From Liolophura sinensis (lineage: Eukaryota; Mollusca; Polyplacophora; Chitonida; Chitonidae): 64,000 nucleotides of DNA. The position numbers and the translations under genes were made by a program. Of this stretch, positions 1-64,000 are shown piece by piece (within the stretch, counting starts at the first letter, position 1; every line of letters starts with the position of its first letter). The notes beneath the pieces are model-generated. The model was not told the DNA's origin and did no database searches. It saw only the letters and a list, made by a program, of their open reading frames with translations. Location of the stretch: assembly GCF_032854445.1 (NCBI RefSeq), contig NC_088300.1, positions 65,758,984 to 65,822,983 on the forward strand, given 5' to 3'.

Positions 1-485
1 GGCCTCCATGATTGTCAGCTCCATCCTCTTCCCTCACATCCCCACCATCATGTTCGTCCTACATCTGGCCTGTGAGGTGAATGGCCTCCATGATTGTCAG
101 CTCCATCCTCTTCCCTCACATCCCCACCATCATGTTTTGTCCTACATCTGGCCTGTGAGGTGAGTGGCCTCCATCAATGTCAGCTCCATCCTCTTCCCTC
201 ACATCTCCACCATCATGTTTGCCCTACATCTGGCCTGTGAGGTGAGTGGCCTCCATGATTGTCAGCTCCATCCTCTTCCCTCACATCCCCACCATCATGT
301 TCGTCCTACATCTGGCCTGTGAGGTGAGTGGCCTCCATGATTGTCAGCTCCATCCTCTTCCCTCACATCCCCACCATCATGTTTCGTCCTACATCTGGCC
401 TGTGAGGTGAGTGGCCTCCATCAATGTCAGCTCCATCCTCTTCCCTCACATCTCCACCATCATGTTTGTCCTTCATTATGCCTGT
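1..485 (+). repeat. ANAPC1: Tandem array of an ANAPC1 exon with its flanking splice sites (82-83 bp unit)
   Basis: Units begin at 1, 83, 166, 248, 330 and 413, with lengths 82, 83, 82, 82, 83 and a partial last unit. Each full unit reads as a putative acceptor (ATTGTCAG or AATGTCAG), a 58-59 nt exon-like part encoding LFPHIPTIMFVLHLACE, and a donor GAG|GTGAGT (GTGAAT in unit 1). This peptide is exactly what precedes EELKLN in APC1, so the units are copies of the exon before 834-904. Units 1-3 and 4-6 form a higher-order trimer: 3 and 6 share TCAATGTCAG, while 2 and 5 share a one-base insertion that shifts the frame. Units 1, 3 and 4 keep the frame and a donor. Unit 6 diverges near 475 before its donor. 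The array may continue left of the window. Confidence 0.9.
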
Positions 486-629
486 TCATTTGGGCGTGAC
501 ACTCCAGTTGAGCGGTGGCATACATGTCAATGTTGACACTACCATAATTTGCCCAAAATAACCGTCAAAGTGTTGTTGAACACCCAAGCAGGCCGCCAAG
601 CAAACCAATGCCTTTTAAACAGCAGATTT

Positions 630-775
630 GCAGCAACCTGCGAATAGTTGTGAGTTTCCCTCGGGCTCTGCTCATTTTCCTTTCACCATAATGTTGGCTG
701 CCATTGTTAACATGTAAAGTGAAATATTCTTGAGTACTGCGTAAAACACCTGTCAAATAAATAAATTAATAAAAT
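630..775 (+). repeat. SINE family A, 3' part
   Basis: Starts inside the element at GCAGCAACCTGCGAATAG and ends in the family tail GAAATATTCTTGAGTACTGC + GTAAAACACC followed by (AAAT)n. It lies between the exon array and exon 834-904. Confidence 0.8.
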
Positions 776-833
776 TTAACCAGCATGTTTTGCTTTTCAT
801 GCTTATGAAGAAATTGTGTTTTCGTCATTTAAG

Positions 834-3800
834 GAATTGAAACTGAACATTCTTTCCCATGATGACAGCAGACAACTAGCACATCTTCTCTACCAGCTGT
901 CAAGGTAAGCTATTGTCAGTGAAGCTTTTGTGATAAGAAGTTATAAAAACTAATTCATTTAGGGCAAGTGTTTAATAATGTGAGGAGCCTCCATGGCTCA
1001 GTTGGTTAGCGCGCTAGCGCAGCGTAATGACCCAGGAGTCTCTCACCAATGCAGTCGCTGTGAGGCTGTACAGGAGAAGGTGTTCCACCAAGCTGTGGAT
1101 GGCTGTGGGTTTCCCCCCGGGCTCTGCCCGGTTTCCACCCACCATAATGCTGGGCGCCATCGTATAAGTGAAATATTCTTGAGTGCGGCGTAAAACACCA
1201 ATCAATTAAATAAATAAATGATAATGTTTCTTCCCTTTGAAATGTTTCTTCCCTTTAATGCAAGAGCATTTATCTACCCTTAAAGCTTTCGGCTTATCTC
1301 AACTGTTGCTTCGGGTCCTGATTGCTTGTGTGTGCGAAAGAACGATGTGACTCAACTGGTGTAGTTATGGTCATTGTGCAGTTCAATCTTAAAGTCATCT
1401 GTTTGTCAGCGACCAGTTGAGTTCATGGGGTCATGCCTTAAACTCTAGTGTATGCCAAGCTTTACTGACTCATGCAAATACTTGTTCTTTACACTGCCAG
1501 TGACCTACAGCTAGCCCCTTACACAGATTACTACTGTAGGGATCTTCCAGCACTTTTTGATGCAGCGGATGAAATCACCCAAGTTAAAGATGGTAAAAAT
1601 GGACTGATACATCATACAAGTTTTTTTTTCAACTAATTTATTAAAAATAAGTTCATGTGTCATTCTTGAATAGAATAATTATAATAATTATGAAATATAC
1701 ATGTATGAAAATAATATTTAACGTACTGAGATGGTATATGTAGAATATTGTCAATTTTTGCCTTTTGACTTCGGTAAATGACCTTAAGTTTTGCACATGA
1801 GTTACTGTCGATCACTTTCGCACGATCTGAGTTGCCGGCAAGATGATAGAAGGGAGTGATGAGCCCCTCGCCCGTTTCATTGCCCTGCATGGCACTCGGC
1901 AGCTCTGGTTGCTAATCCTCGCCACATGGGGTCACGTCACTGACAGTGAGGTCTGCAGGTCTCCCAACTAGAAGTATGCCCATAAATTAAATGGAAGAAA
2001 ATATCAAGACAGGCGATGTCTATTACAAACCTTTAAATTCCATATACTGTCTCAAAGCATGGCCACGTCAAACAAGGAATGTACATGCACATTGTAAGCT
2101 GCAAGCCTCGAAACGGCGGTGAATTGGGTAACGTGGAAGTCACGTCGGAGCATTATCTTGTGAACGGTTGTCTATTCTAAACCCTCATTAAGCAAGAAAT
2201 ATTTGTACACATGTATTTCAGCTACAAATGGATTTCACCGAGAAATATCATCAACCTCCCATATAATTTGAATGGAGTAGGCCTATGTCATTCTGTGCAC
2301 ACATGAAGAGTTACCTTTCCTGTATTTTGAAACTGGGAACACAGAAAACATAATTTCCGAAAAATGCCACGACTACCTTTGACCCCTTTTCCATAGCACT
2401 GTGTGCCAGTTCAGCATATCAGGAGTCAGACAGGATTTGTCCGTGTGGTTGACATATTAAAAGTTCACACAACACTGACTGGCTTGCTATCAAAATATAA
2501 AGTGCATGTTTTGTGATTATCAGTATGCAAATATGCCCAGGTGTCACCGGCGACAGGTAACATTATTTTTTTGCCGTTTGTTGGCAAAAATCGTGCCATT
2601 AACGGGTTAAACAGACACGTGGAGAATTTGACCCTTGTGATTGTAAGTTGTCACTTTTAACGCAGCTTGAGTCATCATCTGCTGGTTATGTGCTAGGAAG
2701 AATTAGCTGGGTGATAGCTTTGTACATGAAGAGCTCTGCATACCTGTTATGGATATTTAGCATTTCACTTCACATGTGTAAAGGCACTGGGTGGTCACAG
2801 TGCACCTTTTGTGAAGTATGCCTTTATGTGCTAAATTCATTGTGATTGAAACTGAGGAAAACATAAACTGTTGGTGGCAGAAGAATAGACTAACTGCTCA
2901 GTGAAGCATGAGCTTGTTTATTACATTCAGGAACTGTCCACATCACTATCCCCTTGATCACTGCCGATGCTCTCCCACAGCACGCAGTCAGTAAGAACCA
3001 CTATCAACGCAATGAATCATGGGATACACTTTCCAAATCGTAGGGCAAAACTTAAGGTCATTTACCATAGTGACTTTTTAAACTGCTGCAAAACTGAGAG
3101 ACCACCCTAAAATACATTTATGTTGCTTGTGTTGTCAGAGCATCGGAAGAAGATGCAGTACCCCGGGTACTTAAGCTCAACTCCTCCCAGTGTGTGTGAG
3201 TGGGTGTATCAGAGCCTGAGGGGGGTAGACTGCCCTCCCATACCATACATATCTGATGTCTGTGTCAAGACCAAGACCATCATATCTGTGAGTAGATAGT
3301 GTACCTAGTTCAGGACTCTCAATCAGTGTGTAACTCATGCTGACTTCCTCTCCGGCCGTACGTGGAAAGGTCTGTCAGCAACCTGTGCATGGTTGTGGCT
3401 TTTCCCCGGGCTCTGTCAGGTTTTCTCCCACCATGCTGGCTGCTGTCGTATAAGTGAAATATTCTTGAGTAGAGCGTAAAACACCAATCAAATAAATCAA
3501 AATCAATCAATGTGTCTAATTCTGCTTAGCCTCGAGCTTGATCGCTGCATTAGATACATGAACATTTACCATCAAAGTGCAACTTAGATACATATTTTAT
3601 TATTGACAACTTATAATATATATAAGCATGGAGTACAATTTGTATACTGATTTCACTCATTGGCTTAGAGCATTCCTTGTGTCTTGCTTGACCTGGTCAC
3701 CAGGTCAGGAGCTGTCTGCCTTGAGCTGCCTAAGTGGGTTAGTTGTCATGTCTGGTGTCTTTTAGTGAGCAAAGTTCAGACTTGGACTGTCATTTAACAA

Positions 3801-6800
3801 TCCGTTAAGATGTCTTGCTTGTTTTGACTTATTTGAACACTGACTAGGGCTCTTGATACATGTATGCAACCAGTTGTTCGTTAACTTTGGGTCTTGGTAG
3901 CATGATGGGTGTTCTTGAAGTACACATCGTCATGAAATGACAAAAGTAATGCTGATGACATTTTAAAAAACTTAAGTAAGCAAACAAGCGATCAGGATAG
4001 GTTTACTTACAGATTGAATCAAAGATGTGAACATCATACTTGCATGAAAAACACTTCTTGAGATTTGATAGGTACGTGTCAAAGGTTGTTGGTGTACTCT
4101 GGTTTTCTTCATGCATGAAACTGACACTCATCATACTGTGTGTAATATTCTTGTGTACTTGTGTTCAAAGCCAATCAGTCAATCAAACCAAATTCTGAAA
4201 ATTTTAATCAGTTTGTCTTTTTCAGGTGTACAGTTTGCTGTTAAATGAAGACCTTATCATTCCCCATGCTATTGAGAAGTCCCTGAAGAGAGTAGTCCCA
4301 CCAGGTAGGATATATATATATATATATACTCCAGTAATTTATTCATACATGAAGATTGTTTGGTTTATCCAGGTAATTTTTGGGTGTCTTAAGGTGCTGT
4401 GGTTTATGTGTATGTTTACTCTGGTAACTTATATATACATTGTATATGTACAGTACATGCACATGCTGTGGTGCTGTGGTTTATCTGTGATTAGAATGTT
4501 AAACTATATTAATGTTAAACACCAGTCAAGTGAATGAATATGTAAGACTAAGCATAATTGATATGGTATAACTGATATTTGTAGAACAATATTAGTGTGA
4601 GGCATGTAACTGTTTCAGGTCATAGAGCTGGCCCATCATCCTCAGATGTGTCTCTATCCAGGAGCTACAATGTCAGCCCTCTAACCTCAGTGTCTGAGCG
4701 GATTGTACTCTTCATGACGGAGTTAGGTGGGTGACTAGAATTCACTGTTGTACAAATGGTTAATATCACGCAGATGTGAAAAAATGATACCCTAATTCAT
4801 CAACCTTTTCAGCTGCCAATACGACCAATATTATGGGGTGTAGAGAAATAGTTTGCGCAATTTTATGAAATTTGCATTCTTATTTACATAAAATAAGATC
4901 CAGTTGGAGAATTGGACCTTCAAACCTGAGTTAAGTCATGATTAAAACTATTAAAAAGACTTTAAAATCAGGAATCGTGGTACATCTTAGATTAATGCTC
5001 AGCATAAGGGAATAGGCCAAGGACTTCAAATATGTTGATTTTAGACCCCGGGATTAAGTGGTAAAATTCATTTAAATACAGAATACTGGAGTTAAAAAAA
5101 AAGTCAATTCTGTGTTTTTCTGGTACAAATACTCATATTTTTGGATGAAAACTGAATTGCATTCAAACTTATATGCATAGAGTTGAGCGGTTGACTTTGA
5201 TCGTCAATGGCTGCATCCGTGACAAACTGAAGTGGTCAAGTGTGTGATGGCTGACATAGGTTGAGTAAATAGACTCAAGCCGTGTTGCACAAACCACCAT
5301 CACAAAAGTCTGTCACTGTCCTGATTTGAGACCGAGAATCCTTTTATTTATTTATTTATTTATTTGATTGGTGATGTGCGCCGTACTGAGGAATATTTCA
5401 CTTGCATGACGGCGGGGAGCATTATGATGGGAGGAAACCGGGCAGAGCCGGTGAATCTTACTGAATTTACTCCATGAATGAATTCACTATTCATGATTTA
5501 AATTAGTTTAATGATGGAAGGGTGTATATCTGTGGGCCAAGTAATCATTGTGACAAATTGAAACTGATTCATGTAGATCTTAACTACATGTAAGAGGCTC
5601 ATAATGGAAGATTTTTGCTTCAAACCTTCGTCAAATAATCCCCAAGAGTAGTCCCTTTTATGTTGGCATCAACCATTATGTTCTTCCCAGCCTGAAAGGC
5701 CACTCGAGCCCCTTGTTTTGACGGCAGAAATGTGTTGTTTTTGACCTCACATATTAACCAAAAAGGATAGTCAGGTGTAAGGAAAGTCAGGTGCAAGTTA
5801 GGTGTAAGGATAATCTTTCCCTTGTCAAAAGTGTGTCAGGGATCATGTGATTGGTGTGATTTCTCAAGCTGTCATTGACAGTCACCAACCCAGTAACAGC
5901 ATTGAAACTTTGGTGGATAGAAAATGTATCTTTTATAATTACTTGTGTCATATTCTTCTGTTCTTCACTATTGATGACAGGCCTAACATCTGTCGATCTG
6001 GAGTCTCTGCCTGTTGGCCTGGCCCTCCCCTTCAGAGAGGCTATGTTTGTGTGTAGACAGAACCCACCAGCTGACTGGCCCGAGAAAGCTCACAGTCTTA
6101 TTGGTATGCTCATAACCCTGTATTTGTGATGTACATTTAACCATATATTCTTGGTCAGATTTTTTCCCACAAAAAGAGTAATGTAATGTTACTGTAAAGT
6201 TTGGTTTCTTCCGCTGAAAAACATGACAGCTGTTGTATAAATGAAAAATTACTGATTTGTACAGAAACTACAGAGTTGAACGTAAATCATCCTGATTTCA
6301 TGAGTAGAATAAATGTGTATTCATGAACTCATTCAAGCATGAGATTGTTCTTTTTTTCTTTTTGAAGGAATTTTGCTTGCTATTTTCATCATATATTTTT
6401 GTTCTTTTTTTAGAAAAATGGTCTTTATTTAACTTAGGAGTGCTAAAACGATCAAATAATGAGGCACTGTCCTTGGTTTCATCCCAGTGTCTGTGTCATC
6501 ACAGTAATTGGGTTTGATGTGAATTCTGATGTAATACCCTTTTTCTCCAGGTCGTCAGGACTTGGCCATGTTGACCTCTTTTTCCAAAGGTTATTTGGAG
6601 GAACAGGATGTGAGAGGGAGAGGGACCACAAAAAAAAGTTCAGCCAACCAAGAAGGAGCAGATGAAGAAGAGGATGATTTTGAACTGGTTGACCAAGAGG
6701 TGACATGCAAATATGTTTATTTCTCCATTTTCATAGGTAAATCAAGTTTGTGAAAGAAGTGTGTCTCCTACATTACTGCTGTATTTCTTTTCCCCATTAT

Positions 6801-7824
6801 TAATGAATAAATGTAGTACAGGAGCCCTCTACAAAGGGAGGTAAATCTTGTGATAGAACATCCATCGTCTATCTAAGGGATGACAGGACAATACATTTGT
6901 TCCATTTGTTATAGATATTACGTTTGCGGTTCAGCGAGGATCTGCGGGTACAAGAAGTCAAGCGAATGCTGCAGTCTTCCAAACCAGCGAAGATAACTTT
7001 GGTACAGAGACCTGAAGTCAGGTTGGTCACTTAAACAGACAATATTTTTGTTTTTAGGATCTGATACAGTCTGTTTTTTTTTTTTTCGTTTATTTCCTGT
7101 TGAGAAACTAATGAAGAATAAGTGTCAACTTGTGAAGATTTTTTATATGGCACAGTAATCTGGCTTGAATTCAGCACTCCCAAGTTCGGCTGCATCTTAA
7201 AGTCTGGACATTTAGTTGACAAAATACATTTCTTTACTCAGGTTGCTCTGGTTTTCCATATTTGTAAATCTAATCAGCCAGGTAATAAATAAAACTCTTT
7301 TAGGATGCATACATGCATGTGTTATAGAAATCCCTAGGGCTGTTCCAATCCTTCTGTGTTTTTTTCTTTTCAGTGATCATGATTTCATAGAAGAACAGGA
7401 GAGATATTTATACTCTGTCTGCATTAGAACCATGGCTCTTCCACTGGGCAGGTAAGTCCATTGTCTAGACAGACATTCTTGTTTATGTCTTTATTGTAAA
7501 GAAAATCATATTTGAATGCACCAAAATCTCAGATCCCACAAACCTGTTTTATGTATAGTCAGCAGTGAAGATTACATACAGGCCTACAGGAATTTCTTGA
7601 ATAGGTTTGTTTATGGCAAGATTTCATCTGTCCGGCTCATTTTTTGTAAATGGTCAACGGGAGATAAGGGTCCATTTCCATGTGTGCTTCCATGTTGATA
7701 TTGTCCGTGCTACTGAATTGTATTTACTTTCCAGGGGTATGTTCACATTGTGTACTCATGTGTCTCTGCCTACTGAAGCCTTACCAATACCCAAGTTATG
7801 CCTGACTGGAAGAGCTCCACCAAG
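834..7824 (+). CDS. ANAPC1: ANAPC1 exon block: middle helical region before the PC repeats (10 exons)
   Basis: Exons 834-904 to 7735-7824 correspond to the middle region of APC1. Visible landmarks are ELKLN at the start of the first exon, TPPSVCEWV in the 3139 exon, SVSERIVLFM in the 4619 exon, LESLPVGLALPFREAM in the 5981 exon, an acidic loop (EGADEEEDDFELVD) in the 6551 exon, FSEDLRVQEVKRML in the 6915 exon, SDHDFIEEQE and RTMALPLGR in the 7374 exon, and PIPKLCLTGRAPPR in the 7735 exon. The acidic loop sits where human APC1 has a similar EEEDD stretch. Introns are short to medium (0.2-1.5 kb) and hold SINE copies. Confidence 0.93.
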
Positions 7825-10800
7825 GTAGATCACTCTGACATCATTGTGCTTGTTTTTTTTTTTTCATTATGGTAAAGAAATAAAGGTTTTACAATTGATC
7901 CATAATATATTTTGAGAAAGACTTGTGGTGTCATACAGTCATGAAAGGCTGGTATTATTATTTTATATTATGCTTGTTTTTGTTTATTTTTGTGGGAAGT
8001 TAAATGATATGTGTTGCACATTGTATTGGTTTATATTGCAGGAACACATCTGTTGATCTTACCCATATTGATACACCTCCTAATATGGCTGCCTGGCCTC
8101 ATTTCCATAATGGAGTCGCTGCAGGGCTGAGGCTGGCAAATACTTCTCAGGTGTGTATCTCCAACACCTTTGTTAATAGTATACCTATACCTAATTCGTC
8201 TAATTTTTAGGACAGATACCAGTGGTGCTGAAAGCAATTAAAGAATTATATTTCTCCACCAGTTTTCCGGAAAAGTAAAGATATGACTGTTGTTCATTAG
8301 ATGGAATAAGCATGTGAAAGAATATGTAATTTTCCTGCTACAATTACATCACATTGGCTAAAAAGAGCAGCCATCTAGAAGAATTAGGTTACTTGTGATG
8401 TATTTTACCTGTAGTTTGACCTGTAAAAGTGCATCAATATGATTACAAAATAACTCTTCAGATGGCGTATGATGTGGATGAATCGGTCAGAATCAACTTG
8501 AAAAAAGCTTAACTTTAGGTGAAATAGAGTAATTCAGCCAAAGCCTTACTCTAGTGGTAGCTGATTGATTGTTGACTAATGTGGTCGCCTTATGATCAAA
8601 TCTAGTTTGTGCTAGTTCAGCCATGTTTAATTAGTAAGGTTTTCCAGGCAGCTGGCGATCAGCTGTGGTTTCTCTGGGTTCTGTCTGCAACCTGACAATC
8701 CTCACACAAATGAAATATTCTTGTTTATAATCAGAAAGCCCCAATGAAATACGTAAATAGATGTGAATAGCAGGAAGATGTGAGTAGCATGAAGTTCACC
8801 TTATGTTTTGAACAGTTCTGATTAGTTTTGTGATCAATTTTTTCTCACTCTCACCAGTTGCACCTGTTCACTTTATATCTCTTCGTCTATTCTATGTTCT
8901 GTTTTACCTTAAGATAGTTTCTTCTCTTAAGAATGTAGTCATTACTTAACAATGACATTGTTCGTCATAGAGAGCGCTTGATTAATGGGCATGGGCATAA
9001 AAATTGAAAACAGCTTAGACATTTCATTTTTTTTACGAATATTAGGTGAACTCTCCCTGGATCATCTATAACAAACCAAAGGGCTCAGAACTGACCAATG
9101 AATATGCTGGTTTTCTGATGGCCTTGGGACTGAATGGTCATCTGGTCAATCTAGATATTCTGAACCTCCATGATTCCCTGGCAAAGGTATGTTCTGTCTT
9201 CACCAGAGAAGCCTTTCCATATGTTTTTCTCTGCATTTGGCATGTGTTTTTAGGATGCTATGAAGCGTGGTGTTGTCATAGGAACAACTAGTAACACACA
9301 AATTGATTTCGTACATACGGTAATCAAATTGACATTTTGTGTGGAATTGTAAGGTCATAACATTAATGCAGGTAATTATAAAAAATACCAAATTCCAGTT
9401 CTTTTCTTTTCTCTTGGATTTATTTTGGTGAAGAGTTGTCTGTTTTTTCCTCTGAACAGGGACATGAAATGACTACCATAGGCTTACTACTAGGTCTTTC
9501 TGCAGCTAAGTAAGTACTAATTTGAAAGGATTAACTTAAACTGACCTACCATGAAGTTTCATCCATGTTTTGCTTCCAGTAACCCTGTAACAAAGTGGGA
9601 ACAGCTGTTTGTAATTAGCGTATATAATTAAACATTAATATAACGTATTTTCAGCACAGTTTAAGTATTAAATTTCCCTCATGATATTTCACGTTTGTTG
9701 TATGTTACATGGTTATGTATAGGAAAGTGGGAAAGTAATACAGTATGTGCAGTTGATGGGCGTGTGGTGTAATCTTATCATTCATCAAGTGCCTGTGTTG
9801 GCTCATGTGGTGTAAGTGTGATGTTAACATTCATCAAGGGCATGTGTTGGCTCATGTGGTGTAAGTGTGGTGTAAGCGTGATGTTAACATTCATCAAGTG
9901 CCTGTGTTGGCTCATGTGGTGTAAGTGTGGTGTAAGTGTGATGTTAACATTCATCCAGGGCCTGTGTTGGCTCATGTGGTGTAAGTATGGTGTAAGTGTG
10001 GCGTTAACATTCATCAAGGGCCTGTGTTGGCTCATGTGGTGTAAGTGTGATGTTAACATTCATCCAGGGCCTGTGTTGGCTCAAGTGGTGTAAGTATGGT
10101 GTAAGTGTGATGTTAACATTCATCCAGGGCCTGTGTTGGCTCATGTGGTGTAAGTGTGGTGTTAACATTCATCAAGGGCCTGTGTTGGCTCATGTGGTGT
10201 GGTGTAAGTGTGGCATTAACATTCATCCAGGGCCTGTGTTGGCTCATGTGGTGTAAGTGTGGTGTAAGCGTGACGTTAACATTCATCCAGGGCCTGTGTT
10301 GGCTCATGTGGTGTAAGTGTGGTGTAAGTGTGATGTTAACATTCATCCAGGGCCTTTGTTGGCTCATGTGGTGTAAGTATGGTGTAAGTGTGGCGTTAAC
10401 ATTCATCAAGGGCCTGTGTTGGTAAGTGTGGTGTAAGTGTGGCGTTAACATTCATCAAGGGCCTGTGTTGGCTCATGTGGTGTAAGTGTGGTGTAAGTGT
10501 GATGTTAACATTCATCAAGTGCCTGTGTTGGCTCATGTGGTGTAAGTGTGGCGTTAACATTCATCCAGGGCCTGTGTTGGCTCATGTGGTGTAAGTGTGG
10601 TGTAAGTGTGGCATTAACATTCATCAAGTGCCTGTGTTGGCTCATGTGGTGTAAGTGTGGTGTAAGTGTGATGTTAACATTCATCAAGGGCCTGTGTTGG
10701 CTCATGTGGTGTAAGTGTGGTGTAAGCGTGACGTTAACATTTATCCAGGGCCTGTGTTGGTTCATGTGGTGTAAGTGTGGTGTAAGCGTGACGTTAACAT

Positions 10801-13800
10801 TCATCCAGGGCCTGTGTTGGCTCATGTGGTGTAAGTGTGGCGTTAACATTCATCAAGGGCCTGTGTTGGCTCATGTGGTGTAAGTGTGGTGTAAGCGTGA
10901 CGTTAACATTCATCCAGGGCCTGTGTTGGCTCATGTGGTGTAAGTGTGGTGTAAGTGTGATGTTAACATTCATCCAGGGCCTGTGTTGGCTCATGTGGTG
11001 TAAGTATGGTGTAAGTGTGGCGTTAACATTCATCAAGGGCCTGTGTTGGTAAGTGTGGTGTAAGTGTGGCGTTAACATTCATCAAGGGCCTGTGTTGGCT
11101 CATGTGGTGTAAGTGTGGTGTAAGTGTGGTGTAAGTGTGGCATTAACATTCATCAAGTGCCTGTGTTGGCTCATGTGGTGTAAGTGTGGTGTAAGCGTGA
11201 CGTTAACATTCATCCAGGGCCTGTGTTGGTAAGTGTGGTGTAAGTGTGGTGTAAGTGTGATGTTAACATTCATCAAGTGCCTGTGTTGGCTCATGTGGTG
11301 TAAGTGTGGTGTAAGTGTGATGTTAACATTCATCCAGGGCCTGTGTTGGCTCATGTGGTGTTAGTATGGTGTAAGTGTGGCGTTAACATTCATCAAGGGC
11401 CTGTGTTGGCTCATGTGGTGTAAGTGTGGTGTAAGTGTGATGTTAACATTCATCAAGGGCACGTGTTGGCTCATGTGGTGTAAGTGTGGTGTAAGTGAGA
11501 TGTTAACATTCATCAAGTGCCTGTGTTGGCTCATGTGGTGTAAGTGTGGCGTTAACATTCATCCAGGGCCTGTGTTGGCTCATGTGGTGTAAGTGTGGTG
11601 TAAGTGTGGCATTAACATTCATCAAGTGCCTGTGTTGGCTCATGTGGTGTAAGTGTGGTGTAAGTGTGGCATTAACATTCATCAAGTGCCTGTGTTGGCT
11701 CATGTGGTGTAAGTGTGGTGTAAGTGTGATGTTAACATTCATCAAGGGCCTGTGTTGGCTCATGTGGTGTAAGTGTGGTGTAAGCGTGACGTTAACATTT
11801 ATCCAGGGCCTGTGTTGGTTCATGTGGTGTAAGTGTGGTGTAAGCGTGACGTTAACATTCATCAAGGGCCTGTGTTGGCTCATGTGGTGTAAGTGTGGCG
11901 TTAACATTCATCAAGGGCCTGTGTTGGCTCATGTGGTGTAAGTATGGTGTAAGTGTGGCATTAACATTCATCAAGTGCCTGTGTTGGCTCATGTGTTGTA
12001 AGTGTGGTGTAAGTGTGATGTTAACATTCATCAAGGGCCTGTGTTGGCTCATGTGGTGTAAGTGTGGTGTAAGTGTGACGTTAACATTCATCCAGGGCCT
12101 GTGTTGGCTCATGTGGTGTAAGTATGGTGTAAGCGTGATGTTAACATTCATCCAGGGCCTGTGTTGGCTCATGTGGTGTAAGTGTGGTGTTAACATTCAT
12201 CAAGGGCCTGTGTTGGCTCATGTGGTGTAAGTGTGGTGTAAGTGTGGCATTAACATTCATCCAGGGCCTGTGTTGGCTCATGTGGTGTAAGTGTGGTGTA
12301 AGCGTGACGTTAACATTCATCCAGGGCCTGTGTTGGCTCATGGTGTAAGTGTGGTGTTAACATTCATCCAGGGCCTGTGTTGGCTCATGTGGTGTAAGTG
12401 TGGTGTAAGTGTGATGTTAACATTCATCCAGGGCCTGTGTTGGCTCATGTGGTGTAAGTGTGGCATTAACATTCATCCAGGGCCTGTGTTGGCTCATGTG
12501 GTGTAAGTGTGGTGTAAGTGTGACGTTAACATTCATCCAGGGCCTGTGTTAGCTCATGTGGTGTAAGTGTGGTGTAAGCATGATGTTAACATTCATCCAG
12601 GGCCTGTGTTGGCTCATGTGGTGTAAGTGTGGTGTAAGTGTGGTGTAATGTTACCATTCATCTAGGTGTAAGTCCCAGGTCTCTGACCAATGAAGTTGAG
12701 TGTTCATATCCAGCTCTTGCAGGTTCGGCTATAGCCATAAATCAGAAGGACTGAAGGTCTAGTTTATTCCTGGTACTTTGGCATGACCACCTTTCCTGCA
12801 AAGTTCTTAAGTACGGCGTCAAACAACATTAAAAAACATAAGTGAATTTATCTGTTCTCCCTGTCTGTCTCCAGGCGTGGTACAATGGATAACAGTGTCA
12901 CCAGGTGGCTGAGTGTCCACTTGTCTGCCCTCCTACCCCCTACGTCTACAGAGCTCAATGTGCCCCATAATGTGCAGGTGGCCGCTATCCTTGGGGTGGG
13001 GCTTGTGTACCAGGGGACGGCACACAGGCACATGGCGGAAGTTCTTCTATCAGAGATTGGTATGTTATTTTGGTGTCAATCAATCTGAGGTTGTGTTTCA
13101 GTTAGTGTTGTTGATTTGCACTTGACCATCAATGGCTCAGTGGTATGAAGGCTTCATTTTGCTGGAAATCACAGGCTGTATTTTGCTTGAAATCTTGTCA
13201 CCCTGTCATGTTAGGCCTCTGATTCTAATTCTTGCTGGCTAGGCTACAGCTTTATTTTCATGAGGTTTTCATTTGCTGTGATGTCCTTTTATCCTGCGTT
13301 CAGGTTTTTTCCACCCACGTATCCGATCACCTTCAAGCACAATAATGTTGTGTAGAAAATGAAGGACATACAAGCATGTAGATGTATTCCTTCTTTAACA
13401 GTTAAAGCAAAATGTTATCAGAATTTGATCAAGTATAAAAATAAGTTCCACAGGTAAGTCTCAAATGTTATGTTTATTAAATGTTATTCACCCCTTAGGC
13501 AGGACATTATAAAGGTACCTTACTTACATGTAACTTCAAACGTGCAGTGCCTGTTTATGACATCATCATTGCCTAATTTGCAAATGGAATACACAACTTT
13601 TTGAATACTCAACACTGAACCATATACACCTTGGGTCTTCAGTAAGACACCTGTCAAGTGTGAAGTCTGTCAGATTAATGGTTGTGAAACTTTAGAACAA
13701 GATATACATGAACAAGTACATGTATCATCACAGGTTGTGAATCTAATTTCTCACATGTCTCTGTCCCTCTACAGGCCGCCCCCCAGGCCCAGAAATGGAG

Positions 13801-16800
13801 AACTGTACAGACAGAGAATCTTACTCCCTGGCTTCTGGACTCGCCCTGGGATTGGTTATGTTTGGGGTAAGTCTATTGAAGAGGGCAGTGTGCATGTTAA
13901 AGGCTTTCAGATATTTCTGCCTGTTGATGTATTGTTAAGCTCTGCATTGTAGCTGTAAATAGATGAAGTAGGAAATTTACTTCGCCAGAGGAAGTTTACA
14001 GATAATGTTACAGATAATGAGTTTTACAAAGATGATTTTGGAAGGTTAATGCATTTGTAGAGTTTTACAAGATACTAGATCTGCAAAGTTTACAAAGATG
14101 ATGTGCGAAACTTTCTACATCTGCGGTAGTGTTGGTAATTTGCCTGTCTTTCAATCCCTACATATGGTGTGGGATCAGTCCCGATCTTAGGCATTGAATG
14201 TCTGATATCCCTCCGCTCTCATTGTTTGTTGGGCTTTTAAGAGACAGTAAGCGGATGACAATATGTAGACGGTGATTAGTGCAGTCTTGTATTCGTTGGA
14301 AGTTTACATTTCTTACATTAGTAGCCTTAGTGAAAATTGTGCCTAGTTCCATGCTCTTGTGCTGTTTTTGCAGCCTTATTCTTGAGTCACTTGTGCTTTT
14401 TTTATATGATTTTCCAGTTTTTATGAATGCATCTTATTGACCATCTTTTAACAGTAGAGAATTTCACCTGTGATAAATGCACTGTTTTTTCCTGGATCGC
14501 ACTGATTGACAACTGTTACAGAAAGGCTCACCTGTTCATTTTTCCAGAAAGGAAGTGAAGCAATTGGACTGTCTGACCTGAGCATGGCAGACCAACTCTG
14601 TCATTTTATGATTGGTGGACACAAGCGACCCCTGGTGAGTGCATTAGAAAACAATGGACCCGATCATTTTTCTCATAAAGCAAAAAAAATTTCCTGCTTG
14701 CCCTCGACAAAAATCTCAGTGTCATGTGGCAACTTGCATGACTTGCTATACTATATTTAACAAAAGTCATTTTGAGAAGGCCATTCACTAACAGAAGGTT
14801 GTAATCATTCAGAGTATCGTTTGGCATCCCAGCCTGTATATAGAACACACTGCTTCCTGTAGGGTCCATGCTTTGAAATTCCATTTTTTTATTTTAGCTA
14901 ACAGGCTAGTAAATTTATCTAAACTTCAATTTGCACTCAAAAGTAAACAGGAATGTTTGACTTTGATGTGTGTGAGCTGGGTTATACAACATACCTCAGT
15001 GTTAGGGTGAGGATTTTTGAGAGGGTCTGAATTTCTAGAGTGTTCAAAATGCTAGAAGAATTAGGTTGAATGCACTTTAAAACCAGACATGTTATCACTG
15101 ATGACTCGGGCAGTACATATCACTGAGGACAGAATCCTAGTCCGACCAAAATGATCAGTACTTATCAGCCACTATGAATGCGTGATAAGCTGTGTATAAA
15201 TCCCTTATAATGTTGTGTGTGACAAATTTAAATGTCAGTGCTTTATATGATGGCTCTGTTTAGATACACTAGGCACTATACAAATTGAAGCACTTACAGA
15301 CATCAACAACGCCAGTATGTACATTGTTATTGCTATTTGCAACACATTTCTTAGTTATGTCGATTAATTTTAGTAGATGTGTTATTGTCTTGCTTTTGAT
15401 TTATTTCACAGACAGGGACAAATAAAGATAGATACAAGTCTCCAAGTTACCAAATCAAGGTACGTGAACATTAGCATTATTATGACAGTCACATAGACCC
15501 TAATTGTGTGGCACACTCAACCGTTCAGGCATAATTAAATGTACTGACTCTTTCATTGGCGTAGAAGCTGGGAATGACATAACAGGGAGGAAATTCTTAT
15601 TTATTCAAGTTGTTACATTTTTATTTCATGCAGCGTATTTGTAGCTCCTAGCTATACAGAAATAATTATATCTGCATGTACATGTATATTTTTTTTTAAT
15701 CTGTACGTCACATGTTGGAAAAGTTTGTCAGTAACTTGCCAAAGGTCTGTGCTTTACACTGCGCGCTCTGGTTTCCGACACCTATAGAGCCAACTAGCGT
15801 AACCGATTTACTTGTGTAAGTATGTGATTAAATGCCAGTAATATTTGTCAAAGTTTATGATAAGGTATATAAAAATGTACAATACCACAATGGAACGTTA
15901 TGGAATCCTATTTTTCTTTCAGGAGGGAGATATGGTAAATGTTGATGTGACATCGCCGGGGGCAACCTTAGCTCTGGGCATGGTCTTCTTCAACACTGGT
16001 AACAGGTCAGTGTTAGAAATTATAGGTGCCAAGATGTCAAAAGAGTACAGGCTTTTCCTGTGGTTAAACATTAATTGGCTTTATATAAGTGCTTGAACCC
16101 TTTAAACATTCAATCCTGGAATGTTACCTGATTCTGTGACCTCATTGGGTTTAATTGTGAACAATGAGATATATAGTGACAAATACAATGTTATGTATTC
16201 AGGTGAATTTTGGGTCTCTAATTTCAAATTGTTTCTTATTTTTTTAATATACAAGGAACCGCTTGTGATATTGTCAAAAAGATGGCTATTTGAAAATAAA
16301 TATAGCCAGAAAGGTGGCACTGCAAGTGGATTAAACTACAGGCTTACTCAGTGTTTTGTTTTACTGTGAAGGTATCTTTTTTTTTTTGTTATACAGTGCT
16401 GTAGCTCAGTGGTTATCTGCCCCTGACACCCAGTTTATGCTTGACCAAGTAAGGCCTGACTTCCTTATGTTAAGGGTGAGTCTTTTTGTCATCTGCTTTT
16501 TAATCTGTGACTGAGGGGCTTAGCGTGCCAGGGCAGTGCAATGACCCAGGAGCCTCTCACCAATGCGGTCGCTGTGAGTTCAAGTCCAGCTGATGCTGGC
16601 TTCCTCTCTGGCCGTATGTGGGAAGGTCTGGCTGCAACCTGCAGATGGGTGTGGGTTTTCGTCAGGCTCCAAACAGTTTCCTCCCATCATAATGCTGACC
16701 GCAGCCATACAAGTGAAATATTCTCAAGTACAGTGTAAAACCCCAATCAAATAAATAAATCCATCATAAAAGCATGGTGCAACAATCAAGCGAACAAGTA

Positions 16801-19800
16801 AAGTCTGTTATCTGTTTTTGGCTCTCCATTTCGAAGTGAAGCGAGGTACTGTGAGGATGTAGAAAAGTCGATATGCAGTTAGACTTTTTCGTTAAGCCTA
16901 AGTATTGGATAGGTCGTGTACAGTGAAGTCTATCCTTTCACTTACAATGTAGTTGCAGTTTGTTGTTGTCTTCAAGGCTTGGTTACACTGTCCATCAACC
17001 TGTAAACTGGGCGGTTAGACTGTGTCCAACAAGATGCACACACATGAAGGAATATTTCTGTTCTTTCTATTCCTGTTAAAAAGTAGAAGAGTTTGACCTG
17101 CATGTCGATGTATCTTAGGTAATTCTTCTTATAGGCTTTAAGTCGAGGCTTGGTGATGTGGGACAGCATTCAGCCATCATCAGAGTGGATACGCAGTCAC
17201 ATTCCAGAGGTAAGATAGTCACATTCCGAAAGTAAATTAGTCGAATTGTGAGTGAAGGAAAAAACTTAATCACATTACAAGAAGTAAGCTAGTTCCCACG
17301 GAGCTCATGTTTGCTTTCTCAAGGGTCAGAAAAATAAATCACATTCACACAGCATGATGTTGGTCCTGACAAAAGTTAATGTGCATTACAGAGGTAAAGT
17401 AGTCACATTTCTGTGGAAAGTCGGTCACCTTCCGGGGGCAACTTACCAACTGCTGGGGTTAAGTTAGTCGCCTTCTGCAGGCAAGTTAGTCAAAATAAAG
17501 AGGTGAGTGAGTCACTTTCTGGAGATATGTTAGTCACCCTCTGGCAGTAAATTTCTCACCCTCTGTTAATAAGTTACTCACCATCTGAAGGTAAGGTAGT
17601 CACCCTTTGGAGGTACATATCAGTTTTAGTCACATTTGTTTGATAAGAAACTTCTTGAGGCAAGTTTTTCATTTTCCAGAGATGATGTACAGGTAGTCCA
17701 CTTCATGATGTAAATTTTTATTGGCCTCCCTGGCATAAGTTAGTCCTCAGAAAGGTTTGAACACAGTTATGCTGTAAGGCTCACAGTACTTATAAAGAGC
17801 CTACATTCCAATATTAGAGTGTCGAGTTGTCCTGGCTATTTTAACAATCCACAATCTCTTGGACAGGGTTGAAGATTAAGCTTGTACAAGGAAGACATCA
17901 GTGAATATGTCAGTGAAACAGCAGTGAAATAAATGAATAAAATTTGTATATTGGGTGTATTAGATTGTGGAGAAACATTCCATATACACTGGTGATTCCC
18001 TATATTTTATTTCCTCCAGATTGTCAAGAAGTATGCATTCAGGAAGACGGAGGTCCCAGAGGATTCTGATGTGGAGATTGACTTTGAAACAATGAGGTTT
18101 GTTCAACTGGTCTTAGGTGTCCTTTAACATATCTCAGCCAACCAGATTAACCATTTCTGGAGATTTATGCCCTCATAGCAAGACAAAATCATCAGTATTG
18201 ATTTTTCTCTAGCCCAAAGCTAAGCTGGACGTCCCTACTGTAACGCCCATCTTCGCTCTTACCTTCTACGTGGACAATTTCACTGAAAAAAACAAAACAG
18301 TTCAAACTCTACCTTAATTTTTCTATCCACCGATTCCTTAAAACGGCGGAAATGTAATGTGTGAAATCCAGCATTGGTAAACCATCTTTCCACAGTAATC
18401 CAGCTGTTCAGACTTTTGAATCTGCGAACTCAAACCAACGTCTGCTATGTTTAGAATTCAACTTTGGGCAGAGTGATTGGCTGCAAAAATTTTATGCTAC
18501 AAAACATTCTCTTTAAGAATCACATGCAGAAATGTAAACAGAATGTCTGGTGGGATATGATTTTCAAGGCCCACATATAAAATGGTTTCATACAAAGTTT
18601 GAAAATGCTCTTTAGTTTCTCTAATATACTTGTGTACAAATTGAAGTTTATTCTTCCATATGTGTTCAGACATTGATTAATAGGATAGCTGGTTGTAATG
18701 ATATGTGTTGGACATGGTGGATTTCTGCATGTATGAAAAGCTATATGGGCTTGTCAATATATACATTCTTCAACTACATGTACTTTAATTCTGTATTCAC
18801 AAATAATTATGGCCATATGGATGAATAAGAATGGAGAAGCTGGTGAGTCAAAAGTGCATTTAAAGTTGAGTTTGCCTTAAATGTAGTACTAAAATCTTAA
18901 TAAAAAGCAAATGGCTGCGGACCATAGTTAATATAGTCTTAATCTCTCAAAATTCACTTCAGAAGAGATATATATGATCTATATAGGATAGTCTTAATGC
19001 AATATTTGACAAGCAATCTGCTTGTTGTAGATTCACGTTTTATATATGCACACTGACGTGACATTTACTACGTCATTTGTGTATTTCAGTCAGGCATTCA
19101 GTTACATCACGTCCGGCGCTTGTATGGCGATGGGGCTCAAGTTTGCTGGGTCCTGTAATATGGCAGCCTTCTCTACTCTTGTGAGTACCTGACCAATTAA
19201 AGTACAGTAAGTTACCCAGAATTGTGATGGAATTTGTAACCAGTTAATCATACTGCTGTACTAAGTTGATAAAAAATCAGTACGTATAACATTAACTTGA
19301 TTTTTTTACCAATTTAAATTAATATTTCCTCTGCTTAAGGGTAAGCTATTGCCCAAAATGAACTTTAACTGATTTCATGATTTCCATTGGGGATATCCTA
19401 ATTTCGTGGTTATACTTGTGGTCGTGTTTATGTGTTATGTCTTGTGTGTGCACAGTGGAGTCTGAATAAAGCATTGTGTTTGACCCGTGCTAAGACTTCC
19501 TGGTTTAAACAAATCATTATGAAATTTGAATTGTATGTGTGTCTTATTAAAGATTGACTTTACGTTTCTCATGTTTCAGCGTGAATATTTGAACAAAGTC
19601 CTGTTGGTACAGCAGAATCCCTCCCTGAGCGATCAGGCGGACAAGACAACAGTGGAGAAGTGCATTGTGGTCATACTGCTCTCTGCTTCCATGGTCAGTA
19701 CATTGACAGAATGTTGGGTATAGATGGAATATATTTGCAGATAATTAAATGTCCTCTTATAAAAATTCAAATAGTACATAAGTGCATCTGAATTCTCAAA

Positions 19801-22800
19801 ACCTCCATTTTCTCTCACCATAATGTGGCCGATTTTAATAGTTTAAGTGAAATGTTCTTGAGTACGGCGTAAAACACCAATCAAATAAATAAATAAATCA
19901 AAACCCTCATTGCACAAAATGGCAACACAAATTGCAGTCCACAATGAAATGTCATAGATAGAAGTTAATCTATTGATCCTTGGATTATGAATTTTGTGGA
20001 TTCAACCTGCTTTCACTGTTTGTGTGGGCCTTGATGAGAAGACTTGGTCAGTGAACTTCTTGTGCAAATATGTTGACAAGCAAGTGTATATCCTCTAATA
20101 GCTAACAGGGTTAAAGTCATTAATGTTATTTTATTTCTTTTTTTTTTTTTGAGCTGTGCTTAACACATTACTGTATTCAAAAATTTGTCAGCGTTTAGTC
20201 CAAAGGATCAGGGAAACCAGTGACTATAGTAAAACACTGTCCTTTGATGTGACAAACCTCTTGACTTTAAGGTCATGCTGAACTTGTCTGAGCTTGGTTC
20301 TAATATGCAATCTCATTGGTCAAGACCAATCACTTCATCCAAATGATCCTTTAGAGGACTAGATGTCCATGACGTAGTTACTCATTTTGTCTGATTCTGA
20401 GAGTTCTGTCGATCTTTAATACATGTGTGCTTTTTTGAAATGTAGGATGATCTTACCAGCAAAATGTAAGTTTCAGCTCCAAAAGTAATGCTAGGGTCAA
20501 TCCTGGGTTGAGTCACACCTAAGACTTTAAAAGAGGAAGTTGTAACTTCCTCGCTTCGCGTTAGCATTAAGGGGAAAGTGTAACAACCGGTTGACCCGTA
20601 TCAGTATAATGGCTCAGACTGGGTGGCTCACTTGCATTCGGTAAGGCGTCTCAGTGAAGCAGCACTAGATAAAAGAGCAGTGGAAATCCGTCCTGCAACA
20701 GGGAGGCACATTACATGCACTCTAAGAATCCCTTCGTCATCATTTGACCGAAAAATTGTTGAGTACGACGTTAAACCCCAAGCACTCACTCACTCACTCC
20801 AGAAGTAATGTTTTATGACCTTAATTTGCCTATAAAAATGCTCTTTTTGGGGGTAAATCTTTAGGGCAAATACAGTATTTTTCATTGCAGGATAGCATTA
20901 TGTGTAGCATTGTTGTTGTCAGGTGATGGCAGGATCCGGTAACCTGGACCTGTTGAGGGTGTGTCGCATGTTGAGGAAGCGTGTGGGGCCCATGTACAAG
21001 TACACCATGTATGGCTTCCACATGGCAATTAGTATGTCTGTGGGTCTGCTCTTCCTGGGTGGGGGAAGGTGAGGAACAACTTATGATGTATATGGTGACT
21101 GTATACCAATTTTTTGCAGCTTTAGACAGAGTGTTAAATGCTTTACTCATCCTTCTGTGCATGTAAAGATACACCTGGAACAGGTCTTTGAATTTCAAGT
21201 ACTTTAATTTAGTTACAAGGTTTTCAAGACTTAAAAGTCCTTTAATAAGAGTTGTTTTTTTTAATGCCCTTAAAAGTATTTAATTTTTCAGCTTGAAATG
21301 TCATATTTTACCTTTGATTTGTTGTAAATGGATCAATTAATAAGCTACATTGTACAAAAAAATAATGTTGATGTTGATGTTGATAGTTAATAATTGACGT
21401 TTGTACCTAAACTGATCGGCGTGTGAAACTGCTAAAGGGGAAAAGCTTTAGGTCTTTGAAAGACCATGAAGACTATTTTGCTTCAGTTGCTGTAAAATAA
21501 TAAACAAAATTTTTGCCTTTATTTAAGGTCATTTATGATAATGTGGTTCATGTTCTTCATAATCTGCTTGTGATGGGTCAGCCAAAACTGACAGCAACAG
21601 CTTTGAGAGATAATCATAAATTACCCATCAGCCATACTGACCTATGTTCTTTGCTCAGCAATCACCCCTCCATTTCAGGTACACACTAAGCACCCGGCCT
21701 GAGGCAATTGCTCCCATGATCTGTGCGTTCTTCCCAAAGTTTCCTCTACATAGCAACGATAACAGGTCAGTTCTGCAGCCTTGTGCAAGACTAGTTGTCT
21801 CTTTCTAAACCAAAATCCTCAAAAGTACAAAACATTGAAGAAAATTTGGTTGGTTGAGTGATAAGTAGTATGCTCAGAGAAATTTTACAGTTTTGAGCCA
21901 TAAAGTACAAGGAGGTTTATTTGAGCAATTCTTCAAGGGTTGATCATTGAACAAAAGTAAAAAGAGTAAAACAGCTGTAACACCGTGAAAGTTAAATTTA
22001 AGTTGATTAAATTCTGCTGATGGAAGGATTATTTTTACATTTGCTGCATAAATTACAGTTTGTGTTTACTGTGGAAAAAGTCCCTCTCCATGTACCTGAG
22101 GCTGTAGTCCATGGTGTTTTCAAGGTAGAAAAGTAACATTTTTGCTGACCTGATTTTTCACCAGGTATCACCTGCAGGCGTTCCGTCACCTGTACGTGCT
22201 GTCAGCTGAACCCAGATTGATACTACCCAAGGATGTAGACAGTGGACTACCCTGCTATGTACCACTTCACATTAAGTTCAAAGTAAGCTGGTAATGATTT
22301 CAATCTGAGGCCATCAGTATAAATATGTTTGTTCAGTGTACCCAGACAGACACTTCCATATACCTGCTCTAATGTTCTTTTATTGGGATTTTGATGGATT
22401 TTTTTGTTTTCGTGTCAGTGTCACTTGATTTCTTTAAAATCTGTATTCATGAAGCAAAATATATGTGCTTGCAACAATACTAATTAAAATTCTGTTAATT
22501 CCAAAAATTTCATCAGGAGATCATTTTCCATTTGAAAATCAGAAATTACCAGCCTTGTTCACTCTATTTTGTTTGATTCATTTTTTCTGTGTTACTACAG
22601 GAATTAAATGTATGATTTTTCTGGTAATTAATTTTTATGGTGTTTATGAGAAGAAGAATATTGCATTTGATTTGGAAAGTATGCATTTGTCATCACAGGA
22701 TACAGAGTGGTACAAAGACATCTCCTTTAAAACCACAGCTCCCTGTTTGCTACCAGAATTGCATCTCTTAGAGGAGGTGAGGACCCCAATTAGAGCTTTG

Positions 22801-25800
22801 TATACTCCGATGAAATATCGTTTGCCTATATAATCAAATTTCAACAACACTTCCAGGAAAAAAGAACAGGCTTAAGCCTTTTCTTCATCAGAAACATAAT
22901 TAAAGTCTTTCCAGATGCCCTACCCTTTCACAGAATCACATGTACACGTAAGTGCAGTCACTGTCTCATGCTCCATATTGAATCACAACAGTGTCAAATC
23001 AGTTTTTTCTGGGTATTGTATTTCAAATTTGATGTCTTCATTTCTTTGCTTTTAAGAATGCATAGAATGCAATTCAAGAGCAGAATTCTCAACTGCGAAT
23101 TCTTCAAAGGCCAAAATATAAGTAAAAAGCCATTAGTGTGAAGTCATATTGCAATACTCTTATCAGTTGATTTGATCTATAAAATCTGTATCAGTCTTAT
23201 CTGTGAAAAAAAAAAGAATAAAAAAGTCCAGATATAAATTTTTATAACTCCAGTTTTTGAGTGATCTTTTTAACTCTGTATACGACATAGAGCACCAGTC
23301 AAATAAATATATAAATATTAACTTGGTCTTTCTCAGATCTTACCTGAAGGCATCTGATGGTGACAGATTTTTTCTTGTGATAACTTACAACTGAGTGATG
23401 CTTTCCTTCATTTACTAATAAATATTTTTACAACATTAAGACATATTCATTCTAAATTCTTTCCCTTGTGTTTTTATCAGGTGCAAATTTTAGGCCCCAG
23501 GTACTGGCCTGTTGTTTTCAGTGGGGAGAAAAGTTTCACCACATTGAGGTATTCCTGCAACATAAAGCTCTTTTTTTGTAAGCTGGGTGTCTTTGGCATG
23601 TAGTCAGGATTTTGATGTGGCCAACATAATGTGGAAAATGATGTTAAACCCAAACTGAACAAACAAACATGTCACATTTGAGTGTATGTGAACTGTCTGC
23701 ATACATACATGTTTGTGTAGTTAAATTGTTAGTCACATAGTGAAGTACTCTAAACAGACTGTATCTATGCTGTACATGTAAAGTATACTACATGAATAGT
23801 TTTGATTACCTAAATGTAAATATGTGTACGGTTCTCCGCCCACATTTCATACTGGTACCACTTCGTTTCAGCCACTCCTAAAACTCACTGCTGTCGTGTA
23901 AATGAAAATAGCTTGCATATGTAACATGCGAATGTATCAGTAAATGTATGTTGCTGGTGCCCAATATTTCAACCCATTGCTGTACGTGTATGTGACAGTA
24001 GTAAGATTGAGTGGATAATATGAACGTATTATTCATGACTAAGTAGTCTTGTCGCCAGTCAAATAACTACATATACCTCTGTTATTGTGTTCTCAGGCGG
24101 GTCTTAGCAGGGAATGGTACAGTGTATGTGAAACAGAGAGCTGGTCATCTCTCCTACTCTGAAGACCCTAAGGTAACTTCTGAACCTGTATCTCAGTACC
24201 CTCATCATCTTAACGCTCGGTTTGTGTTAGATTATCAGACAGTCAAGTAATATTCATAGTATTCACAGACAATCAGACAGACAATATTCATAGTATTAAC
24301 AGAAACAATCAGACATACAGTATTCATAGTATTCACAGAGACAATCAGACAGTCAAGTAATATTCATAGTATTCACAGACAATCAGACAGACAATATTCA
24401 TAGTATTAACAGAAACAATCAGACATACAATATTCATAGTATTCACAGAGACAATCAGACAGACAATATTCATAGTATTCACAGAGACAATCACAGACAA
24501 TATTCATAGTATTAACAGAAAGACTCAGACAGACAATATTCATAGTATTCACAGAGACACTCAGACAGACAATATTCATAGTATTCACAGAGACACTCAG
24601 ACAGACAATATTCATAGTATTCACAGAGACAATCAGACAGACAATATTCATAGTATTAACAGAAAGACTCAAACAGACAATATTCATAGTATTCACAGAG
24701 ACAATCAGACAGACAATATTCATAGTATTCATACACACTTGTGTATTAAAATCCTGTTTATAAAAGTTGTGTTTTGAAAATCATATATTGACTAAGTGTT
24801 CTTTGAAAAAGTCACAAAGTATGTAAATGAGTCGTGTTCTGTTTCAGGGCTATCGCAGCATGTTGGCAAAATCACTGACCAGTGATCAGTCCAGTCATGG
24901 TTCTGTTCGTGTAAGTAAATGCAGCATGTTGGCAAAATCACTGACCAGTGATCAGTCCAGTCATGGTTCTGTTTGTGTAAGTAAAGGCAGCATGTTGGCA
25001 AAATCACTGACCAGTGATCAGTCCAGTCATGGTTCTGTTTGTGTAAGTAAAGGCAGCATGTTGGCAAAATCACTGACCGGTGATCAGTCCAGTCATGGTT
25101 CTGTTTGTGTAAGTAAAGGCAGCATGTTGGCAAAATCACTGACCAGTGATCAGTCCAGTCATGGTTCTGTTTGTGTAAGTAAATGTGCGATTTCCTCCAA
25201 TCGTAGAATGCCCTCTTCATCTATTAAGCCGAGAAGAATATAGTATCACAGAGCCTTGATGTAACGTCCTAACTGTGTGGAGTGCATATCTGTCATGTAT
25301 AGGAAAGGTTTTCTGTCACTTGCCAAAGGAACTCTGGCGTCCTGTACCCTTCAAACTACCTGCAGTTGGATAAGTGTAAATTACTTGAGCATTTCATTTA
25401 TTAGCAGCAATTAACTAAGTAGTTAAATCTGTTACTGAAGCCAGATATTTCCTCCCCTGTCTGTACATACATGCATGTGTGATAATAGTAACACTGAGTG
25501 GATAAATAGCAAGCTGTGATAATAAAGAGCCACTCATTTTCTTCCAGCCTGATGTGATCAAGTCGTTTACCTCTGATGAGAATATACTGGCTTTCTCGCA
25601 CTATTTTACATCATCCACAAATAGCCAGGTGAGTTGAACAGAAATATTTGTGTCATGGGTTTATTACTATATGTACATGTATGTCCTCCACTATCATCTT
25701 CAGTGAAACCAGATAACCTAAGTCAGTTATATGGTGTGAACATACATGTAATACAACATTCGAAATATTCTTTAGTATGTTTCAATGTAAAGTATATTAA

Positions 25801-28800
25801 TGTTCTCAAATGCGGGGCAAGGCGTGACTCAGTGGTGTTACTCATAGCGGCTGACACCCGAGGCAGGGGTTCACTTCCAGCCTTGACTTGGAGAAATGTG
25901 CTTTCGTTGTTCGTGGGACCTTGGTGACAGTAAAACCATTCATGGGACGCACAGTCTTACATTTGTTGATGGCCACTTGAAGTCCTCCAGTGTGGCATGT
26001 ACATGTATCAGCTGTGTAGAGCCCACATGAGAAAGTTTGTCAGTAACTTACCAAAGGTTGATGGTTTATGCCAGATACTCTGGTATTCTCTGCTCAACAG
26101 GTTTTGAGTAGTGTGTTGACCGACAATGAAATATATGAGTAATTTTGTCAAAAGCTGATTTACAATTTTCTAATTAAAGGCTTATTTCAGTTGTATCCAT
26201 GAAGAATTATTTACTTAAATATATCCTGTTGTGACAGTGTTTAGGTGTTGGATTTAGATGGACAGTGTCACTGATGGACATCATATGTTGTGCAATGAGT
26301 GGAACGATTTCTGTGTAGATCATTTCTGTCTTGGTACAACTTACATGCACCTTCAGAAACTTAACAGTGGGATGCCTCTCATCATCTACGGTACATGTAG
26401 TTTGATAGAGTTTAGTATTGTTCACAACCATTCTTAGGTGGATTGCAGTGTGTAAGCAAGGCCAGAAATATTTAAAATTTTGCATAAAACTATATAAATG
26501 AGTGATTTAGTTGCCGAGTCCTTGTCTTTCCTCAGGAAGAGACTTTGGTGCTTCAGCTGTGTGGGGTGCTGTATGAATGTGTGACCAGAGAGAAACCAGA
26601 GGCACTTGGCACGCACATGGCCATAGACCAGGTGAGAACACACACATGGCCATACATCAGGTGACAACACACGCACATGGCCATAGACCAGGTGAGAACA
26701 CACATATGGCCATAGACCAGGTGAGAACACACACACATGGCCATAGACCAGGTGAGAACACACACACATGGCCATAGACCAGGTGAGAACACACACACAT
26801 GGCCATAGACCAGGTGAGAACACACACATGGCCATAGATCAGGTGACAACACACACATATGGCCATAGACCAGGTGACAACACACACATGGCCATAGACC
26901 AGGTGAGAACACACACATGGCCATAGATCAGGTGACAACACACACACATGGCCATAGATCCGGTGACAACACACACACATGGCCATAGATCCGGTGAGAA
27001 CACACACATGGCCATAGACCAGGTGAGAACACACACATGGCCATAGATCAGAAGACAACACATACATATGGCCTTAGATCAGGTGACAACACACACACAT
27101 GGCCATAGATCCGGTGAGAACACACACATGGCCATAGACCAGGTGAGAACACACACATGGCCATAGATCAGAAGACAATACATACATATGGCCTTAGATC
27201 AGGTGACAACACACACACATGGCCATAGATCCGGTGAGAACACACCCACATGGCCATAGAAAATAGATGGTAGGTGACCGTATATTGTGAAATTGGCAAA
27301 CTGCAGCATTTTGTACTTGTCATTCATATAAGCAATCCAAAGGACACAACACAATATGACCATCATAATAGAAAGAAACACTCTATCAACCGCTCACGTT
27401 TCTCTCTTTCGGACACTCTGGTTGTGTCCACTCACGAAACTGACTGCAGTCAGTACAATTTCGTCTAAGCACCAATATTAAAATCGAAAGGTCAAATGGG
27501 GGGTGTATTCTTGAGCTTCGAACATTAATGAAATATGGAAGCAAACCAGTGGTTTTACAGTGTATTTGCTTAAATGTAGTTTTTGTAATTTATGTAGATA
27601 GGCAGGTGCGGTGGCTGTCTGTATGCTAGAATTCAGTCATGTATTGTCCACTCTCTTACAGGCTGTCAGGCTGTCTGTGTGCCAGCCGTCCACAATGGCT
27701 CTCTGGCAACTGAAGCTCATTAACACATACTACAGCAGTAGCTACTCCAAAGCTGTGCTTGGCAAATCCACGGAGATTCCTCTCGTACAGGAGGAGTACT
27801 TGTATGGGCTGAAGAGTCGTCTGGACACAGTGCTGGATTCCTGGCAGTGTGGTAAGTACTGGCTCAGCTGTTCAGTTTATAAAGAGAACACCTTTGTCTG
27901 TTTCCCATCATTACCCAAGTTGTGTATTATGAGACTTGTTACTCCTGCATTACAAATGGCGATGCTTTGAAGGCTAGAATTTTTAGGTAGAAATCTAACC
28001 ATATTTCTGTAAGTAATTAGTGTAATTTATAATATAAATGCACCCTGTGCTTCAGCGCAGGTTAACTCTCTCAAAACCAATTTCTAAACAATAACAGAAG
28101 AGTAGCCACACTATCAAGTGTTAAAAACCAGTCAATTGGCAGATGGTCGAAGGTTTCTCCTGGGCTCTGCCTGGTGTCCTCTCACCGCTGTCGTATAAGT
28201 GAAATATTCAGTAGTATAACGTAAATCACCAATCAAGTAAATCCAACCCAGACATTAGAGCATGACTATAGGTTTATAGTAGGACTGTGCTATTAAATCA
28301 CTTTGAGATAGGGAGGCCTCCTTGGCTCAGTTGGTTTGCACTCTAGCACAGTGTATTGACCCATGAGCCTCTAACCAATGTGGTCACAGTGAGTTCAAGT
28401 CGAGCTTATGCTGGTGTTCTCTGCGGGCGTACGTGGGATGGTCTGGCAGCAACCTGCGGATGGTCATGGATTTCCCTCAGGCTGTGCCGGGTTTCCTCCC
28501 ACCATCATACTGGCCGCTGTCGTATAAGTGAAATATTCTTGAGTACGGCGTATGATACAATGTAGATATGTGTAAGGGTAGAATTCATGTGTGGACAATA
28601 TGTGAAGTACATTTATGAGTTTGAATTAAAAGTGGTTTTAAGGCCTGGGGAAGAGTTGTAGTTTCCATAAACCTGATGACAATTTCCTAAGTATGACATC
28701 AAACACCAATCAGATAAATAACAATGCATGTTAAGTAAATGTAACCTGCAAGACATGCAAAGGTTGGAGGTACTTCCCCAAATGTCTAGGAAAATGCTGA

Positions 28801-30114
28801 CATACACAGCTTGAGTTTTGTGTGACATGGCCACAGCTGCCACATTCTGTGTCTCTTCCCATGTTTACAGAGAAGCTGGGTTTGCTGGTGAGGTACCTAC
28901 AGGGTGAGGTGCTGAAGGGGAATCCTTGCGAACACCTCTCCCTCTTCCTCCTCTGGTTTGATATACCACGCCCAGAGGAATTACGCAACATTATTGTCAC
29001 AGGTAAGGTTAGCTGATATGTTGGCATAACTGGGTGATGCAGAAGATACTTAGGCTTTGAGCAATGAGGCCACAATTTTGCATTCTCAACTGCATCCTAA
29101 ATTTAGGAGGTTTGTCATGTATCTGGCAAAAAGCATTGTTCTTTTTATGTTACCACCCTGCCATCTAGTGAGCATTGGCTAAGTGGCCATGATCTGTTCT
29201 TATTACCATTCTGTTCATATTTGATGTACACAAAGAGTATCTTCAGATCAAAAACTGGGTCAACTTCACTGGTGTACATGTACCTGGTAAAAGTCTTAAC
29301 CTGTTTGTTCAATCCTGTTCATCAGTCAGCAGTTTCATTCTTGTGCAGCAATTTAATGAGGTTGAAAGGTGGCCTGGTGTGATATATTCACCATGGCTAT
29401 TCTGAGATGGCAGATACCAGTTGAATTCAAACCTGCATATTTCTTTCAACAATGTTTAGAGGATGCCTGGTGCACTTTGTCTTTTGTTGGAGATTTACTT
29501 CCAGTGTAGTTCACACTACCAGGAAGCTTCAGTTGACTAACTTCAAGCCTTCATGGTGGACACGTGACTGTCAGAGTCAGATTGGTATTGTTCTTTGACA
29601 TTGTGAGACATTTAACAACGAGCAATCATTCAATTAATCAGTCAGTCAATCAACTTTATATAGTATTTGTTAGGATGTTTCAGTAGATTTACTAGTGTAA
29701 GTAACTGTCGTTTCATCAGCATGAGTGGAGGACTTTTGTCAGCATGCAACCCCAGTATTGCTGTGAGAATCATCCAGAAACATTTTGGTGCAAACCATTA
29801 TCATGCTTTTATCTAGGTAATAAAGAAACTACAGGAAAATGACTATTTGGGTTAACAGAATGGGTTTCTCTTTCTTTAGTATTGTTAAAATCAAAAGACT
29901 GGAGAATGTGCCTCATGTTTATGCCTTAACAAATGATTTTCATCATTTATTACCCTGTGGAGCAGTCTGCGTTATTTCAAGTGTTTTTCACGACTAGAAC
30001 TTTCATCTCATCTCAACAGGTATGCCAACCCTCCCATTACTCTGTGGAAAACTTCCTGATGTTCCTGTAGAGACAATACTCAAAATCTTAACAGCCTGGC
30101 AGGCAGCCAGGTGA
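834..30114 (+). CDS. ANAPC1: Anaphase-promoting complex subunit 1, C-terminal 1168 residues (35 exons; 5' end outside window)
   Basis: APC1 is the largest scaffold subunit of the APC/C, the nuclear/cytosolic E3 ubiquitin ligase that drives mitotic exit. I assembled exons from conserved peptides and GT-AG borders: 834-904, 1501-1592, 3139-3287, 4226-4304, 4619-4726, 5981-6103, 6551-6699, 6915-7021, 7374-7451, 7735-7824, 8042-8150, 9046-9186, 9460-9509, 12875-13059, 13775-13866, 14548-14634, 15412-15459, 15923-16005, 16397-16475, 17135-17209, 18020-18096, 19090-19180, 19580-19693, 20923-21068, 21679-21765, 22165-22282, 22699-22776, 23481-23548, 24097-24172, 24848-24910, 25548-25628, 26536-26631, 27662-27851, 28871-29002, 30020-30114 (stop TGA 30112-30114). 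Every junction keeps phase, and the sum is 3507 nt (1168 codons plus stop). The order and content follow vertebrate APC1 from the conserved EELKLN site to the C-terminus. The N-terminal beta-propeller part lies upstream of the window. No internal stop or frameshift was seen in the chosen exons. Confidence 0.95.
984..1220 (+). repeat. SINE family A, full-length tRNA-derived copy
   Basis: The head CCATGGCTCAGTTGGTTAGC is a tRNA-like box A region; box B is damaged here but reads GTGAGTTCAAGTCC in other copies. A conserved body follows (CCCGGGCTCTGCCCGGTTTC, CCACCATAATGCTGG) and then the tail GAAATATTCTTGAGTGCGGC + GTAAAACACC with AAT-rich repeats. Sits in an ANAPC1 intron. Confidence 0.9.
3332..3500 (+). 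repeat. SINE family A, 5'-truncated copy
   Basis: Begins at CTCATGCTGACTTCCTCTCC and runs to the tail GAAATATTCTTGAGTAGAGC + GTAAAACACC plus CAAATAAATC. The tRNA head is missing. Confidence 0.88.
3561..3692 (+). repeat. Unclassified dispersed repeat, copy 3 (fragment in ANAPC1 intron)
   Basis: Matches the left half of 52445-52752: ATCAAAGTGCAACT, GACAACTTATA, AGCATGGAGTACAATTTG, TGATTTCACTCA and CCTTGTGTCTT occur in the same order and spacing. Similarity stops near 3692. Confidence 0.68.
5341..5452 (-). repeat. SINE family A, inverted 3' fragment
   Basis: The (ATTT)n run, GATTGGTG...GCCGTACTGAGGAATATTTCA and GGGAGGAAACCGGGCAGAGC are the reverse complement of the family A 3' half. Confidence 0.85.
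8042..21765 (+). CDS. ANAPC1: ANAPC1 exon block: proteasome/cyclosome (PC) repeat domain
   Basis: Exons 8042-8150 to 21679-21765 encode the PC-repeat toroid that APC1 shares with the proteasome subunits Rpn1 and Rpn2. Alternating Gly/Ala-rich helices are visible: FHNGVAAGLRLA, EYAGFLMALGLNGHL, MTTIGLLLGLSAAK, HNVQVAAILGVGLVYQGTA, YSLASGLALGLVMFG, PGATLALGMVF, YITSGACMAMGLKFAGS, VVILLSASMVMAGSGNL and MSVGLLFLGGGR. The known role is APC/C scaffolding. The intron after exon 9460-9509 carries a 2.9-kb minisatellite, and the intron after exon 17135-17209 a degenerate array that starts in the exon itself. The 19580 exon ends in ATG and the 20923 exon continues VMAGSGN, which fixes that boundary. 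Confidence 0.94.
8180..8382 (+). repeat. Unclassified ~200-bp dispersed repeat, copy 1 (ANAPC1 intron)
   Basis: Shares with 32632-32822 the ordered blocks CTAATT.TTCTAATTTT, ACCAGTGGTGCTGAAAG, ATTATATTTCT, GGAAAAGTAAAGATATGA, CATTAGATGGA and CTGCTACAATTACA...GGCTAAAAA. No tRNA-like head is seen. It begins right after exon 8042-8150. Confidence 0.72.
8545..8760 (+). repeat. Decayed SINE, probably family A
   Basis: Retains GGTAGCTGATTGATTG...GTGGTCGCCTTATGATCAAATC at the head and GAAATATTCTTG near the end, with heavy divergence in between. Confidence 0.5.
9761..12666 (+). repeat. 2.9-kb minisatellite in ANAPC1 intron, ~60-bp unit (about 50 copies)
   Basis: The unit is close to GTGTTGGCTCATGTGGTGTA + AGTGTGGTGTAAGTGTGATG + TTAACATTCATCAAGGGCCT. 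Shorter variants (~45 bp) lack one GTGTAAGTGTG block. Alternating variants (ATCAAGG/ATCCAGG/ATCAAGTG; GATG/GACG/GGCG/GGCA before TTAAC) form blocks that recur over several hundred bases, which suggests higher-order duplication. The array lies between exons 9460-9509 and 12875-13059. It is open in several frames on both strands only because unit length is divisible by three; those frames are not genes. Most units carry one or two donor-like GTGTAAGT motifs. Confidence 0.97.
15690..15842 (+). repeat. SINE-like fragment sharing a core with 25816-26150
   Basis: Contains GGAAAAGTTTGTCAGTAACT + TGCCAAAGGT, which recurs at 26031-26059 and in diverged form at 25301-25329. Confidence 0.45.
16509..16760 (+). 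repeat. SINE family A, nearly full copy
   Basis: Head GGGCTTAGCGTGCCAGGGCA, box-B-like GTGAGTTCAAGTCCAGC, the conserved body and the tail GAAATATTCTCAAGTACAGT + GTAAAACCCC with (AAAT)n. In an ANAPC1 intron. Confidence 0.9.
17196..17700 (+). repeat. Degenerate ~22-bp array seeded by an ANAPC1 exon end and its 5' splice site
   Basis: The last bases of exon 17135-17209 with the first intron bases (AGTCACATTCCAGAGGTAAG) recur as diverged units of about 22 bp: AGTCACATTCCGAAAGTAA, then later forms such as AGTCGCCTTCTGCAGGCAAG, AGTCACTTTCTGGAGATATG, AGTCACCCTCTGGCAGTAAA and CTCACCATCTGAAGGTAAGG. Many units keep GTAAG, GTGAG or GTAAA where the true donor lies. Divergence is much higher than in the other exon-end arrays, so this one looks oldest. 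The middle part (17260-17390) is less regular. Confidence 0.75.
19804..19898 (+). repeat. SINE family A, 3' fragment
   Basis: CTCACCATAATGTGGCCG leads into GAAATGTTCTTGAGTACGGC + GTAAAACACC and (AAAT)n. Confidence 0.85.
20477..20810 (+). repeat. SINE family B with target-site duplication
   Basis: Element about 306 bp (20491-20796) ending GAGTACGACGTTAAACCCCA + AGCACTCACTCACTC. The flanks CTCCAAAAGTAATG (20477-20490) and CTCCAGAAGTAATG (20797-20810) match at 13 of 14 positions and look like a target-site duplication. The head holds GGGTCAATCCTGGGTTGAGT, a box-B-like region. Confidence 0.88.
22165..30114 (+). CDS. ANAPC1: ANAPC1 exon block: C-terminal region and stop
   Basis: Exons 22165-22282 to 30020-30114 encode the C-terminal part. 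Landmarks are YHLQAFRHLYVLSAEPRL, APCLLPELHLLEE, LGPRYWPVV, TVYVKQRAGHLSYSEDP, GYRSMLAKSL (24848 exon, the unit of a tandem array), SFTSDENILAFSHYF, LYECVTREKPEALGTHMAIDQ split over the 26536 exon end, MALWQLKLI, and a final exon ending LKILTAWQAAR before TGA. Exons 24848-24910 and 26536-26631 each have their 3' end and 5' splice site multiplied downstream. The region matching the human loop after GWQSLLAQ is short here unless extra repeat copies are included in the mRNA. Confidence 0.93.
24226..24735 (+). repeat. 36-bp minisatellite in ANAPC1 intron (about 14 copies)
   Basis: The unit is ACAATCAGACAGACAATATT + CATAGTATTCACAGAG, with variants TTAACAGAAA and a CAGTCAAGTA block at the left edge. 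A larger block (24230-24300) is nearly repeated at 24349-24418. The array starts about 55 bp after the donor of exon 24097-24172, but it does not contain that junction, unlike the neighbouring array at 24855. Confidence 0.93.
24855..25184 (+). repeat. ANAPC1: Five in-frame 66-bp copies of an ANAPC1 exon end plus 5' splice site
   Basis: Units start at 24855, 24921, 24987, 25053 and 25119, each exactly 66 bp and almost identical. The first is the body of exon 24848-24910 (SMLAKSLTSDQSSHGSV) plus donor CGT|GTAAGT and eight to nine further intron bases. The other four have TGT in place of CGT at the last codon. Donors lie at 24911, 24977, 25043, 25109 and 25175. Because 66 is divisible by three and no stop occurs, using any of the five donors keeps the frame and would add 0, 22, 44, 66 or 88 residues. 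The 14-nt gap between copies is far too short to be an intron, so only one donor can be used per transcript. Near-identity points to recent expansion. Confidence 0.93.
25816..26150 (+). repeat. tRNA-derived SINE-like element (third type)
   Basis: CGTGACTCAGTGGTGTTACT resembles box A and GGGGTTCACTTCC box B at tRNA-like spacing, followed by a body that shares GAAAGTTTGTCAGTAACTTA with 15718-15747. Confidence 0.5.
26613..27262 (+). repeat. ~30-bp array built from an ANAPC1 exon end and its donor (about 22 copies)
   Basis: The last coding bases of exon 26536-26631 (ATGGCCATAGACCAG) and its donor GTGAGAACACACAC are repeated about 22 times with spacing 28-32 bp. Variants include GATCAGGTGACAAC, GATCCGGTGAGAAC and GATCAGAAGACAAC. 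Most copies keep CAG|GTGAG or CAG|GTGAC, so the true exon end is followed by a ladder of donor-like sites. A larger block of about 120 bp (27000-27120) is repeated at 27120-27240. Unit length is not fixed to a multiple of three, so alternative donors would usually shift the frame. Confidence 0.92.
28138..28244 (+). repeat. SINE family A, 3' fragment
   Basis: CTGGGCTCTGCCTGGTGTCC...CGTATAAGTGAAATATTC and a worn tail GTAAATCACCAATCAAG. Confidence 0.75.
28312..28556 (+). repeat. SINE family A, full-length copy without tail repeat
   Basis: GCCTCCTTGGCTCAGTTGG head, GTGAGTTCAAGTCGAGC box B and body to GAAATATTCTTGAGTACGGC + GTATGA, where the copy ends without the usual AAAT run. Confidence 0.88.
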
Positions 30115-30681
30115 AACAACCAATCGAAGAGGACTCTTGACAACTAGAAGGAACAACCAATGGGATTAGTTGACTCTTGACAGCAAAATTAAAGAGCAGA
30201 CCACATTAAGCAACTCACAGCAAGATGAAGCAACCGATCGGACTACATGAAACTGAAATGTAGTCAATCACCAGAGCTTCTGAACAATAATGCTAAAATC
30301 TGCATGTAAAGTTGGAAGAAAATAGAGTGAAGTTTCACTGCAGATGATACATAAAACATACATGACAGTCAGTGAAAGTCAGTCATTGAATGGATTTAAT
30401 ACGGGAAAGGATCATGTGGAAGAGAACGCTTACTTAATAATTAGCAGGTTGTGGCAGTGTGAATATGGTGCTTTGCTTTCAATCATGGTCATCCAAGGGT
30501 GGATGGAAAATTTGACATTTACGATAAATAAGATGAAAGTGCTATTGTCGTCTGGTGTAATTTAAGGAGAGCGATCCTCTGTAAAACCATAATTTGCTAT
30601 GTTGCAGTGGAATATATGCTTGTACAGTTTTGTAATTTAAAACTATAAAGTGATATGAATTTTCTATGACCTGTTTAAGTC

Positions 30682-30687
30682 ATTAAA
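30682..30687 (+). terminator. Possible ANAPC1 poly(A) signal ATTAAA
   Basis: ATTAAA lies about 570 bp after the ANAPC1 stop codon. A canonical AATAAA occurs at 30981-30986, but a SINE-like segment (30715-30885) lies before it. Which one is used cannot be decided from sequence alone. The 3' UTR start (30115-30190) contains two imperfect copies of an AACAACCAAT...GACTCTTGACA block. Confidence 0.3.
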
Positions 30688-30719
30688 TATGAAAAGGATA
30701 AACGTTTGTTTTCTAGAAA

Positions 30720-30885
30720 GTCTTGTTCTTCCTTCAAATGGTTGTGACTCTATCCACCAAACTTATGGCGAAGGTTGGGGTTTTCCTCCAGTTTCCTCCG
30801 CCGATAAACCAGGCAGCCCTGGTATAATGGAACAACCCATGAACACCGCGTTAAACATCAAACAATCAATCAATTCCCAAATGAT
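30720..30885 (+). repeat. SINE-like 3' fragment near the ANAPC1 3' end
   Basis: The segment GGTTTTCCTCCAGTTTCCTC...CCTGGTATAATGG...CCGCGTTAAACATC followed by CAATCAATCAATTCCC has the layout of the other SINE tails in the window (pyrimidine-rich core, GTTAAACA motif, short simple tail). It does not match them closely, so it may be a separate family or an old copy. Confidence 0.4.
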
Positions 30886-30987
30886 CCCACTCAAGCTGAC
30901 AGTTTGGCTCCAGATCCTAAACAGTTTTTATCCAAGATTATGTCATGACGATTTCCGTATGAACCACGTGATCGCAATATAATAAAG

Positions 30988-32374
30988 GGAATCCGCTTGA
31001 GGTGTAGTCTGAATACTGAGATGAAGTACACGTTCCTATTTAACCTGGGACTGTTTGCATCAAATTTGTGGCTTATATATCGCTACTGACTGGAAAAGGT
31101 AATTCCTATGATTTGATCACAGAATAAAAGTTAACACGCTTTAAATAAATATTTCATATTTGATAATCGGGTTCATATTTAGCTGCACTTAGGTTCCTAA
31201 ATAAATTTGGGATGTTTAAATCAAATTTGTGGTTTCCCTGGTAACCAAAAGAAAACAGGAAATTTCAGCTATACTTGATCACAGCAGAAGTCTTAGCGAT
31301 TGGGATGGTTTTTATATTTGGTATGTTCGTTCATACCGAGGTAGATAGATTCCTATTTAAACTGAACTGTTTCGATTCCAAATCTGATGTACAGGCCAGG
31401 TTCGCACTGGGCTGAAGTATTTTCAGTTTAAACTAGGGCTGAGTCGATCCGATTTCTGGTTTCTAAGGAAACCAGCAGGTCACAGTTCCCGAGTTTCGAA
31501 TATACATTGGTGATAAACCCGATGGGATGGTATGTTTCACTCTCGTTCCTTGTTTCTCAATGAAGTAACTATATTTCTGCCCCTATCTTCCCCCAAATCC
31601 CGCTGATAATCACGGTGAGGATACCCTTCACAGTTTTGTTCTCGAGCAGTTTAACTTTCTATATCTCTGTATCGAATCAAATGAGATCATAGACATTCAC
31701 AGGAAAACTGCACTGGTGCACTTTGACAAACTGCGCGAACAGAGTGTCCGTCTGATAAGCCAGAGTTCGGTTCTGAGTAGTGCAGTATACACGAGATCTC
31801 AAAATGGCAATAGGCCAGATAGCCGTAGTATACTGGACCACGTTGAAACCAGTCTGCTACAAGGACACGCAATCGTAGTATAGCCAAAATAATGTTGAAA
31901 GCGACGTAAGTTGGCAAGGAAAAGAACAGTAAAACCTCAAGGCGTCTGACTGTCCCGTTTCTTGTCAACCAATTTAACTTTGCCGACCTCATCAGCCAAT
32001 TCAGGATACTTTCTTTGATAGTAACGAAGCTACGGTAATGGCTTCTAGAGGTTACACTGACATAGTTCCAAGAACATTGTTCAAATGACACTCATTCAAA
32101 TCGTGCACCTATGAATTTCACGTATATTCTGGATTCTTGATTTTTTTTCACAAAAAATCGGATCTATACATTTTAACTCTTCATAAGTCTGTAACGGTGA
32201 TGTGAACTAATCTAATCTACCTGCACAACTTAGCACGCTGTGTGGAATGACGCCTTTATCAAGATTCTAGTAATTTTACTGTATGTATGTGAACCAAGTG
32301 GACGCTTATTTTAACCTTGATTATAGAATGCAAGAAACCAAACAGAACAACTAATGTGTTCTATTTCGCCAATG
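30988..32374. other. Intergenic interval between the convergent ANAPC1 and membrane-protein genes
   Basis: I see no exon with supporting splice sites or conserved peptide here. A minus-strand open frame at 31687-32091 exists but has no recognisable motif. The two flanking genes converge on this interval. Confidence 0.5.
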
Positions 32375-32380
32375 TTTATT
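32375..32380 (-). terminator. Poly(A) signal of the minus-strand membrane-protein gene
   Basis: TTTATT on the plus strand gives AATAAA on the coding strand, 36 bp after the stop codon (CTA at 32416-32418). Its closeness to the predicted stop supports the chosen terminal exon. Confidence 0.6.
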
Positions 32381-32415
32381 GATCAGAATCACCATAACTG
32401 TCCCCGTGGGCGCTT

Positions 32416-35400
32416 CTACCCCCACTCGTCCCATTCTAACTGAAGGTCCGCCTCGGGGTCACCCACACCGTCCGAGTCACTCTCCCCATCAGAGCCCCTG
32501 GGCACGGCTTGCTCTATCTCGGTGACCATCGGCAGGTACACGTACTCGGCGCTAACCAGCTGCGGGGCTGAGCAATTGATCTGGTACACTGGAAGACAAA
32601 AGCAGGAGACCTGTTGTAAAAATCTTGATAACTTGATTACCCTAATTCTTCTAATTTTGGGGCAGATATCAGTAGTGCTGAAAGTAGAATATTATATTTC
32701 TTTCCCAGCTTTTTGGAAAAGTAAAGATATGAGTATGTTGTCCATTAGATGGATTAACCATGTGAGAAAGAAGAAACTAATATTCTTGCTACAATTACAG
32801 GGATACTGGCTAAAAAAGAAGACCAGGTGACCCAAAAAATTAAAGTAAATAGGGTACACGTACCTTCAAGCAAAGATGCGTTGGTTAAATGAGAGTGAGT
32901 GAGTGAATGTTTGGGGTTTAACGTCGTGCTCAACAATTTTTCAGTCATATGACGACGAAAGAATCCTTAGGGTGTATGTGATGTACCTCCTTGTTGCAGG
33001 ACGGATTTCTACCGCTCTTTTATCTAGTGCTGCTTTACTGAGACGACTTACCGAATGTAAGTAAGCCGCCCATTATACTGATACGGGTCAACCAGTCGTT
33101 GTAATATCCCCTGCATGCTGAACGCCAAGCGAGGAAGTTACAACTTCCCCTTTTAAAGTCTTAGGTGTAACTCGACCCAGGATTGATCCTGGATCTACTG
33201 CGGTTAAATGAGATGTTTCAGGCCTCATATTACATGTATTTGTAACGGATTCGCTCCTCAAGATAGGCACCGATTTCGTCGTTAACTTCATTAAATTATT
33301 TCACGAAAGAGGATTGCATTTTGCAATGGAATTGTAAATATATACTTACATCAAGCCATCAACATGTATTAATACACACTTATTAATTTCTCATTATAAT
33401 TAATAATTCATTAGTCTCGCGCTTCCTCGCAGAAGTGTAAATTACCTGATTTTATGAAGACCAAAAAGGTATTCAGCATAGTAATGATTGTCTCATTTGA
33501 AGCCCGTATCCGCAGCAAACCCATTGTACTAGTTGACATGATACACATTACCGCGATCAAGCAGAACGTTGCCATAACCTCAAGTACAATGCATACCGCA
33601 ACCACACTAGAGATATGTCAACACAACCACATAGGAGATATGTCAACACAACCACGTCGGAAAAGTCAATACACTTCATTGACATTACCACGTCTTGGCG
33701 TTGTACCAGGGCCAGAAATGCTTCAATTTCCTCACTGAGTACCCTGTTTTAGGAAAGTTCAGTAGGTAGTTGTGCTTACAATTGACCTGTATGTAGTTGT
33801 GTTTACAATTGACCTGTAGGTAGTTGTGTTTCCAATTGACCTGTAGGTAGTTGTGTTTACAATTGTCCTGTAGATAGTTGTGTTTTCAGTTGTCCTGTAG
33901 ATAGTTGTGTTTTCAACTGTCCTGTAGAGTTATGTTTACAATTGTCGAATATTGCAAAAACCATTTGGTAACTTTCAATTTCGTTAGTATTTTGTTTTCA
34001 TTGATGGATACCATTCATACCTCTGTCGAGCACATCCGACCACCTTTTACTACTGGGTCGCTGTAGGTATTCTATGGTTCGGGCCATTTCTTCTATCTCT
34101 CCATCTGTGAGCAGAAACTCAAGCCATTGTATGTCATTTATATACAATGACACGGTCATGAAAACAATAAAAAGCGGAATAATAAATGTTCCAGTGATGA
34201 ATTGTCATACAAATTAAAAATTTTGGAGAGAGTTCGGAAAAAAGTAAATCTTTTCCCTACATATCTACGCATACATATGACTGTACATTTATGTAGGCCT
34301 ACTGATGTTAAAATTATGACATGTTCATCGCATTCGAACCGTCACTGGATTATTTGAGGTTTTTGGTTCTCCCAAAGTACCCCATTTAATGGTGCAATAT
34401 TTGTCTTAAACTCTTTAGATTTTATCATTTTGTATGGTTGAAGTCATGAATTATTGTCAGATTTGGTAACGAAAATAAGAAGTCAAGAATCTGTGTTTTG
34501 ATATATCCGAAACAAATGCATTCAGTGAGGAAACAAAGAAAAATTGCATTATTTCTGTTTGCCGTTTACCCTATGTGTATCCTTGCGTATTAACAATCCG
34601 TTTACCTTCTGTACCTATCCTTGGGCCATAAATACGACACCAGAGTCGATCATACTTATTCTGGTTTCTCACCAACCAACTCTTCACGTGCCTTAACCTC
34701 AAAAAAAGATTTCATAGCTGAAACATTTGGTATATACCATGGCATAAAACTCCAAACTAAACAAACCTTTTTTTGCAATGTCACGTTCCTGAAACTGGCT
34801 TTGACGCTGAAGGTAATAGACTGTCCTCGCCATAGCGTCCAGTTCCCTCGCTAGAAAAAAACAAAAAAAAACAAAGAAAAAAAAGAAACAGAAAAGAAAC
34901 ATAAAAGAAAACAAGTGACAGGGTTTGTGTCAAGAACTGAGAAATCCGCACAAGAAGCGCGGCTCTCCAGTTAATCTACAAACTGTATGTATAATTTGTT
35001 ACCAAACATATAAAATGGCACTAAATCTGAATTACGGGAAACATACCCAACCCTATCGCTGTTAGAGTGCTGCGACTGTTCTTGGCAGTTGACCAGACGT
35101 GCCAACAATTTGATCTGTGGCTGCATCAAGAGCTAGGGCAGTCTCTGCCACAGTGAAACCATTGTACGTAATGCTGACATCATCCATTCAATGGAGGTCT
35201 GATATTTACCAAGTGCTGCCAATCTTACCTTTCTGATCTATATCTAACTCCAGCTGTTTATTGCATTCATGGAGAGGTTGAATTTTCGGATGTAGACGTT
35301 TCGCCTCCGTCTCTGTAAATTCATTTAATTTCACTTTTGTTTGAAATTTATAAAGTCAAATGTGGTTAAAAACGCTACAGCAGAAACCAATATGGATGAA

Positions 35401-37550
35401 TTCATTGGTTTCAAATGCCAGCAGCTATCGCGAGATTTTGCGATAGTTTTTAGCGAAACTGAATAGGTTAATCCGGTGCATGGTAACCGGACACTAACCG
35501 TATATCATTTTCACAATCGTCGTATGGTCAAATTAGAAACCCTTCAGAATACTTGTAATTATGCCATATAACTGATGAGATTCTGGCTTCTGAGTATGAT
35601 TTTATAATTAAAAATTTATTTTATTTATTTTACTGGTGTTACACGCCATATAGTTGAAATGTTTGTAAAACAAGACCTAAACATGAGAATAGAACCTAGT
35701 TATTGCATGACTGACCGTGTTCATTTCCATGGTCTTCAACGTTTGTGACAGATGCTTCCTTCATTGTAGATATTTTGGCCACTGTAAGTACAGCAATAAA
35801 CATGAGATGTTCACTTCTTCAGAAGTCATTATAGGTGTGTGTACATATACTGTTCTTGTGGCAAGGCGAGTCCAAAGCGCCAAAGTGCTGCCACCACTGA
35901 ACTATCATGCCGAAGGCGCCAGACATGACGCCCCCCCCCCCCCACCCCACCCAGTCATATTATACTGACACCGAGACTACAGACCCTGTTTCCTTGTTCT
36001 TTCCAGTGCTGAGCGCCACGCGAGGCAGCAATAAATAGGATTTTTAAAGTCGTTGGTATGACCCGACTCGGGCTTGATCCCGGATCTCACGACTTCGAAT
36101 TTTCTTCTTTGAGAGGCATTAGAAGGAGCTATTGTAACATACTAAGAAGACGTATTATGGACAATACACACCTTCAGTTATTCTCGTCATTAATATCTTT
36201 TTTAAATCAGTGAACATTGTTTTTCAACGAGTAAACACTATTAGTAACCCAGTGATCATTGTTTGTAAATTAGAGATCATTGTATACAAACCATTGATCA
36301 TTGATTAAAAAAAGACGTAAGAGGCTACATTGGCACATCACCAGCAATAACTGAAAGAGTTTGCTATCTTGTAGTAATGTCATCTGTGTGTTGGGTCACA
36401 GAACCCTCGAACAAACACTAAATGTCTTAAAGTGAAAATAAAGTCAGCCCCTGAAGCTGAATTAATTAATAAAGTAGTATTCCAGAAATGTTCTAAAAAT
36501 ATTTTAAAAATTCTACACCGATTATCAACAAAATAAATAGCAAACAATCGTACCAAGCCACTCATTTGGTGACGCCATTTTGCCATATTATAGCTATCTA
36601 GAGTGACGTCACAAAACCTTGGCGCTTTCCCGTAACATCAGTATTAAACAATGTGATTATTAGAAAATATTCTCATGTACCTGCAATGACCATTCTCGAC
36701 AGCTAATACACACTAAAAATAAGTGTTTCGTTTTTATACACATTTTTGTTACAGTTTGGAAACGCGTGAAAAATTAATGTGTAGTAACTTCAATGAGATG
36801 ATGTTTATTATAGTAAATATGCCAGGTGTTTACGTAGTGGAAATATTGTGGATATTTTGAATGATCACAAATAATCACAAAAGATTATGTGTAAAAAACG
36901 GATAAACATGTAAAATGCGACATGTGTACATGGTAAATGTCACGTTTGTTTGCACTCTATTTACATTTTTGATAATATAAGTTGCCCTGAGAATGTATGA
37001 CATAATAGGTGCCTATTCAGAACAAAAAAAAAGGAACAACCTTGTAAATAAGGTTTACATTCTTTGGTATTCAGAGTGGAGTTAAACCAGTCTTCCGTGA
37101 AATGAAGAAGGAAGTTTTAAGATTGAATTGACACCCGTGTTGATCGCTTATACTATGCTTGGTCTACTACTGGTAATAGAACCCCAAGTCAGTGATGACA
37201 TTAAGTCCTCGGATTCTTAAAGAAATAGATCTTTGGGCTAATTCGAGCACGGAGCCTTAATTCCTGTTCTGAATACACCCGGAAGTACACAGGGTAAGGC
37301 TGTGATAGGCAGACAGTGGAGATAGACATATATAACAGCCAGTTTTTCAGTCACGTGTAGTGTAGTGGTGTTACTACTGGTGTTTATACTCCGTTTCTTT
37401 CAATTTGTCGTTCATATTCAGCTTCTCCGGCCGTACGTGGGAAGGTATGCAGCAACCTGCTGTTGGTCGTGAGTTACACCCCAGGCCCTACCCGGTTTCC
37501 TAAAAATATTCTATATTCTTGAATACGGCGTAAAACACAACCTATGCAAA

Positions 37551-37597
<47 letters not shown>

Positions 37598-40432
37598 AAT
37601 CAGTTATACTCCCTACCAAAATTGCCTTTAGTCAATGGACACATAACACCACAAGCTCTACACCCTGATATGTTATATCTGATATGTTATGCCTATATTA
37701 TTTGCAAGGAAATGTATTTAATATACCTTTTCTAAATCATAATGTTTAACTCAAAAAGCTTAATTTCAACACCAACACTTCAATACCTCGGGTGACATCA
37801 AAATCATTCAAAAACAAGTGACCTGCTGGGCAATGGGCGTGGAGTGTAACGTGCTTTACAACTTAAGGAACAAACAGAATATAGTTTATCCTCTAATGAA
37901 GCCAATCCACATCGAGCCCACCTTTTATATGACAAAAAAAACCAACTAAAAGACGCATTCTTATTGGCTCATAATTTAGCTGCATCGGATTGGGAAAACT
38001 TTTTTCACTCTCACTGTCCGATTGTGTGTGTATATATATGGCTGTACCTTTGCAGAAGTAGAGCTTGATGAGATAGTAGAAGACGATCGGCACGTGTGTA
38101 ATCAACATCAAAACACTCTTCTCCACGTGTCCTGAGGATTCTAGAACACTTGTCACATACAACAGCAAAACCTGAAATGTGATGGAAACAGAAAACATCT
38201 TATTGTGAGCCTTCCGTGACTCAGTTGGTTAGCGCCTTAGCGCAGCGTAGTGACCTAGAAGCTCTCACCAATGCGGTCGCTGTGAGTTCATGTCCAGCTC
38301 ATGTTGGCTTCCTGCCCAGCCGTACGTGGGAAGGTCTTTCGGCAACCTGCGGATGGTCGTGCGTTTCCCCCGGGCTCTGCCCGGTTTCCTCCCACCATAA
38401 TGCTGGCCACCGTCGTATAAGTGAAATGTTCTTGAGTACGGCGTAAAACACCAATGAAATAAATAAATAAATGTATGTTATTGTAAACTTCAGCAATATG
38501 ACGTTACCTGCATAATTTTTGTTTAACTGTACTGTTTTAGACGTCCTGTGCAAGGGTTTTGGCTTTATATAAAATCAGTAAAGCTTATGCACATGGCTAA
38601 TACCTGCTGGTGTCCAAGAAACGAGAATGTTAGAAGTATATTTATTCATTGAGAGGGAGGGGCGGGGAGAGGGGGGGTGCATGCGTGGCCTGGTGGTTAG
38701 CGTGCTACCATGCGATAAACCGAGAGCCTCCCACCAATGCAGACACTGTAAGCTCAAGTCCAGCTCATGCTGGCTTCCTCTCCCGATGTACATGAGAAGG
38801 TCTGTCAGCAATTTCTGGATGGTAGTGGGTTTCTCCGGGGCTGTGCCGCCGTCGTGTAAGTGAAATATTCCTTAGTTCGGCGTAAAAAAAAACAATCAAA
38901 TGAATAAATAAATAAATAAATATTTATTCAATGTTGTTTTACCGTGGCCAAGTTTGTCGTCGGAAGAAGGGACTATGCCTCTGCAGGTACAACTACTTAA
39001 CAAAATGGTGTAAACAATGAACCAAATAATTAAATAATTAAGGAAATAAAAATCGAACTCTGTCACAGGAGTGTGCATGTGTACATGTATAGCAGCGCAT
39101 GCATGTGGAATCGCCAGTTTACCCGAAAGTAGTTCGTGACGTCGCTGAGCGTGTAAGGGAATACCAAATATTTGTTCATCAGTTCCAGCAGTCGTCTGTT
39201 CCAAACATCGGCAACATCCAGCAACTCCGCCCACGGAAAATGAATCGGGATAAAAGCACAGTTTCTGAAACAAAAACATAAAAACAATGGTAACACTAAT
39301 TATTATTGAACGATTGATAGATGCGATCCCCTCCAAGAAAAAAGAGCTAAATTAATTGACGACGAGCGATCTTCAAAATGATCTTGGAATATGATGAAAT
39401 ACTTCATGGAAAAACAGATTAATCATTATAATGAAGTTATGAAAAATATGATTGACGACAAGTAGGGTTATCAGCATAAAACTACTCAGCGAGTTTTTCA
39501 CATTTTTTATGCTGTGTATATTTGGGTTTAAAACTTGGGCTTTAACGTCGTAATTAACAATTTTTCAGCCATATGACGACAAAGGAGCTCTTAGAGTGCA
39601 TACAACGTGCCTCCTTGTAGCAGGACTCATTTACAACGCTCTTTTATCTAATGTTGTTCACTGAGACAGCTTACCGAAGGCAAGTAAGCAGCCCCACCCG
39701 AGCCATTATACTGATACGGGTCAACGCTCAGTGTTGCACTTCCCCTTAATGTTGAATGCCAAGCAGCTTCCTCTTTAAAGGTCTTAGGAGTGACCCGACC
39801 CAGGGCAGACCCTGGATCTACCGCCCCGGAAGAGGGCGCTCTGCCAACTGAGCCATTGGCACCTGTTCGTCACTAAAGTATCATGCCGAAGACACCAGAC
39901 ACCCCACCGAATCATATTATACGCACACAGCCAAGGCCAACCTGCCCTGTTTGTTTGCTCTAACCTTCCAGTATTGAGCGTCAAACGAGACAGCGACAAG
40001 TACCCTTGTTTAAAAAGGTTTGATACCAGGTCAGCCGGCTTCAAGGTGGACGACCTAAACAACAAGACACTGAAGCGGTCAAGAGAAAACTTAACGGCTG
40101 AGTAAATCGGTCAGATCTATTTTTTACAGAAGCCTTAGAAACATTAGCTAGGAGGAAACTTGCTTTAAAGAATTACATGGTCAACCAGATTCTACTTGAC
40201 ACTGAAACTTTGAACTAACCCATGCGTCGCATGCTCCGTACGGTGTAATGAATATTATCGGTCTAACAAAAGTGTAAAAGTTAATAGTTAAGCTCAAAAC
40301 TTACCCTGATGACATGTCATGAGATGCCCCTGCCCCAGGGAATGTTAAGTGGGAATTATTACCGCCCTCCCAGCCACTAAACGCCACCGCGAGACACAGA
40401 GCCGAAAGCGAAATGATGTTTATATACATCAT
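32416..40432 (-). CDS. Unrecognised multi-exon membrane protein, 341 aa, nine exons
   Basis: Exons in coding order are 40432-40305, 39264-39123, 38171-38048, 35312-35229, 34850-34767, 34104-34021, 33734-33689, 33606-33446 and 32588-32416. All have AG/GT borders, phases agree at every junction and the total is 1026 nt with stop. The protein begins MMYINIISLSALCLAVAFSG (signal peptide), then a region NCAFIPIHFPWAELLDVADV, a hydrophobic helix at about residues 109-130 (LMLITHVPIVFYYLIKLYF), three 28-residue repeats (132-215), an aromatic juxtamembrane stretch KHFWPWYN, a strong membrane segment at 232-254 (VLEVMATFCLIAVMCIM), a possible further hydrophobic stretch near 274-283, and an acidic C-terminus ending LQLEWDEWG. 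I do not recognise the family. Exon 33689-33734 is the least certain; its acceptor could also be 9 nt upstream in the same frame. Confidence 0.72.
32632..32822 (+). repeat. Unclassified ~200-bp dispersed repeat, copy 2 (intron of the minus-strand gene)
   Basis: Second copy of the element at 8180-8382, same orientation relative to the window, with roughly 75-80% identity by eye. It lies 44 bp beyond the terminal exon of the membrane-protein gene. Confidence 0.72.
32883..33213 (-). repeat. SINE family B with perfect 12-bp target-site duplication
   Basis: GGTTAAATGAGA occurs at 32883-32894 and 33202-33213, flanking an inverted family B element (GAGTGAGTGAATGTTTGGGG, TTTAACGTCGTGCTCAAC, CATATGACGACGAAAGAATC, then the tRNA-like end near CGACCCAGGATTGATCCTGG). 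Lies in an intron of the minus-strand gene, in sense orientation to it. Confidence 0.92.
33762..33947 (-). repeat. 27-bp minisatellite next to a membrane-protein exon (about 7 copies)
   Basis: The plus-strand unit is GTAGGTAGTTGTGTTTACAA + TTGACCT, drifting to TTGTCCTGTAGATAG in the right half. On the coding (minus) strand each unit contains CTACCTACAG|G or CTATCTACAG|G, an acceptor-like motif. The array ends 27 bp before the acceptor of exon 33689-33734, i.e. where the branch point and polypyrimidine tract should be. Confidence 0.85.
34021..35312 (-). repeat. Three 84-nt repeat exons (28-residue coiled-coil-like units) of the membrane-protein gene
   Basis: Exons 35229-35312, 34767-34850 and 34021-34104 are each exactly 84 nt and each start in phase 2 and end with one spare base, so any of them can be skipped or duplicated without a frame change. 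The second and third are clearly related: RELDAMARTVYYLQR and GEIEEMARTIEYLQR. The first (QPLHECNKQLELDIDQK) is more distant but also heptad-like. This fits growth of a helical stalk by exon duplication. Confidence 0.72.
35851..36100 (-). repeat. SINE family C (inverted), with C-rich tract
   Basis: Plus-strand landmarks CATGCCGAAGGCGCCAGACA, GTCATATTATACTGACACCG, CAGTGCTGAGCGCCACGCGA and GGTATGACCCGACTCGGGCT recur at 39873-40050 and 43836-44110. A run of 14 C follows GACATGACG at 35931-35944. Confidence 0.75.
36690..36960 (+). repeat. Unclassified dispersed repeat, copy 1
   Basis: Matches 53070-53330 in order: TTCTGTTACAGTTT.GAAACGCG or close variants, GTTTA(T/C)TATAGTAAA, CAGGTGTTTAC versus CAGATGCTTAC, GTGGATATTTT versus TTGGATATTTT, and AAGTGTAAAAAG-type sequence. 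No coding frame. Confidence 0.6.
37417..37599 (+). repeat. SINE family A, truncated, with long (TAAA)n tail
   Basis: TTCTCCGGCCGTACGTGGGA, GCAGCAACCTGC and GAATACGGCGTAAAACAC, followed by about 50 bp of (AAAT)n, the longest such tail in the window. Confidence 0.85.
38207..38472 (+). repeat. SINE family A, full-length copy
   Basis: GACTCAGTTGGTTAGCGCC head, GTGAGTTCATGTCCAGC box B, CCCCGGGCTCTGCCCGGTTT body and tail GTACGGCGTAAAACACC with (AAAT)n. It starts 36 bp upstream (plus coordinates) of exon 38048-38171, in that gene's intron. Confidence 0.92.
38676..38922 (+). repeat. SINE family A, full-length variant copy
   Basis: GCGTGGCCTGGTGGTTAGCG head, CTCATGCTGGCTTCCTCTCC body, worn tail GTTCGGCGTAAAAAAAAAC and (AAAT)n. 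Confidence 0.88.
39524..39870 (-). repeat. SINE family B (inverted) with well-kept tRNA-like head
   Basis: Read on the minus strand it begins TGCCAATGGCTCAGTTGGCA + GAGCGCCC (box A), then GATCCAGGGTCTGCCC (box B region), and ends with the family B 3' part (CGTCATATGGCTG, ACGTTAAAGCCC). Best preserved head of this family in the window. Confidence 0.88.
39873..40050 (-). repeat. SINE family C fragment, abutting a family B copy
   Basis: ATCATGCCGAAGACACCAGA, ATCATATTATACGCACACAG and TTGAGCGTCAAACGAGACAG match family C. It directly abuts the family B head. Confidence 0.7.
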
Positions 40433-40752
40433 GATCGTCCGCTGCTCTCATGATCGCGAGACAGCGAAAACATTCAGGAGTCATAAGGCATCCTGGGTGG
40501 TGTAACTTAATTATGACGTCATTGATTGATGACGGGTCATGTAAAGCAACGTCAGTGATTGTGTCGTATAAACAATGTCCATTTGATGACGTCATGATGT
40601 GTAGAGGTTACACGTCCCAAAACACTGTGCTTGTGACGCCCAGTCAGCTTTCCGTCACACAGGTAGCAAGCATATTAATAATTTCTCGGGCTTCTACTTT
40701 TTACGCTGAAATATATGTATCTGACTTAATTAATTTCGACAATGTTAAATTG

Positions 40753-40806
40753 TGGTCATATGACTGAAAAATTGTTAAGTACGGTGTAAAACCTAAAGCA
40801 TGTACT
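40753..40806 (+). repeat. SINE family B-type 3' end fragment
   Basis: GTCATATGACTGAAAAATTG + TTAAGTACGGTGTAAAACC is the family B 3' end without the rest of the element. Confidence 0.65.
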
Positions 40807-41013
40807 TAGCATTCGAAATAACTAATAAATATGTTATCTGTGTCCACTTTTGTTCCTTTTCCGGAACTATATCTTGATCTGCTATATTATACCAATGCTC
40901 AGGCAACGAAAAGGACCGATCGAAGACAGACCGCACAATACCTGTAGGACGGTTGATAAAGCTAACACTATGAAAACATGGCTAAAATTCTTTTGGAAAA
41001 TATGCAGCTCTTT

Positions 41014-41063
41014 TGTTTATTTATTTATTTGATTGGTTTTTTAAGCCGTATAGCTCTTTTATG
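41014..41063 (-). repeat. SINE family A 3' end fragment (inverted)
   Basis: (TTTA)n followed by GATTGGTTTTTTAAGCCGTA, the reverse complement of a worn family A tail. Confidence 0.5.
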
Positions 41064-41385
41064 AGCTCGGTGAAATAGTGCACGAATCAAATATATATGC
41101 ACTCCCTCACTTGTTGTAGACTATTTTTTTTATACTTTAAACACAAAATTTCAGGGCAACACAGATTATTTCGGATCGACATCGACAGCAGTAACTTTTT
41201 TCTTGACGATCTCCATAAAATGTCCTTAATAGTGACCGCGTATATCGGAAATGTATCAGCCATCTTACACCTGTTCAATATAGCCCAAGCTATATTGCTT
41301 TATTAAGATTGCTATTTTAATATTTTTCCGTTTTGAAAAAAAGTATTTTCATGTTGGACTTCTAGGTCAGGTTTATTATAGTTTA

Positions 41386-42265
41386 TAGTTCCGTCCTCGA
41401 TGTAAACTTCCGAGGAAGGCCACGAATAATGTTTTTCGTACATTCAATAACTACAGAACGAACCCCGTTGAGGACATTATCATCGAGTTTCACATCACGA
41501 AATCAGCCTGAGCGTTGGATGTGGCAATTATCAGATTTCATTTGGAAGAGATGCCAGATTTCTGGTGGACATGAGCTATTGTGCCATGATCTAGTCGTCA
41601 AAAGACTTCTATGCCAGTGCTGGAACACAGTCGATTTCATGATCTCGGTTTTTCTTCCAAGGTCGAACGAGAACGTTTAAGAAATTGTATTCCTTACAAC
41701 GTATTATTTAACACAGATCGCCTGTCATCAGGCGACTTACGACTGTGATAAAGTGTGAGATACGATGGACACTGTGTTCCAATCAGCTGACAATATATCA
41801 CACGTCCACAGCGAAAATTTGTATGTTTCCGATGACCTCATCATATCAGTAATTGTGGATTTATTAGGAGCGGGAATGGACGCGATTCCTCCTTCTCTGT
41901 TGTGGATAATTTTTTCGTGGTCAGTTATCCTGAGATAAAGAAGCGCGTTCAACGAGAAATCCAAGAGCAAATCGGTTTGAGTCGTTCCCCAACCATGGAA
42001 TACGAGAAACACTTGTCGTCCGTAGAGCCCACTGTTTGTGAGATATTGCGAAGGTCTTCAATAACGCCTTTAACTCTTCCACGCCAGACGATTGTGGATG
42101 TGGAACAGTCGACGTGCAATGCAGAGATGTCTATTTTCCTGACGAGAAATTGTCTCTTGAAAGGGAATTTGGGTTGAGTGTGAAACCAAAAGCTTGCAAG
42201 ATCATTGTTACAGACAGAGGCTTTGTAGACCTTGTGACGAGTAGTAATGTTTTGCGCAGCTGTTG
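41386..42265 (+). pseudogene. Cytochrome P450 pseudogene, tandem relative of the gene at 45728
   Basis: This stretch aligns on the same strand with the intact P450 from about its codon 130 to the end. Shared blocks include ACTACAGAACGAACCCCGTT, GAAATCAGCCTGAGCGTTGG and AAGAAGCGCGTTCAACGAGA. The reading frame is broken many times. The N-terminus and PPGP region are missing, and an internal deletion near 42100-42125 removes everything from the region after the ExxR helix to beyond the haem-binding loop (PERF and FGAGRRRCIG are absent), leaving only a short CAGTCGACGTGCA island. In the I-helix the DT pair has become DA. It cannot encode a working enzyme. It lies 3.5 kb before the intact copy. 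Confidence 0.93.
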
Positions 42266-43835
42266 CGTATTAGAAATTTTTTTTTTTTTTCATCATATGC
42301 GTCACATAGTCATATGTCAGAACTGAGGCTGGATTCCTTATTTTCATGCATGGGAACATATATATTCACTGTGTTTATATGAACTGTAATAAACGCATAG
42401 GTGTATATTGTATATAAAACATATATTGACCTTTCCTTGTTTTAAAATAAAATGTTGCGGACTGCACATACTGAATTTGACACATTGGATATTACACACC
42501 TATATTAATCCGATATTACAAGAAATCGCTGACTATTTCTACTATCAAGTAACTGTTAAACTTATATGTAATTTTATTAGATTGTGATAATAATTTTCTT
42601 CATGAAAATGGTTGTGGGGAACTTAGCTTTGGATAATATTTTATTGGTTGACGGTCAGAATTGTCATATGAATAATTACCTTACTATTGGAACATATTTG
42701 TTTGTGAATGCACATGAACGCTGTACAAATCAACGGTTTTGTACGTAAGAAACCCAGATTTCGATCATATCTCCAGTTTGCTAGTGGGCAACATTTTAAG
42801 CGATCAGTTTTAGCAATCAGTATTAGCAGAAAAGTTTAAACAGGCCTGGGGTTTAAAGGTTGAACCGACGGCTATTGATGGTAAACAACATTTGAGCTTC
42901 TGCACCGTACACTGGACCATACAAGGGTCTCTGTCCACTACAAGCTAGTGCCGAAACAAAAGTAGACAGGACCTAAAGTCCATAGCACCCGAACAGCGTT
43001 TGATTTTATGCTTTAGGGGATGGTCTCTCTAGGCGATACCTTATACCTTTATTCAATATTATTAACAACAATTTTGTGATGCAGCTGCTCATCGAATATC
43101 ATTGGATTAAAATGGAAGTCCTTCATATTCTCCAGAACCACGGGACCGATTGGCTACAAAATATGGCATACTCAACAACCGTACCCTGGCAATCTAAATT
43201 CCGAGATTTAAAAACAAGTCATATGCAAATAAGGTGTTTGCAGACGACTAAAAATAACCCAAAAGTATGTCAGCTCTAAAATTGTATATTTTGATCGAAC
43301 AAAAACATGTTCCGATGTTTTTTTTTTTTTTACTTCCGGGTTATGAATTTCAAACAATTCTTCTCGTTCAGGTTTTACTTTTTACGTCTAAAAGTTTTTT
43401 CGGAAATCGTTAATACATTGCCTAGTGTCTTTGTGTAAAACTGCATGAAATTAATCACTTCAGTTTATGGCCGGAAAAGGATAAAATTTGTAATCTTTCT
43501 GACTTTATCATGGTCTATAAGCACAACTGTTGCTCGATCAGTGCTTGCCTTCAGCATCAGGCATATCGTATGTAATACTTGACAGTCCCGGATTCAAGTC
43601 ATGTTGACAACCTCTCATTCCTATCACGTTTTTGTGTCCTTTTTTATTTCTCATTTTTATTAACTTGTTGCCAGTTTTAACCAATCTGGCGCTGTAATTT
43701 TTCAGTTTTATGAAAAGAAACAAGTAATAAGGGGCTAATTACTATTATTTTTTTTAATTCGTGAGTGATGTTTCTACATCCTTTCTAACATTGCTATCAA
43801 ACTAAATATTTATGCATGTATGCTTTGCGTTTTAC

Positions 43836-44110
43836 AATTTTTCAGTCATATGACGACGAGGAATCATTAGCTGTGTGTACATATACTGTGTCTTCTTATG
43901 ACAGGACAAGTCCTGCCGCCACTAAAATATCATGGCGAAAACACCAGACACGACATCCCACCCAGTCACATTATATTGACACCGGACCAACCACTCCTAT
44001 TTCCTTGCCCTACGCTTTCAGTGCTGAGCGCCAAGTGAGGCAGCAGCAAGCACCATTTTGGAAGTTTTTGATATGACCTACTCCGGTTTGATCCCTGTTC
44101 TTCCCATCAA
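43836..44110 (-). repeat. SINE family C (inverted), longest copy
   Basis: TTTTCAGTCATATGACGACG joins, in one unit, the family B-type 3' end to the family C body (GCGAAAACACCAGACACGAC, CAGTGCTGAGCGCCAAGTGA, ATATGACCTACTCCGGTTTG). This suggests that B and C share a 3' module. Confidence 0.75.
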
Positions 44111-44189
44111 ACTAAGTGATAAATTACTTATAATACTGTAGCCCAATGTTCATAAATTTGCCTGAAATAAGCTAGGTTGTAATTTATTC

Positions 44190-44398
44190 AAAGACGACCA
44201 CGCCGTGTTACGGGGAATGACTGGCGCTAGGACAATGGAGTCGTGTGCTCGAATCCACCCCGCGCTGGCTGTGCTGGGGCTTCACGTCAGGGGGTTTGGC
44301 GAGAGACTGTTTAGATGCGTTTCTTTCTGTCCGGTTTCCCCCAGAAAAGATCTTATTGACAAAGTCACAGATCTCATGAAGCAATAAATAAAATGATG
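44190..44398 (+). repeat. Possible tRNA-derived SINE of another type
   Basis: GTCGTGTGCTCGAATCCACC is box-B-like. The segment ends AAGCAATAAATAAAATG. Only one copy was seen in the window. Confidence 0.4.
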
Positions 44399-45727
44399 TT
44401 ACGTCTTAAAAAGCTGTTCCTTCTCCGATCATGTCAGTGCCTCAACTTCAAAGCAGAGCCATATGATTTAACTGACATTTGATAGATATCGATACAGCAA
44501 CTAGTGTTGCTGGCAAATGGAAGCTGGTTTCTTGTTTATTTATTATCTGCTCTAGAGAAACGTCTTTATGGCGAGCACGTGTCTTGCAAATCTTGTAATC
44601 CACAACAGTGCCCTCTATCGTCCTAAATAACAATACAATGTAATGTTTTTGATGATCACTGGTATTGTCATTAAAGTAAACCATGGCTTACAGGATTTGT
44701 AGACGACTTGTGTTTCCGATTGTCTCGCAAGGAAATTTTGCCAATTAAACCTGGCATAAATGATAATTTAAGAATAATAAAACTATCAAAATAGTCCCTA
44801 TCATTTTTCAAATATTTGTTAATTCATCTGATTGTAGTTTAAAGTCGTACACAAGGATAAGAGGGGAAAGCCCGACTGGAAGGAGTTCACTACAGTCCAT
44901 TGCAAGGTTCTTGACAAATCGCTTCACTTAAACGTGAGCCCGACCATTCGGGAGCTGGATTCGATCCACTGGCTACACACTAATACGTTCATTTTGGAGC
45001 TGATTGAGTGTTATAAATGTATAATAAACGACTTATAGCATAGAGGATAAAACCAGAGCTGTGATGACAGTGCACTAATTCCCAAATGGTCATAATTAAC
45101 CGGTGAAACACGGCCTCTTTACTTCAGTTTAATAGGGTTTTATTCTAACTATTAACTTGTGTGCCTATACGCCCACTAACACCATTGCAGTGGCGATAAC
45201 TGCAAAATATTTGATGTTACTAGTCTGTAATTATTCATCAAGACATCATCATGCATTTCAATGTATAGTAAAGGTGCTCCAAGAGAAATCAAGTAACAAC
45301 AGGTTTGGAAATGTTATAGGCCGCAATAGCTCACCCATAATATCAACTGCTACATTAGTGTGTGAGAGCGCGTAGATGAATTTAGGTGAGTAGCTTAATG
45401 AATAAGTGCTGTAGATATGGAGACTCGGAAATGTACGAGTTTAAGGTCATACAGGCACGTGTATTCATGTAGGACAACCCCAACTACGAACAACATCGCA
45501 TTTTTTTTCATTGACGCTTGAGTGTGTTCAGGTCACTAAGTAGGACAAATGCAGAACGGCGCGCATTGGTCTATACATCAGCCACACCAGATATGTCATA
45601 AGCTACGAAAATAGCTCCCCTGGACGCTGTGCACTCTTACAAACATTCATGCATACTTGTATACAGTAACCATGTTACTGGATTTTTAACGGGCCGCCAG
45701 CTCGATTAGTATATACAGGTATACACG

Positions 45728-47260
45728 ATGGCGGGCGGACTTATTGATACTGTAGCGGCATGTCCTACGTATGTACTTTACACGTTTGCAGCAGTATGCG
45801 CTGGTATACTCTGGTGGTGTAATCGCCAAAATGACACCAAATATCCTCCCGGCCCCTGGGGATTACCTTTGGTGGGACACATTCCTTTCCTGGGCAAAAA
45901 TCCCATCCCTAAGCTTGAGCAGTACCGAAAGCAGTATGGGGATGTGTTCAGCCTAAGATTAGGAAGTTACCATGTGGTGGTCTTGAATGGACTACAGACG
46001 ATAAAGACAGCCCTTACCCGGAAACCAGACGATTTCGGCGCCAGACCCAGTGTGTACAGTTTCAAGCTTATAAGTGACCTTCAAAATGGTAACGTAGGCC
46101 TCAGCGTTCCGTTCGGTCCTCGATATAAACTTCTGAGGAAGATCACGAATAATGCGCTTCGTACATTCGCTAACTACAGAACGAACCCCGTTGAGGACAT
46201 TATCACTGAGGAAGGAAACAAACTTGTGAATTATTTTCTATCAAATGGTAAAACGGCTTTCGATCCACAGCAAGAAATCAGCCTGAGCGTTGGCAGTGTC
46301 ATATATCAGATTTTGTTTGGAAGGGACGCCAAAATCCGGGAGGACAAGAACTATTGTGCCATGATCAAGTCGTCAAGAGATTTTGTGGAATTTGCCACTG
46401 TTGGTAATCCCGTCGATATCATGCCATGGACACGGTTTTTCTTCCATGCTCGAACAAAAAAATTCTTGAGCATAATCGACATCCCATACAGGGTGTTAGC
46501 AACACAAAGTGCCCATCATCAGGCAACATACGACTCTGACAGCATCCGTGATGTGATGGATGCGCTGCTCAAAGCCGCGGATGATATTTCTCAGGAGGAG
46601 GGAGGAGATTTGGGTCTGTCTCATGACCTCGTAATGTCAATAACAGTGGACTTACTAGGAGCCGGTGTGGACACGGTATCCACCGCCCTGTTGTGGGGAA
46701 TTTTTTTCATGGCCAGTTATCCTGAGGTGCAGAAGCGCGTTCAACGAGAAATCGAAGAGCAAATCGGTTTGAGCCGTCACCCAACCATGGAGGACAAGAA
46801 ATGCTTGCCATTCGTAGAGGCCACTGTTTCTGAGATAATGCGACTGGCGTGTATTACACCTTTATCTGTTCCACGCCAAACGACTGTGGATGTGGAGCTA
46901 GGCGAATACAAGATTCCTAAGGACACATTTGTCATGATCAACCAGCAGTCGACGTGCATGGACCCGGAGACTTGGGGAGACCCGGAGAAGTTCCGCCCGG
47001 AACGATTCTTGACGGAAGGCGATGGTGGAGAGATAACCATGAATAGCGGATTGGCCGAGAGTTTCATGGTGTTCGGAGCCGGCAGGCGGCGCTGCATTGG
47101 AGAGTTTCTGGCTAAAATAGAGGTCTTTCTGTTCTTCACACTACTAATGCAAAGGTGTTCATTTTCACAGTCTCCTGTTGAGAAATTATCTCTTGAGCGG
47201 GCTTTCGGGTTGACTGTAAAACCCAAACCCTTTAAGATCATTGCTACAGAGAGAGGTTAG
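45728..47260 (+). CDS. Cytochrome P450 monooxygenase, clan 2-like (CYP1/CYP2/CYP17 type), intronless, 510 aa
   Basis: Haem-thiolate monooxygenase, expected to be anchored in the endoplasmic reticulum by its N-terminal helix (about residues 13-31) and to take electrons from P450 reductase. All hallmarks are present in one open frame: proline hinge PPGP (40-43), I-helix AGVDT (312-316; the usual AGxDT), K-helix EIMR (369-372), PERF (424-427) and haem loop FGAGRRRCIG with the thiolate cysteine near residue 456, followed by KIEVFLFFTLLMQRC, which resembles the CYP1-type L-helix. Length is normal for microsomal P450s. ATG at 45728 places the membrane anchor correctly. No intron interrupts the coding region, in contrast to the other genes here; this may reflect retroposition or lineage-specific intron loss. 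The substrate cannot be inferred. Confidence 0.95.
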   Translation: MAGGLIDTVAACPTYVLYTFAAVCAGILWWCNRQNDTKYPPGPWGLPLVGHIPFLGKNPIPKLEQYRKQYGDVFSLRLGSYHVVVLNGLQTIKTALTRKPDDFGARPSVYSFKLISDLQNGNVGLSVPFGPRYKLLRKITNNALRTFANYRTNPVEDIITEEGNKLVNYFLSNGKTAFDPQQEISLSVGSVIYQILFGRDAKIREDKNYCAMIKSSRDFVEFATVGNPVDIMPWTRFFFHARTKKFLSIIDIPYRVLATQSAHHQATYDSDSIRDVMDALLKAADDISQEEGGDLGLSHDLVMSITVDLLGAGVDTVSTALLWGIFFMASYPEVQKRVQREIEEQIGLSRHPTMEDKKCLPFVEATVSEIMRLACITPLSVPRQTTVDVELGEYKIPKDTFVMINQQSTCMDPETWGDPEKFRPERFLTEGDGGEITMNSGLAESFMVFGAGRRRCIGEFLAKIEVFLFFTLLMQRCSFSQSPVEKLSLERAFGLTVKPKPFKIIATERG

Positions 47261-47997
47261 AGAGGCCTTGTGACGTTGACCAGTGTCCTATTCATGTGGT
47301 GGGTTTTGTTTCGGACAGACTTTTTGAAATAGTTTTGATAGCCAGGTCTTGTCCTTTAAGCTTTGTATATTTTATTTTTATAGCTTACTTTATATACACG
47401 TTTTCAATATATATTATTAGAATTAACATTCACACATATATGAATCTTTAAGAACGATCCACTAAAAATAAGGTCAAGGTGTTAAAAGTCTGGTATCTAT
47501 CGGTCTTTGTTTAGGACAAGCTGTTGTTAACAATGAAAAATTGATATTACTTTCTTTAAAATAGGGTTCGAGTGAGTTCACAAGGCATTATGATTCCCAG
47601 TTATCAATGTTTTTACAACCAGTACAGTATTCTTTTTAGCAGATAGAGACAGTACGTTAGGCACGTCTTGCGTTTACTCCGCAGTTGCGTTTAACATCCC
47701 CTAATGAGGCCCTAGGTGTTCTGTACGCGTGAATGCTTTAACGGTTACTTGGTGCTTATGCACACTGTTGTAATTATTACTGTTAGAATATCGGTATAAT
47801 AAGACAAAATCGATTCCCGATAACGAGCCTAACCTGGTTAAAAGAGTAACACTCTCAAACACTCAAACAGTTGCTTTAACAATTTAATAAATCAAAAAGG
47901 AAAATAATGATTTAAACTACAAATAGCAATGACTTTCCATCGTTGTCCAATCGGCCCCGGAATATTCCAATCCTGTTTCTGGGCGTCCGTTTCCTCT
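47261..47997. other. P450 3' flank, no gene seen
   Basis: AT-rich. AATAAA at 47886-47891 is the first canonical signal after the P450 stop that I noticed, about 625 bp away. ATTAAA on the opposite strand (47883-47888) could serve the minus-strand exon ending at 47998. No coding potential was recognised. Confidence 0.4.
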
Positions 47998-48088
47998 TTA
48001 CTGGAGCAGTTTGTTGATCTCCCCAACCTTAACACGGTTGAATCCTCCGAGACTTGTCTTGGCAGGAATCAACTGGATGTTCTTTGTG
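47998..48088 (-). CDS. Putative terminal exon of an unidentified minus-strand gene
   Basis: On the minus strand a strong acceptor (pyrimidine run TTTTTTCTTTCTTTTCATTG followed by ...GATGTAG) opens a 91-nt frame reading TKNIQLIPAKTSLGGFNRV...GEINKLLQ and then TAA. The peptide is well formed, and an ATTAAA lies about 110 bp downstream. I do not recognise it and could not find the exon before it. It could be the end of a gene spread over 48-57 kb, or a decayed fragment. Confidence 0.4.
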
Positions 48089-48099
48089 CTACATCGAAA

Positions 48100-50054
48100 G
48101 ACAATGAAAAGAAAGAAAAAACACTGCTCTCAAATAGAAGTGCTGGGCCACATGTATAGAGAGAATGTGCCTGGATCTACTCGTCCTGCCACCAAACAGA
48201 ATTAGAATATACGCCCTGTAGCCAGCACTTTTCAGTGAACGGGTTTCACGCAATCTAACTCGAAGCTCCTGTGTTATTAGAATTGAAGGTTTTGTCAGTT
48301 TTCTATATGTATGTATGAGGTGGGGTGCGTCATACTTCATTTTTGATGTTGTTTTGGTCATAACCTAAAAACTATACCAAGTACACAATAATCTAGTAGG
48401 CGTCCTAAACAGTGCGTTTATTTAGGTACTTTAAGCAGTTTTTAATTTTGACCTACGTTTAAGCTAATTTCATTGGTCAGTTACAGCACACCTTGCATAC
48501 CAAACGAAAAGTCTTTTAAACAATATATTGCAAATTTACGAGCTGACTATGAATAAAAACAACAAGTTTTTAAACGCATTTTAATGGAAAAACTATCATT
48601 CGTAGTCAAAAATAAAGATCTGTAACTGATCTAAGGACTGACCAGTTTTCAACTGTATAGCTATTACGATATCCAGTCACGTTACATTTGAAAAATGACA
48701 CTAAAATGAGCTTTAACTGCAATTTAAAGAAAAGTCGAGATTTATACAGCTTCTAGTGTACTAGCAGTTGAAAGTCCGGCGTCTTTGCCTTAGCCCGAAA
48801 TCCGAACGCTTAGACGATATTTTGTTTGGTGATAGGAATCTTCGTTAAGGTCTGAACACCATCTCGAGAAGTGGCAGAGCTTCTGTGCAAATTTTTCACT
48901 ATTGGCCCTGTATATCGTGCTAAAATACCACTTCTTAAATACCTGGACGGTTTATCGGTATACCTGCTGCGGTAAGACGTCACATTTGCCGGATCGTTCG
49001 CGGACTTTGAATATGAGACTAAGCGTTCTTTCCTCTCGTCTCCATCGACGCAATAAACCACGTGACACGTACAATGTTGTCTGTTACTTCCAGATTCGCA
49101 GCTCAGAAAAGCGCCGTTGAGAAGATATTCTATCGCGATATAGGTAAATAATTAGCATTCAAGAGGTACGAGGGAACAGGTAACTTTTATGTAACAGTGT
49201 GTCAAGGTGCTAACGACGGCATTTGTCGCCATGTATTTCCTTTTTATTCAATATATACATCCAAGCAACTAAAATCATACGACAAAACGTCCATGTTAGT
49301 GACATCTTAAATTCAAACTTGACCTCTGTACGGGTTAAGCATGACACAGGTATTGACATAGTGTATATGCAGCCAACTAGCAAGTTTCAATCTTGTTTGG
49401 GATAGAGTATTGTTGTAGTTCAACTGTGGGAATCATAAATAGTCTTGCTTTCGTCTTTGCGGTTGAGGTGCAACACTTTACTTTCTCGGTTTTCTCGTTT
49501 ACCTTATGGGTTGAATAAATAAAAAAATATTTCCAAAGGCATATTGAAACACTTTCATTTGTGGAGTTTCAGTCAAAGTCCTGTTTGCTGTCGGAGGACC
49601 AACTGCAAATGTAACCTTTAAAGTAACACAATATTTTAATGATTTATTATTATGTTCCCAGACGGAACATTTTTGACTGTGACATGCAGAAAAAATCTCA
49701 TATGTGTCGTGGTTTCCCGTAGGTCCTGTTTCCTGGTTTCGCCCACTTATAAATCTGGCCACAGAATTGATATATTCACATAAAATATAATAAAATGTGA
49801 TAAAAGACTTACAGCATAGAGAGTAAAAGCAGAGCAGCGAAGACAGTCCCTTAAATAGTAGCAAATTACATGCCCTTTAGCAATATGGGTCAAGCAGAAT
49901 AAGGTAAATAAACTGCACTAATGTTAACTGCAAAGCATCAGACGTCACTGGTGTAGAATTACTCAAAATGTTGTGTTGTCATGACACCGAGAAGTAAGTA
50001 AATATATCACTTTCAGAAGTGTTCAGAGTTCGGTTCCAACCTGATATTATTTTT
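48100..50054. other. Non-coding interval, nothing recognised
   Basis: Open frames on both strands (for example 48810-49061 minus and 49499-49864 minus) show no family motif and no convincing chain of splice sites. Confidence 0.4.
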
Positions 50055-50405
50055 TCGGACAGTAGGCTTGGGTCCCACTTCTGACACCTTTTGGTCAGAG
50101 CAGAGACTCGGATCTTACCTCTGCCATCATTTGTTCGGAGAGAAGACTTGGGTCCCACTTCTGACACTTTTGCTCGGGGCAGAGACTCGGATCTTACCTC
50201 TGCCATCATTTGTTCGGAGAGAAGACTTGGGTCCCACTTCTGACACTTTTGCTCGGGGCAGAGACTCGGATCTTACCTCTGCCATCATTTGTTCGGAGAG
50301 AAGACTTGGGTCCCACTTCTGACACTTTTGCTCGGAGCAGACTCTGATCTCACTTCTGATACCGCTTGTTCGGAAAGTAGGCTTAAGTCCCACTCCTGAC
50401 ACTTT
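50055..50405. repeat. 79-bp minisatellite (about 4.3 copies)
   Basis: GTCCCACTTCTGACAC recurs at 50072, 50152, 50231 and 50310, with a diverged copy near 50387, giving spacing of 80, 79, 79 and 77 bp. Each full unit contains GGATCTTACCTCTGCCATCA, which on the minus strand reads GCAGAG|GTAAGATCC, a good 5' splice-site consensus. Both strands are open across the array, but only as repeat translation. Confidence 0.92.
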
Positions 50406-50461
50406 CTTGGTAGCATGAGTTAATGTTAGCTAACACAGTTAATGCGTGACACCTTACGTTA

Positions 50462-50745
50462 AGACATAACAGACATTCGTATACCAGCCGTCAACAAATA
50501 AAGACGTTACACGTCAATAATCGCCAGGCCAATTCCCAAAAAGAACACAAAGAACACAAAGAACATAAGAAAATATATAAAGTACGAAAATAGGACGGAA
50601 TCATGCAAAGAGAAGCAGTCAACAGTTTTCAATGATGCTGGAAAGACGCAAGGTATGTTCGTGTACCATGATAGTATATCAGTTGTCGATAACAAAATAT
50701 GTATGTCAGTTGGGCTTTGATTGCAACTGTTCATATAACCAACGC
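50462..50745 (-). repeat. Unclassified dispersed repeat, copy 1 (inverted relative to 52445)
   Basis: Read on the minus strand this segment matches 52445-52752 over nearly its whole length: ATATGAACAGTTGCAATCAA, AACTGTTGACTGCTTCTCTT, GATTCCGTCCTATTTTCGTA, then GGTTGACGGCTGG-type sequence and CGAATGTCTGTT. Identity is imperfect with small indels. No terminal repeat or coding frame is obvious. Confidence 0.78.
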
Positions 50746-52444
50746 GACGTTCTAATTCAACACAATGAATATACTGTCCGCAATCACAGTCATTAGACAA
50801 TCATGAAGCAGAGCGCCAGAGATTCTGAACGCCCTGTTCATATTTACTCACAAGAGAATTATACTCATTGTAAAACTTAAGAAACTTGGAGTGAAGGCGT
50901 TTAATTTAATAACCTTGACACACTAATTTTTGTAGTAATAACAGGTGACGTTGGTTGAATTCGTCACATAACACAAAACACGCAGGATCTATCAAACAAA
51001 GGCGAGATATCTGCACGCCATATGCAGGACCCGTCGGCATAATGCTGTCCAAGCAACGATAATTTACAGTGTCAAAATTGAAACTATTCCTCTGGTCGTA
51101 CAGTTTGCGAGGGAGAAAACCGTTTTGATCAAATATAGGTCCAGATAAGATGTAGTACCTGGAGTGTCTGTGGTTTCCTTGAAATCCAGCGAAGGTGAGT
51201 AAATATCTTCAACAGCCTTTGCTATATATGGATTGTTTAAAGCCAGCAGATCACAAAAACATTACCAAATGTGAAAAAGGTATTTGCTGCAGAATGTGGT
51301 CAAACGTCATGGACCATTTGACCAGTAGAAAGGTTTAGCCACGCTTGTATCTGAGCAACTATCATTATGAGTGAGGCCATAGCATATAAAGGACTAAAGT
51401 ATATAAAGTAAACCCTGGGCAGCGACGTAGCCTAAGTGTGATAGTTAGCAAATATAGTCACACGTAACAGGGGTAGGTTTTAGGGTTTATCCTAACTGTT
51501 TCATGTTAACGCTCAAATAGCGGCAGCTTATACATCCTCTAGCACCTATTATGCAAAACAGGCACTGATGTTCATTGCACCGAATTTATTAGACGTCATT
51601 GGTCTAAAAGTACTCGAAATGCCATTTCGTTATCACATGTAATAAACACTTACATAAAAACGTGTCAAAGTATATTTCATATGCTATCAGTGTCTAATTT
51701 ACCTCTCAGTCTGAACAAAGCATCTGGAATTTCATCAGTATGAAAGCACCAAGACTGTCTATTATTTACGTCACGTTTCACATAAAATACAGGTCACCGT
51801 ACAATATAAAGGACATCCATATTTTGTTTCACACGCACCGCTAAGCGGCCGACGCTTTATATTCATGTAATACCCCTAGGCCCGTCTTTTTTGCAGACTG
51901 TTTTGCTAAATGTTTGTGCCCTCTTAAATATGCACCCAGCCTTGTTGTTTACTTTGACGACACGCTCATATGTTACCAAAGTGCCGTCAGCTAGAGACAA
52001 ATGCTAGACCTTTGCAACTGGCCTACATACGGTCTTCACAACCAACAATTAACATGCATATACCGATATACTTGGTATACAGAAATATCTACATGTATTA
52101 TTCGTTGTAGAGTATACGACACTCAATATGCAGGCTCATAGACGCTTAGACGCTGTATGTACGCATAGATTCATAGCATGTCAGAAATCTTAATGCAAAA
52201 TTTATTATCTTATAAACTTGTTTATTGTATACTTTTCCATCACAATAGAAATAGTACATTTTTCAGTATCCAGAGTTGGAAATAGATATGTAAATAAGCA
52301 AGCTATTTCATCACTTTAAGACAACAATTTTCACCTGTTTGTACAGGTTTCTCCCTCCAACTTCAATGAAGTTGGTACAATAATCTTAATTTTGCTAGCG
52401 GTACAACTTTGATGAGCGAAACTACTGCATGGTATTCTACTAAA

Positions 52445-52752
52445 CTTGGGATATATGAACAGTTGCAATCAAAGTGCAACTGACACACACATATCGACAA
52501 CTTATATTCTAGCATGGTACACAATTTGAATACAGATTTCACTCAGTCGCCTAGAACACACCTTGTGTCTTCCCTACATGATTGACAACTGTTGACCGCT
52601 TCTCTTTGTATGATTCCGTCCTATTTTCGTACTTTAAACCCTTTTTAGTTCTTTGGTGGTTTGTATTAAACGTCGTTTTGGGGAAATTGGCCTTGCGACT
52701 ATTGACGTGGAAAGTCCTTATTGGTTGACGGCTGGAATGCGAATGTCTGTTT
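52445..52752 (+). repeat. Unclassified dispersed repeat, copy 2
   Basis: Plus-strand partner of 50462-50745; the two form a ~300-bp inverted repeat with about 1.7 kb between them. The left half (ATCAAAGTGCAACT...GGTACACAATTTG...GATTTCACTCA...CCTTGTGTCTT) also matches 3561-3692 in an ANAPC1 intron, which shows that this is a dispersed family rather than a local inversion. Confidence 0.78.
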
Positions 52753-52924
52753 CGACGCATAGATTTTAAGCCCTGTTCTTGTTTAATGGCGATCATTCAG
52801 TGATTCGTCTTTCTAAGAGAACCCTGTAATGATTATAAGCTAAAATGCAGAACTCTTGAGTTCATATAGTTAATATAAAACTTGTCGAAGCTCTGTACTA
52901 CTGACGCCAGAAGGTAATATGTAC

Positions 52925-53947
52925 CAAGAATTAGGGCGCTTGACAACCACTCCCATGCCTCTTCCACAGTCGGGTGCCTCGAATAAAAACTCCCCTGATT
53001 TCTGCAGTGTAACATTATATTAATACAGAATATATGTTCTGGCGCTCTAAATTGTTCATGTGAAGCAGCACGAGAAACAAAGTATAATTGTTTAATTTTT
53101 AACTCATTTCTGTTACAGTTTAGAAACGCGCCATGTGTTGATGTTTTGTTTTCATAAAAATTAAATTAAAACATAACTAAAGAGATGTGTTTACTATAGT
53201 AAACAAGGCAGATGCTTACACAGTAACGTGTTGGATATTTTCAGAAAATTCAAACAGTTCAGTAACCACGTTTATATTAAGTGTAAAAAGCCACAAACAC
53301 GCAAACGTGGCATGGCACATCACGCCAATACAGTATTGTACACTATTCTCATTGGCCACCTGAAATACAGCACTGATAACTTACAGCACTGATAATTACT
53401 AGGGAGGGAGGTATTGGTTTGTGATGGCGTTTTCCCTTCAAAATAGTAATAATAACCAGTTACTTGGATAAATAAATACTTATACATGTACGTGTCTGGA
53501 TATGTATATGTATATGCGAAGATTTTAATATGATTAGTTGTATGTGGTTACAGCATGGTGAGATGAGTAGTGTTAGCGTAAAAGAGGTTGACAATTACTG
53601 ACTGCAATTAACTAACACACATGACAGAGTGTCTGCCAGCAACCTGCGGATGATCGTACTATATTCTGAGAAATACACTGAAAAATAATTAATGCCAGTA
53701 ATAATATATCAGGTTATCCAAAACACAAAAAACCTGTACACACCAAATCCGGTTTTCTCTAGTAGGTTTGTCAGTTCCATATCTTCAATTTCGCTTGATA
53801 TTTCTGCCAAATATCCACCACATTGTCGACAATAATCAACAGCAGTTTCATACAGCGCGCTTTTGGAATCCTAATAAAAACAATAGCCGGATACCGTCCC
53901 GGTGAAATGGGATGGACATGTCATTGGTGACGTCATTGGTAAGATTT
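52925..53947 (-). pseudogene. C-type lectin-like domain gene remnant with in-frame stop and frameshift
   Basis: On the minus strand, exon 53947-53744 reads TCPSHFTGTVSGYCFY, then TAG (53871-53873), then in the same frame DSKSALYETAVDYCRQ and GGYLAEISSEIEDMEL, the classic start of a C-type lectin-like fold (first cysteines, WxxA/YxxA helix, GGxLAEI). The next exon (from 53001 down to about 52925) joins in phase and reads IRGVFIRGT, but the expected continuation TVEEAWEWLSS lies in another frame, as if one base were lost near 52975. The rest of the domain (WND and last cysteines) was not found. The stop and frameshift together argue for a pseudogene; an assembly error could explain one but hardly both. 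Confidence 0.72.
53070..53330 (+). repeat. Unclassified dispersed repeat, copy 2
   Basis: Partner of 36690-36960 in the same orientation, diverged but collinear for about 260 bp. It lies directly upstream (plus coordinates) of the lectin-like pseudogene exon at 53744. Confidence 0.6.
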
Positions 53948-54484
53948 CTGTGGCAGATAACGTCACAACAGACACTCCTGTCTGATTATACTCTTGCTGT
54001 TCTCTTGCACGTAATATCAGAGTTGTCCAATCGGTGTCTACAACAAACACTCCTGTTCCCGCTGATAATTCACACAAGTTTTTATTCTTAGAGAAACTGA
54101 TCATGGAACACCCATCAGTCAGAGAGCATGCGCTTGTGCACTGTATGCCACTGGGCTTTGAGATCGTGAGGAGATGTAGAGAGAAAGGCCCCAGTTCAGG
54201 TTTTCTTCTGTACTGTGCTGCGGAAGATAGTTCTGGAACACTACAAGCTTAAAGTTAATTTAGCAAAGGGAAATGTAGACACAGGGCGGCGGAACGTGAT
54301 GTCGTGGTACAATTTGCCGGGTGGGCGGAGGGGGGGGGGGGACGTAAGGAACGGCAGTAGGCCTATTATTCCAGGCCGTGCAGTAGATGAGGACGCAGAG
54401 ACCATCCAGACCCCCAAAATTCTGTTCTTTCCAAAATCAGCATAGACGCATTTTAGGAAATTTCCGGTGATATTATTTCATTAT

Positions 54485-54540
54485 TTACGCCGAAGTTAAG
54501 AATATTTCACTTATACGACGGCAGCCAGCTCTCCGGTGAA
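54485..54540 (-). repeat. SINE family A fragment (inverted)
   Basis: ACGCCGAAGTTAAGAATATT + TCACTTATACGACGGC matches the reverse complement of the family A 3' part. Confidence 0.65.
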
Positions 54541-55498
54541 ATGGAAAGTTGTAATAAAAATGGAAAGTTGTAATAAAAAGTTGGGATAAACTCCATATTT
54601 GTCCTTTTTTCACCCACGTTTTATTTATTTTTTAAAAATGAATATTAATAAACTTTGCTCTCTTTATATGTTATGTATTTGTAATTCCCACATTCAAACG
54701 TCTATATCGGACTGAAAGTCTAGAAGCTTTGGGTTTAGTATAGTTCGTATAAAAATTCATAAGCCGAATACAATACTCCGACATCTGGAGTTTTAATAAT
54801 CATCTAGAGAGGATCCCGAGCTCAGGTGAGGATCCCGAGCTCAGGCGAGGACCTCGAGGTCAGGCTCAAAACAAAGCGAGTTTGGAATCTCCGGCGCGCG
54901 GAATCTGCGATCAGCAAGTGGCGCTACGCGACAATATTAAATTCTTCTTTGCAAGGATAGTGAGACGCTTGTCAACTTGTCTTGTGACAAACTTTGGCCC
55001 AATGTGATGATCTACAGCCAATTATGTTGGGCACGAAACGTAGATATACGTCGAAATTCAAATTCTGATTAAGTTTTCTTCCTTCGTCTTAAAGATAGAG
55101 GAGCAAATTATGGAAGGTGATAACAGTCGAGATGGTAAAAGTTACAAATGGAATCATGGGTCAGGTTTGTTACTAAAAAATTACAACAATACTGCAAGAA
55201 TCTTAATTAGGCTTATGCAAATCCACGGCAGGTTAAGACAGACAGCTTGAGCTAGGCCTGTATACTTTCTACGGTTTCTTTCATTTGGGGGTGGTTTGGG
55301 TTTGAGGGCGGGGTGAGTGTTAAGACTTAAGTCCCTGACATCCGTGCTTTTTCTACCTGTTACATGTATTCCAGTGTGATCAATTTGTCGTTTCCTTTGT
55401 AGATATGAAAAACAGAAAGGTTAATAATCTGCTGAATGCTATAGCATTAATATACTGCATAGAGGCGTATATAACTTGAACTGGTATATCTTTAATGT

Positions 55499-55706
55499 GC
55501 GCGGTTGCTGTGAGTTCAAGTCCAGTTCACTGTGAGTTCAAGTCCAGCTCATGCTGGCTTCCTCTCCGGCTGTACGTGGGAAGGTTTACCAGCAACCTGC
55601 GGATGGTCCCCTGGGCTCTGCCTGGTTTCCACCCACCATAATGCTGGCCGCCGACATATAAGTGAAATATTCTTGAGCACGGCATAAAACACCAATCAAA
55701 TAAATC
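55499..55706 (+). repeat. SINE family A with internal 18-22-bp duplication
   Basis: CACTGTGAGTTCAAGTCCAG-type box B is present twice in a row (55508-55527 and 55529-55549); then the normal body and tail GCACGGCATAAAACACC follow. Confidence 0.85.
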
Positions 55707-56119
55707 TTTAATGTGAAATAAAATCAAATATGTTATCGAACAAAAAAAACTAGAAATATCGAGATTTGGGTTTCTGAATATATTTAAGATGCCATAAACT
55801 ACTTACTTATTTATTTGTTTACTTGTCATTTAACGCTATCCTCACGAATTTTGCACTTATACGTTGGCGATCACTTTGTGTGTTGAGGAAACCGGAGTGC
55901 CATGTAGGTCAAACCAATATGGTTTAAACGACATTTGAAAACTTACTGACGAACTGTCTCACATGTGACGCACATGTACAGATAAGCGCACCATAATGCT
56001 GGTCGACAAATGATATTCTGTAAACGTTAAATGGTTCAAACAGCCACAGGAGACGTCGGCGACTGCTTATTGTCACCAAGGGCTAAGAACACAAAGATCA
56101 GAAGAATCTACAAATTTTC

Positions 56120-56215
56120 TTTCCAAGGCCTGGCTCGAACCTGTACCCCGCGTGTCCCAGCTGTTGAAAAGTAATCACCTTCAGCTGACTACTTGATCAC
56201 GACTGGCTCCCTAAT
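56120..56215 (-). repeat. tRNA-like remnant (minus strand)
   Basis: On the minus strand GGTACAGGTTCGAGCCAGGC contains a consensus-like box B, preceded by a worn head CCAGTCGTGATCAAGTAG. Likely a SINE head rather than a functional tRNA. Confidence 0.4.
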
Positions 56216-56693
56216 GGCAACCGCCTACAGTTCTGCACTCGGTGTTTTCAGACTGTCGCCCCACATTCATTTGTTATAGTTTGAAGTGTTTCCTATTATT
56301 GAGAAAATAAAGGGTTCCCTCGGGGCAAAACTGTTCAAGACTGATGAGCTACTAACGAATTTAAAGGCAGGGTGAAATACGGTGGCCTTTTCCGACCACA
56401 TCAAAGTGGTAAGAATTCCCCTTGTTTGTCTACTTTAGGGCTATTATAGTAAGGACTGAAATAATTGTATGTGCTTAAAGTAATGTGAAAGAATTTTTCA
56501 TTTCGGAAGCATAAACCCATTAGAACCCATAAACACCTCAGAAAATAATCGCTTTTATGCAATTTCTTGTAAAATAAAAATGTAAGAAAAAATTAAATAA
56601 GTATTCCTGGTTCTCGGTTGCTTTTCATTATTTTTCCCTTTATGCACAATTTAAAGAACAGTTTGTGTTTTAAAGCATGTATACATAACTTAC

Positions 56694-56747
56694 CAGGTTT
56701 GAAACTGCCTGTAGAAGACTAAGGAATATCAGACACCACTTCCTCAT
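56694..56747 (-). CDS. Putative signal-peptide first exon (minus strand)
   Basis: ATG at 56747-56745 opens 18 codons, MRKWCLIFLSLLQAVSNL, ended by a near-perfect donor CTG|GTAAGT. This is a typical secretory signal peptide. It lies 2.7 kb upstream of the lectin-like exon on the same strand and could be its first exon, but it ends in phase 0 whereas the acceptor chosen at 53947 needs one carried-over base, so a further exon or a different acceptor would be required. Confidence 0.45.
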
Positions 56748-57394
56748 GGTTGTATTGCCTGATTGAACGGAGTCGAGTAAGACGCTGAAGTGACCCTTTT
56801 AGGACTGGCACATATACCACGACTTGCTTATGATTTTTTGTGAAAAAGTAAAATCATTTCTTTTCTTCGCATTAGAAACACGTGTGCCCTAAGTAAATTT
56901 GTCCACACAGATTAAGCAATTATTTTCTACTTTCTATGGGAACTAAAGTTCCAGTGTTCTTCTTGGATACTCTGAGAAATCTATGCCTCTTACAATGAAC
57001 ACCTGACATCCACGCAGTCCATCCCACGATTGTTCCTCCGCACTTTTAGTTAATTGCGCGGAAGCTTCTCATATATTAGAGGGTTATTGATTACACAGGC
57101 ATCTTTGTGCTCCTGTCAACGGTTGCTTTGAATCACCCGAGGATATTGATCCGTATAGAAACGGAGGGGAAAATGTTTTACTTCCAAACAGTCCTCATTT
57201 GCACTGTAAGGGTTGATGACATTGAAGTGCCCGTGGCAAACCAATGACCTTTGGCAAGTTACTGCATGACAAACATTCTTCTCTGCGACGCACACTTGTG
57301 CGCTAAATCAGTACTAGGCAAGCAGCTTCTTTATTTTTCCAAAGCCCTCACGAACATGAAGAGATGGGAGAATTTAGAAATTTATTGTTCAGTT

Positions 57395-57475
57395 CAGGGA
57401 TTCAACCTGGATTTCGTGTACTAGTCTCTAATTTGCGTCCCGCCTTTCCTCTGAGCTATGTGCCTTCCCAGTTAA
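57395..57475 (-). repeat. tRNA-like remnant (minus strand)
   Basis: On the minus strand GCACATAGCTCAGAGGAAAG resembles box A and CCAGGTTGAATCCCTGAACT box B, about 55 nt apart. I could not fold a full cloverleaf by eye, so a tRNA pseudogene or SINE head is more likely than a working tRNA. It lies just before the 57.5-kb minisatellite. Confidence 0.4.
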
Positions 57476-57479
57476 ACAT

Positions 57480-58610
57480 CTACATTGAAACGTTGTCCAC
57501 AAGGTCATGGTGAAGCATAGTCCGCATGGACAATGACGAGGCATTGTCCTCAAGGTCATGAAGGGGTATTGTCCACAAGATCATGGTAAGACATTGTCCA
57601 CAAGGTCATGGGACGTTGTTCACAAGGTTATAATGAGATATAGTCCACAAGGTCATGATGGGGTATTGTCCACAAGATCATAATAAGACATTGTCCACAA
57701 GGCCATGAGACGTTGTTCACAAGGTCATGATGAGATACAGTCCACAAGACCATGATGATGCGTTGCCCACAAGGTCATGGTGAATCATTATAAGCACGGT
57801 CATGTGGAAAAATTGGCTACAGGATCATGGTGAGACATTGTCCACAAGGTAATAATGAGGCATTGTCTAAAAGGCCATGGTGAAAAATTGTCAATACAAT
57901 CATGGTGGGACATTGTTCACAAGGTAATTGTGAAACATTGTCAGCACGGTCTTTGTGAGGCATGGTTCACAAGGCCATGGTGAAACATTGTCAACACTGT
58001 CATGGTGAAACATTGTCAACACTGTCATGTGAAACATTGTCAACACGGTCATGGTGAAACATTGTCAACACGATCATGGTGAAACACTGTCAACACGGCC
58101 ATGGTAAACATTGTCATGGTCATGGTGAAAGATTGTCCACAATGTGGTGGTGCAACATTGTCATGGTCAAATATCATTAACAATTTCATGGTGTGACATT
58201 GCCCACAAAGTCATGATGAGTCATTTTCCACAAGGCCATGGTGAAACATTGTCCAGAAGGCATAGGTGAAACATTGTCCACAGAGTCATGGTGAAACATT
58301 GACTCATAGTAAAACGTTGTCTACAAGGTCATGGTGAAACATTGTCTACAGGGTCATGGTGAAACAGTGACTCCTGGTAAAACGTTGTCTACAAGGTCAT
58401 GGTGAAACATTGTCTACAGAGTCATGGTGAAACAGTGACTCCTGGTAAAACATTGTCCACAAGGTCATGGTGAAACACTGACTCTTGGTAAAACATTGTC
58501 CACAAGGTCATGGTGAAACATTGTCTACAGGGTCATGGTGAAACATTGTCAACATGATCATAGTGAAACATTGTCAACATGATCATGGTGAAACACTGTC
58601 AACATGGTGA
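57480..58610. repeat. 1.1-kb degenerate minisatellite, ~25-bp unit
   Basis: The unit is close to GGTCATGGTGAAACATTGTC + CACAA, with variants GTCAACACGGTCATGGTG, GTCTACAGGGTCATGGTG and a longer 80-bp block (TGACTCCTGGTAAAACATTG type) in the right third. Left-hand copies (57480-57900) are more diverged than right-hand ones (58000-58600), suggesting growth from the right. About 45 units by eye. Confidence 0.93.
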
Positions 58611-58619
58611 AGCTACTGC

Positions 58620-61600
58620 TGTTTAAGCATTTACATGAAGAGTTAGACTAAAACCCTAAATAAGATAAATTAAAAAGGGGCCATATTTCACCAGTTATGT
58701 ATAACCATGTCAAGTAGCACCAAGTATTATCTTCATTAAACCTTCCTGGGTTGCGAACTGTTGCTTTATTTTGTTCCTGGCAGGTTTGACAGCGTTGCAT
58801 CTTCTTCTGCAGGGCAGCTGGAACCACTATTCACGGAATGGAGTTCGTGGAGAAGTTCGTCACGACCTATTTGTGCTTGTAATGTCTTCCATATTTTCGG
58901 TAGTTGTTTTTCTTAATATGTTGCTGTTTGGTCAATTGTTAAGTCAAGTAATCTCTTACAACAGACTGTTTATTGGCTGTGGAAAGAGTAGGTTTCTGAA
59001 GTTGTATTTTGTAACTCGTAACTTCAAATTTGAATTAGTTTACCTACTCTAGTTTCAAGTTACAAGTTGAACATTTAACTTCTAACTAAAGGTCTCTGTT
59101 GTACGTATGGTCATTCTGAAGTACTTTACTGTATTCAATGTTTTTGAACACTATTTGCAGGGGAATGATGAAATAATTTAAACAATAATAAACATCATAA
59201 TAATACAATATCATAATAACACTAGCAGTCGAGAACGTAATCCTCCGACAAGAATAAATATATGTATGTGTATAGATTTCTCCTTAATTTGTAGAGATTT
59301 GTGGACGCACTCAGATTTCTTGTGATTCACAAGCCATACCTGTACAAAATATCTATACCAGCATACAGTGGAGGTTAAGACGATTTCGAATTAAAGTTCC
59401 AAAAGTATTAGTCTTCATTTCCTTGGATATATTTTATCTTCACCCCATTAGTCTTCATTTCCTTTGATATTCTATCTTCACGTCTTAATAGACAAGGCAA
59501 ATGAGACCATATGATTCGAATTTTATTTGTCGAAGCTAGATGACAGTTTTGGATATTGAGATGTTTACTCAACGACCGTAGTAAGGTCATTTTCTTTTTG
59601 GCTTCTGCATCGTCACGGATGTCCAAAGAGAAGAAAATCGAGATGCCTCACTGTGCATACATTTCTGAAATGAATCTTTACCCTCAGAGCGAGTGTGTAC
59701 GGACGCGCACATCCACAATGATGTGCATGAATGGTACACTTGTCAGTGAGTAAGTGTTACACGAATTATCCAGTGTGTATATGTGGATATGCATTTCCAC
59801 AATACTGCGTCGCACCTCATTTGGCGCACACGGGATGCACACAGTATGGCACAACCTTCTGGGGGGCATCATGTTGGGGCCACGAGTATACTTCATGAAT
59901 TGACTACTTCTTGTGTTGTAAAAATACCGAAACGACTGGCTTGCACCATTAGTATATCCATCAGGACAGCGTATTCATGGGGCCCATATATATTTCTACC
60001 GGATTGACCTTCCCGTGTTGTAAAAAAAAAACCCGAAACACCCTGCCATACTGGCACATCCTTAAAAAGACCTGCATATTGAGGCCACATGAGTTTTTTG
60101 ACCCTATCTAGAGTTATATACATCTGCCATGCCTCTCTCTCTCACACACAGAAACCCACTTCTTTTATATCGGATCAATCTCGCACACCGAGTGGATGGC
60201 ATCGGTACAGAGTACGTTTATCCATTTCCACGAATTGCTGAAGGAGTACGCCAGGCAGTCAGCCCCAGGATCGGGATTGTCTGGACCCGTGCCGATCCAA
60301 GCTGCAGAAAAATTCAGAACCTTAATTAGAGCATTGTAGAGCATAAATGAAGATAGTTTATCTTGTTGAAATATTATTCATCAGTGACGATCATCGTAAT
60401 AGTGAAAAATGCACCGGCTGCGGCTTAGTGTTAGGACGTTTGTCACGTAGGTGAGGTCGTTTCTCCCAGACTCCGTAGCTTCTGTACACAAACCTCAAAT
60501 GCATGGGTGGAGTAAACCGGAGTGCCCGGAGAAAGCCACACTAACCCTTTGCGTCTTACCTGACAAACATCCGGACTGACGTTTGTCAGTTAAGACTGAG
60601 GTTAAAACTGACAAGGTGGCGGCCCTGTCGATGTTCTGAATGCGCGCGATTGCCTTCATTTGAACTGTGATACCTTGGTTATGCAAATAAAAAGGTTTGC
60701 ACTACCGTTATATGGGATTTGTTTATATATATATATATACATTTCGTCTGGTATTGTATCTTTTAAAACTGCAATCTAAATGGGGAGATATGGATTAGAG
60801 TCTGCGTCCAGACTCAGTAGCCGATCTGCCGCAGCAACACAAGGATCAGGAGAATGAGGCAGAATTGTAGTATGCCAATCGCGTTCACATGCTGCGGGTG
60901 AAGCACACAAGAAAGTTTTACTTTAAAAAGCAAATTCATAAAAATGGGTATCCGTCTTGTGCAATTTACTAGTGTTGTACAAGACATGTCTCCAGGGTAG
61001 ACACACGATATCCCCGAAGCTGACGCTCTGTACCCCTAAGGTGATGCTCTATATGTATTCTCCATACATGGACACACGAATTTTAGTGAGGATTCAAACC
61101 CAGCCATGAACAACGGACTTGTACATTCCCCCGTTCTCAGTGTGTTTGGGGCTTGGTGAAAATAGGCGGTCCGTGAGGCTCGTGTGACTGTTTGCGCAGT
61201 CTAACCACTTGTGTTTCGCCAATGTAGTGTGGATATCTGTACGTCAGAAAGTTCATCAGGAGCATCAGTCGGTAATTCATCCACTCAGGTATCTTCCACC
61301 TAAAATACTACATGTAAATAAATATTCCCGGGCACCCGCGGTTCGAGAAAACGTACCTCAGTCTCACGCGATCACATCCATGCTTCCCACTAGTGCATTA
61401 CACGGTGTGGCTGAAATTCTGCCGACAGATAAACTTCCTACATGAGGAATGTTGAAATGCTGCCGACTGATCACAACCAAGTTTCCCGATAGTTGATCGC
61501 CACGAGTTGGCAGAAACATTGTCACTATGGCGCTATAATTATTCATTCATTGATTCATTAACACTAAATTCTGTTTTTCTATTCCTTCGTTTTTATACAG

Positions 61601-61703
61601 TATATTAAAAATAAATGACAATTTAGTACTGTGTTTTTAGACAACATGACTTGGCCAAAGGTTAGAAATGACATGAACTACGAATAAAACACTTAAGACT
61701 TAC
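58620..61703. other. Intergenic interval, mostly unrecognised
   Basis: A local imperfect duplication is visible between about 59900-59970 and 60015-60090 (GTGTTGTAAAAA...CCGAAAC...). A short (TA)n tract lies near 60724-60741. The segment 60396-60690 looks like a SINE remnant. I found no exon with splice support; the frame at 58771-59052 lacks any known motif. Confidence 0.4.
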
Positions 61704-61786
61704 AGAACGGTTCACCGGTACCCATTTCCATGTTCCTTCGATTTCTGAATCTGTGCCACCGATCCGTACGTGTGTGGTCAAGGTAT
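61704..61786 (-). CDS. C-type lectin-like domain exon (single exon of a second lectin gene)
   Basis: Between a good acceptor (CTTTCAG|ATACC) and donor (TCT|GTAAGT) on the minus strand lies an 83-nt exon reading TLTTHVRIGGTDSEIEGTWK and then WVPVNRS, in phase 2. IGGTD...EGxWxW is the central signature of C-type lectin-like domains. Its start phase equals that of the pseudogene exon at 53001. It cannot belong to the signal peptide at 56.7 kb, which lies downstream of it. I could not find the exons on either side, so it may be an isolated remnant. Confidence 0.7.
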
Positions 61787-62699
61787 CTGAAAGAACAATC
61801 ATGCACTTCAGCTTTACATGATTTTTGTTGTGAATTTTATAGAGTCAGTATGGAATCCCTGACATAAATATGCAGTATTTTGTAATGAATGAAATCCAAA
61901 CTATGTGAGAAAATGCATGAAATCATTCCATAAAACAGGGATTGCATCCTGATGGCGCCCATACATTTACCTAGGTTTTTTAAGCATTGCTACTGTAATA
62001 GATTTTGGGCCAAAACATTAAAGGAGAGGACAGCACCTGACTAAAACATATTTCAATCGAAAGCATGTTTGCAAACTTTTTAAAGAGTATCATACTTTGT
62101 TTTTTTGATGAGATTTCACCGAATAACATGTAGAACAAAATGACAACACTGCACAAATGGCTGGTGTGAATCGAGGCAGCCATTTTGATAATTTTATGCT
62201 ATAAAACGTTGCTATCAGATTGCGCGGCCTCCGCTGTAACGGAGCCTTTACCCATTCACTCCATGAAGTGACATACGATAACACAGAACTACTGCATAAG
62301 ACACCATTTGGAGATCGTTTACAACGATTTAGTTACGTTTAACCGATGGGCCGTTTCATAAAGTGTTGTGGGACAGGTCTGTATCATTTACGGACCGTCA
62401 CAGATGTAAAATTAGTTGATTTACACCCCGTGTAATGTTCGACGTCGCTGTCACAAATTGTGTCGGACAGCAGCGTACTGTCTCGGCCCAAACCGCATGC
62501 ATCTCCCCAAATACATTTTTTGTCGTTCATTTAACGTTTAGTCAGCAGTTTCTAAATAACAAATATCAGAATTCATTAGGAGGGATGCCGAAAGTTTATG
62601 GAAATGCGAAGACGTCAACTTACCAGACAACGCTTAAAGCTAATTACATCTCGACAGGCCTAGATCAACAGGCCGAAATCCACTACTTTTATATGCCAT
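61787..62699. other. Interval before the retroelement, nothing recognised
   Basis: No exon with splice support was seen. The left end of the retroelement is not defined by any repeat, so part of this interval could belong to it. Confidence 0.35.
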
Positions 62700-64000
62700 A
62701 GGCTACCACTTAGACTATCGCTTCCAAAATTTTCAATTATTCCCAGGCCATCAAGGAGTTCGATTTGGCGACGTATACCTCTGGTGGCTATAACTGTGAT
62801 TTTGAATCCTAAGTTTTTGCCTACGACAAATGTAAACATGTCCTGACTGGTGACCTTAATATCATTAAGAATCATCATCTAAGGAATCTCTTTGTGAGAG
62901 GTCCTAGGTATAGAGAAAAGAGAAATGTCAACATTCGATCTAACAAAGAAAATATCATCTCGGCACTTGAGGAGTATGTTAAAAAATGGTCAAAACGGGA
63001 GAAAGTGGATTCTTCGGTACTTAACGATTGGCTTGAGATTGTCAAAAAGGAGGTTAGTTAGCTATACACCGTCTAGACATTGATGCTCTGCCTAAAGTTA
63101 AACAGGTTCTGAAGGATCCCACTGTGCAAGAAACACTCGCTGACCTTCATCGTAAATTTGTCATCACTGTAGCAGACAAGGCTCCTAATAATGTCATCTT
63201 TATTTGCAAGAATTATTATTATCACATTCTTGTTCAAGAGCTATGTACATCTACCACGACATCCACGCATTCTGCTACTACATGTACTCTGGAGGAACTA
63301 TTTAACAAACATAAAAGAAGTAAAGTCATTTTGAATAAATATTGTGCCATAACAAAAAATTCAGGTGTCAGCTGTATGTGCATTCTTAACAACTCCAAAC
63401 GTCTTACAGAAGAACTTGATGCTCATATTCATATACCGTACAAAGACGTATGCACATGGGATTTCTCTTTTCTCTATACCACGATTCCTCACAAAGATCT
63501 TATTGAAATAATATCGTCATTAATTGTCTCGGTATTTACTAAAACAGGTCACCGTTACATTAACGTCAGAAGCAATAAGTCTTTCTTTAGTTTTACTATA
63601 AAGGCTACCACTCATGGGACATTATTTTTTAAATTACTTTGATTTCTCATTAATAACATCTATAGATGTGAAATTCGGAGATACCATTTACCAACAGTGC
63701 AGAGGTATTCCAGTGGGTACCAATTGTGCGCCTCTTTTGGCAGACCTATACCTGTTTTCATATCAATACGACTATATGCAGAAATAATTTAAAAGAAATA
63801 TCTTTAAAGCTCGATCCTTTTCATTTACCAAGCGGTAGGCCTATGGGCCCCTATTGATGATCTACTGGCGTTAAATAACCCCCATATTGCTGAAGCGGTG
63901 AAGGAAATCTATCCTCCTTCAATGAATTTAAAATAGACAACAGATAGTCCTGATGGTACATCTTATTTGGATCTATATCTGTAGAAAGACGAACAAGGTC
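62700..64000 (+). mobile_element. Decayed Penelope-like-type reverse transcriptase element (right end cut by window)
   Basis: Several frames together give a reverse transcriptase. In order: HVLTGDLNIIKNHHLRNLF and RGPRYRE (about 62830-62920), VKKWSKREKVD and LNDWLEIVKKE before a stop near 63059, then frame-shifted LADLHRKFVITVADKAPNN (63139 on), motif A WDFSFLYTTIP (about 63457-63490), motif B QCRGIPVGTNCAPLLADLY (63695-63760) and motif C IDDLLALNNP with Asp-Asp at 63856-63861. Stops and frameshifts separate the blocks, so it is inactive. The D...YTxIP, GxPxGTNxAPLLADL and xDD layout fits a Penelope-like retroelement family common in marine invertebrates; that class name is my inference. No endonuclease or terminal repeat is visible before the window ends. 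Confidence 0.75.

Follow-up and report, generated by a model that had tools for sequence, protein, structure and literature searches.

Minisatellites over exon borders in ANAPC1 and in a sample of other chiton exons, resembling the mirages of amphioxus

Four tandem arrays in a single chiton gene begin in coding sequence and run through a 5′ splice site into the following intron. A sequence-only reading took this to mean that the locus, or the genome, has a process that amplifies 5′ splice-site junctions. The question raised by the locus is whether such a process is required, or whether the arrays have a more general origin. The window is a stretch of 64,000 nucleotides (C6:65758984-65822983), and the assembly that was searched comprises 609,464,459 bases in 632 contigs. 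The gene name proposed earlier, ANAPC1, is borne out, since the joined exon translations match the APC1 chains of solved structures (phmmer E-values of 3.6e-109 and 9.4e-75). We take 5a31 and similar APC1 structures to be human. Exon borders were set from homology, reading frame and the AG and GT dinucleotides, providing 29 donors and 28 acceptors for analysis.

Junctions were scored by self-alignment, comparing 25 exonic plus 15 intronic bases with the next 380 bases of the intron. Tandem copies extend into the intron at four of the 29 placed 5′ splice sites, with scores of 30, 19, 36 and 35; the other 25 score 12 or less. The same assay detected no tandem copies at any of the 28 ANAPC1 3′ splice sites (scores of 13 or less). 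The maximum among 3380 shuffled controls was 16.5, where the controls came from sampled helicase and kinase exons (see below) and not from ANAPC1. The claim that four donors of this gene lie in tandem arrays therefore stands, while the accompanying description of arrays 1, 2 and 4 needs revision. Arrays 1, 3 and 4 were recovered by TRF at 1-476, 24855-25183 and 26610-27260, with periods of 82, 66 and 31 respectively. The repeat units of the four arrays are unrelated, which supports their independent origin.

Array 1 is represented in the window by its last 5.8 copies (1-476, forward strand; TRF and APC1 homology), its parent exon lying upstream. In a segment of 9,984 bases that takes in its upstream part, the array in full occupies L001:8167-9960 and has 21.8 copies of 82 bp. 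The unit combines the terminal ~76 nt of an ANAPC1 exon with GTGAGT. The genuine exon end, ..SINVGSILFPHIPAIMFALHLVYE|, is at L001:8243 (i.e. G000:C6:65757742), about 1.24 kb before base 1 of the window, and the array starts inside this longer exon. The unit had been described as a whole exon with both splice sites; this is incorrect, and the misreading arose because the window begins inside the array. The APC1 alignment runs through the parent exon into the next one (..HIPAIFFVLHLVYEELKLN.., E = 8.9e-18). APC1 of 6q6h has ..HIPAIFFVLHLVYEELKLN; the exon copy of array 1 has LVYE, and the copies in the window have LACE. The next exon (ELKLNILSHDD.., 834-904, forward strand, placed by homology and frame) ends AAG|GTAAGC and has no array in the junction assay. 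The copies of array 1 are 96.8% identical among themselves and 86.6-92.7% identical to the exon copy. GAG|GTGAGT is present at 18 of the 21 donor-like sites, including the true donor; as these are identical, the strength of the motif cannot identify the true donor, and the donors downstream are not weakened. The final copy lacks a donor.

Array 2 (17195-17700, forward strand) has a 22-bp unit and covers the end of an exon and its donor; it was identified by TRF and a junction score of 19. The exon (17135-17209, forward strand, by homology to APC1) contributes its last ~15 nt, which together with GTAAGAT seed the array. The array is very degenerate. At a score of 50 TRF finds three pieces (17195-17242, 17530-17587 and 17570-17615, scoring 57-67), and six sites match at least 7 of 9 donor positions, the true donor included. 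Array 4 (26610-27260, forward strand; TRF, junction score 35) is intermediate in degeneracy, with ~22 copies of units of about 30 bp, each made from 22 nt of exon plus the donor. Its exon (EETLVLQLCGVL..MAIDQ, 26536-26631, forward strand, by homology to APC1) ends CAG|GTGAGA. Two of the 22 copies read CAGAAGACA, with loss of the GT. The statement that every copy carries the donor GT fails for these two and for the last copy of array 1.

Array 3 (24855-25183, forward strand; TRF, junction score 36) is nearly perfect. Five copies of a 66-bp unit, 56 nt of exon and 10 nt of intron, follow from the exon at 24848-24910 (GYRSMLAKSLTSDQSSHGSVR, CGT|GTAAGT, forward strand, by homology to APC1). They are 96-98% identical to the exon copy, too uniform for exclusion of the border copy from homogenization to be judged. 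Each of the five copies adds 22 codons to a reading frame that remains open throughout the array and for a further 19 codons, so that splicing at a later donor would add repeats of 22 residues to the protein. This is what would be expected if the arrays were tandem-exon cassettes adding repeats to the protein. By contrast, the units of arrays 1 (82 bp) and 2 (22 bp) shift the frame, APC1 in the solved structures has no such insert, and the lengths of 14 donor-array units are 0, 1 and 2 modulo 3 in 6, 4 and 4 cases. We regard cassettes of this kind as very improbable.

It is equally hard to believe that the arrays have been created by collapse or expansion in assembly. Substitutions and indels distinguish the copies from one another, different sites have unrelated units, and exon copies are distinct from array copies. 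The available text of the genome report describes the Liolophura japonica assembly as built from PacBio HiFi reads with a coverage of 14x and a mean read length of 8.3 kb (PMC11068029); the coverage is low and would leave some room for error, but the mean read is longer than the arrays described here.

Large arrays also lie wholly within ANAPC1 introns, and these were absent from the earlier account (9806-12646, 24249-24731 and L001:7716-8006). The first (forward strand, by TRF and the exon map) has 49 copies of a 60-bp unit and includes no splice site. Its unit holds an 11-bp TGTGGTGTAAG sub-repeat containing GTAAG, and both strands of this 2.8 kb region have long open frames. The second (36 bp x 13.5, forward strand, TRF) begins 77 bp after the donor at 24172. 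These counter-examples are of the same kind as the arrays described within introns elsewhere (abalone TSSK1-like intron 3, earthworm metallothionein intron 1). They differ from the border arrays in including no splice site, and the available descriptions of the abalone and earthworm cases do not mention a border-spanning unit.

Arrays over donors recur in other genes. A deliberately donor-biased sample, not used for comparing donors with acceptors, comprised 28 distinct CAGGTAAGT/CAGGTGAGT arrays with their flanks (L026 being the same array as L002). Twelve of the 28 start at an apparent coding exon end, six of these with some support from homology. The matches are to GH31 glycosidase (L007, E = 3.5e-13), a SMAD-type MH2 exon (L014, 8.9e-11), SUFU (L020, 1.8e-9) and RNA polymerase III subunit RPC1 (L006, 9.8e-8, with no Pfam match), followed by fucosidase (L025, 3e-4, below the curated cut-off and with no NCBIfam match) and deoC (L008, 0.0027, below the curated cut-off, without a Pfam match or, at a threshold of 0.1, a PDB match). 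L004 has a weak match to polycystin-2 (0.041). No Pfam match was found for L009, L013, L018, L022 or L027, where the exon calls rest on ORF, AG and GT; nor was there a credible PDB match for L009 or an NCBIfam match for L027. L009 may be ARFGEF3 and L022 may be KATNIP. In the remaining 16 there is no clear exon or the 5′ edge was unseen, with L021, L029 and L030 as possible cases. In L021 (1-1151, in reverse-complement orientation) a possible exon with no Pfam or NCBIfam match has arrays on both sides, one of 112-bp units that covers the acceptor and one of ~49-60-bp units that runs from the donor. L011 (C2:108400-109560) and L012 (C2:175900-177050), about 68 kb apart, have a 40-bp donor-like unit in common and resemble each other upstream; they are probably a duplicated locus.

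The frequency of such arrays was estimated from 125 exons of three protein families (Helicase_C, Pkinase and Kinesin), all but 11 of which were picked before their sequence was known. Helicase and kinase exons were included if the match contained no stop and lay in an open frame of up to 250 aa. When this rule was set, 22 helicase loci of three kb had already been inspected together with their repeats (11 of the 22 fit it), but the remaining exons had not. The resulting set of 88 consists of those 11, the first 40 of 43 further fitting helicase matches, and 37 of 39 fitting kinase matches, two being left out that share a frame with another match. A script placed 82 of the 88 donors and all but one of the acceptors (87); no array edge lies close to the end of the six exons whose donor was left unplaced. 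The donor of L112 was corrected by eye to the real one downstream and was then counted. An assay match at a wrong donor in L161 was corrected by eye and not counted, and nor was the acceptor of L126, whose score of 14 is just below the 99.9% shuffle level (14.5). The kinesin exons (37 of 132 matches, in 12 blocks) were chosen because they lie close together, so that short introns are over-represented; here the open-frame limit was dropped, the donors of L174 and L177 were assigned by eye, and acceptors were assessed from TRF edges alone.

Arrays span the donor of 8 of the 88 helicase and kinase exons (L085, L091, L111, L112, L116, L123, L149 and L154) and the acceptor of two (L140 and L143). 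The corresponding numbers for the 37 kinesin exons are two (L174 and L177) and none. Over the whole sample there are 10 donor-spanning and 2 acceptor-spanning arrays in 125 exons, a difference with an uncorrected one-sided binomial p of 0.019 for events that were scored by eye and unblinded. Border-spanning arrays are not rare among the sampled chiton exons. In L085, for example, a DEAD-box exon ending ..NYDMPDDIENY|GTGAGT carries an array of 22 copies of 39 bp. In L104, L106 and L161 arrays begin 5-15 bp past the donor, and these were not counted as spanning it. A further helicase exon, ..NYDFPNSAVSYIHRI (L084, C10:1641401-1641559), has a donor-spanning 22-bp array of 26.6 copies, and was not counted since there is a stop within its match.

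The two acceptor arrays, each in a protein kinase, comprise the end of an intron and the start of an exon (L143:1-497; L140 158-475 in reverse-complement orientation). In L143 copies of TTTCAG|ATAGTTTCTGCAGTG lie before the true exon start, a mirror image of the donor arrays. The true border is the terminal copy, i.e. the first in donor arrays and the last in acceptor arrays.

The density of array edges around borders was calculated for merged TRF arrays at 116 donors and 124 acceptors, using score cut-offs of 60, 100 and 150; the cut-offs and zone widths were chosen by the analyst. In the last 101 nt of the exon there are 0.74, 0.66 and 0.66 5′ edges per kb at the three cut-offs. The first ~106 bp of the intron have 0.65, 0.49 and 0.49 edges per kb, and the deeper intron past the donor 0.24, 0.19 and 0.16. 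On the other side, the last ~106 bp of the intron have 0.68, 0.53 and 0.53, the region further upstream of the acceptor 0.24, 0.21 and 0.21, and the first 101 nt of the exon 0.15 throughout. In the sample, the density of edges up to ~110 bp from either exon border is therefore about three times that of deeper intron. Depending on the cut-off, uncorrected p values are 0.005-0.010 for exon end against deep intron, 0.025-0.061 for intron start, and 0.025-0.044 for the donor exon against the acceptor exon. Restricted to the 88 helicase and kinase exons, the comparison of exon end with deep intron has p = 0.0015-0.010 and that of donor with acceptor p = 0.076. The earlier argument that arrays begin at donors more often than chance allows is supported by the 5′ edges at exon ends (0.66-0.74 against 0.16-0.24 per kb in deep intron), but not as something peculiar to donors, the acceptor side of introns being dense too. 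Either births or survival of arrays are raised near both borders, with donors crossed freely and acceptors rarely.

These data bear on the alternative that minisatellites are born uniformly in an array-rich genome and the donor cases are chance overlaps picked out by a pattern-seeking reader. Many arrays have no splice site nearby. Of 82 points taken 290 bp past the donor, 12 are copied further downstream, which is no rarer than for donors themselves, although 8 of the 12 fall inside donor-spanning arrays that extend to this distance. Clusters of the donor motif are also not clearly enriched (see below). Uniform birth does not account for the excess of edges at exon ends (p = 0.005-0.010) and intron starts (p = 0.025-0.061) over deep intron in exons chosen by family, and we consider it unlikely.

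A process directed at donors, acting for example through a GTRAGT motif, U1 binding or co-transcriptional R-loops, would duplicate 5′ splice-site junctions specifically. It would be consistent with the excess of donor over acceptor arrays (10 against 2), with the exon-end density and with the arrays at 4 of 29 ANAPC1 donors. Threefold CAGGTAAGT arrays outnumber those of the reversed motif by 237 to 93, a ratio of 2.5, but single donor motifs already do so by 9837 to 4862, a ratio of 2.0. Among the first 100 places per motif, 27 of 133 CAGGTRAGT loci are clustered against 6 of 70 reversed when merged at 100 bp (p = 0.022), and 16 of 106 against 7 of 57 when merged at 600 bp (p = 0.41). Motif counts were accordingly rejected as proof of donor targeting, the single ratio being close to the triple ratio and the clustered share varying with the merging distance. 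In the 110 bp that precede acceptors arrays are about equally dense, and the arrays of L140 and L143 span the acceptor. Furthermore, the unit boundary is not fixed relative to the donor. In 14 arrays the junction lies between 0.08 and 0.94 of the way through the unit, compatible with a uniform distribution (KS p = 0.52), as expected of random duplications. A dedicated donor-copying process is unnecessary, given that arrays show no clear excess of the donor motif and the junction may be anywhere in the unit; we give it a small chance of being correct. The claim that this genome has such a process survives in a weak sense, as donor arrays in unrelated genes (RPC1, GH31 glycosidase, SMAD-type MH2, SUFU, helicases, kinases and kinesins) and in 10 of 125 sampled exons, and not as dedicated amplification of junctions.

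Arrays of this type have been described in amphioxus. The 'mirages' of its globin and Adh3 genes are tandem repeats over exon/intron borders, 5′ as well as 3′; according to the available text they are unstable in length, do not visibly disturb splicing and were proposed as a source of new introns (PMC3087553). Similar arrays are reported in PGBD5 and troponin C (PMC3902484). In the amphioxus genes (Adh3 and the globins BflGb6 and BflGb9) the arrays are minisatellite-like with units of 10-160 bp that hold the genuine border, and are homogenized internally to the exclusion of the border copy, as far as the accessible parts of these reports describe (PMC3087553, PMC3902484).

The chiton arrays have the sequence features of this kind. 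The unit contains the genuine border at four ANAPC1 donors, and at 10 donors and 2 acceptors of the 125 sampled exons. The functional border is terminal with the rest in the intron: APC1 homology places the exon at the 5′-most copy of array 1, and the acceptor arrays are mirrored. Both 5′ and 3′ borders are involved, the latter in L140 and L143. Homogenization without the border copy is seen in array 1 only (0.968 against 0.866-0.927). The amphioxus cases are single genes of a cephalochordate for which polymorphism and transcripts are known, whereas the chiton arrays are known here from the sequence of one assembly. The description of mirages is thereby extended to a mollusc and to many genes, with a frequency taken from a sample and a comparison of donors with acceptors. 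A full-text literature search, mostly of titles and the beginnings of abstracts and with subscription papers outside its scope, found no mirages in molluscs.

Our preferred explanation, to which we assign a probability of about two in three, is that these are mirage-type minisatellites that are born frequently near exon borders from a short segment straddling the border, and are then filtered by splicing. In the chiton, segments of about 20-250 bp appear to undergo tandem duplication frequently. Duplication over a 5′ splice site would be nearly harmless, since the donor next to the exon is preserved and splicing from it would make intron of every further copy; use of the first donor in the RNA is an assumption of this mechanism. 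The array could then grow and homogenize by unequal exchange or slippage, with the exon copy held by selection on the protein. Duplication over a 3′ splice site would add upstream AGs that should be favoured by first-AG scanning, so that most such arrays would be removed. Arrays would thus run through donors and stop at acceptors because duplications are tolerated at the former and selected against at the latter. On this proposal there are four arrays in ANAPC1 because the process is common, and not because the gene is special. Support comes from the recurrence of the arrays, the terminal position of the true border, the homogenization of array 1 and, in a sample, the enrichment near borders and the asymmetry between donors and acceptors; as a counterweight, the kinesin set alone gives 2 of 37 donors. 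Selection alone could not raise the exon-end density above that of deep intron, and as the observed density is 3-4-fold higher a border-related bias in birth has to be assumed in addition, which counts against the proposal.

If the sampled rate holds genome-wide, the chiton would provide many natural settings in which as many as ~20 nearly identical 5′ splice sites, all sharing one exonic flank, compete. Donor choice and the tandem-duplication route to intron gain would be testable without engineering, and mirages would not be peculiar to cephalochordates. In the potato RdRp gene an intron was gained by tandem duplication of a segment crossing an intron/exon border, as given in the available text (PMC4974935). 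That case, along with Rogers' AGGT model, ATP2A1 and fission yeast, is alike in that the duplicated segment carries splice signals (PMC4974935, in the part available), and differs in that a new intron was made, whereas the chiton duplicates lie in or beside an existing one. A bolder and rather doubtful extension would be that tandem duplication in chitons is directed at exon borders, leaving ladders of donors on several percent of introns, in which AG|GTRAGT copies might act as zero-length (recursive) splice sites and as raw material for intron lengthening or gain. Were this so, the 8% found in the sample would extrapolate to the order of ten thousand donor-ladder sites.

Other repeats are present in the window. 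On the reverse strand at 50049-50405 is a 79-bp array with the unit ..ATGATGGCAGAG|GTAAGATCC, containing a donor-like AG|GT, where no adjoining coding exon was recognised. A degenerate 25-bp array (TGAAACATTGTCCACAAGGTCATGG) extends over 1.1 kb outside ANAPC1 (57486-58608). Finally, an open reading frame at 63058-63800 (..GIPVGTNCAPLLADLYLF..) is reverse-transcriptase-like, and may be Penelope-like.
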